Shown: one piece after another, positions 1-41,921 of the stretch
Position numbering within the stretch: the stretch's first letter is position 1
Layout: each line of letters starts with the position of its first letter
Source of the DNA: a virus
IMG/VR virus record: IMGVR_UViG_3300017917_005392
Span: 1-41,921 of that record
DNA length: 41,921 nucleotides
Reading direction: 5' to 3' (one strand)
Notes under the pieces: generated by a model
What the model was told of the DNA's origin: nothing
Seen by the model: the letters and a program-made list of their open reading frames with translations, nothing else
Database searches by the model: none
Made by a program: the position numbers and the translations under genes

Positions 1-2346
1 ATGAACTTAACCCAACACCTACAATCTTTACATCAAGATGCTGTCCTTTGGAAAGGGCAGCTCATATGGTCAAAAGCTTTCAATCCTGATGCAAAGGTTG
101 AAGCCAGTAATAAAATAGCGAATCTTTTAATATCTATCCCAAATGACATAAAACGTAACGCTTATCTGGATCGTTTAACAGATTCTATAAACGAGGATTT
201 AGATTTTCTAAATGAAAAGCTAGTTGACCTGGACTCAACAATTAAGGGTCATGAAAAGTCTGTTGCTAAATTGCTGAAGAAGAAAAAGCTTTCAGCTGAA
301 GATGAATCCGAGCTTCACGATTTACCTAATATTATTGAGCAACTAAAGATTCAATTGGCTACTGATAAATCCTGCCTAGTTTCCAGGATTGAGAAAAAGG
401 AAATTTCGAGAACAATCAAAGAATTTATTGAGCAAAAACAGAAAGCCGAGCAAAAGAAAGCGTCTAGAGAAACGAGCCAAAGCGAAGAATTGCTAATGGA
501 AACGCTCGGTCTATGGAATGATTTTGAGGGTGATGTTTCCCTGGCTAAAGAATATGCCATCGCTTTATATCGTGGTAGATATTATGCTAAAGAAAAAAAT
601 GACTGGATTGAGATTTCGAATTTCAGCATGAGAATCATTTACCACGTTAACACTGGAAGCGATACTGCTTATCGCTTGATTTCAATCACTAATATTTTTG
701 GCATTGAAAAGCTGATAACTGTTAACACAGATGAACTAGTTTCAGTTGGATCGTTCAAAAAGATTCTTCAACGCCAAGGGCATTTCATCTTCAGTGGTAA
801 CGATGGACAGTTGTCGAGGCTGAATGATATGCTTCAGAAGGAAGAAAAGCCAACAACATTCGTTGATATCTTAGGCTACCACCCTAGAGGAAAATTCTAT
901 GCTTTTGCCAATGGACTACTCGACACCGCAGATACTACTGGAAACCTTCAGTTTCATGGAATTGATGATTATGGAATCGTAAATCTGCGAGAGCGTAATT
1001 ATTTCATCCCGGCAATGAGTAAAATGTTTTTGGAGAAAGACGAGTTGTATCAAAATGAGAAGAAATTCGTTTATGTGAAAAACGATTCCCTCGATGCATC
1101 TATCTGGAGCAAGCTGCATTTCAATGTTTATGGTAATAATGGATTGATTGGTCAGCTGTGGCTCATCTCTGCTTTGTTCCGCGATGTGATTTATAATATC
1201 AATGACATTAGATGTACGCCAATCCTTAATTTATACGGACAACGTGGAGCGGGTAAAACTAAATATGCTGAAAGTTTGATGAGTATTTTCGGTTTCGTTC
1301 AGCCAGCAATCACGCTTGGGTCTCACTCCACGCCAAAGGGATTTCTTAGAAAATTTGCTCAGCTTAGGAATGCCGTTGTTTGGCTTGATGAATATAAAAA
1401 TAATATCAAAAAGGATTTCATTGAAGCCTTGAAGAATATTTATGACGGTCACTCTTATACCAGGGCGCAAAAGTCAAATGACTTTCAAACAGATTCCTTG
1501 CCTGTAAGTAGTGCCTGCTTACTGGGTGGTCAGGAAATGCCAACGGTAGAGCCAGCTCTATTCTCGCGTGTGCTTTTGCTACAATTTGAACCAGGTAAAT
1601 ATGATGAGGACCAACGTAAGAATTTTAAACGTTTAAAAAATGCTGAAGCTTTGGGTTTGTCCTCCATCGCTTGCGAAGTCCTGAAGCATAGACCTCATTT
1701 TATAGAAAGCTTCAAGGACAATTTTGATTTAATGCTGAAGCTAATGTTTGAAAAGGTGGGTGATAAAAATGTAGATGATCGTTTTATCATCAATATTTCC
1801 ATCATGGCAACCATTCGGAAAGTATTGGACGGAATATTTCCATTTGCTTTCACACTAGAACAAGCCGAACAAACGCTTATCAAAAATTTAAAAGCGCAAT
1901 TCTCTGTAATGCAAGGCAATGATGATATTGGAAGATGGTGGAGCATCATTGAGCAGCTCGCTGCACAGGGCATCATTCGACATGGAAGAGATTGGGTTTT
2001 TAAAAACAATCTACTTTGTATTCGTATGAATTACGTTCATCCGTATTATATGAAAGAACTTATTGCCCAGAAGGATCCTAATCCTTTGCCGAAATCAACC
2101 ATGACTCACTACCTAGAGAATGATAAAGAGGCTTATGCAGGTTATAGTAAAATCAGATTTAGCAATAAATCAAACGATCTATATGACTGTTACACCTTTA
2201 AATACAACATTCTTCAGGACAGATATAAGATTGAAATGACTGTATTTAAAGCAAAAGAAGAACCGTCCGATTCAGTAGAAAAGTCAGTTGCTACATTTGG
2301 CGCTGATGATAAAGCCGCTCCTGAATGGGAGGACGTTGATTTTTAA
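1..2346 (+). CDS. Helicase-like AAA+/SF3-type replication ATPase
   Basis: 781 aa. A Walker A motif (GQRGAGKT, residues 413-420), a hydrophobic strand ending in an acidic pair (VVWLDE, 459-464) as Walker B, and an arginine in SRVLLLQF near 523 as an arginine-finger candidate place the C-terminal half among phage/plasmid helicase ATPases. Residues about 60-150 are charged and helical, probably coiled coil; there is no zinc or toprim motif, so the primase role falls to the separate gene at 39399. If the molecule is circular, this gene follows the last gene of the window directly (TAA then ATG) and closes the replication operon. It ends just before the iteron region. The ATPase call is firm; helicase is inferred from context, and a DUF927-like or VirE-like ATPase is an alternative. 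Confidence 0.7.
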   Translation: MNLTQHLQSLHQDAVLWKGQLIWSKAFNPDAKVEASNKIANLLISIPNDIKRNAYLDRLTDSINEDLDFLNEKLVDLDSTIKGHEKSVAKLLKKKKLSAEDESELHDLPNIIEQLKIQLATDKSCLVSRIEKKEISRTIKEFIEQKQKAEQKKASRETSQSEELLMETLGLWNDFEGDVSLAKEYAIALYRGRYYAKEKNDWIEISNFSMRIIYHVNTGSDTAYRLISITNIFGIEKLITVNTDELVSVGSFKKILQRQGHFIFSGNDGQLSRLNDMLQKEEKPTTFVDILGYHPRGKFYAFANGLLDTADTTGNLQFHGIDDYGIVNLRERNYFIPAMSKMFLEKDELYQNEKKFVYVKNDSLDASIWSKLHFNVYGNNGLIGQLWLISALFRDVIYNINDIRCTPILNLYGQRGAGKTKYAESLMSIFGFVQPAITLGSHSTPKGFLRKFAQLRNAVVWLDEYKNNIKKDFIEALKNIYDGHSYTRAQKSNDFQTDSLPVSSACLLGGQEMPTVEPALFSRVLLLQFEPGKYDEDQRKNFKRLKNAEALGLSSIACEVLKHRPHFIESFKDNFDLMLKLMFEKVGDKNVDDRFIINISIMATIRKVLDGIFPFAFTLEQAEQTLIKNLKAQFSVMQGNDDIGRWWSIIEQLAAQGIIRHGRDWVFKNNLLCIRMNYVHPYYMKELIAQKDPNPLPKSTMTHYLENDKEAYAGYSKIRFSNKSNDLYDCYTFKYNILQDRYKIEMTVFKAKEEPSDSVEKSVATFGADDKAAPEWEDVDF

Positions 2347-2409
2347 AATCCAATTTTTTGGATTTTTTTTTAACGCCTTCTATTTTTTGCCGAAAACACG
2401 TTTTTTTTC

Positions 2410-2546
2410 ATCGAACATTTCGAACAATAGAACATAAGACATGAAAGTATTGATTTTACTACATTATAGAAGATTTAAGTTTTAAAAAAATGTTCGATTC
2501 TGTTCAATTCTGTTCGATTTGTTCGATTTGTTCGGCTGTTCGATTT
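2410..2546. repeat. Iteron-like cluster of TGTTCGATT repeats, candidate replication origin
   Basis: Five near-identical 9-10 bp copies of TGTTCGATTY lie head to tail at 2491, 2501 (TGTTCAATTC), 2511, 2520 and 2537, with a degenerate TGTTCGGC at 2529. Upstream, inverted copies (TCGAACA at 2411, CGAACA at 2421, AGAACA at 2429) face them across about 55 bp of AT-rich sequence. The cluster fills the 247-bp gap after the helicase-like gene. Iterons beside replication genes are typical of phage and plasmid origins; operator or recombination-site function cannot be excluded. Confidence 0.6.
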
Positions 2547-2593
2547 GCTTTTTCAGGTTTTACAATTCTATTTTTTAAAATAAATTTCAAAAA

Positions 2594-2842
2594 ATGAACA
2601 CAAAATTTATCGCACATCCTCTTTTCTTAATTGCCTTGAATGCTTTATTGATTTCTGCTACCATTTATCTTGATAGTAAAATCATTTCTTTCATTGCTGG
2701 AGTCGCATTTGTCTTAACCATAGTCAATACGATTGGAAAGAAATTAATGGATCGACACATTGAGGTCATGGATAAAACTCAAAGGGATTATCTGTTAGCG
2801 TTGAAAAAAGAAAGCGAATTAGAAATTACGAATAATTCGTAA
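2594..2842 (+). CDS. Small two-helix membrane protein
   Basis: 82 aa. Two hydrophobic segments (about residues 8-25 and 28-47) are followed by a charged helical tail rich in Lys, Asp and Glu. No family recognised. It stands between the iteron cluster and the first morphogenesis genes, with an A-rich leader before the ATG. Its last codons and stop form the left arm and loop of the hairpin at 2821-2847. A holin-like or membrane-anchoring role is possible from topology alone. Confidence 0.6.
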   Translation: MNTKFIAHPLFLIALNALLISATIYLDSKIISFIAGVAFVLTIVNTIGKKLMDRHIEVMDKTQRDYLLALKKESELEITNNS

Positions 2843-2856
2843 TTTCTGTAATTTTG
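2821..2856 (+). promoter_or_regulatory. 12-bp perfect palindrome followed by a -7-like element
   Basis: AGAAATTACGAA (2821-2832) and TTCGTAATTTCT (2836-2847) are exact inverted copies around TAA. TAATTTTG (2849-2856), a match to the Bacteroidota -7 element TAnnTTTG, follows at once, and the next ATG is at 2860. There is no U tract, so an operator over a promoter giving a nearly leaderless mRNA is more likely than a terminator. The core ACGAATAATTCGT resembles sequences near the repressor gene. Confidence 0.4.
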
Positions 2857-2859
2857 GGC

Positions 2860-3369
2860 ATGCCTTACCCCATTAAGTTTGTCACAAAGCCCTATATAAG
2901 AACTTACTTGCAGCAAACCATCCCCAATGGAGTTGCTTCCAGGAAGACTATTGAAGGTTCTTTTTTCATTGAATTATTGGAGCGAGATTCTAAGCGGTTT
3001 GATGGACTTAAGTCTTGCTCTGAAAACAATGTGGTAGCGACATTGAATGTAAAAGCTGATGACATTCAGAGATATAGTAATACCAGATTTATGACTGGTG
3101 GCGGTTGGTTGACAAGAGCGCAAAACATGGAGTATAATAATTACATCACTTCATTGATTAAACGTCAAGTCAGGATTACGATTATTTCTTACATGCAATT
3201 CGACCCAAGTCTGAAAAAAGCTATTGAGTTTACTAGAAAACTGATGCAAATTGACGAACAGGAACTTAGCGATGACACTCTTAGAAGAGACTTTGACCGA
3301 TACCGCAAATCATTGGAGAGCACAAGCTCTATTGATTTAAAGCTAAGAATTTACAACAAATCAAAATAA
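2860..3369 (+). CDS. Phage protein of unknown function upstream of head genes
   Basis: 169 aa from the ATG at 2860; an in-frame TTG lies two codons upstream, but the ATG suits the short leader after the -7-like element. Soluble, basic, with a helical C-terminal third rich in charged residues. No motif recognised. It opens the series of genes leading to the protease and capsid, so a structural, head-completion or DNA-binding role is possible, but nothing in the sequence decides this. Confidence 0.6.
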   Translation: MPYPIKFVTKPYIRTYLQQTIPNGVASRKTIEGSFFIELLERDSKRFDGLKSCSENNVVATLNVKADDIQRYSNTRFMTGGGWLTRAQNMEYNNYITSLIKRQVRITIISYMQFDPSLKKAIEFTRKLMQIDEQELSDDTLRRDFDRYRKSLESTSSIDLKLRIYNKSK

Positions 3370-3405
3370 AGTTTGGAAAAATTGTCCTATTGAAAACCTT
3401 ACAAA

Positions 3406-3909
3406 ATGCCTGATTACGCTCCTATTTTAGACATGATGCAGACCAGCGAAGATAATTTCGGAGGTTTTCATGAAATCAAAATCATCCCAAGGCATTGGGT
3501 TTCGGACATCAATTGGGTTGATCCTGATGTTAGAAGCGGTGTGCTTAGTTTTGATATTGAAACCTATGGGAATCCATGGTTCACTATTAAATGTCTGAAT
3601 GATACTCATGGCTATACCGAGAAACAAAAAGAATCAAAAGCAGGCACATACTATGAATGCAAGCTCGTTGGAGTAATTAATACAGTCGATGCCAACCAAA
3701 TTATGAATACTAATAATTTTAGGCATATCGAATTTATTGCTGATTGCACGACTAGAAACGGATTACGCCGATTGATTGGACATCCTAAAAAAGCAATGAG
3801 ATTCAGTGCAGATTATGAATCAGGATTTACGCCATTAGACAATGAGCGTTACTTGATTTCATTGGATATTAACTTGGTCAATCGTGCGCCTAAGTGGGTT
3901 CCTGCTTAG
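3406..3909 (+). CDS. Hypothetical phage protein before the prohead protease
   Basis: 167 aa, soluble, mixed alpha/beta in appearance with many aromatic residues and no membrane segment. No family recognised. It begins 36 nt after the previous gene and ends just before the TGTCCTTTT box at 3915. A partial box (TGTCCTATT) lies at 3383-3391, 14 nt before its ATG. Position immediately before protease/scaffold and capsid suggests a head-related or tail-connector role, by context only. Confidence 0.6.
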   Translation: MPDYAPILDMMQTSEDNFGGFHEIKIIPRHWVSDINWVDPDVRSGVLSFDIETYGNPWFTIKCLNDTHGYTEKQKESKAGTYYECKLVGVINTVDANQIMNTNNFRHIEFIADCTTRNGLRRLIGHPKKAMRFSADYESGFTPLDNERYLISLDINLVNRAPKWVPA

Positions 3910-3914
3910 TTTCA

Positions 3915-3950
3915 TGTCCTTTTGCAATATCAGTGCTCATTAGATATTGC
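3915..3950 (+). promoter_or_regulatory. TGTCCTTTT box plus hairpin before the protease gene
   Basis: TGTCCTTTT at 3915-3923 is one of four identical copies, each 32-43 nt before a start codon (others at 8201, 14173, 22430). It is followed by an 8-bp inverted repeat (GCAATATC 3924-3931, GATATTGC 3943-3950). The octamer 19 nt after the box, GATATTGC, is a weak match to TAnnTTTG. Proposed as a phage-specific promoter or activator site. Confidence 0.4.
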
Positions 3951-3958
3951 ATGCCAAG

Positions 3959-5236
3959 ATGTTATTCACTACCCTTTCAGCAATACTTCGTGGTGGTTGG
4001 CTCCTAGATGGATCTTGGAGTCAGCAACATTTACCCATCGTTGCTCAATTGCTCAATGGTGAATCTGTTGATTTCAGCCTTCAAAAAGAATCAGCTGAAA
4101 TTACCGCAGCCCTTCAAATCAATACTAAAACTTATGCTGTAAATCGTTGGACAAGTTTGTCCGACATTCCTGATGGCAGCTATGCAGTGGTTAATTTGGT
4201 TGGTCCTGTTGTTCGTTACACAGAGCCATGTGGAGCGATTGGTACTGAAGACATTTCCTCCTTGTTTGTTCGCTTAAATAATAGCCCCAACATCAAAGGG
4301 GTTGTTATGAAAATAAATAGTCCTGGGGGTGAAGCTTCAGGAACATCAATGTTAGCTTCAGCTATCAAACAAATGAATAAGCCTGTGCTTGCATTTGTTG
4401 AGGATGGAATGGCTGCCAGTGCTGCGATGTGGATTGCTGCTTCATGCACTGAAATTTATGCTTCCAACAAACAAAGCATGTTTGGGAGCATTGGCGCTTA
4501 TACTGTTTTAGCTGATTTCAAAGACTTCTTTGAGCAAAAAGGAATCAAAATCCATGAAATCTACGCACCTCAAAGCACAGATAAAAACAAAATTGTCAAA
4601 GATGCTTTTGCAGGGGATTATTCTGGCTTTCAATCTTATCTCGGTGATTTGGTGGACAATTTCATTGCTGATGTAAAAGCAAGCAGAGGCAGCAAATTAA
4701 ACCTCAAAGTAGGCGATCCATTTACAGGTAAAATTTTCAACGCAAGCGAAAGCAAGAAAATTGGTTTGATTGATGGGATTAAATCCTTTGATCAGGTGAT
4801 TGCTCGCATGGATGATTTGGTGAAACAACAAAAATCTAATTCAAAAAATTCAACTTTTATGGCTAAAAAAGAATATCCAAACCTTGCTCGTGTAGCAGGT
4901 CAAAATGAAGGCGTTAATACAGATGCTGAAGGGAATGTAACCTTATCCGCAACTGAAGCTGACACAGTTGAAACGGCATTAAAGGTCGCTTCGACTCATG
5001 CTGCTGATGTGGTTAAATTGAATCAAACGGTTACTGATTTGACCAGCAAAAATGAAACCCTTACCAACGATTTAGCTACTGCCAATGCTAAGATTAAAGA
5101 GCTTAGCGGTAAGACTGCAAATGAAGGTACTACTATCATTACAGGTGGTGCGAATGAAGGTGCAGATCCTGGAGCATCAAATAGAAAAGAGCATCCGTTT
5201 ACAGCTGAAGCTAGAAAACTTTTTGGCAAAGCATAA
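3959..5236 (+). CDS. S49-family prohead protease with C-terminal scaffold
   Basis: 425 aa from ATG 3959; the longer TTG start at 3947 lies inside the upstream hairpin. The core carries SppA/ClpP-like sequence: INSPGGEASG, then Ser154 in MAASAAMW as the likely nucleophile and Lys209 in STDKNK as the likely general base, the Ser-Lys dyad of S49 enzymes such as lambda gpC. After about residue 300 comes a low-complexity, helical, Ala/Thr/Lys-rich region with a coiled-coil stretch, typical of a fused scaffolding domain. It probably matures the prohead and is itself consumed. The major capsid gene follows, as in many phages. Confidence 0.85.
   Translation: MLFTTLSAILRGGWLLDGSWSQQHLPIVAQLLNGESVDFSLQKESAEITAALQINTKTYAVNRWTSLSDIPDGSYAVVNLVGPVVRYTEPCGAIGTEDISSLFVRLNNSPNIKGVVMKINSPGGEASGTSMLASAIKQMNKPVLAFVEDGMAASAAMWIAASCTEIYASNKQSMFGSIGAYTVLADFKDFFEQKGIKIHEIYAPQSTDKNKIVKDAFAGDYSGFQSYLGDLVDNFIADVKASRGSKLNLKVGDPFTGKIFNASESKKIGLIDGIKSFDQVIARMDDLVKQQKSNSKNSTFMAKKEYPNLARVAGQNEGVNTDAEGNVTLSATEADTVETALKVASTHAADVVKLNQTVTDLTSKNETLTNDLATANAKIKELSGKTANEGTTIITGGANEGADPGASNRKEHPFTAEARKLFGKA
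4859..5236 (+). CDS. Possible separately translated scaffold (internal start)
   Basis: An in-frame ATG at 4859 sits exactly at the junction between protease and scaffold-like region and is preceded by an A-rich then T-rich stretch ending in CAACTTTT, the same kind of leader as at the main gene starts. It would give a 125-aa protein, acidic to neutral, helical, with a coiled coil near residues 60-90. This mirrors lambda C/Nu3, where the scaffold is also made from an internal start. Internal initiation is inferred, not shown. Confidence 0.45.
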   Translation: MAKKEYPNLARVAGQNEGVNTDAEGNVTLSATEADTVETALKVASTHAADVVKLNQTVTDLTSKNETLTNDLATANAKIKELSGKTANEGTTIITGGANEGADPGASNRKEHPFTAEARKLFGKA

Positions 5237-5284
5237 ACCAACATAATACCAAAGGAAACATTTTACCTAATCATAATTATTAAC

Positions 5285-5303
5285 TCATTAAAATATTTTT
5301 ATG
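5285..5303 (+). promoter_or_regulatory. Shared 19-nt leader of the two most abundant structural genes
   Basis: The 19-mer TCATTAAAATATTTTTATG, including the start codon, is identical at 5285-5303 (capsid) and 6657-6675 (probable tail tube). Bacteroidota ribosomes do not rely on Shine-Dalgarno pairing and favour A/T-rich leaders, so this is probably a strong translation-start context. Confidence 0.5.
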
Positions 5304-6263
5304 CCTGAAATAGTTCGTAGTAACGAGGTAACCAATGAGATGAGACAATACTTAGGAGAGCACTCAAGTGATCTCCTAATGTTGGCATTTCAGTCAATGG
5401 ACATCATTAATGATGTTACTTTTTTACCTGACGTCAAGAACAAAATGATTCTATCTCATTTTGAAATTGACAATATTGTTAAGCCATTTAAAGCTGAGTT
5501 TGAGGCTAAGCCTGATGCTTTCCGCTTTAAACCAAGAGAGCTTGATGTTAAGTTAGGTAAAGCTGAATTGACTGTAATCCCAGAGGATTACCGCCAAACC
5601 TATTTAGCGTCCATGATGCCAAAGAAAGGTGTAGCTCGTGAGCCAGGAGATATTATGCCATTCGAGCAATATATCTGGGAGGGTATCTTTTCAAAATTTG
5701 GCGAAGAGCTGAATGACAGCACATCTTATTTTGGCGATTACAACCCTGCTGGAAATGCAGCTGTAGATGTTGCTGATGGATATGGTAAAATCATTGATGA
5801 CCTTGTCGATGATGATTTAATTGTGCCTCAAACATTGGGTACGATTAATAATACCAATGCGCTTGATAAGTTCAAATTGCTTTGGAGAAATGTGCCTAAC
5901 AAGTACAGAACTTCAAGATGGAAATGGCAAATGTATATGTCTATGAGCAAGTATGAAGCTTATGAGGAATATCTTGAGTCAAAAAATTACAACACAGGAC
6001 GTGGGGAAGACATGTTGAACCCAGTTTACTTGCGCCAAAGCCGTGGTTTGTGTGAACTTAAGCCCGTAAGTTGGATGGGAAATTCAAACAGAATTATCCT
6101 TACGCCAAAATTAAACATGTTGATGGGTGCTGATGCTTTAACTGGTGATCTAGCTAAGGCAAATATCATTCAACAAATGTGGGGCTTTGACATTGGTGTA
6201 GCAGCTGCTCTAGGATTCCAAGTGAGAATCCCTGGCTTGATGTACATCAACGAAGCCAACTAA
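5301..6263 (+). CDS. Probable major capsid protein
   Basis: 320 aa, without signal peptide or membrane segment. It lies directly after the protease/scaffold gene, the usual place of the capsid gene. Its N-terminal half resembles Bacteroidota phage capsid proteins in style: an early helical region, then acidic loops and aromatic-rich strands, with a conserved-looking LNPVYLRQSRGLCEL stretch near residue 240. An expected HK97-type fold is inference. The leader is the strong 19-nt context shared with the tail tube gene, and a clear terminator follows, both fitting high expression as a separate unit. Confidence 0.7.
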   Translation: MPEIVRSNEVTNEMRQYLGEHSSDLLMLAFQSMDIINDVTFLPDVKNKMILSHFEIDNIVKPFKAEFEAKPDAFRFKPRELDVKLGKAELTVIPEDYRQTYLASMMPKKGVAREPGDIMPFEQYIWEGIFSKFGEELNDSTSYFGDYNPAGNAAVDVADGYGKIIDDLVDDDLIVPQTLGTINNTNALDKFKLLWRNVPNKYRTSRWKWQMYMSMSKYEAYEEYLESKNYNTGRGEDMLNPVYLRQSRGLCELKPVSWMGNSNRIILTPKLNMLMGADALTGDLAKANIIQQMWGFDIGVAAALGFQVRIPGLMYINEAN

Positions 6264-6270
6264 GATAATC

Positions 6271-6301
6271 GAGTATCCTTCAGCAATGGAGGATACTTTT
6301 T
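6271..6301 (+). terminator. Intrinsic terminator after the capsid gene
   Basis: AGTATCC (6272-6278) pairs with GGATACT (6291-6297); three more pairs, one of them a wobble, extend the stem inward to about 10 bp around AGCAAT, followed by TTTTT. It lies 8 nt after the capsid stop codon. Confidence 0.8.
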
Positions 6302-6324
6302 CTCCATTTATTTAAATCCATTTT

Positions 6325-6609
6325 ATGGCTAAAGTTACACCAAATAAAAAAGCACCTATTCAGAACACTAATGGGATAGGAAGAAAGCCAAAAGCAATTT
6401 TCAAGCAGGTTAGAACGGATGCAGAAGGTAACGAAACAACGCTTACTTATGGCATTTTACCGCCTCGATTGAGCTACAAGGGTAAAGAATATACAGCTAC
6501 TGAAATAGCTGAAAATGAAGCTTTGCGCAACGAATTGCTAGAGCTTGCTTGGGAGGAAAGAGATGAGGCAGAATTTGACAGCAATGGCATTTTCAAAATC
6601 ATCTACTAA
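6325..6609 (+). CDS. Small structural-region protein, unknown
   Basis: 94 aa. A basic, disordered-looking N terminus (Lys, Asn, Pro rich) is followed by an acidic helical C-terminal half (ENEALRNELLELAWEERDEAEF). No family recognised. Between capsid and probable tail tube genes, with its own leader after the capsid terminator, it could be a head decoration, head-tail joining or tail-related protein. Confidence 0.6.
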   Translation: MAKVTPNKKAPIQNTNGIGRKPKAIFKQVRTDAEGNETTLTYGILPPRLSYKGKEYTATEIAENEALRNELLELAWEERDEAEFDSNGIFKIIY

Positions 6610-6672
6610 AAACCACTCGTTTAAATTTTAGAAGTTCATCAATCCAATTCATTAATTCATTAAAATATTTTT

Positions 6673-7218
6673 ATGTACGATTTTGATCACTTAAAAGAAC
6701 CTATCAACTCCGAGACTGGAGTTGCTGATAGTTTTTTGTGGGCGCCAGTTGCTGCCTTTAGCGATATCAAGGGACCTACACTTACGGCATCACCTGGAAC
6801 ACCAACGCCAGGTGAGGAAGTAACGATCACAGCAAACCACACTTTTAATGCAGGTGAAGGTTTTATTGAAGTGATTTGCTCCCCATTTGAAAACCAAAAT
6901 TCTGCTGCTGGAATTGGTAGTCCTGGATCCATGAAGTTCAATCCTAAGTTGGAAGTTTTTGTTCCTGGATCATATGCCAAATTGCATGAGTTCATCAAGA
7001 ATTTGAAAAATACTCCCGGCATTGTGTTAATCAAAGATTCTCAATGCGAAACTGGTATCTACTACCAATTAGGTAGCAGCTGCTCTTACTGCTGGATGAC
7101 AGCTGTTGAGTGGACAACTGGCACCAACAAGGATGGAAAGAAAGGTTATAAGGTGACAATGGAAACGACAGCAAGCGCTGTTATGATTTACAAAGGAACT
7201 GTGACCAAGAAACCATAA
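6673..7218 (+). CDS. Probable major tail tube protein
   Basis: 181 aa, beta-rich: repeated short strands and Gly/Pro turns, then a C-terminal strand pattern (AVEWTTGTNKDGKKGYKVTMETTASAV, cited in part) like that of Bacteroidota phage tail tube proteins. It shares the 19-nt leader of the capsid gene and is followed by a strong terminator, as expected for an abundant structural protein. A Gly/Pro-rich loop near residues 35-50 (SPGTPTPGEEVTI) could belong to an Ig-like or tube N-terminal arm. Tail tube is the best guess from composition, expression signals and order; capsid decoration is the main alternative. Confidence 0.5.
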   Translation: MYDFDHLKEPINSETGVADSFLWAPVAAFSDIKGPTLTASPGTPTPGEEVTITANHTFNAGEGFIEVICSPFENQNSAAGIGSPGSMKFNPKLEVFVPGSYAKLHEFIKNLKNTPGIVLIKDSQCETGIYYQLGSSCSYCWMTAVEWTTGTNKDGKKGYKVTMETTASAVMIYKGTVTKKP

Positions 7219-7242
7219 CGAATTACTTTTGCATAACTATAG

Positions 7243-7273
7243 AAAAAGCTTCCATTCTTGGGGGCTTTTTTTT
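7243..7273. terminator. Intrinsic terminator, probably bidirectional
   Basis: AAAAAGC (7243-7249) pairs with GCTTTTT (7264-7270), extended inward by TTCC/GGGG to an 11-bp stem with loop ATTCTT, and a run of eight T. It serves the upstream tail gene. Read from the other strand the A run also gives a U tract for the reverse gene, whose stop codon (7272-7274) overlaps it. Confidence 0.8.
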
Positions 7274-7466
7274 ATCTATAATTCCTGCTGTAAGAATATG
7301 TTACATACGCATTATAATCATCTTTATATTCGTTGTGAGTTTGCTCAAATACAATCTCCATTTCTTGTTTTGATTGACATTCAATTTCTTTTTCAACTTC
7401 ATAGTATTTATTCCCATTATCGTTTGTTTTTCCAGTATCTCTCCAAACGGTTACCTTAAAATTCAT
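7272..7466 (-). CDS. Small reverse-strand protein, unknown
   Basis: 64 aa. The reverse frame has a natural composition (charged, Glu/Lys/Tyr/Asn rich, with alternating strands, e.g. NFKVTVWRDTG near the start), whereas the overlapping forward frame is rich in His, Phe, Leu and Cys and looks like a shadow. It ends in the shared terminator and stands alone on this strand, next to the structured RNA at 7585. Its position suggests a small accessory gene. Function unknown. Confidence 0.5.
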   Translation of the reverse strand: MNFKVTVWRDTGKTNDNGNKYYEVEKEIECQSKQEMEIVFEQTHNEYKDDYNAYVTYSYSRNYR

Positions 7467-7584
7467 AAAATATAATTTTTCTGTAAAATTAATGTCTCAT
7501 TTTTTATTTTCTTTTTATTTGTTTACCACTTTTTAGGTACATCTTAATAATAATTCATGGAGGCTTTTTTCGTATTTTTACAGC

Positions 7585-7714
7585 GCGCAACATTATTTCA
7601 ATTTAGGATTACTCCGCAAGGGCTGACTCATGATCAACCCTGCGGACCATGGTAAGACCATGGAACACTCGGAGTAATCTGGGATAATGTTGCGCACGCC
7701 GCAGGGCTTTTTTT
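7585..7714 (+). ncRNA. Structured leader RNA with alternative pairings, candidate attenuator
   Basis: Nested arms: 12-bp P1 (GCGCAACATTAT 7585-7596 with 7684-7695), 10-bp P2 (GATTACTCCG 7607-7616 with 7670-7679) and a 7-bp hairpin CCATGGT/ACCATGG (7647-7653, 7657-7663) with loop AAG. CCCTGCGG (7638-7645) can pair with CCGCAAGGG (7614-7622, one bulged A) or, perfectly, with CCGCAGGG (7699-7706), which is followed by C and seven T ending at the ATG of the next gene. The second pairing makes a terminator-like hairpin and breaks P1/P2 geometry, so the element looks like a two-state leader controlling the gene at 7715. No known riboswitch class recognised. Confidence 0.6.
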
Positions 7715-7972
7715 ATGGAGCAGCAACAACCTTTGTCATATGATATTAGTTATAGAATCAAGCAATTGATTCTCACGTGGTATGAGCCGGCATTAACTCC
7801 AGCTGATGCAAAGTATTTTCTCAACACAGAAGAAATTTTCACTCAGCTTCAGAAGATGTTCCCAAGCGAAGACTATAATGCCATTGATTTGGCTATATGG
7901 TTGGAAACATGGGGATTTAAATGCAGACCTACTGCCGCATTTAAATTTGAATGGTTGTTGAAAAAAAAGTAA
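7715..7972 (+). CDS. Small protein under the structured leader
   Basis: 85 aa, soluble, predicted helical, ending in a WLLKKK tail. The sequence DAIDLAIWLETWGFK-like stretch (residues 50-65, exact: YNAIDLAIWLETWGFKCRPT) suggests a small helical or winged-helix fold, but no family is certain. Its ATG abuts the U run of the leader RNA. The 3' end holds a run of eight A directly before the stop, 1 nt ahead of the next gene. Being downstream of the probable tail tube gene, the pair could be tail assembly chaperones; a regulatory role is equally open. Confidence 0.6.
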   Translation: MEQQQPLSYDISYRIKQLILTWYEPALTPADAKYFLNTEEIFTQLQKMFPSEDYNAIDLAIWLETWGFKCRPTAAFKFEWLLKKK

Positions 7973-7973
7973 A

Positions 7974-8198
7974 ATGAGCCTTCCCAAGTTTTTGTATTCC
8001 AAAGCTGATGATGTTAAATCAGAAGGCGAATACATAATCCATACCCGAAAGCCTAGATTTGTAGGCAAAATCGTTCGTCAAAACGATTTGATTAGAGTTT
8101 TCCCACATGAGCGATGGGACGAAATTGATACAGAAACCGAACACGAACTGTGTCTTAAAATGAAAAACTGGTTTTATTTCAAGTATTCCAAAAGTTAG
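7974..8198 (+). CDS. Small basic protein coupled to the preceding gene
   Basis: 74 aa, rich in aromatic and charged residues with strand-like spacing (FVGKIVRQNDLIRVF). It starts 1 nt after the preceding stop, so translational coupling is likely. A +1 or -2 slip on the A8 run at 7961-7968 would also join it to the upstream gene, because its frame is open from 7962. No family recognised. Confidence 0.6.
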   Translation: MSLPKFLYSKADDVKSEGEYIIHTRKPRFVGKIVRQNDLIRVFPHERWDEIDTETEHELCLKMKNWFYFKYSKS

Positions 8199-8200
8199 TT

Positions 8201-8236
8201 TGTCCTTTTAGCTGCTGCTTCGCTCTCCTACTTTCG
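8201..8236 (+). promoter_or_regulatory. TGTCCTTTT box with -7-like TACTTTCG
   Basis: Second copy of the box (8201-8209). Exactly 19 nt later comes TACTTTCG (8229-8236), one base off TAnnTTTG, and the gene starts at 8241. This is the best-formed copy and suggests that the box replaces the usual -33 element TTTG. Transcription would begin at or near the start codon. Confidence 0.5.
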
Positions 8237-8240
8237 AGTT

Positions 8241-8918
8241 ATGGAGCAGATAAAAGCATGGCTTAATAGTTCAAAACCTTACGCCCAAGGATTACAGCTT
8301 TATGCTGAATTTGGTCGTGATGCCTCCATTTTGCGCCGTTTACACCAGGGCGAAAATCCAACCAATAAAGTGCTTCTTTTTAATAGCCTCAAGCAGCTAT
8401 TAAATCCTGTTTTGGCTAAACCTAAACCTGTTTTAACCCCAATTATTCAATCCCCTGTTTCCGTTCCTGAAATTTCAAAAGACAAATCCAACCCCATTGC
8501 TGAAGCTGCGAAACGTGAAGCTGATTTGTTGTATAAGGAAATGATGGATGTTAGGGCTGTTCTTTTTTCCCTTTGTCCACTCGAGGAGGAGCCACTGGAA
8601 AATAGTGAAAATGCTGTTGAATCTAGGAACAAGCTTGCCATCAGACTGCATGAGCTGCAGTATGATGTTGACAATGCTTATGATAAGTACCGCTATGCGC
8701 TAGAGCATGAGTCGCTTCCGCCAACCATAGCCCATGAAGTGATTGACCCAGTGCGACTATTTCAGGAGATAACTAACATCAGGAAAAATCTTTCCTGGTA
8801 CAAGCGCAAGAAAGATCAAACGGCTGAAGTGCTATCTGCAATCAAAGAAAGAGAAGAAAGATTAGAAAAACTCCTTAAACAATACGAAAATGCTACTGGA
8901 CATAAAGGCACTACTTAA
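8241..8918 (+). CDS. Helical phage protein, unknown
   Basis: 225 aa. An N-terminal domain of about 60 residues (KPYAQGLQLYAEFG) is followed by a Pro-rich linker (about 60-85) and a long helical part with heptad-like spacing (about 90-220). No family recognised. It is the first gene after a TGTCCTTTT box and heads the run leading to the terminase genes, so it probably belongs to packaging or virion assembly. The next gene's longer possible start (8890) would overlap its end. Confidence 0.6.
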   Translation: MEQIKAWLNSSKPYAQGLQLYAEFGRDASILRRLHQGENPTNKVLLFNSLKQLLNPVLAKPKPVLTPIIQSPVSVPEISKDKSNPIAEAAKREADLLYKEMMDVRAVLFSLCPLEEEPLENSENAVESRNKLAIRLHELQYDVDNAYDKYRYALEHESLPPTIAHEVIDPVRLFQEITNIRKNLSWYKRKKDQTAEVLSAIKEREERLEKLLKQYENATGHKGTT

Positions 8919-8931
8919 AGGCAAAAAGACA

Positions 8932-9402
8932 ATGAATAGTGCTGAACAATTGGCTGAAATGATTCGAAGTCAGGAACAGGTTTTTTTCACTTCAGATGGA
9001 CTATTCAGTTCGCATGATTTGTTAGAGGCTTTACTGAAGCACTTCTACCCTGCTAACCTTTATTTGTCCACTTACAGCATTACGGAATTTCCCGCAAGGA
9101 TCCTTTCAAGTCTTCAGGATGACAACAAGGTTAACGAGCTTCATATGTTGCTTGACCGTGAGTTCCCAAGGCGTTACCCAAAGGTTGACCAATTCCTTCA
9201 GGAGTTATGTACGTCAATTGGTTATACAGCTGTGCATGCTAAAATCATGGTGCTTGAAACCCCTAAAGAATCTTTAATGGTGATGGGCTCAGCTAACTGG
9301 ACAGTTAACCCAAGATTGGAAGCTGGAGTGATCACTAAGATCCCTGGTGTTGTTTCTGATTTTAAAAATAAAATTCTTGACTATATCAATGGAACTAACT
9401 AA
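8932..9402 (+). CDS. Phospholipase D-like (single HxK motif) protein
   Basis: 156 aa from ATG 8932; an in-frame ATG at 8890 would overlap the upstream gene by 29 nt. Residues 102-130 show a PLD-type active-site pattern: His102-x-Lys104, then GSANWT about 13 residues on and NPRLE, matching HxKx(n)GSxN in the PLD superfamily. With one HKD-like motif it would need to dimerise, as do Nuc-type nucleases and some phage-borne PLD proteins. The usual Asp after the Lys is not obvious, so activity is uncertain. Placed immediately before terminase genes, it may be a nuclease linked to packaging or DNA processing. Confidence 0.6.
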   Translation: MNSAEQLAEMIRSQEQVFFTSDGLFSSHDLLEALLKHFYPANLYLSTYSITEFPARILSSLQDDNKVNELHMLLDREFPRRYPKVDQFLQELCTSIGYTAVHAKIMVLETPKESLMVMGSANWTVNPRLEAGVITKIPGVVSDFKNKILDYINGTN

Positions 9403-9673
9403 AGCGCAGCTGGAGCAAATCCAAACCATGTCCAAATTGTTATTCCCTTCTAAATCCATTGCAATCGTTATTGGTGTGGACATTCAGGAGTTTATGAAAG
9501 AATGTCGAAAGGAAAGTTCTGAAGCTTTTAAAGCCTACATGAAAGGAAGATTGGAAACCGAGATTTTATTAAGAGAAAAAATTATTGATTACTCCATCAA
9601 AGGCTCTGTTCCGGCTCAAACGATGGCTATTAAATTTTTAGATGAAAGTGCCGCTAAACTGAACGAACGATGA
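9389..9673 (+). CDS. Small helical protein before the terminase genes
   Basis: 94 aa from the ATG at 9389, which overlaps the end of the PLD-like gene by 14 nt; the earlier non-ATG start gives an unlikely hydrophobic extension. All-helical, Glu/Lys rich, with a possible helix-turn-helix-like central region (KSIAIVIGVDIQEFMKEC). It overlaps the next gene by 4 nt (ATGA). It could be a terminase-associated DNA-binding protein or the true small terminase partner. Confidence 0.6.
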   Translation: MELTKAQLEQIQTMSKLLFPSKSIAIVIGVDIQEFMKECRKESSEAFKAYMKGRLETEILLREKIIDYSIKGSVPAQTMAIKFLDESAAKLNER

Positions 9674-10314
9674 AAACAAACGTAAAACAAGCCCTGGAAC
9701 AAAATAAGAATCAAATTGCTTTGTCAGCTGAAATTGCTGCTCAAGAAATCAATGACTGGCAAGCTATTCAAGCCTATATCACCAATAGGATTAGTAATAT
9801 CTCATTGACAGATGAGCAGAAAATAAAATTGAAGCGTTATGAGTTTGCCTACAATCAATTTGTTAGCGGCAAATATGCACAACATGAAGTTGTTGAAATG
9901 CTTCAAGAAAGCTTTAATATCTCCTATCCTCAGGCGTTGCGTGATGTCAAAGATTGTAGAGAAATTTTCACCACTACCATCAACATCAATAAGCTTTTTG
10001 AAATCAAAATTCAGCTTGAAATCAATAGAATAATGTTGAAGAAAGCTGAAGATTCCAATGATTTGAAAGCTTATGCACAGCTCGAAAAGAATAGACAAAA
10101 ATTCATTGCTATGCTTCCTGATGATGAAAGCAGCTTGGCAGATGAATTTATTCCACGTCAAAACATCCTGGAATATAACCCTGAATTGATTGGTGTGAAA
10201 ATTCAAGATATAAATGAAATCAGAGCCTTAGCTAAAGACTTGAAAAGAAAGTATGGTGGCGTGATTGACATTGCTGGTAAAGACATTACAGAAGCGGAGG
10301 TCCTAGATGAATAA
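9670..10314 (+). CDS. Probable small terminase subunit
   Basis: 214 aa, helical. It lies directly upstream of the large terminase with an 8-nt overlap, the standard terS place. Its N-terminal 90 residues contain a plausible DNA-binding helical region (EVVEMLQESFNISYPQALRDV), followed by a long helical oligomerisation region and a C-terminal tail with Asp/Glu that could contact TerL. The size is normal for terS. The call comes from position and architecture rather than sequence identity. Confidence 0.6.
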   Translation: MKTNVKQALEQNKNQIALSAEIAAQEINDWQAIQAYITNRISNISLTDEQKIKLKRYEFAYNQFVSGKYAQHEVVEMLQESFNISYPQALRDVKDCREIFTTTININKLFEIKIQLEINRIMLKKAEDSNDLKAYAQLEKNRQKFIAMLPDDESSLADEFIPRQNILEYNPELIGVKIQDINEIRALAKDLKRKYGGVIDIAGKDITEAEVLDE

Positions 10315-11956
10315 GCAAAATCTACATTATAATGTGCCACAGCTTAGGTCTGCAATAGTAGATGCTCCTTTTGAGACTTTTATTGCTGGACGTGGAACTG
10401 GTAAAACTGAAGGAGTAATTGCTACTAAAAGCATCAAGAGGCTCGACACTATGCGACGTTGTCGAGGTGTGTTTCAAGGAGCTACCTTTCAGCAGCTTCT
10501 TACCAGAACATTGCCGCCAGTGATTAAAGGTTGGGAGAAATTAGGTTATAAACTTGGTGTTCATTATTTGATTGGTCAAAAGCCGCCTGATAAATGGAAA
10601 CGGATGTGGAAGTGGGAAGGTCCTTATCAGTTGCCATTGAAATATGATTACTTTATTAGTTGGTGGAGCGGTTCGGGAATTTCATTATTAAGCCAGGACA
10701 ACATAGGCTCTGCTAATGGTATTTCCATTGACTGGATTATGGGTGATGAAGCTAAACTACTGAACCATGACCGATTGAAAGATGAACTCTACCCTGCTAA
10801 CCGAGGCTTGATAAAAGCATTTGCGAATGACCCACATCATCACGGCATAACTTTCACGAGTGATATGCCAGTTGGCACATCTGGAAGATGGTTATTAGAT
10901 CAAGCAGAAAACTCGGATAATGAAAAGGTAAATGAGTTGATGAAGCTCGATGCATCATTGCAATTTATTCGCAGTGTGCTAGCTGGAGATTGCAGCGAAA
11001 GCGAACGTAAAAAACTGTTGAAAGACTATGCTACAATTGAAGCAATCATGAATCATTTGAGGCAAGATTTAGTATTTTATCATGAAGCTTCAACCTTGGA
11101 TAATATTGATGGATTAGGGGTTCAATTCATACGTCAGCTAATGCGTGACATGGATGATTTCACCTTTAATACAACCATACTTAACCGAAAGCCTAGGAAA
11201 ATAGATGATGGATTTTATCCTGATTTAAACGAAGAAAAACATGGCTATTTTGATTATGATTATCATGCATTTGAAAAGAGAGGCTATGATTTTGAAGCTT
11301 TGAGCAATGCTGGTGCTGAATGGGATGCAGACTATGACAGCAATAAGGTACTGCACATTGCCATTGATAACAACAGAAGACTCACGCCGATGGTCGTTGC
11401 TCAGCGTGTAAATGGGTTTGAAATCAGAGGGATTAATTCTTTTTGGAGTGAGCCACCTTATAAAATTCAAGATACCGTTGACAAGTTTTGTGAGTATTAT
11501 AAATTTCATCAAAAACGTGTGGTTTACTTTTGGTATGATCATACATTGATAGCCGAATTTGGGCACAGTGGTTCAGCTTCAGATGAAGTGATTAGACGCT
11601 TGAGGTATCATGATTTTATTGTGATTCCAAGATATATAGGTCAAGCAATTGGGCACTCAAAACGATATTCAATGTGGGGACACTTGCTTAGTGAGGATGG
11701 CTATTACCCTTTTACTTTTAGGTATAACCGTGATAAGTGTGAGCACTGGATAAACAGTATGTTTTTAACTCCAGCAGTGAAAGTGAAAGATGGATTTGGT
11801 AAAGATAAGTCAGCAGAAAAAGACCCTAAGTTTCCTGCATTAGACGCTCCACACTTTGGTGAAGCGGGCGATATGTTGGTGAGTGGTATTTGTGAGTCAG
11901 GGCTAGTTTGGGAGGATGATAATTACAATGATGAAATGAGTATGGATTTGATTTAG
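10307..11956 (+). CDS. terL: Terminase large subunit
   Basis: 549 aa. Walker A is AGRGTGKT (residues 27-34) and Walker B ends IMGDE (Asp147, Glu148), giving the packaging ATPase. In the C-terminal half, HIAIDNN with Asp354 fits the first acidic residue of the RNase H-like nuclease, and later Asp residues (e.g. in FWYDHT and ALDAPHFGEAGD) could complete the metal site. TerL pumps DNA into the prohead and cuts it. Length and domain order are normal. It is not next to the portal gene, which lies 10.8 kb downstream, unlike most tailed phages. Confidence 0.9.
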   Translation: MNKQNLHYNVPQLRSAIVDAPFETFIAGRGTGKTEGVIATKSIKRLDTMRRCRGVFQGATFQQLLTRTLPPVIKGWEKLGYKLGVHYLIGQKPPDKWKRMWKWEGPYQLPLKYDYFISWWSGSGISLLSQDNIGSANGISIDWIMGDEAKLLNHDRLKDELYPANRGLIKAFANDPHHHGITFTSDMPVGTSGRWLLDQAENSDNEKVNELMKLDASLQFIRSVLAGDCSESERKKLLKDYATIEAIMNHLRQDLVFYHEASTLDNIDGLGVQFIRQLMRDMDDFTFNTTILNRKPRKIDDGFYPDLNEEKHGYFDYDYHAFEKRGYDFEALSNAGAEWDADYDSNKVLHIAIDNNRRLTPMVVAQRVNGFEIRGINSFWSEPPYKIQDTVDKFCEYYKFHQKRVVYFWYDHTLIAEFGHSGSASDEVIRRLRYHDFIVIPRYIGQAIGHSKRYSMWGHLLSEDGYYPFTFRYNRDKCEHWINSMFLTPAVKVKDGFGKDKSAEKDPKFPALDAPHFGEAGDMLVSGICESGLVWEDDNYNDEMSMDLI

Positions 11957-11994
11957 GGCGTTCCCCTTTGGGTCAGGCTTTCCTTGCTACAAGG
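11957..11994. repeat. Host-like palindromic intergenic element
   Basis: Directly after the terL stop a comparatively GC-rich stretch contains CCC/GGG pairing around CTTT (about 11963-11972) and a perfect hairpin CCTTG-CTA-CAAGG (11982-11994). From memory, GGGCGTTCCC...GGTCAGGCTTTCC-type sequences are repeated in many Bacteroidota genomes. Its end forms the stop region of the reverse-strand gene, so it may act as that gene's border. Confidence 0.45.
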
Positions 11995-12823
11995 TAGCTG
12001 GGTCAATCCTTAACGCTTCTCTTATTTTCATGTGAAGATTTGCAATTTCTAATATAATTTTATTGATAATGCATATCATGCTATAGCTTGGCTTATTATA
12101 TTTATCATCTAAAAATTTATTTCCTTCTAATAGAATAATAATATTATTTATAGCCCCATTTAATTCAACTAAGTCATTTACTGATACAAGAACATTCATG
12201 TTTTCAAAATAAAATTTTTTCATTTGTTTAGATTCATTGTTTTGGTCATCTAGTATATCTATCCTGTCAAGAATAATTTTTGTTGTTTTAAGTATTTTAT
12301 ATAAATATTTCAATTGAATAAAACGATTTTGCAAATATTTCAAACATTCATTCTGTTGTCTTGTTTCCATTATGTGCCCCTGGCCGTATATTCTATTCTT
12401 GTTTGCAAATTCATTGAACTCTTCTATGAAAAACAGAAGTGCTGCTTGTCCACTTAATTGAGTTTGCTCACCATCTTGCTTGTGATGGAAACCCTCAAAA
12501 TAATTCTCCAATAATTTGTACAGATTGTCTACTCCATTAAATTTAATTCGGTGTGAATAAATTTTAATAACGTTTTCGTTTGCTTTTATCTGCTCCTTGA
12601 ATGATAGGTAAACTAAAGCTGCTGCTAATAAGCTAACAAAAGGAGCTGAGATTCCACCAATTGTACCACCAACATGAGAAGTAGCCTCATTGAAATTGAA
12701 CCATCCAAGCCTGTCCACCCAGCTAAATATGATTGGACTAATTATGCTTAGTGCAAGTAGATATGGAAGTGACTTGTAGATGAACCGTTGCATTTTTTCA
12801 TCCTTGTCTTGCTTGTTACTCAT
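11987..12823 (-). CDS. Membrane protein resembling abortive-infection (putAbiC-like) proteins
   Basis: 278 aa from ATG 12823; a TTG start 7 codons earlier is less likely. Two hydrophobic N-terminal segments (about residues 13-34 and 48-68) enclose a Gly-rich loop (HVGGTIGGISAPF), and the second ends in YLSFKEQIKANE. This resembles the layout of the putative phage abortive-infection family (Pfam putAbiC): TM, GG-x-P loop, TM, then a long helical cytoplasmic part. The gene is AT-rich, alone on its strand, between terminase and tape measure, and has TATATTTG (-7-like, 12849-12842 on this strand) close upstream: a typical lysogenically expressed moron. Superinfection exclusion is a hypothesis. 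Confidence 0.6.
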   Translation of the reverse strand: MSNKQDKDEKMQRFIYKSLPYLLALSIISPIIFSWVDRLGWFNFNEATSHVGGTIGGISAPFVSLLAAALVYLSFKEQIKANENVIKIYSHRIKFNGVDNLYKLLENYFEGFHHKQDGEQTQLSGQAALLFFIEEFNEFANKNRIYGQGHIMETRQQNECLKYLQNRFIQLKYLYKILKTTKIILDRIDILDDQNNESKQMKKFYFENMNVLVSVNDLVELNGAINNIIILLEGNKFLDDKYNKPSYSMICIINKIILEIANLHMKIREALRIDPATL

Positions 12824-12904
12824 AGTCAAAAGTTTATACGACAAATATAGCCTTTGTTCTATACAATGGAATGGCTGAGGCTCTAAAGTTGTGTGTGGCT
12901 AAAT

Positions 12905-12956
12905 AGTTCTTTCACAAAGTCTCCCGAGTGCGAGAAAGAGCCTTTATGAAAGAACT
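12905..12956 (+). promoter_or_regulatory. Long hairpin enclosing the start codon of the next gene
   Basis: AGTTCTTTCA (12905-12914) pairs perfectly with TGAAAGAACT (12947-12956); after one C/A mismatch AAAG (12916-12919) pairs with CTTT (12942-12945). The ATG at 12946-12948 is inside the stem, so folded mRNA would hide the start codon. Confidence 0.5.
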
Positions 12957-13398
12957 CACCTTCAAAACACACAAACCAGGAGAAACGAATCTCAGCCATC
13001 ATTTTTATGTATTGAACAAAGGAAAGAATTGCGGTAAACCGTCACGTACAAACATTTGGCGTAACTGCTTCGTGGTAAGCTGCGAAGACCAGGACACATT
13101 AGAAAAATGCTTTTGGGTTTGCTTCTCACTGTGGCTTACTAATTCCTTTTATCCTTACCGATATGGCTCTGTAATCGAAACAATTCGAATCAATGATTTA
13201 AAGAAATGCATTGCAAAAGCTATGACCACAGGGTACGCTACAAGTCAGTTCGTTAATGCACTAAGCAAAATTGAAACTGCTGAAGCTGATTATAACAATA
13301 AGCTATCGAATCTCAAATCGCTTAAACAGGCTTTGGCAAAGACTTTCACCGCTGCAAATAGAAGCAAGCAATATCGGCATGGTGAGGAGCGCCCTTAA
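12946..13398 (+). CDS. DUF6943-like protein of Bacteroidota mobile elements
   Basis: 150 aa from ATG 12946; a GTG six codons upstream lies in the hairpin loop. The N-terminal half has the pattern HFYVLNKGKNCGKPSRTN followed by NCFVV and a Trp/Phe/Cys-rich stretch, which I associate with DUF6943 proteins of Bacteroidota plasmids and conjugative elements, with modest certainty. The C-terminal third is helical and Lys-rich. Function unknown. Its start codon is sequestered in a hairpin. It belongs to the accessory segment between the palindromic elements. Confidence 0.55.
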   Translation: MKELTFKTHKPGETNLSHHFYVLNKGKNCGKPSRTNIWRNCFVVSCEDQDTLEKCFWVCFSLWLTNSFYPYRYGSVIETIRINDLKKCIAKAMTTGYATSQFVNALSKIETAEADYNNKLSNLKSLKQALAKTFTAANRSKQYRHGEERP

Positions 13399-13417
13399 AT
13401 AGATAATTTCTATTAAT

Positions 13418-13527
13418 AACATCGTATTTCATATTTCCGATAGATTTTGTTTATACGAACGTAAAAAAGGGACAGCGTGGGCAGCGGTCTTGATTTTAAA
13501 ACCTCGTATTTTTTAAAATACGATGTT
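13418..13527. repeat. Nested inverted repeats ATCGTATTT/AAATACGAT
   Basis: AACATCGTATTT (13418-13429) and AAATACGATGTT (13516-13527) are perfect 12-bp inverted copies 86 nt apart. TCGTATTTT (13504-13512) can form a 9-bp local hairpin with AAAATACGA (13515-13523), competing for the same right arm. The intervening stretch has a short G-rich segment (GGGACAGCGTGGGCAGCGG). It fills the gap before the RadC-like gene and may be a regulatory RNA leader, an operator or a remnant of element ends. Confidence 0.5.
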
Positions 13528-13616
13528 CAAAAGGTATTGATATTCAATGTTTTATGATTTTTTAATTGATTTATAACCAAATAAAGTGCGCTGCACACTC
13601 TTGCAGTACAGATTTT

Positions 13617-14075
13617 ATGAAAACAAATCCTAATTGTTTTTCGATTGCAGATGTTCAACTAAGTTATCGTTATTTGACCTCCGTTAATGAGAGGACAACG
13701 ATAAAATCGGCTTCCAGAGCCTACGACATGATTAAAGAACATTATGCCGATTTTATGGAACTCAAAGAAGTTTTCTTTGTTGCGTTCGTTAACCAAGCTA
13801 ATCACTTGATTGCCCTTCATAAGCATTCCGAAGGGGGAATAAAATCAACGGTTGTTGATTTTAAAATCTTGTTTTCTCTTGCGCTTAATTGCTTGAGTCA
13901 AGGTATTATCGTATTTCACAATCATCCGAGCGGAAACCTTCGCCCATCGGAGCAAGACAAGAAGTTAACTAAGCAATTGAAAGAGGCTTGCGCACTTTTG
14001 GACATTCAGTTGATTGACCATATAATTGTTACTGCTGATGATTATTTTTCATTTTCTGATGAAGGTTTGATTTAA
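13617..14075 (+). CDS. RadC-family JAB/MPN-domain protein
   Basis: 152 aa from ATG 13617, preferred over the TTG at 13566. It carries the JAMM signature His101-x-His103-x7-Ser111-xx-Asp114 (HNHPSG then SEQD), with an upstream Glu in MELKEVFF, the zinc-binding set of JAB-domain RadC proteins. It lacks the N-terminal HhH domain of chromosomal RadC (about 225 aa) and matches the short versions common on plasmids, phages and integrative elements. The biochemical role of such proteins is unsettled. It precedes the palindromic element before the tape measure gene. Confidence 0.85.
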   Translation: MKTNPNCFSIADVQLSYRYLTSVNERTTIKSASRAYDMIKEHYADFMELKEVFFVAFVNQANHLIALHKHSEGGIKSTVVDFKILFSLALNCLSQGIIVFHNHPSGNLRPSEQDKKLTKQLKEACALLDIQLIDHIIVTADDYFSFSDEGLI

Positions 14076-14095
14076 TTCAAACATATTAGAAGTAA

Positions 14096-14169
14096 CCGCA
14101 AGTGTTCACTTGCGGGGACTTCTTTCTTTTCCTCCACCGGGAAAAGAAAGAAGCAAAGAAAAGCGGTGG
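14096..14169. repeat. REP-like double hairpin element
   Basis: Hairpin 1: CCGCAAGT (14096-14103) with ACTTGCGG (14108-14115), loop GTTC. Hairpin 2: CTTCTTTCTTTTCC (14119-14132) with GGAAAAGAAAGAAG (14140-14153), a perfect 14-bp stem with a 7-nt loop. A third pair, CCACCG (14134-14139) with CGGTGG (14164-14169), links the loop to the flank. From memory, similar CTTCTTTCTTTT palindromes are scattered through Bacteroidota chromosomes, suggesting host-derived DNA. There is no T run, so not a classical terminator. Confidence 0.6.
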
Positions 14170-14172
14170 CTA

Positions 14173-14208
14173 TGTCCTTTTTTAATGGTTGGCCAATGGT
14201 CAATTTTA
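14173..14208 (+). promoter_or_regulatory. TGTCCTTTT box before the tape measure gene
   Basis: Third copy of the box (14173-14181), 42 nt from the end of the box to the ATG at 14224. A 6-bp hairpin TTGGCC/GGTCAA with loop AAT follows at 14189-14203. The octamer 19 nt after the box, CAATTTTA, is a weak -7 candidate. It directly abuts the REP-like element. Confidence 0.4.
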
Positions 14209-14223
14209 TTGCAAAAGGCAACT

Positions 14224-17200
14224 ATGAGCGTTCGTACTGACGTGATAAATATGTCCATCAATATCAATGGGGACAAAGGAAAGGATGAATTAAATCAGCT
14301 TCAGAAGAAAGCTGCTCAGCTGAAGGCTGAAATGGCTGACCAAAACAGAAAAACTAAAGAAGGAAGGGAAAAATGGAAGGAGCTAAATGCTGAATATGCA
14401 GTAACAAATCAACGTATAGTTGATTTGAGAAAGGGTTTAGGTTTAGCTGCTTTGTCGCAAAAAGAACTTACCTCTGAGCTGAAAAGATTGCAGCAATTAA
14501 AAAACATTGCAACGCCTCAAACCAAAGAATTTTTTGAACTCCAAAATCAAATTGATGCAGTTTCTTCTAGGCTCAAAAATGTTCGGAATGGGACTTTTGG
14601 CTTCAAAGCTGCTCTTGGTAGCATTAAAGCTGAAGTGTTGCAATTTGGTGTTTTAGCCACATCTTATTTAGGCTTTGAATTCCTTACATCTCAGGTTAGC
14701 AATTTGATTGCTGCCCAAAAGAAAATGGCTGATCAAAATGCTGATATCAAGAAAACTACTGGCTTAACTAAACAGGAAGTTCAGCAGCTTAATGAAGAAT
14801 TGAAAACAATGGATACCAGAACTTCCAATTCAAAGCTTCGTGAGTTGGCAACTGATGCAGGTAAATTAGGTATTGAAGGTGTTGAAGGGATTAAAAAATT
14901 CGTTGAACAAGCTGATAAAATCAATGTAGCCCTGGGTGAAGATTTGGGAGATGGCGCCATCAATAAGTTGGCTAAAATTGCTCAAATATTCGATACTGAA
15001 ATGACCAACATTGCATCAGGGATTAATGCCGTTGGTCAAGCTAGTGCCGCTTCTGAAAGTTACCAGGTTGATTTTGCTTTCCGTATGGCGGGCACTTCAC
15101 AAACTGCTCGAATTGCAGCTGGTGATATCCTTGGATATGCAGCTGCTTTGGAAGTTAACGGACAACAAACGGAACTAGCTGCAACCGCTTTAAATACTTT
15201 CTTCCTTGATTTCATATCAAAATCTGATCAGTTTGGTAAAGCAGCTGGATTCGCTAAAGGTGAATTAGGCAAACTCATCAATGACAAGGGAGCAAATGCA
15301 GCATTCCTTCAATGGCTTGAGAACTTAAAAGCGCTCTCTCCTACTACTGAAGCTTTTATTGAAAAAATGCGCTCCCTGGGCATTGATGGCGCACGAGGCA
15401 GCAATGTTATGCTTGTGTTGAGTGAAAACATTGATTTGGTAAGAGAGCAACAAAAACTAGCCAATACTGAGATTGCAAAAGGCACCAGTATTATTGATGA
15501 ATATAATGAGAAGAATAACAATTTCGCTGCAACTGTTGATAAGGTTTCAAAGCAAATAAATTCGTTAGTTACTTCAGGAGCCATTAATGAAATGATCGTT
15601 GGAACGGTTAATGGTTTTAGTTCATTTTTATCAGTGCTTCCAAACATATTGACTTTCTTAAAAGATAATATTTCAAGCTTAGGCGTTTGGACCGCTGCTT
15701 TAATTGTCAATACCTCATGGGGCAAAAAATTCATTGAATGGATCAGCCTTTCCATCACAGGATTGAAAGGGCAAACAGCAGCTCAAATCTTATCTACAGC
15801 TGCTGCTAAAGCTGATATTATTGCAACCACTACTTTAGGCATGGTTAAGGCTTTACTAACTGGTAATTTGGCAAAGCTTCGAGCAGAATGGTTATTGCTC
15901 AATACCGTTATCGGGTCTAATCCGCTTAGCGCGGCACTTGTTTTAATCGGTGCTACAATTTTTGCTGTTCAATCTTTGACGCGTTCATCAAAAGAATTGA
16001 CTGAAATCCAGAAATATGAAAATGAGCTAAGAAAAAGAACGGTAGAATCAAGCGCGGCTCAGTTCACACAGCTGGTTACGCTTCGTACTGGGATTGAAAA
16101 TGTCAATTTATCGATGAACAAGCGGATCAAGGCTTCGCAAGATTTACAACGATTATTCCCTGAAATATTTGGCAATCTTAAAACTGAAGAAATTCTTGCT
16201 GGTAAAGTTGCCTCAGCTTATCAAAAGGCTGCTGAATCTATTCAAGCTAGTGCTGCATCAAGAGTATTCTCTGAACAAATGGGTGAGATTTCCGCTAAAA
16301 TGATTGATTTAGAGACATACATTGAGCAGTATCAGGCAAAGTCTAAAACTAAGATTGAGAAAAAAACTTCTTTCAATGGAGCCAATTTAGGTTTTGCGTT
16401 AGAAAATGACCTACAATTGCCTAAAGATGTTTATAACAGTATTGTTCAATATAATAAGTTATTAGCGGAACAATCTATTTTGTTGACTAAAATCGAAGAG
16501 GTTCAGACGGCAACGATTGGACCAAAGGTTCAATTAACATCAACCCAAACAGAAGAAGTTATCGGAAGCTTGCGTCAAAAAATCCAAGCCCTGGATGAAG
16601 ATTTGGACCGTATTTCCATCAAAGACAAAGCTGCCATCGCTGCCAATCGTGCCGAAAGAGCCAAACTGCAAAAAGAGCTTGATGCCATTGATGGAAAGAA
16701 AAACGGAGGTGATAAATCTGGACTTGTTGACCGAGTTAAAAGAGAGCTTGATGCATTGAAAATTGAAATGGACGCAGCCATTACAAACGGTTCAATGGAT
16801 GAAAAAACTGCTCAAAAATTTGCACTTCGACTGGAAAATATTGTTACCAGTTCAACAAAGAAGTTGATAAAAATGGCAGGTATTGAAGAGGCTAAATCAA
16901 CTCTTGCTCAATTGTTTTTTTTACCTGACCAAAAGAAAATTGATGCTCAATATGAAACATCACAACAAAGTATTTCCGACAACATCAATAAACAGCGTCA
17001 ACTAGTTCATCAAGATTACATAAATGAAATAATTGATAAATCAGAGCATTCATTAAGGCTCCAGCTGCTGGATGAACAGGAAATTATTGCTAGAGCTGCT
17101 TTGGCTGAAAAATTTAAAAACATATCCAAAAAAGCCGCTGATGATACTGAAAAATTAAAAACACAAGCGCTTGAATTAGGAATCAAAAATCGTGAAGATG

Positions 17201-18315
17201 CCGACAAAAAAGCTTTAGCTGACAAGGTTGCACAGGCTGAAATTGAAATGCTTAAGGCAAATGCTGGAAGCAAAAAAGAATTAGATGCTCACATCGCTTT
17301 TTTGAAAGCAAAGCATAAGGCTGAAATGGAGCAAAATAAGCTTACAGCTGATGAAAGAAAAGCAGCTGAAGCTAAACTCAATGCAGAAATTTTAGACTTA
17401 ACAGCCAATTTCTTAAGACAAAGGATCGAAATGTATGCTAGAGCTTTAAATGATACGCTCAGCTCATTAAACAGCTATGCTAGTGCTGTTAATACATCTG
17501 AACAGAATGATCTTCAAAATTATCAGTCCAGGAATGAGAAGAAAAAAGAACATTATAAAAATTTACTAGATAGGAACATCATTTCTAAAGGGCAATATGA
17601 AAAAGAGGTTGCAAAGCTTGATAAAGAAGCAGATAAGCGACAAAGGGAGTACAACAAGAAGGCATTTCAGCGCCAAAAAGCTTTGGCTATTGCCAATGCT
17701 TTGATGTCAACATTTGAAGGCGCCGTAAGGTCATACAAAGATTACCCTTATCCTTTCAACATGATTGTTTCAGGAATAGTTACGGGTTTAGGTTTAGCCA
17801 CCGTTGCTGAAATTGCCTCCACCGAGCCACCAATTGGACGGAAAGGTTTGATAGTTCCTGGATCATCTCATGAACAGGGAGGTGTTGACCTGGTTGATAG
17901 AAGCACTGGAAAAACTGTTGCAAATGTTGAAGGAGGTGAGCCGCTTTGGGTATTTTCCAAAAAAACCTATGCCAACAATAAAGACATTCTTGACCAACTC
18001 ATTTATAACAGCATGTACCGCGATGGAGCCGCCCTCAAGCTTAAGGATCCTTTACAGTCTCGAACTATTTCTTCAGATGCAGTTCCAATGATGAGAAAAG
18101 GTGGAATTGCTGGCAATAATAATGGCTTTTCTGATATTGATATGGACAGATTTGATGCGCTTTTTTCAATGCTTGCCTTGAAATTGGATGAAAATAAGGC
18201 TGAAATTGCCACAATGAAGACAAAATTAAAAGCTGTTGTCGTGATGAAAGACGTTCGTGAAGCTGATTTTTTAGAGCAAAAATCACGAGCTGTTGGAGGA
18301 ATTAATCAAGGATGA
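14224..18315 (+). CDS. Tail tape measure protein
   Basis: 1363 aa from ATG 14224; the longer frame to 14110 runs through the palindromic element and is rejected. The largest gene of the window. Layout: coiled coil (about 15-120), a Gly/Ala-rich part with hydrophobic stretches (near 140-165, 460-500 and 575-600), another long coiled coil (about 780-1130), and a C-terminal domain with the pattern LIVPGSSHEQGGVDLVD and GGEPLWVF seen in Bacteroidota phage tape measures. It fixes tail length during assembly; at about 0.15 nm per residue it predicts a tail near 200 nm. No tail sheath gene is seen, so a siphovirus is likely. A TGTCCTTTT box precedes it. Confidence 0.9.
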   Translation: MSVRTDVINMSININGDKGKDELNQLQKKAAQLKAEMADQNRKTKEGREKWKELNAEYAVTNQRIVDLRKGLGLAALSQKELTSELKRLQQLKNIATPQTKEFFELQNQIDAVSSRLKNVRNGTFGFKAALGSIKAEVLQFGVLATSYLGFEFLTSQVSNLIAAQKKMADQNADIKKTTGLTKQEVQQLNEELKTMDTRTSNSKLRELATDAGKLGIEGVEGIKKFVEQADKINVALGEDLGDGAINKLAKIAQIFDTEMTNIASGINAVGQASAASESYQVDFAFRMAGTSQTARIAAGDILGYAAALEVNGQQTELAATALNTFFLDFISKSDQFGKAAGFAKGELGKLINDKGANAAFLQWLENLKALSPTTEAFIEKMRSLGIDGARGSNVMLVLSENIDLVREQQKLANTEIAKGTSIIDEYNEKNNNFAATVDKVSKQINSLVTSGAINEMIVGTVNGFSSFLSVLPNILTFLKDNISSLGVWTAALIVNTSWGKKFIEWISLSITGLKGQTAAQILSTAAAKADIIATTTLGMVKALLTGNLAKLRAEWLLLNTVIGSNPLSAALVLIGATIFAVQSLTRSSKELTEIQKYENELRKRTVESSAAQFTQLVTLRTGIENVNLSMNKRIKASQDLQRLFPEIFGNLKTEEILAGKVASAYQKAAESIQASAASRVFSEQMGEISAKMIDLETYIEQYQAKSKTKIEKKTSFNGANLGFALENDLQLPKDVYNSIVQYNKLLAEQSILLTKIEEVQTATIGPKVQLTSTQTEEVIGSLRQKIQALDEDLDRISIKDKAAIAANRAERAKLQKELDAIDGKKNGGDKSGLVDRVKRELDALKIEMDAAITNGSMDEKTAQKFALRLENIVTSSTKKLIKMAGIEEAKSTLAQLFFLPDQKKIDAQYETSQQSISDNINKQRQLVHQDYINEIIDKSEHSLRLQLLDEQEIIARAALAEKFKNISKKAADDTEKLKTQALELGIKNREDADKKALADKVAQAEIEMLKANAGSKKELDAHIAFLKAKHKAEMEQNKLTADERKAAEAKLNAEILDLTANFLRQRIEMYARALNDTLSSLNSYASAVNTSEQNDLQNYQSRNEKKKEHYKNLLDRNIISKGQYEKEVAKLDKEADKRQREYNKKAFQRQKALAIANALMSTFEGAVRSYKDYPYPFNMIVSGIVTGLGLATVAEIASTEPPIGRKGLIVPGSSHEQGGVDLVDRSTGKTVANVEGGEPLWVFSKKTYANNKDILDQLIYNSMYRDGAALKLKDPLQSRTISSDAVPMMRKGGIAGNNNGFSDIDMDRFDALFSMLALKLDENKAEIATMKTKLKAVVVMKDVREADFLEQKSRAVGGINQG

Positions 18316-18662
18316 ATAGGAATTTGAAAAATGTTTAAAGATTTCAAAAATAGCTATACCTTAGCAGTGCGAAAAAATGTATCACACTGATAAAATTGTT
18401 GTGATAAAAAAACTAAAACTAAAGCTAAACTATGCAAGGAGTAATTTTCAAATCTAAGGGTTTATTCAATCCCCCCAAAACGAAGCAACGTAAGAAATGT
18501 TAAGAAAATAATTGATTGTGGTAATATTAATACTTGCTTGGGTATGATGTTTATCAATCAATAGTCATTACTTAGCTTTTTTATTTTTCTAAACAACTAA
18601 TTTTGCCAAGCATTCATACGGGCTAATTAGTTGAATTCTTTTAATTATTTAGCATAATTCAT
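18316..18662. other. 347-bp intergenic region with promoter-like element
   Basis: No convincing gene. TATCACA (near 18379) and TGTGATA (near 18398) form a 7-bp inverted repeat that would read as a weak terminator on the reverse strand. A three-fold CTAAA repeat lies near 18412-18430. AACTAATT and AATTAGTT are inverted around TAATTTTG (18598-18605), a match to TAnnTTTG about 55 nt before the next gene, but no TTTG stands at the -33 position. A 23-codon ATG frame at 18432 was seen and not called. Confidence 0.5.
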
Positions 18663-19289
18663 ATGCAAGATATTATTGTAAAATGGTGCTCTGAACACAT
18701 CCCGTTAATAACGATGTTTATTGCAACGATTGTGTGTGTTATATTAGGAACGCTACGTGTCGCCAAGTGGTATTATTCGCTCGAAAAGCAAGTAAAAAGC
18801 TTTGAAAAACATGGGGAAAAGGTTGAGCAGGAAATCATACCCGCATTAAATGATATTAAAAAATCTATAAGCAATTTATTGATTTATCTTAAATCTAAGG
18901 ATAAGTCATTTGATTCAAATCTATTTATGTCTAAAAGCCCAATACGATTAACGCCATTAGGATTTGAAATTCTTAATAAAATAGGCGGGGACAAATTCGT
19001 TGATGATAATAAGTTAATATTAATTGAACGAATGAATTTGAGAGGGATTAATACTGCTTTAGATTCTCAAATACAAGCACCGGCTATTATATATGAATTT
19101 CATGATGATCCATCTTTCAAAAAAATTAAAGATTACATCTTTAATAACCCTTATTATAAAGGTAAAAATGCTGATGGCGAAGATGTAGAAGTTGCGCTTA
19201 ATCTTGATAGCATATCAAATATAATAGGCATTTACCTTAGGGATGTATATTTAGACACTAGGGATGATTTAAACGTAGAAGATATATAA
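18663..19289 (+). CDS. Membrane-anchored accessory protein, unknown family
   Basis: 208 aa. One N-terminal transmembrane segment (about residues 13-33), a short coiled coil (about 40-75), then a soluble domain starting SPIRLTPLGFEILNKIGG and ending in a pattern IGIYLRDVYL. I have a sense of similar 'SPixLTxxGxxLL...GiYLRD' domains in orphan membrane proteins of many bacteria, but cannot name a family. It has its own promoter-like element and a strong terminator, the classic form of a moron inserted after the tape measure gene. A host-fitness or anti-phage role is inferred from context only. Confidence 0.6.
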   Translation: MQDIIVKWCSEHIPLITMFIATIVCVILGTLRVAKWYYSLEKQVKSFEKHGEKVEQEIIPALNDIKKSISNLLIYLKSKDKSFDSNLFMSKSPIRLTPLGFEILNKIGGDKFVDDNKLILIERMNLRGINTALDSQIQAPAIIYEFHDDPSFKKIKDYIFNNPYYKGKNADGEDVEVALNLDSISNIIGIYLRDVYLDTRDDLNVEDI

Positions 19290-19290
19290 T

Positions 19291-19316
19291 AAAAAAGCCC
19301 CGTTTGGGGCTTTTTT
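19291..19316. terminator. Strong bidirectional intrinsic terminator
   Basis: AAAAAAGCCCC (19291-19301) pairs perfectly with GGGGCTTTTTT (19306-19316) around GTTT. With A and T runs on both sides it can stop the forward gene at 18663 and the convergent reverse gene at 19338. Confidence 0.95.
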
Positions 19317-19337
19317 ATTAATCACGTGTAGTGCTTA

Positions 19338-19967
19338 CTACCACTCTTTATTCTCAATAGCCTTTGAAGTATTACCCTCTTTAATTGCTTTCGCTAGTTC
19401 GTCTAAGGTTTTCATTGCTAGGTTATATGTTTTGACAAAGGATTTGCCCATTAAGTTTTTCTTCTCTCCTTTAGGGTTAAATGGATAGTTATTTGAAATC
19501 TTCATTTCTTTAACTGTCGTGCATCCCGGTCCACATGGAGCAGTATATTTATAGTTACTTATTGTTAGTAATATTCTTGCTTTACCCTCTTTTACATCAA
19601 TCCTTAGAATATGATATGCATCAACTATTCTATTTTCAAAAACATCTTCGTAGTTTAAATTTAAATAAATCCCTTTGGCAATAATAATCCCATTGGCTTT
19701 TTCAGACATTTGAATAACGGCATTACCATTAACATAGTTGTAGGTAAAATAAGCGTTTGCTCTGTTGTAAATTTCTTCTTTTGACATGGAATCTTTCGTT
19801 GTAGAATCAACGAGTACAACTACTCTAGAAAAAGTGATGTTACCATTATCATCGAAGCTATACTTACCTTCAATGCTCTTTAGTAATTCTTCAACCTTTT
19901 TGGTCTGTCCAAACAAAGCTGATGTTGTTAATAAGACTGCAATTACAGCCAGTAATATTCTTTTCAT
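19338..19967 (-). CDS. Secreted DUF4468-like protein
   Basis: 209 aa with a clear Sec signal peptide (MKRILLAVIAVLLTTSALFGQ, cleavage after about residue 21). The central part follows the DUF4468 pattern of Bacteroidota: SKEEIYNRANAYF, a variable strand region containing IQMSEKANGIIIAKG, then strands ending in LLTISNYKY. Such proteins are periplasmic or surface-exposed with a TBP-like fold and unknown function, and are normally chromosomal. On the reverse strand, convergent with the terminator at 19291, it looks like a lysogenic-conversion gene of host origin. A palindrome like the one near the phage repressor lies 45 nt upstream. Confidence 0.75.
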   Translation of the reverse strand: MKRILLAVIAVLLTTSALFGQTKKVEELLKSIEGKYSFDDNGNITFSRVVVLVDSTTKDSMSKEEIYNRANAYFTYNYVNGNAVIQMSEKANGIIIAKGIYLNLNYEDVFENRIVDAYHILRIDVKEGKARILLTISNYKYTAPCGPGCTTVKEMKISNNYPFNPKGEKKNLMGKSFVKTYNLAMKTLDELAKAIKEGNTSKAIENKEW

Positions 19968-20011
19968 AATAATAGATTTAAGGTTTAAAAATAATAGCTT
20001 TTGTAATGATT

Positions 20012-20064
20012 TTAAAACGATTTTAAAATTTCTCTTGTTTTTTAAAAAAGATTTCCTACGTTTG
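20012..20064. promoter_or_regulatory. Divergent promoter region with repressor-like palindrome
   Basis: TTAAAACGATTTTAA (20012-20026) differs at one base from the perfect palindrome TTAAAACGGTTTTAA at 36232-36246 beside the phage repressor gene. On the forward strand CTTG (20034-20037), N19 and TACGTTTG (20057-20064) fit the Bacteroidota promoter with one mismatch at -33, facing the structured RNA and the gene at 20226. The reverse gene starts at 19967. Confidence 0.5.
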
Positions 20065-20125
20065 TATTGCGAAGACGTTCAATTTTATGAACACAATAAA
20101 TAGACATTTACTTTTTTTAAATCAT

Positions 20126-20196
20126 GGTCGCCATGTGGGTGTAAGTCCCATATCAATTCTATTGTTCATCAATGGACGTGTTCGCGGTGAGCGACC
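20126..20196 (+). ncRNA. Compact multibranched RNA upstream of a small gene
   Basis: A closing stem GGTCGC (20126-20131) with GCGACC (20191-20196) encloses TGGG/CCCA (20136-20139, 20147-20150, loop TGTAAGT) and a 7-bp hairpin TCTATTG/CAATGGA (20058 excluded; arms 20158-20164 and 20170-20176, loop TTCAT, one wobble). A T-rich stretch follows. About 60 nt after a promoter-like element, it could be a cis leader or a free small RNA. The GGGTGTAAGTCCC part recalls group II intron sequences, but the rest of such an intron is absent. Confidence 0.5.
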
Positions 20197-20225
20197 TATT
20201 TTTCATTTTTTAAACTTCCTTTCTT

Positions 20226-20480
20226 ATGTCGCGAGCACGAGAAGAAAAACAAAATCCTCTTCCAGCTTTTCAGCAGCAATTTTTAACCACTTCTTTGCAC
20301 CTCTGCGGTGCGGCAGATTTGCATCAGCTTAGAGAAGACCTACACAAATCTTTTTCCACCTTCAGTATCCAGGTACTCAAGGAGCATGAGGACATTCATG
20401 AAGCTATACGGATTCAAGAAAGCTATCAATTGTCAATCTTTATAACCAATCAACTGATTGGGTTAAAAGAGTCTCTATAA
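20226..20480 (+). CDS. Small helical protein between two structured RNAs
   Basis: 84 aa. Polar N terminus, a CG pair near residues 27-28, then a helical region with His and Glu spaced in heptads (LKEHEDIHEAIRIQES) and a hydrophobic last helix. It overlaps a longer +1 frame from 20087 that crosses the structured RNA and has poor composition, so this frame is preferred. It sits on a transcript that starts near 20070 and should end at the terminator at 20617. No family recognised; toxin, antitoxin or RNA-binding roles are all possible. Confidence 0.5.
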   Translation: MSRAREEKQNPLPAFQQQFLTTSLHLCGAADLHQLREDLHKSFSTFSIQVLKEHEDIHEAIRIQESYQLSIFITNQLIGLKESL

Positions 20481-20506
20481 AATTTAATAAATAATGATTT
20501 AAACGC

Positions 20507-20610
20507 ATCCCATTGGGATATAGGTTTCTATTGTCATAACCAATTAGAGAGATACGATATTATGTGGTAAAACCACAGAAAGACGCGCAACATAGACTCG
20601 GATTACGCTG
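20507..20610 (+). ncRNA. Second structured RNA segment, partly like the 7585 leader
   Basis: Hairpins in order: ATCCC/GGGAT (20507-20511, 20515-20519), GGTT/AACC (20523-20526, 20538-20541) and TGTGGT/ACCACA (20563-20568, 20572-20577, loop AAA). Then come GCGCAACAT (near 20585) and GGATTAC (near 20600), two words also found in order in the leader RNA at 7585, which too has an A-rich triloop hairpin. It is the 3' part of the transcript of the gene at 20226 or a small RNA of its own, ending at the terminator. Confidence 0.4.
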
Positions 20611-20616
20611 TTCATT

Positions 20617-20642
20617 AAGCCCAATTTCTATTGGGCTTTTTT
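20617..20642 (+). terminator. Intrinsic terminator
   Basis: AAGCCCAAT (20617-20625) pairs perfectly with ATTGGGCTT (20630-20638) around TTCT, followed by six T. It ends the transcript with the small gene and structured RNA segments. Confidence 0.9.
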
Positions 20643-20679
20643 AATATTTACTTTTTTATCTTTACTGAAACTTATAGTT

Positions 20680-20856
20680 ATGAAAAACAAATTATTACTA
20701 GTTTCATCTGTTGCTTTATTGGGTGCATCTTTAGCCTTTTTCGCGTTCACTTCAGGAACATGTTCAAGAGATAAAAATTGTACTGCATGCAAAAATTGTA
20801 AGTATTGCAAGAACTGCGCTGAAAATGGTGGGACTTGTGGCGTATGTAGTAGATAG
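20680..20856 (+). CDS. Cysteine-rich small exported peptide
   Basis: 58 aa, starting at an ATG 37 nt after the terminator T run. Residues 1-25 are a signal peptide or membrane anchor (MKNKLLLVSSVALLGASLAF, then FAFTS). The mature part has eight Cys, five of them three residues apart (C34, C37, C40, C43, C46: CTACKNCKYCKNC) and a closing CGVC (C54, C57). Such spacing suits metal binding or a disulfide ladder. Similar tiny CxxC proteins occur, as far as I recall, in Bacteroidota chromosomes. It is convergent with the reverse operon at 20858. A bacteriocin-like or copper/zinc-binding role is a guess. Confidence 0.65.
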   Translation: MKNKLLLVSSVALLGASLAFFAFTSGTCSRDKNCTACKNCKYCKNCAENGGTCGVCSR

Positions 20857-20857
20857 C

Positions 20858-21085
20858 TTACTCCCTTGAAGGCAATAATATAATCTCCCCAATCACCCTA
20901 TTCAACTCAGGCAGACAACGATCAGGAAGCGACACTTGATACCCTCTCGTATCAAGTGCGCCTGTTATAATTCTTGTCATGGTGCCAGGATCTACACCAA
21001 TTGCCTTTCCAATTACTGAAGGTTTGATGTAGTCTTTATTTCGGCGTAGCCATTCTGTGGCTTGCTCTTTCGTCAATTCAATCAT
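20858..21085 (-). CDS. Small HTH-like DNA-binding protein
   Basis: 75 aa. Residues 18-45 (KPSVIGKAIGVDPGTMTRIITG) have the spacing of a Cro/XRE-type helix-turn-helix with a Gly at the turn and a recognition-helix-like TMTRII. Last gene of a three-gene reverse operon; it overlaps the gene before it by 8 nt. It may regulate the operon or the neighbouring accessory genes. A repressor of the palindrome at 22395 is an attractive but untested idea. Confidence 0.6.
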   Translation of the reverse strand: MIELTKEQATEWLRRNKDYIKPSVIGKAIGVDPGTMTRIITGALDTRGYQVSLPDRCLPELNRVIGEIILLPSRE

Positions 21086-21698
21086 TATCGTAATCCTCCT
21101 CTAGCTTTCTTTCTTCCAGGGCTAAGTAGTTCCAACAATCAGTGAATATTTTTTGCACTTCATCTTCATCTGTTGGCTTTTCACCATCAAGCCACTCCAC
21201 AACTGCTATAGACTGGTAGAATTGCTGATAGCTGCTGAAGTATGCTTCACTTACTTTGTAGCGGATAAAGACCCTCGGGTAGCTCAGCTTGATAATTGCT
21301 TCTTGTCCTTCCCACTCAATCCTGTTTTCACAAATGTAAAAAGCTTTAAAACCGCCATCTTCGGGCAATTCTCTGCTTGATTTGCGCTCGTTGATCCATT
21401 GAGTAGCGTACCAATCAGATGCACGATTACCAATAGCTACAAGTTTGTCCTCAAGGATTTCTGTTTTCGTATCCAAGGCACCTGTACACAATAACGCATA
21501 CGGATAGGACTTGTGAAGATTCAAGGTATAAGCGCCCAACTTAGCGAAATCAGTATTGCCAACCCATTTAGCCCTATCGTTTAAGCTTTCAAATTCAGCC
21601 ACTTGCCAATGAGCAGTCGTCTTGGTGTGAATGATCAATTTCACACCAGGACGAGCCGGTAAGTAGGGAACCAGTAGAAATTCAGGTAGTTTACTCAT
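21078..21698 (-). CDS. Reverse-operon protein, unknown
   Basis: 206 aa, soluble, strand-rich with many Trp and Tyr; no signal peptide. The end is acidic (LEERKLEEDYDND). Motifs seen: a PYLPARPGVKLIIHTK beginning and an EWEGQEAIIKLSYPRVFIRYKV strand region, cited in part. No family recognised. It overlaps both neighbours by 8 nt, so the three proteins are translated together and probably act together. Confidence 0.6.
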   Translation of the reverse strand: MSKLPEFLLVPYLPARPGVKLIIHTKTTAHWQVAEFESLNDRAKWVGNTDFAKLGAYTLNLHKSYPYALLCTGALDTKTEILEDKLVAIGNRASDWYATQWINERKSSRELPEDGGFKAFYICENRIEWEGQEAIIKLSYPRVFIRYKVSEAYFSSYQQFYQSIAVVEWLDGEKPTDEDEVQKIFTDCWNYLALEERKLEEDYDND

Positions 21699-22323
21699 GT
21701 ATCATTTTTGAATATTGTAAATATAATTCTTCTGATGGGAATTGCCAGCCACTGTAATAGATTGGCATATTATATCTGCTTTGCGCCTCAAACCATCCGT
21801 ATTTACCGTTCATTTCTCTGCTTGTGACATCAAAATGATCAGGGATATTGGTGACTCTTTCTACAAACGTAGCGTTTGCCTTTCTGAACTCTTGCAACCT
21901 ATTTTGCTTTTCAATAGCTAACTCTTTTGCTCTTTGCTGCAAGCTTAATTTTTCATTGAACTCATCTGCAATCTTTTCCCAATTAGTGGCTAATTGACAA
22001 ATTTCATTGGCGTTTACAAAATAGGTTTTCTTCATGCCGCCGCCATATTGCTTTGGTAGCTTCCCAGCATGATGCCACTCTAGATTAGGGAATTTGTATT
22101 CAATGATCGCCGTTACAACTTTTGTTTCTAAGCCAGTGGCTTTTTTGAACAACTGAGTACACTCACCAAGAGTTAATTTACCTTCATCGAATTTGGCATC
22201 TTCGTGTCTATTACTTGCAAATTTACCATCTGTTAACCCTCCACCTACGCTGTAGTTGTCTTCATTGTAGTTGATGTTGCAGTACTTGGATTGAATAGCT
22301 TGTAGCTTTTTTTGAATTGACAT
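21691..22323 (-). CDS. First gene of the reverse operon, unknown
   Basis: 210 aa. The middle carries NLEWHHAGKLPKQYGGGMKKTYF (quoted positions about 78-100 in pieces: EWHHAGK, GGGMKKTYF), a basic, His-rich motif that could bind metal or nucleic acid. A long charged helix follows (about 118-150), then an aromatic C terminus. No family recognised with confidence. It leads the operon divergent from the gene at 22470; a palindrome at 22395 lies between them. Confidence 0.6.
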   Translation of the reverse strand: MSIQKKLQAIQSKYCNINYNEDNYSVGGGLTDGKFASNRHEDAKFDEGKLTLGECTQLFKKATGLETKVVTAIIEYKFPNLEWHHAGKLPKQYGGGMKKTYFVNANEICQLATNWEKIADEFNEKLSLQQRAKELAIEKQNRLQEFRKANATFVERVTNIPDHFDVTSREMNGKYGWFEAQSRYNMPIYYSGWQFPSEELYLQYSKMIHE

Positions 22324-22394
22324 TTGAATTGGTTCGCATTTTTCAACAGGTCGAGCTCCTGCTTTTGTTCATCACAAAGGTAAACTTTTTTTTA

Positions 22395-22418
22395 TTTCAC
22401 CAAATATTTTTGGTGAAA
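22395..22418. promoter_or_regulatory. 10-bp perfect palindrome between divergent genes
   Basis: TTTCACCAAA (22395-22404) and TTTGGTGAAA (22409-22418) are inverted around TATT. TATTTTTG (22405-22412), a TAnnTTTG match, lies across its centre on the forward strand, and eight T follow at 22423. It could be an operator of the divergent region or a terminator for incoming forward transcription. Confidence 0.55.
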
Positions 22419-22429
22419 AATATTTTTTT

Positions 22430-22474
22430 TGTCCTTTTCCTACTCCTTGATTAGCATGATTTTAGCATCATGCT
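22430..22474 (+). promoter_or_regulatory. TGTCCTTTT box and start-codon hairpin
   Basis: Fourth copy of the box (22430-22438), 31 nt before the ATG at 22470. AGCATGAT (22453-22460) and ATCATGCT (22467-22474) form an 8-bp inverted repeat whose right arm holds the start codon. The octamer 19 nt after the box, GATTTTAG, is a weak -7 candidate. Confidence 0.4.
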
Positions 22475-22784
22475 CGATTTGAAGGCTGCTCTTGATTTGC
22501 TCAATACCGGACAATGGGTGTCGCTTGCTTACGTCAGCGCTGATGAACGCCGTGGGAGATTTGGCGAAATCATCCGCATCAAGCGTTGCAGGTTGCACCA
22601 ATCTTTGCCCAATAGCACTAGCAAAAGCAAGCCTTCTGAGCCTACCAAAAACAACCGTACTGTTATTTCTAAAAATCCAGATCATGGCACTCATTTCACC
22701 CGAAATGTGATGCTGAGTAACGGACAGTTCAGAAAGCTGCATTACAGGTTCATTTTCATGATCAACGGACAAAGAGTATTATGA
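22470..22784 (+). CDS. Small basic protein preceding the portal gene
   Basis: 104 aa, strongly basic (many Arg, Lys) with a Ser/Asn-rich middle (NSTSKSKPSEPTKNNRT). The first 30 residues look folded (LKAALDLLNTGQWVSLAYVSADE) and the end has strands. Overlaps the portal ATG by 4 nt (ATGA), so translated with it. No family recognised; perhaps a DNA-packaging or connector accessory. Confidence 0.6.
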   Translation: MLDLKAALDLLNTGQWVSLAYVSADERRGRFGEIIRIKRCRLHQSLPNSTSKSKPSEPTKNNRTVISKNPDHGTHFTRNVMLSNGQFRKLHYRFIFMINGQRVL

Positions 22785-24211
22785 ACATTTACATGGATGG
22801 TGACATTGCTTATTTGCCTTCAGCTGGAGGCATTGGCATATATTTTTCATCACCTGCTACAATCGGTGCCGGTGGCTCTGGTAGTTCAGGAGCTGCTACT
22901 TCCGTTCAACTTAAAAAAATCGTCAACAGCCTTGATGTTGCGCCCTGGGGGGAAGACAACCAATTCCCGCAAAATATTGTAAAAGAAATTGATTCTTCTG
23001 GCGTCGCTAAACGTGCAATTGCGTTTAAATCCGCAGCACTTTTAGGGAGAGGCGTTCGTCTAGGGCGCTTGGTTGGTTATGAGAAGGACGGTTCAGAAAT
23101 TATTGAGCCTGTGCAACCAGGCGCCTATTCTGAAGTTGAGGACATCTTCGAGGAGAACAATAATTTCGACAGATTTTACACTGAGTTCTTTCAGGATTTT
23201 GTCACCTTCAGGAATTGTTTTCCAGAAGGTATTTTGTCAAAAGATGGCAAAAAATTGAGGCGATGGGTCCACCAGGAAAGCTGTGATTGTCGATTTAAAA
23301 ATATGGATGATAAAGGTAAAATTAATACCGTTTACTTGTCTAAAATGTGGTCGCCAACAAAGGATCAGTATGTAAAATACAAGAAACAAATCAGCACCTC
23401 AGAAACATCAAATAATTTTCTTGATAATAAATACATGAAATCGCTTCCAGCAATTGACATGTATAATCCAGTTGAAAGCTTAACCGATTTAGCTTCTAGC
23501 AAGAAAAGAAATTTTATCCTGCCGGTTAATTTCCCAAGTGCTAATAAAACCTATTATCAGCTTGCTGAATGGGACGGTGCAAGATTGTCCGGTTGGTTGC
23601 AGATTGCTTCAAAAGTGCCGTCAATGTTTATGGCACTTTATGAAAACGCTTTCAATTTGCTTTGGCATATTGAAATCCCTGAAACGTATTTCATGAAGAA
23701 ATACGGTGAAGAAAAATGGTCAGCCATGGCAGCTGATGAGCGCAAGAAAAGCCGCAATGAATTGCTTAATTCTATGAATAAGTTTCTTGCCGGAACTGAT
23801 AATGCTTACAAGGCAATGGTAACTTATTTTGATGTGGACAAGCAAACCAAACAAGAGCTTGGGCATGTAAAGATTACACCACTAGAAAGAAAGGTAAATG
23901 TGGAGAAAGACTTGATGACCTCAGCTGCTGCCAATTCTGAAATCTTGTTTGCTTTTGGTGTAGATCCCACACTTATTGGGGCAGGTATGCCAGGTGGAGC
24001 TTACTCAGGTTCTTCAGGAAGCGGTTCAGACAAACGCGAAGCTTGGTTAATCTTCGACAACTTGCTTTACAGCGAGCGATCATTGGCACTCGAGCCGCTG
24101 AAGCTGATGCAACGCTTCAACAAATGGGATAAATCACTTCGTTTCTTTTTCTCATCCATTGTACTCAATACCCTAGATAAAGGAACTGGAACAACTAAAA
24201 CGCTTAGCTAA
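22781..24211 (+). CDS. Portal protein
   Basis: 476 aa. Phage portal style: an N-terminal arm, a mixed wing region (VAPWGEDNQFPQNIV), a long helical stem-like region rich in charged residues (about 285-350), and a late Gly/Ser loop (GAGMPGGAYSGSSGSGSDKREAW) followed by a helix, typical of Bacteroidota portal proteins. It forms the dodecameric ring through which TerL loads DNA and to which the tail connector binds. The gene heads the connector block after a TGTCCTTTT box and is unusually far from terL and the capsid gene. Confidence 0.8.
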   Translation: MNIYMDGDIAYLPSAGGIGIYFSSPATIGAGGSGSSGAATSVQLKKIVNSLDVAPWGEDNQFPQNIVKEIDSSGVAKRAIAFKSAALLGRGVRLGRLVGYEKDGSEIIEPVQPGAYSEVEDIFEENNNFDRFYTEFFQDFVTFRNCFPEGILSKDGKKLRRWVHQESCDCRFKNMDDKGKINTVYLSKMWSPTKDQYVKYKKQISTSETSNNFLDNKYMKSLPAIDMYNPVESLTDLASSKKRNFILPVNFPSANKTYYQLAEWDGARLSGWLQIASKVPSMFMALYENAFNLLWHIEIPETYFMKKYGEEKWSAMAADERKKSRNELLNSMNKFLAGTDNAYKAMVTYFDVDKQTKQELGHVKITPLERKVNVEKDLMTSAAANSEILFAFGVDPTLIGAGMPGGAYSGSSGSGSDKREAWLIFDNLLYSERSLALEPLKLMQRFNKWDKSLRFFFSSIVLNTLDKGTGTTKTLS

Positions 24212-25197
24212 TGCTGATTAATTCAATAGAAACAATACGGGAATATGTTTCCATTGGTTCGCTAAATTTCAGCGAAATCAAGCCGCATGTTCGGGAGGCT
24301 CAAAACTCGTTTCTTATCCCTCATCTTGGAAAAGCTCTAGTAGACTACATTGATGCTATCACTGAAAGCTCAGGCACTCAAAAGGATTTAAAAGATATGA
24401 CCATTGAAGCCCTGGCGCCAATGGTTGTCTTGAGTTATATTCCTGAAGGTGAAATCAAGATTGATAGTAGCGGATTGACTCGCAATGAAGACGAACGTCA
24501 AAAAAGTGCATTTGGCTATCAAGTAGGCAGGCTCAATTATTCATTGATGAATAGAGCCTACAATGCACTTGACCGCTTGCTGCTGCACCTAGAAAAGAAT
24601 GCTGATTCCATCGCACCATGGAAAGACAGCGAACAGTTCACGCGCTATAATTCATTGCTTGTTCGCAATGGAACAACCTTTGGTTTGTTCTACAAAAACG
24701 CACAGCCGCAGGTGCTTTTTTCGCTTTGTTTCAGCATCATGCAAACTGTGGAAGACCTAATCATTATCCCAGTAATTGGTGAAACTTTCAATCAGTTAAA
24801 GAGTAAGCAGAAAACCGCTAATCTTTCTGCTACTGAAAAAGTGCTAGTCAATACTTTAAGTAAGTCAATAGTTTATTTCACTCTCAGTAGAGCCGTTATA
24901 GAACTCAATCTAAAGATTGATGGCAACGGTGTGCTTACCGTTTATCCTGGTAGCAATGATGGAGCAGCTTCAGATGTTAGAAAACAAAGCGCAAGTGAAC
25001 TGGCTAAAAGCAATTTCGCTACGCATTGCGAAAATATTGCAAAAGAACTTTTAGACCACAGCATAAGCTATTTAAATGCTAATGCTACAAGTGAAGTATT
25101 TACTAGTTGGTTCAATGCCATGCCTCAAAAATCTTCTGAAGAAGTAGAAACCAAATCTTTTAACGAACAAAATATACCTGGTGCCTACGGTTTATGA
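24211..25197 (+). CDS. Head-tail connector candidate (DUF6712-like)
   Basis: 328 aa, mainly helical. Starts at the base overlapping the portal stop (TAATG). An N-terminal module (ETIREYVSIGSLNFSEIKPHVREAQNSFLIPHLG) and repeated helical segments with ALAPMVVLSYIP-like strings fit proteins found beside portals in Bacteroidota phages, annotated DUF6712 as far as I recall. A role as adaptor or head-completion protein is inferred from its place. Confidence 0.55.
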   Translation: MLINSIETIREYVSIGSLNFSEIKPHVREAQNSFLIPHLGKALVDYIDAITESSGTQKDLKDMTIEALAPMVVLSYIPEGEIKIDSSGLTRNEDERQKSAFGYQVGRLNYSLMNRAYNALDRLLLHLEKNADSIAPWKDSEQFTRYNSLLVRNGTTFGLFYKNAQPQVLFSLCFSIMQTVEDLIIIPVIGETFNQLKSKQKTANLSATEKVLVNTLSKSIVYFTLSRAVIELNLKIDGNGVLTVYPGSNDGAASDVRKQSASELAKSNFATHCENIAKELLDHSISYLNANATSEVFTSWFNAMPQKSSEEVETKSFNEQNIPGAYGL

Positions 25198-25523
25198 AAG
25201 AACTAATCTTACCCATTATCTCCTCTATTGTTTCGGCAGTTTTCACTTTTGTTTTCACCAGAAGGAAAAATAATGCTGAAGTAAAATCTGCTGAGTTGGA
25301 CAACATCGACAAAGCGCTTGGCATATATAGAAAAATTGCTACTGATTTAGAAGATGAAATTCTAAGCCTCAGACGTGAAATGATTTCCTTGAAAGAAAGC
25401 AATACTATGCTTTCAGCAAAGCTTGATGAAGCACACAAAGAAAACGGAGCACTCAAATCCAAGCTTGAAAACTTGGAACGTAAACTTAATGAGATTAAAA
25501 ATTTTCAAAATAAACAATCATGA
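25194..25523 (+). CDS. Membrane-anchored coiled-coil protein, possible i-spanin
   Basis: 109 aa. A single N-terminal transmembrane segment (about residues 3-20) is followed by a short basic turn (RRKNN) and a continuous coiled coil (about 30-100). This is the topology of an inner-membrane spanin subunit. It overlaps its neighbours by 4 nt on each side and precedes a lipoprotein gene, as i-spanin/o-spanin pairs do. It lies among connector genes and not next to the endolysin, so a membrane or structural scaffold role is also possible. Confidence 0.5.
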   Translation: MKELILPIISSIVSAVFTFVFTRRKNNAEVKSAELDNIDKALGIYRKIATDLEDEILSLRREMISLKESNTMLSAKLDEAHKENGALKSKLENLERKLNEIKNFQNKQS

Positions 25524-26083
25524 AAGCATCAATCTTCACCCTTTTAATCTTGGCATTTGCCTTTTTTGGATGCAGCCCTTCGAAAGATAGCAGCTACAAT
25601 TATAAACGTACAGTCGTATATCTTTCAGCCAATCCTATTAAAGGCGGCAAAATTTGTGGTACGCTTTACCCTCCAATCGAATCACTGGAGGAAAGCGACA
25701 GCTTGGTTCAGGGAGTGCCAACAATTGTCAATAACAATGTTGATGTTGATTTATCAAATGTAATTTCAGGCATTCGAAATAGACTTCACGATAGTTTGGC
25801 TTGTGCATTATTGGACTCTTTAATGCACATTAAATTAAAAGTGCCCTGCCCTCCTTCTGTATTCCAGACGAACACAAACTATCAAAAAACAAAAGCTCAA
25901 ACAGTAAATAAAGGATTGCTTATCAGCGCCGAAGAGGTCTCTAAAACCCAAAGCGAGAAAATAATTGTACAATCTGTTTGGCTTAAAATCTTTGGGATTT
26001 ATTCCGCAATCGTTACCGCCTATTTCATTCTGAAGCTTTTACTTCTTTGGCAAAGACCCGGCATCGCCAGAAGACTTTTTTAA
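25520..26083 (+). CDS. Lipoprotein with C-terminal membrane segment, possible spanin
   Basis: 187 aa. N-terminal signal with lipobox-like FFGC (Cys18) and then SPSKDSS, a typical outer-membrane lipoprotein start. A second hydrophobic segment (about 153-172) is followed by basic residues. An outer-membrane lipid anchor plus a C-terminal inner-membrane helix is the plan of unimolecular spanins, which join the two membranes for the last step of lysis. It overlaps the coiled-coil gene upstream. No sequence family recognised. Confidence 0.5.
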   Translation: MKASIFTLLILAFAFFGCSPSKDSSYNYKRTVVYLSANPIKGGKICGTLYPPIESLEESDSLVQGVPTIVNNNVDVDLSNVISGIRNRLHDSLACALLDSLMHIKLKVPCPPSVFQTNTNYQKTKAQTVNKGLLISAEEVSKTQSEKIIVQSVWLKIFGIYSAIVTAYFILKLLLLWQRPGIARRLF

Positions 26084-26110
26084 TGTTTATTAAAATATTA
26101 TTTGGTAAAA

Positions 26111-26908
26111 ATGTCCGATTTAAATTTAGTAAAACTCAATCTATACAAGCCTAATGTAATTGACCTAATTGTTCTTTTACCTAATTCCTGGAACGCTTTT
26201 GATCATGATGAACTTGACTTTATTGCTAAAGCATTAATCAAAGGAAGTACCACACATGACATTATAATTTTTATCCTCAAAAACAGGACGAAAAATTTAA
26301 AGCTACCCAAAAATTGGCTCCAACTGATTGAGCATGAAACTTGCTTCAGGGAATTATCGCCCTGGATGAACGGGCTAATTGAAAAGCTTGATTTGACCAA
26401 ACAACCGCTTCCAGTGCTGAAGCATTTCTGGGGCAAAAGGTTTGGACCTGATGATCAGTTCAAAGATTTGACTTGTGGAGAATTTGAGGATGTTGAAAAA
26501 TACTTTGTAAAATATTGCATTTCAAAAGACATTATTCAATTGCGTCATGTTGCTGAAATCCTTTGGCGCAAGAAAAAAAAGGGCAAAAGAATAGCTTATG
26601 ATTCAAGCAAATCAAAGCTTTCGTCCTTTTCACGCACAATAGTTCCTTTTAGATTGCATATACTTTATCTCTGGTATTCGTCATGTAGAACTGTTTTGCC
26701 TAGCTTATTCAAAAACCTTTATGAAGGAGAACCACCTTCAAAAGATCAAGCACCCGACTTGATGGTTTTCACAAAGCTGATTCATGAAGGAGCAGGCACA
26801 AAAAATGGAACTCGTGACCAAATCAGAAAAACATTGCTATTAGAATTTTTATACGAATGTGAACTATCCATCATAAAGGCAAAAGAAATAGAAGCAAACA
26901 CTAAATGA
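26111..26908 (+). CDS. Connector-region protein, unknown
   Basis: 265 aa from ATG 26111; the TTG start three codons upstream is less likely. Helical, basic, rich in Leu and Lys, with Trp residues in ELSPWMNGL and LKHFWGKRF. No membrane segment. Overlaps the next gene by 4 nt. Probably a cytoplasmic assembly or tail-chaperone protein by place and composition. Confidence 0.6.
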   Translation: MSDLNLVKLNLYKPNVIDLIVLLPNSWNAFDHDELDFIAKALIKGSTTHDIIIFILKNRTKNLKLPKNWLQLIEHETCFRELSPWMNGLIEKLDLTKQPLPVLKHFWGKRFGPDDQFKDLTCGEFEDVEKYFVKYCISKDIIQLRHVAEILWRKKKKGKRIAYDSSKSKLSSFSRTIVPFRLHILYLWYSSCRTVLPSLFKNLYEGEPPSKDQAPDLMVFTKLIHEGAGTKNGTRDQIRKTLLLEFLYECELSIIKAKEIEANTK

Positions 26909-27447
26909 ACGTAAGCTTATATACCAATTACTTTAGGCAAAAAGCGATTGCTCATCCTTTGTTGCAGCACGACCCAGCAGCTGAAGACGCAAATGCTGAA
27001 GCTGGCAAACGTCGTTTTACTACGTTCAACATGCAACAAGTGGCTAATGGTTTGCGCTCGGTAATTGGTGACGGTCCTTTCCTGCATCTTCATATTTATG
27101 ATATCCGACTAGCGGACAATGGATCAGCAATTAAAGGAGGATACACCGGTGGTTTCCTGGTGACAATGAAAGCCGAAAAGGAAAATCTTTCAGCAATTGA
27201 AACAGCTTACAATACCTGCGAAGCAATAGCACTTGATATTATTGGAGATATGAGGATAGAGCATAGAGAAGATGTCAATAAATGCTCTTTCCCTTTTGGT
27301 GAAATCTACTGGAGCCAAGCGACCATCAACGCCGCTGGACCAATTTTTACAGAGCGTTACGGTTGGTGGGTTGAGTTTCCTTTCGATGTGAAAATGAATA
27401 CTAGAATGAGCGCTTCAGTTATCAATTCAAACTTCAACAGAAACTAA
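26905..27447 (+). CDS. Tail completion or connector protein, unknown family
   Basis: 180 aa, alpha/beta, with strands such as PFLHLHIYDIRL and GGFLVTMKAEK and helices between, reminiscent of small tail-terminator proteins (lambda gpU-like fold) in size and secondary structure. No sequence motif proves it. It is directly before two structural-looking genes and the fibre. Start overlaps the upstream stop. Confidence 0.5.
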   Translation: MNVSLYTNYFRQKAIAHPLLQHDPAAEDANAEAGKRRFTTFNMQQVANGLRSVIGDGPFLHLHIYDIRLADNGSAIKGGYTGGFLVTMKAEKENLSAIETAYNTCEAIALDIIGDMRIEHREDVNKCSFPFGEIYWSQATINAAGPIFTERYGWWVEFPFDVKMNTRMSASVINSNFNRN

Positions 27448-27452
27448 TTTTT

Positions 27453-27935
27453 ATGATAAACATTTCTATAAATACAGATAAAAAAACTTTTGAAATCGAA
27501 GGCTATGGACAATTCTTGTTCAACGAGCTTACGTTTTTCTACGCAGGTGATAGTGTATTCGCTCGTAATCGCTATACAAATGCTTCTATCCTTCCAGGAA
27601 TAAATTACAATCAGTTTCAGAATAACGATCAAGGGTTTGAATCGATTACTGCATTTGATTTATTCGTTAAGAATAACCTCTATGGAACAGAAGCACGTTG
27701 GAAAATTATCAGCGATTTCACCATTGGTGATAATGCTGAAGGCTCTCCAATAGATGGAGCAGAAAGCTATCAAAATCCCAACCTTGCCGGACATAATCAC
27801 TCAACAACAAAGATTGATTTAAACGGTAGTTACCTAGCTGTTTCTGACTACAGCTTTGCCAGTGAAGGAGGGATCAATCTTGAAGGTCACACGTTCAGCA
27901 CAGGTGACAGATATATCATTTGGATTTTTAATTAA
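27453..27935 (+). CDS. Beta-rich structural protein upstream of the fibre
   Basis: 160 aa, no signal peptide. Strand-rich, Asn/Gly/Phe-rich, with GHNHSTTKIDLNG about residue 112-124 similar in style to tip or fibre-associated domains. It begins 5 nt after the preceding gene with a T-rich leader and ends 6 nt before the fibre gene. It may be a fibre attachment or chaperone protein; no family recognised. Confidence 0.55.
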   Translation: MINISINTDKKTFEIEGYGQFLFNELTFFYAGDSVFARNRYTNASILPGINYNQFQNNDQGFESITAFDLFVKNNLYGTEARWKIISDFTIGDNAEGSPIDGAESYQNPNLAGHNHSTTKIDLNGSYLAVSDYSFASEGGINLEGHTFSTGDRYIIWIFN

Positions 27936-27941
27936 ACATAC

Positions 27942-30107
27942 ATGAAAAAACTAATCATTCTTTTACTCCTTGCTTTTTCAAGCACCATTGCTTCAGCCCA
28001 AAAACTTAAAATCCTTGATCAATTCAAAGAAGATACAGCTGGGCTAAGAACTACTAAAGGATTATACCTAATTCCTAGTAGAGCGAGATTTTTAACCACA
28101 AGTGATAAAGGCATTAATAATGGTATTGCCTCCCTTGATGCCGGTGGTAAAGTTCCCATCACTCAGCTACCATCTAGCTTACTCATCTACAAAGGCACTT
28201 GGAATCCAAGCACCAACTCCCCTTCTCTTTCAGATGCAAGCGGTACTAATGGCTCTGTGTACATCTGTTCTACGAGCGGAACTCGAAACCTTGGTAGCGG
28301 CTCTGTTACTTATGCTTCTGGTGATTTTGTGATTCACAACGGCTCTGTTTGGCAAAAAAGCGCAGGTACTGCCTATGTCAATAGTGTGAACGGACAGCAA
28401 GGAATCGTAACCCTTAACTCAAGCCATATCAGCGAAGTCACTAATCTTTACTTTACCAATCAGCGAGCAATTGACGCCATGACAGGCAACGACATCAGCA
28501 TGCGGAAGTTGAGCATTACTGGAACTGCGGGCAACGGCTCTATCAATCTTGTAGGACAAGCATCTGCACCAAGCACACCTGCCTCAGGCATTAACCTATA
28601 TTCGCCATCAGCAGGAGGAATTGGTTATGTAAATGCGAGCGGCTACACCCGAACATTCTCCAACCCTGGGGCAGCTTCGAATTTAACTTTCACCTTGCCA
28701 TCTTCATCAGGCACTTTGAAAACTACCAATGTAGCTAATGATAGCTTTACAGTGGCGCAAACATTCCCGCAAGGAACTGCGGCGGCTACGAGTATCAATT
28801 TTGGGACACCTGGAACGGGGATTTATGGAACATCTGGTTCGGTAAATATTTCAGCTGGGGGAACAATTATTTGCAATATTACTGGTGGAGGAATGGGGAT
28901 GTCAGGAGTTTTAGGGTTAAATAGTGGTGGAACGGCTAGTTTGCCTGCATTGCATTTTGGTACTCCAAGCACAGGCATTTATGGAAATTCTAGTGAATTA
29001 AGAATGACATCTGGAGGAACTTATACGTTATTGGCTAATGCGACAGGTGTTCAAACAGCAAATACATTCACAGTCAATAATGGACACTTATTGGCATCTT
29101 CTGGAGACATTAGAGTAGGACAAAAAGCTGTTATAGGTACAATAAATATTCAAAATTCAGTATTAGCTTTAGTAGGATCAGGGTATTCATATGCAGCAAA
29201 TTACTCAACATCAGGTTTTGGCATTCGTCAAGATGCTTGTACCTATACATCAACAACATCTTCTGGAACAATTGGAACTACTGGTGTAAATACATTTGCA
29301 ATCCCAACTTTAGCAGCATCTAGCAATACAACACTTACAAACGCTGCCACATTTTACATTGCAGGTGCTCCTATACAACAATACACCTTCACAGTTACAT
29401 CTGCAAACGCAACAGCAGGTGCTACTTATACAAACAATGGAGCAACATTTACAGTTGTTACTACAATTTCAGGAGGTACAAGTTTAGTGTGTACAACAAC
29501 AGGTGTTCCAGCAGCTTCTGGCACTTTGACAAAGGCAAGCGGTACAGGCGACGCAACAATTGCATTTTCTTCAGTAGTTGGTGTAACAATAGTTAATCCT
29601 TATTCGCTGCATGTAGCATCTGGGATTAGTTTTTTTGGTGGTAATATCATACCTGGTTCAAATACAGTTGGATCTACATCTCAGACAGTTTTTACAGGTA
29701 GAACGATTTTGTTAGGTGGAGGAACTACTACAGCTCAAACTTTTGCAACTGTAGGAGGAGCTGGAGCTGATGGAGGTTCTGGCGCAATTATTGGATTAAG
29801 TCTTACTTCAGGAATTACTTCATCAAATAGTACACAAACTATAACTTGCCTTAGCGTTGTTCCTACTATTAATCAAACTGGTACAGCTAACGGAATAACT
29901 AGAGGAATACATATAAATCCAACGCTTACATCTGCAACAGACTTTAGAGCCCTTGAAGTTGCTTCAGGAAAAGTGATTTTGCCTTCAAATGTACCTGCTA
30001 CTTCATCAAGCACAGGCATCCAAGGCGAACACGCCTGGGATTCAAATTATATCTACATCTGTACTGGTACCAACACTTGGAAACGTGCAGCTATAACAAC
30101 ATGGTAA
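27942..30107 (+). CDS. Tail fibre-like protein with Sec signal peptide
   Basis: 721 aa. Starts with a clear signal peptide (KKLIILLLLAFSSTIASAQ, cleavage near residue 20). Then typical fibre modules: GIASLDAGGKVPITQLPSS (about 60-80), a NGSVWQKS strand region, NGQQGIVTLNSSHISE and YFTNQRAID near 165, Gly/Ser/Thr-rich repeats with GTPGTGIYG and GTPSTGIYG, a TAGATYTNNGATF module common in phage structural proteins (from memory), and a C-terminal AWDSNYIYICT..TWKRAA. Base composition shifts to more AT-rich codons after about residue 270, suggesting a mosaic. It probably determines receptor binding; why a fibre would be exported is unclear. Confidence 0.7.
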   Translation: MKKLIILLLLAFSSTIASAQKLKILDQFKEDTAGLRTTKGLYLIPSRARFLTTSDKGINNGIASLDAGGKVPITQLPSSLLIYKGTWNPSTNSPSLSDASGTNGSVYICSTSGTRNLGSGSVTYASGDFVIHNGSVWQKSAGTAYVNSVNGQQGIVTLNSSHISEVTNLYFTNQRAIDAMTGNDISMRKLSITGTAGNGSINLVGQASAPSTPASGINLYSPSAGGIGYVNASGYTRTFSNPGAASNLTFTLPSSSGTLKTTNVANDSFTVAQTFPQGTAAATSINFGTPGTGIYGTSGSVNISAGGTIICNITGGGMGMSGVLGLNSGGTASLPALHFGTPSTGIYGNSSELRMTSGGTYTLLANATGVQTANTFTVNNGHLLASSGDIRVGQKAVIGTINIQNSVLALVGSGYSYAANYSTSGFGIRQDACTYTSTTSSGTIGTTGVNTFAIPTLAASSNTTLTNAATFYIAGAPIQQYTFTVTSANATAGATYTNNGATFTVVTTISGGTSLVCTTTGVPAASGTLTKASGTGDATIAFSSVVGVTIVNPYSLHVASGISFFGGNIIPGSNTVGSTSQTVFTGRTILLGGGTTTAQTFATVGGAGADGGSGAIIGLSLTSGITSSNSTQTITCLSVVPTINQTGTANGITRGIHINPTLTSATDFRALEVASGKVILPSNVPATSSSTGIQGEHAWDSNYIYICTGTNTWKRAAITTW

Positions 30108-30130
30108 ACTTTAAAAATTTATAAATACAT

Positions 30131-30463
30131 ATGAAACAATTCCTTTTTATACTCGGCTTTTCAATCCTTTGCTTTAGCTCGATTGCACAAGGCAATCTCA
30201 TCATCAAAAATTATGATCCTTCAAAGGAAGATACTCTCGCTATCGTAAAACCTTGGATCATTAAAACCAAATCTGACTACTACTGTGTTGATAGCACAGG
30301 GCAAATCACACGTTTATTTGAGAAAGATAAATTCAAATTGGTGTTGAGTCAACAAGAAGTTGAAGCCCTATGGAAATCGTTAGATAACAGTAATGAAAAC
30401 CATGTAATGATCAGACAATTGCAACAATTTATTGCAGATCAAATCAACCGCCAAAGAAAATGA
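30131..30463 (+). CDS. Small secreted protein after the fibre
   Basis: 110 aa. Sec signal peptide (MKQFLFILGFSILCFSSIAQ, cleavage before GN), then a short soluble domain and a C-terminal helix (about 75-108). It follows the exported fibre with a 23-nt gap and overlaps the endolysin ATG by 4 nt. It may be a fibre chaperone acting in the periplasm or a lysis-related protein. No family recognised. Confidence 0.6.
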   Translation: MKQFLFILGFSILCFSSIAQGNLIIKNYDPSKEDTLAIVKPWIIKTKSDYYCVDSTGQITRLFEKDKFKLVLSQQEVEALWKSLDNSNENHVMIRQLQQFIADQINRQRK

Positions 30464-30999
30464 TTACAGTCCCTTACCAATGGCTTTTGAAAGAGCCTGC
30501 TCCTAGAATGCTCCTAGAAGCATTAAAGATTTTTGGCACTAAAGAAACGGTTGGTCCTAATCATAATCCTGTTATCATGGGTTGGGCTAAAGAGTTAGGA
30601 GTAGATAAAATCTACCTCAGCGATGAGATGCCCTGGTGTGGGTTAGCTCATTGCTTAATTGCCCAACGAGCCCATAAGGTTATGCCATTTGTAGGTTACG
30701 AAATCATAAGGGCGAAGAGTTGGCTAAAATGGGGGAACGCTGTATTGAAAGGAGATGCAATGCTTGGTGACACATTAGTTTTCGAGCGCCCAAATGGTCA
30801 TCATGTTGGACTTTATGTTGGTGAAGACAAAGATTGCTACCATGTACTTGGCGGCAATCAATCGAACAGCTATAGCATAACACGCATCAATAAATCTCGT
30901 TTGGCTGGAGTTCGAAGACAATATGTTACTGGGATGCCTCCAACCTGTAGAAAAATAATTCTTAAACCGTTGGGCTTCATGTCGAAAGACGAAGCTTAA
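30460..30999 (+). CDS. Endolysin, TIGR02594/CHAP-like cysteine amidase
   Basis: 179 aa. Matches the TIGR02594 family pattern of phage peptidoglycan hydrolases: Cys60 in MPWCGLAHC, His115 in NGHHVGLYVG and Asn133 in LGGNQSN form an NlpC/P60- or CHAP-type triad. It would cut peptide cross-links of the cell wall at lysis. No signal peptide, so export needs a holin, and a two-helix candidate follows at 31015. The end is basic. Good length for the family (about 130-180 aa). Confidence 0.85.
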   Translation: MITVPYQWLLKEPAPRMLLEALKIFGTKETVGPNHNPVIMGWAKELGVDKIYLSDEMPWCGLAHCLIAQRAHKVMPFVGYEIIRAKSWLKWGNAVLKGDAMLGDTLVFERPNGHHVGLYVGEDKDCYHVLGGNQSNSYSITRINKSRLAGVRRQYVTGMPPTCRKIILKPLGFMSKDEA

Positions 31000-31014
31000 C
31001 ACATTTTCAATTTT

Positions 31015-31176
31015 ATGATTAAAAAAAGAGTAGTTGACAGCTGGCGCAGCAGCATTGTTGGTCTCGTAGTTCTAGGATTAGGAGCGCTTCTAATCATCAA
31101 AGACCAAATTGCCTTTGGTTCAATCTTGATACCAGTAGGCTTAGGCTTGCTAGGTTACAAGGAAAAGAAATCCTAA
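31015..31176 (+). CDS. Small membrane protein, holin candidate
   Basis: 53 aa. Basic N terminus (MIKKRVVDSWRSS), two hydrophobic segments (about residues 14-27 and 32-47) with a turn at KDQIAFG, and a basic end (YKEKKS). The leader CAATTTT before ATG 31015 is a normal start context. It lies 15 nt after the endolysin gene. The small two-helix form fits class II/III holins; phage holin by position, unproved. Confidence 0.55.
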   Translation: MIKKRVVDSWRSSIVGLVVLGLGALLIIKDQIAFGSILIPVGLGLLGYKEKKS

Positions 31177-31177
31177 G

Positions 31178-31597
31178 ATGTACGGAGATCTAAAATTAGC
31201 ATTCATCAACAAAGCTTTGACCGACTACATGCAGTCGGTCATTAAGCGTATGAAAAGCGTCATCATCAAAAAAGATGTTCGCTTTACTGATGAGCTTTTA
31301 AATAGTTTCTCCTTTGCAGTTTTTCAGTCCAACGCGGATGGAAACGCCAATCTAAATTTTGCTGAATGGGGAAGAATGGTCGATATGGGTGTAGGTAAAG
31401 GTCATCCACTTGGAGGCATCAAAGCGACATCTGAATTAATAGAATCAACGCAAACAAGAAAGCCAGTTAAAATTTATAGCCCAATTGCTTACGGGCAACT
31501 AAATGGTTTGATTGGTGATTTAATGTATGGATTTACTGAAGAAGCTAAATCACTTTTAAAAAAAGAACTAGAAAATGGCAACCGTCAACTTAACTAA
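31178..31597 (+). CDS. Neck/tail-completion candidate
   Basis: 139 aa. Helical N terminus, then a middle with GRMVDMGVGKGHPLGG and a C-terminal part typical of HK97 gp10-like or tail-completion proteins from Bacteroidota phages. Starts one nt after the preceding gene. Overlaps the next gene by 23 nt. Assigned from motif style and context. Confidence 0.55.
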   Translation: MYGDLKLAFINKALTDYMQSVIKRMKSVIIKKDVRFTDELLNSFSFAVFQSNADGNANLNFAEWGRMVDMGVGKGHPLGGIKATSELIESTQTRKPVKIYSPIAYGQLNGLIGDLMYGFTEEAKSLLKKELENGNRQLN

Positions 31598-33785
31598 AAG
31601 TCCACACACGATTTCATTTTCAAGAAACCCTGTAGTCTTTCGATTCAGGGTTTCTCCATATAGCGATGAAGATATTTTCATCAACACCAAAGTAATGGTG
31701 CAGCTGTACGCAGAATCTTATCACTATGCCAATGATTTTACAGAAATTAAATCCGTTGTGTTACGCCCAGACAAGAGCGGATTTGTTGAACAAGATTGGA
31801 GTGTGCTTTTGGATTCTTTAGTTGAATTTCAAACGCCCTTGCCAACTCAAATGAACGCACAGATTTGCAAGAAACAAGCTGTCCGTTACTACTTGCGCTA
31901 CTATGTGATCACTGATTATGAATCAAGTGGTAACGCTCAAATGACATCGAAATTCCATATTTACAAAGGTGGACTCTCCTACCCTAATATGGATGCAAAA
32001 AGATACTTTGAATTGCACACCTCATTAGGCACATCAAAGTCATGCCTAAAATTTCCTTGTGATGAAAAGATATCGCCTGAAGCACCTTTGTGGCTTTATG
32101 TAGTTATTCCTGGTACGACTACTGAACTTAATGTTACGATCTTTCGAAAATTTGTTGACAATACCGGCACTAATGACACGGAAACATACGATTTAAACAC
32201 AACAGCCTATCAATATCAAATCGTTTGTATTCCTGTCGGAATCTCAAGCGCATTCCTAGATGTTGATGGATGGGATACTATTGCATATTTGAAATATGTT
32301 ATTGACAATGGTGGTCAAGTTGTTGGTACAACTGATTGGGTAGGCATTGATACAGCTTATCGCTATGACACTATGAGCATCTGCTATTTTAATAGCTTAG
32401 GCAATTTCGATGTGTTACCAGTAAACGGTCAAATTGATATCAATGGCAATTATAGCAAAACCGACTATTCAATTTTCAATACCAAAAAGTTTGCAACCAA
32501 TGGCATTCTTGAGGCTGAAATTGGAAAAGGAAATGCAAAAGAGCAATTGAAATATAAAGCTGAAACGGGTTTTATAAGCCTCCAAAAGCTAAACCAGTTA
32601 AGAGATTTGCTTAATTCCGAATGCGCTTGGCTTTACCAAAACAAAACTCTTACGCCTATCAATATCAACGCTCAAAATCTTTTCTTGTATTCAAACAAAG
32701 ATCAGCTCTACAGCCTAGCTCTAGATTGGGAAATTGCATTTCAGGATGAGAATTTCAGCCCTGATGGGTTGGTTACAGCAGCTGCTACTTGCCCAGCTGT
32801 GGAATATCTAAATATTACCCAAGTAATGCCCAACTCCATTCGGGTTGAATGGCAGCTTCCTGAAGGTTTCGACTTGATGGAATTACGCTACAGCAACAAC
32901 GGAGCATTAGCGGCTAATGCCATGACTAACATCGTTATGCTGAACGGTAATAATGGATTTATGGACATTGCTTTGCCCTACATAACAGGGAATAGCGGAA
33001 CGAGCAATATAAAAGTTTACACTCGTGTGGTATGTTCATCAACAAGCTATGGCGCATGGTATGGTCCGCTTTCAATGACTTATAATCGTTGGGCACCACC
33101 GATTGCCAGAAATGATTTTGCTACCACATTTAAAGGAGCAGCAAGCCGTCAGATATATTTCAATTCCAATCTGGTAAACACAATCAGAAATAATGACACA
33201 CCAGTAAACGGAGGTAATATAAAATTCCAAAGTGTGAGCCCATTAGTTGGAAGTGCTGGAGGATCTATATCATTCACAGCAATTGGCGTTTGTTATTACA
33301 CCCCACCAAGCGGAAGCTTTACAGGCGTTGAAGTATTTAATTACACGATATACGAACAAATGCCTTTAGCGAATAGTCCAACAGCTTCAGCTAAGATTTT
33401 TGTTACCGTAAATGCAAACAGCATAGCGGGACAAAATGGTACAGGAATTCCATTCCTGAAGCTGAGTTTTGAGAACACAGTTATTCAGAACTCGTATATA
33501 AAAGCTGATTTAAGGATTTCCTTTTACAAGGATGCGATGGGCACAATCCCCTACGACTTAAGTGGTTTGGGTATTTATTTTCAAGTGCTGCAAACATTGG
33601 AATATTTATTAGTTGGAGCGCCAGTAACCAGTAATTTATTTGGAGGAAGTGGACAATTAGCTTCAGGAACTAGCTACCTGAAAACAGGCGTCTACATAAC
33701 TGAAGACAATTTATTTATTGGCTTAAATAACAAGAAAAACTATAACTATTCAATTGTAAGTTCTAACTCCTATTTCATAATATGA
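31575..33785 (+). CDS. Tail-tip/baseplate protein with Fn3-like domain
   Basis: 736 aa. Beta-rich N-terminal half (about 1-390) of a type common in Bacteroidota phage tail-tip proteins. A fibronectin type III-like domain spans about 415-510 (NSIRVEWQLPEG ... IKVYTRVVCSS), followed by a cadherin/VCBS-like segment (about 510-610; NDTPVNGGNIKF ... FTGVEVFNYTI) and a final beta domain. Such domains bind carbohydrates or the host surface. Overlaps the following gene by 4 nt. Confidence 0.65.
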   Translation: MATVNLTKSPHTISFSRNPVVFRFRVSPYSDEDIFINTKVMVQLYAESYHYANDFTEIKSVVLRPDKSGFVEQDWSVLLDSLVEFQTPLPTQMNAQICKKQAVRYYLRYYVITDYESSGNAQMTSKFHIYKGGLSYPNMDAKRYFELHTSLGTSKSCLKFPCDEKISPEAPLWLYVVIPGTTTELNVTIFRKFVDNTGTNDTETYDLNTTAYQYQIVCIPVGISSAFLDVDGWDTIAYLKYVIDNGGQVVGTTDWVGIDTAYRYDTMSICYFNSLGNFDVLPVNGQIDINGNYSKTDYSIFNTKKFATNGILEAEIGKGNAKEQLKYKAETGFISLQKLNQLRDLLNSECAWLYQNKTLTPININAQNLFLYSNKDQLYSLALDWEIAFQDENFSPDGLVTAAATCPAVEYLNITQVMPNSIRVEWQLPEGFDLMELRYSNNGALAANAMTNIVMLNGNNGFMDIALPYITGNSGTSNIKVYTRVVCSSTSYGAWYGPLSMTYNRWAPPIARNDFATTFKGAASRQIYFNSNLVNTIRNNDTPVNGGNIKFQSVSPLVGSAGGSISFTAIGVCYYTPPSGSFTGVEVFNYTIYEQMPLANSPTASAKIFVTVNANSIAGQNGTGIPFLKLSFENTVIQNSYIKADLRISFYKDAMGTIPYDLSGLGIYFQVLQTLEYLLVGAPVTSNLFGGSGQLASGTSYLKTGVYITEDNLFIGLNNKKNYNYSIVSSNSYFII

Positions 33786-35536
33786 TTTCAATAAGGATTC
33801 ACTTAGCCAATGGAGAAAAACCATTTTTGAAATTAAAGCCTGGAACAAGATTATCATTGGAAATCATTAGCCCGGCTTTTGATTTTGATTTGGATAAAGG
33901 AGAAACTTCTTTACCCATCAATTTGCCATGGTCAGGAAACAGACAATATCTTGGTAGTCCTGAAATGATTGAAAGTTCCAATAAATCAACTTGGTACACT
34001 ATTGATGTATTTTTCAAAAACAGCATTGAACTTTCAGAGGCTAAGCTTACAATTATTCAAAACAAAGGAGATTTGAATTATGACAATGGTGAATATATCT
34101 GCAACATCAGCGGTGGTGAATCTCGGTTTGGTACGTTGATAAAAAACAAAACTTTAAAAGATTTGTCGCTGTGTGGATTGGTAAACTGGGCGTCCATCAT
34201 CGACAGCCGCACCTTTGCAGAAACCCTCATGAAATCGGGTAATAACCAATACCCTTTTGTTTTTGCTCCTGTGAGCAATTTCAAATACTTTGACGATTCA
34301 AGAGATGATTACAATAATGAATTTATTGTCAATCAGACTTTAAATAATATTCAATATTCCACAGCCTTTTCAAGTGGCTGGAGCTTTGCCCGACCTGATC
34401 CTACAACACCATCTTTAAAACTCAGTCCTGGTAATGCAGGTTATAATGATTATCGCACTATACCATTCTTTCAATTACAATATGTATTTAAAAGAATATT
34501 CAATGAACATGGTTATCAAGTTGTTGGCGATTGGTTTGAGCACCCTGATTTTCAATGTATTTATTTATGGAACAACTATAGCCTTGAAACGCCCACTGCT
34601 GGCAACTATGATGTAAACACATTCCTTTTGCCAAGCAATCATATGCCAAAGAAAAAATTAGGCTATTTTTTACAACAGGTTTCAAAATTCTTTGGCTTTG
34701 GCATCTACCTTGAAAGTGATGGCATGTTCCGAATCCGATATAGAACGGATTGCCTGAAACCTGCTGTTGTGAAGGACATTAGTAAATATGTTCAAACTAG
34801 TTTTACATCCAAAAAACTTCCATTAGCAGATGGTGGAATTCGTTTAAATTTCAAATATGAAAACGATAACCGTGCTAGTGATTTGGTGCAAGAAATTGAC
34901 CAATCAAAAGTTCGAGCTGAAGTGGAAATAGTGAGCGACATTGCCACACTTAGTTTGACTCCAGTGGCAGCTTCAGGCGACCTTGTGTATGTTCGTGCTT
35001 TAAATTATTACTATGTTTTCAATGGGACCAACTGGAACGCTTTTTCTGAAGGAAATCAAGAAATTATTCTTGGTAATGGGAAAGAAAGCTTTGAAATCGA
35101 AGCCACACCTTTGGTTTATGACATCGACCGAGATATGTCTGCTTGTGACCAAGTAGGCTCTTATGCCAACAAAAACGGATTGAGGATCAATAGTGATTTT
35201 GAGATTAGATTTTTTTATGTGAAGTCAATTAACAAAGGGACAGCTACAAATGTACCATCAACTTTCACGCATAATAAACGACCAAACGGAAGCCTAGTTG
35301 CAGATGTTAGTTTAAGCCTAAAAGCCATAGGCTCTATCTACCAAAAATTTCATCAGCCATTTTTTGAAAAGTTGTCCAATAGCGATTTAGTAACAGTTTC
35401 ATTGATTGTCAATTCAGGAATTGACATCAAAAGCTTTGAAGGATTGATGATAAAAAATGTGCAGTATATCCTACATAAAATCACTAAAGACATCAGTAAC
35501 GATAAGTCTATGGAAATGGATTTAATCCCCATATAG
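33782..35536 (+). CDS. Tail hub / tip protein
   Basis: 584 aa. A long beta-rich protein beginning IRIHLANGEKPFLKLKPGTRLSLEI, with a helical stretch near 285-310 (MPKKKLGYFLQQVSKFFGF) and hub-like architecture. Together with the 736-aa protein it forms the last genes of the tail module. Hub function is inferred. Its 3' end overlaps the reverse-strand repressor gene by 15 nt tail-to-tail. Confidence 0.55.
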   Translation: MISIRIHLANGEKPFLKLKPGTRLSLEIISPAFDFDLDKGETSLPINLPWSGNRQYLGSPEMIESSNKSTWYTIDVFFKNSIELSEAKLTIIQNKGDLNYDNGEYICNISGGESRFGTLIKNKTLKDLSLCGLVNWASIIDSRTFAETLMKSGNNQYPFVFAPVSNFKYFDDSRDDYNNEFIVNQTLNNIQYSTAFSSGWSFARPDPTTPSLKLSPGNAGYNDYRTIPFFQLQYVFKRIFNEHGYQVVGDWFEHPDFQCIYLWNNYSLETPTAGNYDVNTFLLPSNHMPKKKLGYFLQQVSKFFGFGIYLESDGMFRIRYRTDCLKPAVVKDISKYVQTSFTSKKLPLADGGIRLNFKYENDNRASDLVQEIDQSKVRAEVEIVSDIATLSLTPVAASGDLVYVRALNYYYVFNGTNWNAFSEGNQEIILGNGKESFEIEATPLVYDIDRDMSACDQVGSYANKNGLRINSDFEIRFFYVKSINKGTATNVPSTFTHNKRPNGSLVADVSLSLKAIGSIYQKFHQPFFEKLSNSDLVTVSLIVNSGIDIKSFEGLMIKNVQYILHKITKDISNDKSMEMDLIPI

Positions 35537-36148
35537 ATTGCGCAGCTTTTTCACTGCTTCTTGAATTTTATCCCATTGCTCCGACTTTGAAACATATTGT
35601 TTCAAGCGCATTTTATTTTGAAATAGGTCAAGCCGTTCGCCATGATCATTGGCTATTTTCATCACCACATCAAATGAAGGATTGATTTCGCCGGCTATTA
35701 TTTTTTGCAAGTTCCTTGGCGTCATGCCTAGCTTTTGCGCATATTCCTGGCGTGGGGTTTTGTGCTTGTGCAGAATTACATCAATCATTTCACCTACTGA
35801 CAATTCTTCGTTATAGCACATTTGCTCCTCGTTCGTTTCTGTACATGATTTTTTATTCAAATCATAACTATCAACATGCATCATAGGCGTATGATTATCC
35901 AAAGCCATCACAAAACCAAGATCCAAACCATATTTTTCACAAGCAATTTTCACATGCTCAATCGATGGATTAATTGTTCCTTCAGATAAGCTAGACCAAT
36001 AACCATAGACATAGTTACCCGTCATCCCGAAAGCCTCTCCCACTTCCCTTTTGTCCAATTCTTTTTCCTTGAATTTTTCATTGAAAAAGTGAAAAAAACG
36101 CTTTGCGATTTCACTTCTGAAGGTCAATTCTTTCTTTTCTTTTTTCAT
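35522..36148 (-). CDS. Probable phage repressor with two HTH regions
   Basis: 208 aa. Two helix-turn-helix candidates: residues about 36-80 (KREVGEAFGMTGNYVYGYWSSLSEG) and about 128-162 (RQEYAQKLGMTPRNLQKIIAGEINPS), the second a clear XRE/Cro-type HTH. It lacks a LexA-type peptidase domain. It faces a small gene (36285) over an intergenic region with a good promoter and palindromes, the usual lysis-lysogeny arrangement. It would hold off the early operon in a lysogen. Another option is a general regulator with a double HTH. Confidence 0.7.
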   Translation of the reverse strand: MKKEKKELTFRSEIAKRFFHFFNEKFKEKELDKREVGEAFGMTGNYVYGYWSSLSEGTINPSIEHVKIACEKYGLDLGFVMALDNHTPMMHVDSYDLNKKSCTETNEEQMCYNEELSVGEMIDVILHKHKTPRQEYAQKLGMTPRNLQKIIAGEINPSFDVVMKIANDHGERLDLFQNKMRLKQYVSKSEQWDKIQEAVKKLRNLYGD

Positions 36149-36179
36149 AATGATTAATTTAATGTGAGTTAATTTTTAC

Positions 36180-36246
36180 GAATTATTTGGAATTTTCAGA
36201 ATCATTAATACTTTTGGGCTACAAATAATTCTTAAAACGGTTTTAA
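36180..36246. promoter_or_regulatory. Early promoter with overlapping palindromic operators
   Basis: Forward promoter: TTTG (36186-36189), exactly N19, TACTTTTG (36209-36216), a full match to TTTG-N19-TAnnTTTG. An inverted repeat GAATTATTTG (36180-36189) / CAAATAATTC (36222-36231) brackets it, and the perfect palindrome TTAAAACGGTTTTAA (36232-36246) lies at the expected start of transcription. TATATTTG on the reverse strand (36262-36255) may serve the repressor gene. Confidence 0.75.
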
Positions 36247-36284
36247 ATCCATTACAAATATAAGGATTATAAATAAATGAAATT

Positions 36285-36524
36285 ATGAGCACAACAGACA
36301 AAGTTTTTTTTGACAACATGAAAAAAAATCTAGGTAACGCCTATGCATCTTTAATCGTCAAAAAACAACGAAAGCTAAAAGAGACGCAGGTTTACCATGT
36401 TTTCAGAGGCGAATGCAAAGACACCGAATTAGTCAACCGAGTTCTTGATGCTGCCGAAAAAGTATTACAAGATCAAAAAGCCCTCAATGAAAAAAAGGAA
36501 AGACTTTCAAGAATTACTAATTAA
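36285..36524 (+). CDS. Cro-like small regulator candidate
   Basis: 79 aa. First gene of the early operon, opposite the repressor. A helical region (KLKETQVYHVFRGECKDTELVNRVLDAAEKVL, in pieces about 30-62) has HTH-like spacing with a Gly turn (FRGE). A Lys/Glu tail ends it. Small size and place fit a Cro- or CII-like protein; DNA binding is not proved by the sequence. Confidence 0.55.
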   Translation: MSTTDKVFFDNMKKNLGNAYASLIVKKQRKLKETQVYHVFRGECKDTELVNRVLDAAEKVLQDQKALNEKKERLSRITN

Positions 36525-36529
36525 TTACA

Positions 36530-36544
36530 CGAATTTTAAATTCG
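36530..36544. promoter_or_regulatory. 15-bp palindrome CGAATTT-T-AAATTCG
   Basis: Perfect palindrome 5 nt before the ATG at 36550 and after the Cro-like stop. The word ACGAAT that begins it also occurs at 36178 and in the palindrome at 2827, so it could be a shared half-site. Confidence 0.4.
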
Positions 36545-36549
36545 CATAA

Positions 36550-36984
36550 ATGAAACCTCTAGACATATTTATAAGTCCTAATATAACAGCCCAATTGGTT
36601 GCTTTAGGTGTAGCAGCAAAAACACATAATAACTATCGTGTTTTCCATCAAAAAGAGTGGTATCTGTTTAGTGCCCATTTTGACCCGTTGCAATTGTATA
36701 AAACGATTGAAGGACTTCCATTCCAAAACAGCCCTTACACAGAATATCCTGCATTCACACTGGAGGAACTGGTGCCATTGATTCCTGGCTTTTGCATGGT
36801 GTATGAAAATGGGCAATACACTGTTTGTGGTGATAAAATATTCGATATGCCTTGCATCACAGACAAGAAGGCTGTGGACGCGGCTGGAATGCTCCTTACT
36901 CGTTGCATCCTTCAGCGCATACTGAAGGTTGAAACCATCAATAACTCACTCAAACAAACTTTAAATAAAGAATATGGCAGTTGA
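36550..36984 (+). CDS. Early-operon protein, unknown
   Basis: 144 aa, alpha/beta, with several Cys (GFCMVYEN, YTVCGDK, PCITDK, RCILQ). Overlaps the next gene by 11 nt. No family recognised; early expression in a replication operon suggests host takeover or DNA metabolism. Confidence 0.6.
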   Translation: MKPLDIFISPNITAQLVALGVAAKTHNNYRVFHQKEWYLFSAHFDPLQLYKTIEGLPFQNSPYTEYPAFTLEELVPLIPGFCMVYENGQYTVCGDKIFDMPCITDKKAVDAAGMLLTRCILQRILKVETINNSLKQTLNKEYGS

Positions 36985-37237
36985 TTTTACCATGCTCAAC
37001 AGAATTGTTGACTATAAAACTGAGCTCGATCAGGTCAACAGACTTATCGACAAAATGGAGGCTGATGAGCCAGCTAAACCTGTGCAGATTCAAGACGTGT
37101 TGAATGAGTTCCCAAAACTCACATCAGTAGTGGAGAGCGCCACAGATGGACTTAATTCAAGTTTCTTAGAAATTCTTCGGACCAGAAAATCTGATCTCGA
37201 AGAACTATTATCTCACTTCACAATAACTGAAGGCTAA
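36974..37237 (+). CDS. Small helical early protein
   Basis: 87 aa, coiled-coil-like. Its last 20 residues (ILRTRKSDLEELLSHFTIT) resemble the end of the next protein (ILTTNRNELASLLTSYNIS), hinting at a shared domain. One nt separates the two genes. Function unknown. Confidence 0.6.
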   Translation: MAVDFTMLNRIVDYKTELDQVNRLIDKMEADEPAKPVQIQDVLNEFPKLTSVVESATDGLNSSFLEILRTRKSDLEELLSHFTITEG

Positions 37238-37238
37238 A

Positions 37239-37778
37239 ATGGATATCAACGCATTACGAACAATCAATAATCAATTGCTTGGATTGATTAAGAAAAAAGA
37301 AAAATTAGAGCAGGCACTTGCTAAAAGAACGGCAGGCACTAAGTATTATAATGTTGGTGGACCGGTGGTGGTTACAGAACTCAATCTTACTGATTACATA
37401 GCCACTCAAGAAGCTGCGCTGACGACTAAGATTCAAAACACTATTGCATCCTTAGGGAATCAAATTAGCAATTATGTAATTACAACTGTAAGCTTTGGTG
37501 ATGCACCTATAATAGTTGATGATTCAAACGATAACGTAGCTAAAGAAATTAGTAACCTATTCAAGCTATATGACGAAAGAACAGCAGCAATTGACTGTTT
37601 AAACTATGGGTTAAGTTACCTATCTGACCAAGGCAGTTACCCTGAACTATCTGAAGCTAATCTAGATATATCCGACTTATTGACGCAAAACAGGACTGAC
37701 TTATTAGCCATACTCACTACAAACAGAAATGAATTAGCATCACTACTTACCTCATATAATATTTCAAACAATAATTAA
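37239..37778 (+). CDS. Helical early protein related to its neighbour
   Basis: 179 aa. An N-terminal coiled coil (RTINNQLLGLIKKKEKLEQAL), a Thr-rich central region and a helical C terminus similar to the preceding protein. Probably oligomeric. No family recognised; recombination mediator or annealing-type proteins are sometimes found here, but no motif supports this. Confidence 0.6.
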   Translation: MDINALRTINNQLLGLIKKKEKLEQALAKRTAGTKYYNVGGPVVVTELNLTDYIATQEAALTTKIQNTIASLGNQISNYVITTVSFGDAPIIVDDSNDNVAKEISNLFKLYDERTAAIDCLNYGLSYLSDQGSYPELSEANLDISDLLTQNRTDLLAILTTNRNELASLLTSYNISNNN

Positions 37779-37790
37779 AAACAAACAGTT

Positions 37791-38093
37791 ATGCAAAAAG
37801 TAATCATCAATCTAAAAGGGGAAAACCCACCAGAAGTATTTCAAATTCCTGAACAAAGAAAAGAGGAAATAGTTAACAGCATGTTTCCATTTTTTAAGCA
37901 GTTAGCTGAAGAAGAAATCAGTTTAAATCAACTGATTCAAAATTGTAATGAATTTGCTCAAAACGTCCAGGAAGTTGCTTTCATAAATTATGGCATAGCA
38001 AAATCAATAGCTGAAACCAAAATACTAACTGATAAACTTAGGAAAATTTCAGTGCTTTTTGTGGGCAAAAACAAACCAATCGCACAGGCTTAA
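37791..38093 (+). CDS. Small early protein, unknown
   Basis: 100 aa. N-terminal strand pair (QKVIINLKGENPPEVF) and then helices rich in Glu and Asn. In the space between early genes and SSB. No family recognised. Confidence 0.55.
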   Translation: MQKVIINLKGENPPEVFQIPEQRKEEIVNSMFPFFKQLAEEEISLNQLIQNCNEFAQNVQEVAFINYGIAKSIAETKILTDKLRKISVLFVGKNKPIAQA

Positions 38094-38165
38094 AAACACT
38101 TACTACCATAGGCGCTGGGTGTTTCTACATTCGGCTTTTTCAAAAACTTAAAATTAACATTTATC

Positions 38166-38567
38166 ATGATTTTACTTCAAATAGCTGGACGAGTTGGCAA
38201 CGATGCCGAGTCCAAAAAAGTCAACAATCAGTATTGCATTTCTTTCTCAGTGGCGCACAGCTCTAAGTATAAAGATGCACTAGGTAACACACAAGAGCAC
38301 ACTACATGGGTGAAGTGCGCATTATGGAAAGACAAAGACAACCTTAGTCAGCACATTAAAAAAGGGGATGTTGTTTATTGCTCCGGATTCCCAAAATCAA
38401 ACGCATGGGTGGATCAGGATAGAAAGGTTCGCCACAACCTTGAAATGAATGTTCAAAGCTTTGAATTTATTCATTCTAAAAAGTCTGAAGCTCAAGCTCC
38501 TACTCCATCAACCCCTGAAGCTTCAGCAACTCTAACAAGTAATGATTCTTTCAATTGGAACTCTTAA
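38166..38567 (+). CDS. ssb: Single-stranded DNA-binding protein
   Basis: 133 aa, OB-fold SSB: LLQIAGRVGNDAESKKV at the start, then SFSVAHSSKYKD, TTWVKCALWKDK (the W..V..W strand typical of SSB) and GDVVYCSGFPK. A Pro/Ser/Thr-rich tail follows; the usual acidic DDDIPF tip is absent, the end being NDSFNWNS. It coats ssDNA during phage replication. It lies between early unknown genes and the primase. Confidence 0.9.
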   Translation: MILLQIAGRVGNDAESKKVNNQYCISFSVAHSSKYKDALGNTQEHTTWVKCALWKDKDNLSQHIKKGDVVYCSGFPKSNAWVDQDRKVRHNLEMNVQSFEFIHSKKSEAQAPTPSTPEASATLTSNDSFNWNS

Positions 38568-38579
38568 AACTCAAATATT

Positions 38580-39002
38580 ATGGCTTTCAAAAAATTTGAT
38601 TCCCAAACACTCCCTGCGGCAAGAAACGGTGCCGCTATTATTAGCTTTAATAAAGAAGGACTTATTTCTTTCACCCAAAGAGCTGTTGAAATATTAAACT
38701 TAAACGAAAACAATTCGGTTAGTTTCTTTCAGGATGAAGATGAACCAAACCTTTGGTATGTAGCCAAAGAAACAGAAGAAAATAATACTGGCTATGTCGT
38801 AAGAAAGATGAATGACAACCCAAAAATACTTGGCTTTAATAATAGGTCACTTTTTTATGAAATTTCAGTTTCCTTAAAGCTTGACACTAAAAACTCATTT
38901 CATATTCAAATGGGAAGCAGCCCTGAAGTTGAATGCGAAGGGCTTGATTGCTATGAGTTGATAAATGGCACCATTAAAATTAAAAAAAGTGGAAAAGCCT
39001 AA
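38580..39002 (+). CDS. Acidic protein between SSB and primase, unknown
   Basis: 140 aa, acidic, strand-rich with ENNSVSFFQDEDEPNLWYVAKE. Small, no signal peptide. Located 12 nt after ssb; overlaps the next gene by 38 nt in another frame. Perhaps a single-stranded-DNA or polymerase accessory, by context. No family recognised. Confidence 0.6.
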   Translation: MAFKKFDSQTLPAARNGAAIISFNKEGLISFTQRAVEILNLNENNSVSFFQDEDEPNLWYVAKETEENNTGYVVRKMNDNPKILGFNNRSLFYEISVSLKLDTKNSFHIQMGSSPEVECEGLDCYELINGTIKIKKSGKA

Positions 39003-39402
39003 AGATCCTGTTGGCACCTTCATGCGATTGATTTGGAAGTTGCTCATGACAGAGCTTAAATATTCGGCTACTCGGACTCAAAAGGATTTGAAGCTTTTGT
39101 TTGTGCTCAGAAAACAAACAGAAAAACGAGTTGAGGAATATTTCCAAGCCAATCCGTCACAAGTGCCAGGTTTGAGCCAATACACACCAAACCGCTTAGG
39201 GCAGTTTGTGCGAACCGTTGTTTTGTTTCGAGAAGCTGAAAAAAAATACTACAGCTGCAAAACACAAGACAATTTTAAAAGAATGCATGAGCTATTCAGC
39301 CTATTAGGAAATGACTTGGATGCTTACTTTAATCGTTACCCAGACCAAAATCCAATTGACCGAATTAAACTAGTCGCACAGCAAGAACTACAATTATCAT
39401 GA
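38965..39402 (+). CDS. Helical basic protein upstream of primase
   Basis: 145 aa, rich in Lys/Arg, Leu and Gln, all-helical. Begins inside the previous gene and overlaps the primase ATG by 4 nt (ATGA). The early overlap and matching composition over the whole length support it as a real gene. A role in replication is inferred from place only. Confidence 0.6.
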   Translation: MAPLKLKKVEKPKDPVGTFMRLIWKLLMTELKYSATRTQKDLKLLFVLRKQTEKRVEEYFQANPSQVPGLSQYTPNRLGQFVRTVVLFREAEKKYYSCKTQDNFKRMHELFSLLGNDLDAYFNRYPDQNPIDRIKLVAQQELQLS

Positions 39403-40496
39403 TCAGAGAAAGCTCTATAAAAGAAGTTTACGGGAAAATTGACATCATTGATGTCATTAGCGACCTAGAAGTTAATTTAACTAAAAAAGGTTCTAATTAC
39501 ACCGCTTGCTGTCCATTTCACGAAGAGCATACGCCTTCTTTTATGGTAAGCCCTACCAAAGGAATTTTCAAATGTTTTGGCTGCGGTCAAGGCGGCGATG
39601 CAGTGAATTTTGTTCGTCAGAAAAAGGGTTTTAGTTTCTATGAAGCCATGCTTTGGTTGGGAAAATATTTGGGGGTTGAAATAGAATTTGAAGACAACCT
39701 CACGAAAGAGCAACGTGAAGAAAAAATTAATATCGAAAAGCAAACGCTCGACATCCTGGACTATGCAAAAGACTATTATCACAAAACCTTAATGAAAATG
39801 CCACGTGAAAGCGATGTGTGGCAGATGCTTATCAAAAGAGGGATTGATGAACAAATAGTCATTAACTGGCATCTAGGTTTTGCACATGATAATTCTAAGA
39901 ATCTTACTGACACTTTTATCAACAAAGGCTGGCATGGCACCAGTACAGAAATTGGATTTCTAGTAGTGAAAAGCGGCGTAACTTTTGATTTCTACCGCAA
40001 TGTCATAACCATTCCATTGACTGATAGAAGAGGGAATTTAATAGGTTTTAGCGGTAGAAGAATTGGTGAAAACAAGGATTATCCTAAATACGTCAATCCT
40101 CGTGAAAGCAGAATCTACAACAAAAGTGAAGTTCTATTTGGCTTATCGCAAGCACAACCTGCCATCAAAAGAAATGGCTATGTGTACATCGTTGAGGGGT
40201 ATTTTGATTTAATACAACTTCACCGTCATGGTGTGGAGCATGTGGTTGCTCCTTGCGGCACTGCCATCACATCAGAGCAAGCAAAGATTTTAAGAAAGTT
40301 CACCGACCATGTGGTTCTGATGGGCGACGGCGATCAGGCTGGCATTAATTCTATGTTCAAAAGCATTGATATGTTTTTAGCACATGGATTCAGAGTTGAA
40401 GTTGTTCAATTACCTGAGAGCCACGACCCGGACTCCTATATCCAAGACCTCAAAGCAAAAGAAGTTTTAACCCTTGAAGAATCCTTTGCGCTATGA
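39399..40496 (+). CDS. dnaG: DnaG-type primase, short phage form
   Basis: 365 aa. An N-terminal CHC2-type zinc site (Cys38, His41, Cys59, Cys62: CPFHEEHTPSF then FKCFGCGQGGD) binds template DNA, followed by the toprim core with EGYFD (266-270) and DGDQAG (310-315, Asp310 and Asp312 metal ligands). It makes RNA primers. Shorter than chromosomal DnaG (about 600 aa): the C-terminal helicase-binding domain is missing, so it may work with the helicase-like protein at 1 in another way. Confidence 0.9.
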   Translation: MIRESSIKEVYGKIDIIDVISDLEVNLTKKGSNYTACCPFHEEHTPSFMVSPTKGIFKCFGCGQGGDAVNFVRQKKGFSFYEAMLWLGKYLGVEIEFEDNLTKEQREEKINIEKQTLDILDYAKDYYHKTLMKMPRESDVWQMLIKRGIDEQIVINWHLGFAHDNSKNLTDTFINKGWHGTSTEIGFLVVKSGVTFDFYRNVITIPLTDRRGNLIGFSGRRIGENKDYPKYVNPRESRIYNKSEVLFGLSQAQPAIKRNGYVYIVEGYFDLIQLHRHGVEHVVAPCGTAITSEQAKILRKFTDHVVLMGDGDQAGINSMFKSIDMFLAHGFRVEVVQLPESHDPDSYIQDLKAKEVLTLEESFAL

Positions 40497-40735
40497 ATCA
40501 TTGTGTTGAAGTAATCTGTATTTCCTGCGGCTATCAATATTGTGCCGTTGGTGGTTGTAATGGTCAAATGCTTCCTGTTGAAGCGGTTAAAATAGCCATT
40601 GAAACCATTATCAATTTTCACTACAAAAATCTAAGATGTAGGAATTGTTTTGAAAATACAGTTTATGAATACGACACTATTATAAAGAATCAAATTTTTA
40701 AATCTAAAACCGCATCCGTCGGTAACGGACACTGA
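40493..40735 (+). CDS. Small zinc-ribbon-like protein
   Basis: 80 aa. Overlaps the primase end by 4 nt. Several Cys pairs (CISCGYQYCAVGGC near residues 9-22 and CRNC near 49-52) suggest a zinc-binding fold. A helix (VEAVKIAIETIINF) lies between. Possible DNA- or RNA-binding accessory to replication. Confidence 0.6.
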   Translation: MNHCVEVICISCGYQYCAVGGCNGQMLPVEAVKIAIETIINFHYKNLRCRNCFENTVYEYDTIIKNQIFKSKTASVGNGH

Positions 40736-40740
40736 TAATT

Positions 40741-41031
40741 ATGGCACACCACACCATTCACAATTTATTGAAAGACACCAAAAACATGGTGCTTTCTTCA
40801 GGACTTGCAGATGACAACTTTAAGTTATCCATCAACATTGGCCTTGAGAATATGGACGAGGATAATCTTTTAACTAAAGAGCATTATTCGATTGACTACC
40901 ATCATAAAGATTTCAATCTTCAATCGATGGCTAATGCTTCAGGTGATTCCCTTGATGATGTGAAAACTGCATTTGCTGAAGCACTAGCTGAGGCTAAAGA
41001 AGAACTTCAACCATTTAGTAATCAACAATAA
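40741..41031 (+). CDS. Small acidic early protein
   Basis: 96 aa, acidic, with His-rich patches (MAHHTIHN, DYHHKDFN) and a helical Ala/Glu tail. Begins 5 nt after the preceding stop. No family recognised. Confidence 0.55.
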   Translation: MAHHTIHNLLKDTKNMVLSSGLADDNFKLSINIGLENMDEDNLLTKEHYSIDYHHKDFNLQSMANASGDSLDDVKTAFAEALAEAKEELQPFSNQQ

Positions 41032-41041
41032 AACCAATTTT

Positions 41042-41545
41042 ATGTTACCAAAAAAAGAAGACAATTACCAATCCTCTGCGATATTCTCTGAAGACAGAAA
41101 ATATCGGTATGCATTATCCAGAACCTGGGATTTTGACAAGCCAGCTGTAATGTTTGTGATGCTGAATCCTAGCACTGCAAACGAAAACGATAATGACCCA
41201 ACAGTCAGAAGATGTATTGAATTTGCAAAACAATGGGGATATGGGACATTGCATATAACAAACCTATTTGCGTTAGTGGCAACAGACCCTAAAGAGCTTG
41301 CTACAAATGATAATCCAATTGGTGATAACAACCATTCCTATATTCAGGAATATGGTAAAAAAAGCAAAGCAGTTGTTTTTGCTTGGGGCGCAAATACATT
41401 GATTAAAAACGCATACCTAACAGTAGCCAATATGTTCCCTTTAGCCTATTGCCTTCAAAAAACTGCGAAAGGTGCACCGCAACATCCTTTGTATGTTAAG
41501 GGTGATGTTATTCCTAATTATTTTAAACCTGTTGAAAAACAATAG
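41042..41545 (+). CDS. DUF1643-family protein
   Basis: 167 aa. Matches DUF1643: RYALSRTWDFDKPAVMFVMLNPSTANENDNDPTVRRC (key words MLNPSTA, DPTVRRC), WGYGTLHITNLFA and a VFAWGAN strand. A widespread family in phages and bacteria without a settled function, sometimes near DNA modification or replication genes. Ten nt after the preceding gene. Confidence 0.85.
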   Translation: MLPKKEDNYQSSAIFSEDRKYRYALSRTWDFDKPAVMFVMLNPSTANENDNDPTVRRCIEFAKQWGYGTLHITNLFALVATDPKELATNDNPIGDNNHSYIQEYGKKSKAVVFAWGANTLIKNAYLTVANMFPLAYCLQKTAKGAPQHPLYVKGDVIPNYFKPVEKQ

Positions 41546-41561
41546 ACTTTACCCAAGTAAT

Positions 41562-41921
41562 ATGTATAGATATTCTTTTATTGATTTTGGAACTCTTGAT
41601 TTTATCAAAGATTCTAATGGTAACAACCTAATCATAGAATTCCCTTCGTTAAATGCTGCTCACAAATTCGTTCAGACTGGAGAACTTAAGAACTTTCTTC
41701 ATTCAAGTAAAGGAATTTCGATTTTTTGTTGGGAAGCGGAGAGTATTGGTATCGTTAATGGTACTCTTTCATACAATTCAAATATTGTCAGTTTGAGAAA
41801 AGATTTAAAGAAAGAAGCTGAACTCAATTTTAAAATACATAAAAAAAATCTCATGAATGAAATATTTAGAAAAGCTTTTAATGATGATATCAGATACAGC
41901 AAAATAAAGGTGACTAAATAA
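41562..41921 (+). CDS. Last gene of the window, early-operon protein
   Basis: 119 aa from ATG 41562; the frame opens earlier but the upstream part overlaps the DUF1643 gene with poor composition. Strand-rich N-terminal half (YRYSFIDFGTLDFI) and a Lys-rich helical end. The stop codon is the last triplet of the window. If circular, the helicase-like gene at 1 follows without a gap. No family recognised. Confidence 0.6.
   Translation: MYRYSFIDFGTLDFIKDSNGNNLIIEFPSLNAAHKFVQTGELKNFLHSSKGISIFCWEAESIGIVNGTLSYNSNIVSLRKDLKKEAELNFKIHKKNLMNEIFRKAFNDDIRYSKIKVTK

Follow-up and report, generated by a model that had tools for sequence, protein, structure and literature searches.

Several phages transcribe their late or middle genes from activator-dependent promoters, as with the T4 MotA box, which replaces the -35 element, and with the P2 Ogr, Mu C and phi29 p4 systems. 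The promoters described here would resemble these in relying on host polymerase and a normal -10/-7 element, and in carrying a site for a phage protein at -35/-33 with copies before late operons, but they belong to another phylum, have another box, and our candidate for the activator matches no known activator fold. A more distant parallel is with the start-associated sequences of cluster K mycobacteriophages, which reportedly lie a few bp before starts and have been read as translation signals. Both are repeated short elements just 5' of starts (PMC3203893), but the box considered here lies about 40 nt before the start and is coupled to a -7 element.

In the Bacteroidota themselves, the canonical sigma-ABfr promoter is TTTG/TAnnTTTG, with G of the -7 element at -5 and +1 located 4–5 nt downstream (PMC6847099). 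The putative late promoters share with it the -7 element, the spacing and a predicted start 4–5 nt past -7, but have TGTCCTTTH, with G avoided, in place of the -33 TTTG. Within the open-licence literature, to which our search was confined, we found no earlier description of this motif or of late promoters in Bacteroidota phages.

Four boxes in one phage genome

The DNA analysed, hereafter the window, is an entire IMG/VR contig of 41,921 nt (IMGVR_UViG_3300017917_005392) that carries a temperate-type siphophage genome, whose terminase ties it to the Labanvirus, Ingelinevirus and Leefvirus phages of Bacteroidota. Primase/helicase-like parts lie in separate genes at the two contig ends (39399–40496 and 1–2346) and in a single gene in Ingeline_1 and laban6-1.

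An initial annotation had reported four identical forward-strand boxes lying 31–42 nt before gene starts, with no copy elsewhere, and an exact count agrees. TGTCCTTTT occurs four times, on the + strand only, at 3915–3923, 8201–8209, 14173–14181 and 22430–22438, with 35, 31, 42 and 31 nt, respectively, between the box end and the start codon. The genes behind the boxes had also been named correctly: the first box stands before the head maturation protease gene, which starts at ATG 3959, the second before the packaging block (ATG 8241), the third before the tape measure gene (ATG 14224) and the fourth before a pre-portal gene (ATG 22470) followed by the portal. Protease, tape measure and portal were assigned by PHROGs and the terminase by homology. 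The further claim that every box is intergenic stands for three of them; for that at 14173 it depends on the tape measure starting at ATG 14224 rather than at TTG 14110 further upstream, which is likely but not proven. Between a RadC-like gene and this same box, at 14093–14166, are two inverted repeats (CCGCAAGTGTTCACTTGCGG; CTTCTTTCTTTTC...GAAAAGAAAGAAG) of mobile-repeat-like appearance.

At a fixed 19 nt past each of the four 9-mers we recovered the octamer described earlier, with A at position 2 and TT at positions 5–6: GATATTGC (3943–3950, three of six consensus bases), TACTTTCG (8229–8236, five of six, and indeed the best of the four, as had been noted), CAATTTTA (14201–14208, four of six) and GATTTTAG (22458–22465, four of six). 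With the published -7 to +1 geometry (PMC6847099), on which all our predicted starts rest, +1 would fall at 3955, 8241, 14213 and 22470, the second and fourth being the A of an ATG, i.e. leaderless.

How unusual is this repetition? The 9-mer is expected 0.73 times in the window (both strands together), and four copies were attained in none of 100 shuffles. On the other hand, 317 different 9-mers, TGTCCTTTT among them, have at least four + strand copies in the window, and its one-mismatch count is at chance level. Because many 9-mers recur, its recurrence is suggestive but not strong on window evidence alone; what is exceptional about it is position and conservation, not word count in the window. 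Likewise, the window's -7 octamers being imperfect, it is only through relatives that the aligned pattern becomes unmistakable.

The phage's early operon has a canonical Bacteroidota promoter, TTTG-N19-TACTTTTG (36186–36216, + strand), adjoining a repressor-like regulator gene (35522–36148, - strand; PHROG transcriptional regulator). The TTT of the late box sits at -33, N19 from the -7 element, matching this early promoter. Two more canonical TTTG/TAnnTTTG promoters lie on the minus strand, at 18479 and at 22404, the latter directly preceding the minus-strand genes 21691–22323 and 21078–21698.

The composite motif across relatives

Single-sequence searches of viral contigs with the terminase and the portal found no relatives; these were reached only with an alignment that included distant phages. 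The comparative set was made up of 69 non-redundant relatives, together 1.27 Mb, each placed in the orientation of its terminase gene. Here TGTCCTTT was the top over-represented 8-mer, with 127 copies against 14.6 expected from an order-3 Markov model, and 20 on the reverse strand. Alignment on this word revealed a second element, TAnnTTTG, at an ungapped distance, giving the composite TGTCCTTT-H-N19-TAnnTTTG-N4-(ATG), in which A at position 30, T at 34 and G at 36 occur in 102, 117 and 100 of 127 copies. A good -7 element accompanied 108 of the 127 forward copies, compared with 3/20 on the reverse strand and 2/21 for a reversed-word control, and the exact composite with ATG was found in at least 120 viral stretches vs. 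seven for its control. The initial annotation had allowed that its reading would fail were the word equally frequent inside the genes of relatives; it is instead strand-specific and held at fixed distances from both the -7 element and the starts.

Box position 9, which corresponds to the fourth -33 base, is depleted of G (3/108, p 1e-6), although G is commoner there among exact-composite viral matches (12/106) than in the terminase set. The composite satisfies the -7 TAnnTTTG criterion of the sigma-ABfr promoter but not its -33 criterion (TTTG, N19–21), TTT being retained and G depleted, and it meets that of an activator-dependent late promoter, namely a conserved box that overlaps or replaces -35/-33 and is repeated before late operons. 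An activator box taking the place of -33, as proposed earlier, is consistent with this pattern, with TTT where the host has TTTG, the same N19 and G avoided at the fourth base; the activator remains without experimental identification. Motif, fixed spacing, strand, gene position, conservation and G depletion can all be read, as patterns, from the aligned sequences.

The boxes of relatives stand before protease, packaging, pre-portal, tape measure and tail genes. A box precedes the protease orthologue in 11 of 16 genomes, the orthologue of the packaging-block gene (8241) in 10 of 19 and that of the tape measure in 7 of 19; for pre-portal genes it was present in eight of nine genomes of one cluster, as well as in many Bacteroidales matches. 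Polaribacter phage Leef_1 has six late-strand boxes and Cellulophaga phage Ingeline_1 seven, while Microcystis phage Mea-Yong924-1, with a terminase 38% identical to that of the window, shows four exact matches to the box and a fifth, near one, preceding late genes. Record L002 (MZ447863) has Microcystis as its recorded host, yet carries Bacteroidota-type late promoters and has Bacteroidota phages as relatives; its true host may be a Bacteroidota bacterium within the culture.

Bacterial genomes contain at least 118 matches to the exact composite, overwhelmingly Bacteroidota by title, many before phage late genes. Approximately 26 exact genome matches instead precede host regulators of the GlxA/DJ-1-AraC type (Sphingobacteriia, Chitinophagia). 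These share the placing of TGTCCTTT ahead of TAnnTTTG, but differ in keeping the fourth -33 G (22 of them), in an upstream TGGCC repeat and in serving host genes, and are a separate host class. Among such regulators in Mucilaginibacter, Pedobacter and Chitinophaga (L271, L272, L274 and about 23 other loci), the TGGCC repeat together with ATAATTTATGTCCTTTGAGACA before TAnnTTTG probably serves as an operator for autoregulation that overlies a canonical -33.

We consider it very probable that the phage boxes are the upstream half of activator-dependent late promoters for the host's primary RNA polymerase. Host sigma would touch an ordinary -7 element, TAnnTTTG, while its -33 contact TTTG would be swapped for TGTCCTTTH, the fourth base avoiding G, and a phage-made activator bound to TGTCC, beside or over -33, would then be required. 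Such a requirement would keep virion operons off until the activator protein accumulates, and each late block (protease/capsid, packaging, pre-portal/portal, tape measure, tail) could have its own copy of the box. In the absence of transcript data, the need for an activator, the late timing and the start sites are all inferred; that the promoters are 'late' and 'phage-specific', as first annotated, is inferred from the genes they serve.

A candidate activator and its competitors

The best candidate for the activator is an unannotated 169 aa protein (2860–3369, + strand), which we call family A. Of 20 box-bearing genomes, 19 have it and the remaining one has a marginal match only; most records that lack the box match it weakly or not at all. 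Among 33 records of at least 30 kb, strong family-A matches and two or more box matches co-occur (two-by-two table 22, 2, 1, 8), and regulator score follows box number (rho 0.85). There are exceptions: two strong family-A records of at least 30 kb have fewer than two strict box matches, and a partial record (G026) has four box matches and no family-A match. The association is, moreover, only correlative, being drawn from genome comparison and confounded by phylogeny.

Phages with a divergent family A tend to lack the box or to have a changed form of it. At the box position, L025 has TCATCGCGGG-TGTCGCGG five times, L017 has TCATCACGCC-TGTCACGY three times, with start codons, and L030 has TGTCCTAC, TGTCCTGT and TGTCCCAT. 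The family-A gene of L025, like that of L017, ends about 20 nt before the first box. The extended boxes of these two phages look like direct repeats with a 9 nt offset (TCGCGG/TCGCGG and TCACGC/TCACGC), which hints that the activator makes two contacts separated by roughly one turn of the helix.

The AF2 model of family A is a confident one (pLDDT 88) and predicts the order E-H-H-E-H-H, which recalls two ribbon-helix-helix units in tandem. Nothing in the PDB matched this fold significantly, the best relevant matches being to an F relaxosome chain, probably TraY, at only Z 2–3 and E 1.5–3; DNA binding by family A is thus not shown. Pfam, PHROGs and NCBIfam yielded nothing usable for it. Just upstream, at 2820–2860, a near-perfect palindrome, GAAATTACGAATAATTCGTAATTTC, is followed by a -7-like TAATTTTG and the candidate's start, and could be an operator or a terminator. 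The neighbouring family B (3406–3909) was dropped as a regulator, its profile merging with the structural protein family of 6673–7218.

The promoter reading could be right and the activator still be something other than family A, either a host regulator or another phage protein such as a LuxR-like early gene product. Nine of 21 genomes have LuxR-like genes in their early region, and several conserved phage genes have no assigned function. However, many box-bearing genomes lack a LuxR-like gene, laban6-1 has an annotated one yet no composite was found there, and family A was the only small non-structural protein that we found to be near-universal in these genomes. We regard a different activator as a distinct possibility, if one we lean against; for the family-A protein itself, with correlative evidence and no binding data, the case for its being the late activator is about evenly balanced.

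Predicted starts, leaders and terminators

The predicted +1, composite position 41, coincides with the start codon at 44 of the 108 sites, so that many late mRNAs should be leaderless, in line with the very short leaders first proposed. An ATG stands at precisely box start +40 in 42/108 sites, and in 0–10 at any other offset. The 41 sites that have no start codon close by are enriched for pyrimidine at position 40 (p 0.012) and for A at position 41 (p 0.008), as expected of a start site. Transcription would begin about 5 nt past -7, often at the first base, A, of the start codon, and the messages would have no leader or almost none. By comparison, host mRNAs of F. johnsoniae have leaders mostly > 10 nt (PMC6847099), whereas about 40% of the late sites predict none.

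A terminator ends just 5' of the box in 15/108 sites, and at seven a hairpin of at least 8 bp fills the spacer, the T-run supplying the -7 element in most of these; both are as expected of separate promoters at operon boundaries. In L003, L037, L049, L076 and L083 the late promoters appear to lie inside intrinsic terminators, with the hairpin as spacer and the T-run as -7.

Hairpins near the ATG were the reason for considering an element acting in the transcript, with box and hairpin near the start codon forming a nut/boxA-like or translation-control site. Several sites, with Mea-Yong924-1 and the window as notable cases, have hairpins that overlap the stretch from box to ATG, and stems of at least 8 bp surround the ATG in 6/108 sites vs. 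0.3 expected. Yet the box lies 5' of the predicted start site and hence would be absent from its own transcript, its fixed partner at ungapped spacing is a known -7 element, and the hairpins occur in a minority of sites, many being terminators. The nut-like and start-associated-sequence readings were set aside after a hairpin survey of the 108 sites, and we see very little room for them. Equally improbable is a phage-encoded alternative sigma factor using TGTCCTTT as its own -35 element: the fixed box/-7 spacing does resemble a two-element promoter, and some phages have region-4-like matches (several falling in LuxR-like genes), but the -7 is the unchanged host element, and a search for sigma region 2 in 20 box-bearing genomes came up empty, though as a control it was positive in 10 of 14 reference genomes. 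Given that absence, it is simplest to suppose that host sigma acts with an activator. That a short word was repeated by chance, compatible though this is with TGTCCTTTT not being extreme among 9-mers inside the window, is refuted by the relatives' enrichment, strand bias, spacing and controls and can be disregarded.

The most inclusive interpretation is of one late regulon in temperate tailed Bacteroidota phages, in which family A, as an undescribed DNA-binding family, would read TGTCC-type boxes replacing -33, with a code that co-diverged with the box (TGTCGCGG, TGTCACGY, TGTCCTAC), leaderless virion mRNAs, and some promoters inside the preceding operon's terminator. Taken jointly, these propositions might equally well hold or fail. 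Overall, our analysis supports the reading of the initial annotation. The promoters themselves appear to be a widespread, apparently undescribed variant of the activator-dependent late type, for which the activator candidate is not established. The switch is conserved in tailed phages across the Bacteroidota, and through it a phage protein probably turns virion genes on late. The timing of virion-gene expression in temperate phages of this phylum is largely undescribed in the searchable literature, and a single motif for late operon starts would allow promoters to be annotated in very many gut, soil and marine phages. Start codons could be corrected with its help, Bacteroides and Flavobacterium would gain promoter parts for late expression, and one unknown protein family could be put directly to the test as the late switch.

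Follow-up and report, generated by a model that had tools for sequence, protein, structure and literature searches.

The window, by which we mean the whole 41,921-nt stretch of DNA analyzed here, is a virus contig whose genes resemble those of Bacteroidota phages; its primase, protease, tape measure, and TerL match Duneviridae, Porphyromonas, Flavobacterium, and "Microcystis phage Mea-Yong924-1." Gene starts in this record lack Shine-Dalgarno sequences and often follow T runs (e.g., ATTTTT-ATG). Table 1 lists the features of a 130-nt leader (positions 7585 to 7714) and its surroundings. The operon that follows the leader carries packaging genes encoding a PLD-type nuclease, TerS, and TerL, and its first gene encodes a protein for which AlphaFold2 (mean pLDDT, 88) predicted a free-standing winged helix. 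Among viral folds, this protein best matched a VirE-type protein encoded by a Flavobacterium phage (E, 4.6e-3), and several primases were listed as well; matches to solved structures were weak. Upstream of the leader, a terminator is followed by a promoter, an order common to most relatives. We also observed that positions 7553 to 7570 and 7254 to 7271 form an 89% direct repeat, ATTC(A/T)TGG(A/G)GGCTTTTTT, the former being a second terminator-like tail directly upstream of the promoter.

Table 1. Features of the leader and flanking elements in the window
Feature	Sequence	Position	Strand	Remark
Terminator-like hairpin and T run	AAAAGCTTCC...GGGGGCTTTTTTTT	7245-7272	+	Ends upstream capsid/tail genes
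Bacteroidota -7 element	TATTTTTA	7573-7580	+	Last base off consensus, likewise in L079, L090, and L126
Predicted transcription start		7585	+	Outermost 5' base of P1; 5 nt after -7 element
P1, 12-bp core repeat	GCGCAACATTAT/ATAATGTTGCGC	7585-7596/7684-7695	+	15 bp (7585-7599/7681-7695) if two G-U pairs are counted
P1 5' arm	GCGCAACATTATTTC	7585-7599	+	P1 in 10/10 syntenic leaders
P2, 10-bp repeat	GATTACTCCG/CGGAGTAATC	7607-7616/7670-7679	+	Inner stem particular to the window leader
Segment A	CCGCAAGGG	7614-7622	+	Pairs with B, one bulged A; near-copy of C; A:B shuffle p, 0.002
Small upstream ORF	MINPADHGKTMEHSE, then stop	7630-7677	+	Spans B
Segment B	CCCTGCGG	7638-7645	+	Partner is A (local hairpin) or C (across P1)
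P3 hairpin, 7 bp	CCATGGTAAGACCATGG (CCATGGT-AAG-ACCATGG)	7647-7663	+
P1 3' arm (P1')	GGGATAATGTTGCGC	7681-7695	+
Segment C	CCGCAGGG	7699-7706	+	Pairs with B over 8 bp; 3' end lies 8 nt ahead of start codon; same placement in nine syntenic relatives
T7 run	T7	7708-7714	+	Abuts ATG 7715; not conserved in relatives
First gene of downstream operon		7715-7972	+	85-aa predicted winged-helix protein; HMM family of 13 distinct members

The leader has a minimum free energy of -58.9 kcal/mol, with a z score of about -8 (-8.7 against dinucleotide shuffles, or -7.7), and is the strongest fold among 130-nt segments on either strand of the 41.9-kb record; the minus strand of the region also folds strongly. 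A first-pass annotation had described here an RNA with two mutually exclusive folds, built from three inverted repeats (12, 10, and 7 bp) and from a segment, B, complementary to a second segment, C, that is followed by a C, seven Ts, and the ATG at 7715. All of these elements are present. B does have two exclusive uses; nonetheless, the three repeats are compatible with B:C, and the helix that B:C excludes is the previously unlisted A:B (one bulge). Kept together, P1 and B:C form a pseudoknot. The B:C match of the window gave a shuffle p of 0.008 on its own, and we regard it as meaningful because of the evidence in relatives rather than because of the match itself.

Relatives were gathered through TerL and the family of the downstream gene, and structure was not used in their selection. 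TerL alignments fetched more than 100 viral loci, and an HMM of the 7715 gene recovered 13 distinct members, about 19 to 30% identical to the window protein. One of them is Microcystis phage Mea-Yong924-1 (L019; MZ447863.1), whose TerL is 38% identical to that of the window and whose gene order matches it (protease, MCP, homologue of the 7715 gene, PLD nuclease, TerS, and TerL). This phage has a perfect Bacteroidota promoter, TATCTTTG, at positions 10184 to 10191; because of this promoter and its Bacteroidota-phage gene content, we suspect that the phage, annotated with Microcystis as host, may infect a Bacteroidota bacterium that accompanies the culture. Searches that did not pass through the gene family recovered no relatives of the leader: BLASTN against phages gave no match, exact patterns and end-repeat patterns found none in viral contigs, a 17-mer search of genome contigs returned chance matches only, a single-sequence covariance model found none in 395 genomes of the phylum of a Bacteroidota species, and protein scans with the neighbor genes and MCP found no close relatives. 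The sole apparent family-HMM match in the same 395-genome sample, L033, was rejected as an out-of-frame stretch of a methyltransferase-like gene.

Ten of the 13 distinct family members carry the layout P1/B/P1'/C/ATG before the gene, with almost no sequence in common. These ten syntenic leaders are those of the window, L019, L026, L058, L079, L090, L105 (near-copy, L132), L126, L129, and L142, and their full order is usually terminator, -7 element, P1, B, P1', C, and start codon. P1 crosses B:C as a pseudoknot in all ten, as judged by pairing and covariation; the gap between P1' and C is 0 to 3 nt, and across leaders C ends 2 to 23 nt before the start codon, in or near the ribosome footprint. 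A hairpin at the place of P3 also occurs in L058, L079, L090, L126, and L142. L070, L076, and L160 have no leader RNA, their upstream terminator running right up to the ATG. L027 (TerL 47% identical) lacks both leader and gene, and there the promoter TATATTTG is followed immediately by the next gene.

To evaluate the B:C pairing, we compared the best helix between the post-P1 tail and the loop with shuffles in nine of the ten leaders. As a result, each leader's own B:C scored p values of 0.0002 to 0.008 (Fisher, 5e-19), and none of 72 swaps, each combining the tail of one leader with the loop of another, reached the leader's own value. We further examined covariation in within-clade alignments built without structure. 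B:C showed double compensatory changes in three clades, with two in the L108 group (A7), three in L079/L126 (A8), and one in L105/L129 (A9), making six within-clade changes and zero broken pairs; partners slid out of register gave no comparable signal. According to the first-pass annotation, its reading would be undermined if the alternative arms of homologues lacked compensatory changes; such changes were found. The fold is real and conserved, and these sequence comparisons establish both its layout and the compensated B:C pairing.

In most members, B has a second possible partner in the upstream segment A, so that A:B and B:C compete. The A:B hairpin was supported over the ten leaders (Fisher, 2.8e-10) with two exceptions, L026, in which it is weak, and L090, in which it overlaps B only partially. 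Between L079 and L126, one B position changes along with both its A and C partners. In summed energies before any pseudoknot penalty, the pseudoknot state exceeds the A:B state by roughly 3 to 8 kcal/mol, which places the two states near balance. Moreover, 7/10 leaders contain an AUG-started ORF that spans B (3.5 expected; p, 0.03). Seven leaders (L019, L058, L079, L090, L105, L126, and L129) have an AUG positioned at the 5' edge of B, a post hoc statistic of 1.4e-7 if the leaders are independent, although the independent clades are fewer; the window AUG sits 8 nt upstream of B. The upstream ORF is only a lead, because the peptides are not conserved and in L126 the AUG at B reads AUG-UAA.

The Bacteroidota -7 consensus is TAHHTTTG, with the +1 position 5 nt after the element (PMC6847099). 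The predicted +1 is exactly the 5' base of P1 in seven of the ten leaders and is 2 nt off in the other three. At isolated non-Watson-Crick positions inside helices, G-U outnumbered A-C by 11 to 1, and by 7 to 0 in the syntenic set alone. This excess, together with the spacing to the promoter and to the start codon, indicates that the conserved structure is a plus-strand RNA and not a DNA cruciform.

Based on these comparisons, we propose, with a probability of about 60%, that positions 7585 to 7714 constitute a pseudoknot-forming, two-state translational leader of the winged-helix gene heading the packaging operon. Transcription from the -7 element would make the first base of P1 the first RNA nucleotide. 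In one state, B would pair with the upstream A, leaving C free beside the start codon and the start open; in the other, C would pair with B across P1 to form a pseudoknot in which P1 and B:C lie 0 to 3 nt apart. The B:C helix, placed inside the ribosome footprint, should lower initiation on the first gene; in Flavobacterium johnsoniae, structure in this part of the mRNA reduces initiation (PMC6847099). The conserved pairing of a segment proximal to the start codon points to translation rather than to termination. Some leader pseudoknots activate, as in IncI-type repZ; here we infer that B:C represses and that the leader acts in cis. The trigger would most likely be a phage protein, e.g., the winged-helix product itself, or a ribosome positioned on the upstream ORF covering B; no loop sequence is conserved that would point to a particular ligand or protein. 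Since the product is predicted to be a free-standing winged helix, autogenous binding is possible, and the AUG at the edge of B and the ORF spanning B suggest that a ribosome may open the structure.

The arrangement resembles several known leaders. The mRNA leader of gene 32 in the phages T4, T2, and RB69, which serves autogenous translational repression, likewise forms a pseudoknot ahead of the coding sequence for a nucleic-acid-binding protein and has diverged between relatives (PMC3014915); the corresponding protein here is a predicted winged helix. In T4, the pseudoknot is located 67 nt upstream and serves to recruit gp32, whereas in the window the pseudoknot strand abuts the start codon, P1 begins at +1, and B can pair with A instead. 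The repY-repZ leader pseudoknot of IncI/IncB plasmids, an activating one for which an antisense Inc RNA is known, is alike in that its loop pairs just upstream of the start and a small upstream ORF overlaps the structure.

C4 RNA (RF01695) of phages P1/P7 and CI of P4 are likewise leader-encoded on the same strand, with complementarity to sequence ahead of a start codon. C4 RNA is released by RNase P processing as a separate RNA of about 77 nt, and P4 CI is complementary to both an upstream and a downstream copy. Our leader might act in a similar manner, as an RNA closed by stem P1 that is processed free and whose B pairs with C in trans (and in cis) to shut off the downstream gene, for example in immunity. 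It would share with these RNAs the strand, the promoter, and the position upstream of its target; B is complementary to two copies, A upstream and C downstream, resembling P4 CI, and B:C involves the ribosome-binding region of the downstream gene, in line with C4, which is processed out of a longer transcript and then masks ribosome-binding sites with its loops (PMC5320573). Outside the syntenic set, the gene downstream of the L056 leader looks, from its sequence, like a phage antirepressor, and L056, L115, and L168 show further complementarity, 14 to 18 nt long, between the P1 3' arm and the start-codon region. Nevertheless, we consider an antisense role of this kind rather unlikely: the RF01695 covariance model had no match in the window, in the leader (E up to 5), or in eight relatives, the setting is a packaging operon of phages with Bacteroidota hosts and not an immunity region, and C occurs at no other plus-strand gene start in the window.

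Improbable as well is a static 5'-end structure, in which P1 at +1 and the pseudoknot would shield the late mRNA from decay without switching. The start of P1 at the predicted first nucleotide in 7/10 leaders fits this explanation; however, a stem alone would suffice for such a role, and the constant adjacency of C to the start codon and the competing A:B hairpin are left unexplained.

A transcription attenuator, which the first-pass annotation had suggested, would use B:C as an intrinsic terminator stem ending in U7 and A:B as the antiterminator. The leader shares with intrinsic-terminator attenuators the competition of three segments, with A:B and B:C mutually exclusive, and in the window C is indeed followed by a C and U7. 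The ten syntenic leaders keep C by the start codon, but U7 is found only in the window, with at most U5 in one other leader (L058); after C, the relatives read CTTATG, CCATGG, TACTTGCC, and so on. T-rich context before ATG is common in the record, which makes the T7 run ahead of ATG 7715 nothing unusual. Moreover, the terminator loop would be 53 nt long and would hold the stable P1 3' arm. Since the U7 run is not conserved, and a GC stem with a conserved U run was not found, termination at this site is a poor prospect. Altogether, in its workings the leader resembles known pseudoknot and antisense leaders, yet it is neither a C4 RNA nor an attenuator; we do not file it under either because the covariance model gave no match and the U run is not conserved.

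The leader position and the alternative folds had also suggested a riboswitch-type regulator. A small-molecule riboswitch is very improbable, since no conserved unpaired or loop nucleotides were found across members, and Rfam gave no match to riboswitches or any other class in the window, the leader (E up to 5), or eight relatives, which bears out the earlier impression that the RNA belongs to no known class. By eye, we also dropped a retron (reverse transcriptase match absent among the proteins scanned), an attC site (stem without extrahelical bases), and a known ribozyme (no Rfam match). A near-palindromic sequence that lies upstream of the terminase genes and whose minus strand also folds strongly would fit a DNA-level element (cruciform, packaging or recombination site, or insertion ends), but such an element can be practically dismissed given G-U at 11 versus A-C at 1 where strand-symmetric pairing would make A-C as frequent as G-T, the fixed spacing to promoter and start codon, and an end-pattern search that found no copies.

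Layouts similar to the proposed translational leader, with P1 at or near +1, were found by a scan before other genes, namely in L108/L112/L122/L127/L128 after lysis genes, with covariation, and in L056, L115, L168, and L085. A generic scan for promoter, P1, C, and ATG was not specific on its own (38 forward versus 30 reverse-complement hits; 38 v 30 v 10), whereas holding P1 at the predicted +1 separated the sets (offset 4, 8/22 forward versus 0/19 control hits). Because the scan without the +1 restriction gives many chance hits, we regard the layouts in other operons as only probable. In L056 (9047 to 9212), L115 (8627 to 8855), and L168 (5690 to 5875), a second copy of the P1 5' arm runs over the start codon (in L168, GCTAACAGATCAT followed by GCTAACAGATCATG), so that P1' could also pair with the start codon itself.

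Other sites in the window are also of note. The tape-measure leader (14119 to 14172) has a 13-bp hairpin, CTTCTTTCTTTTC/GAAAAGAAAGAAG, in a region with a z score of -6.5; its loop CCACCG is complementary to CGGTGG (14164 to 14169), two bases before ATG 14172, which gives this phage another pairing between a loop and a start-codon region. BLASTN found no relatives of this leader in phages or plasmids. A 22-codon ORF at 14172 to 14240 (MSFFNGWPMVNFIAKGNYERSY, then stop) overlaps the likely tape-measure start, ATG 14224, which suggests translational coupling. At 12860 to 13010, a strong hairpin (z, -4.6) lies over a plus-strand ORF start and faces a minus-strand gene.

More tentatively, the translational leader may represent a phage leader family defined by topology only, with a stem at +1, a loop-to-start-codon pseudoknot, and a competing upstream copy. 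Such a family might head several operons (packaging, post-lysis, and next to an antirepressor-like gene) and diverge completely in sequence since strand exchange suffices, and its members could possibly act in trans as RNA immunity or be read by ribosomes on the AUG at the B edge (7/10). A shape conserved without sequence explains why family-based searches missed the leader. To our knowledge, few leader pseudoknots controlling phage translation have been documented. A 2010 review considered T4 gene 32 to be possibly the sole viral pseudoknot used in translational autoregulation (PMC3014915). In several distantly related Bacteroidota viruses, the leader described here probably serves as an on/off switch, not listed before, for the first protein of the operon, and every B:C pair offers a ready-made two-mutation compensatory test. 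Bacteroidota do without Shine-Dalgarno sequences, and the leader bears on the question of how these bacteria and their phages gate translation in this setting.
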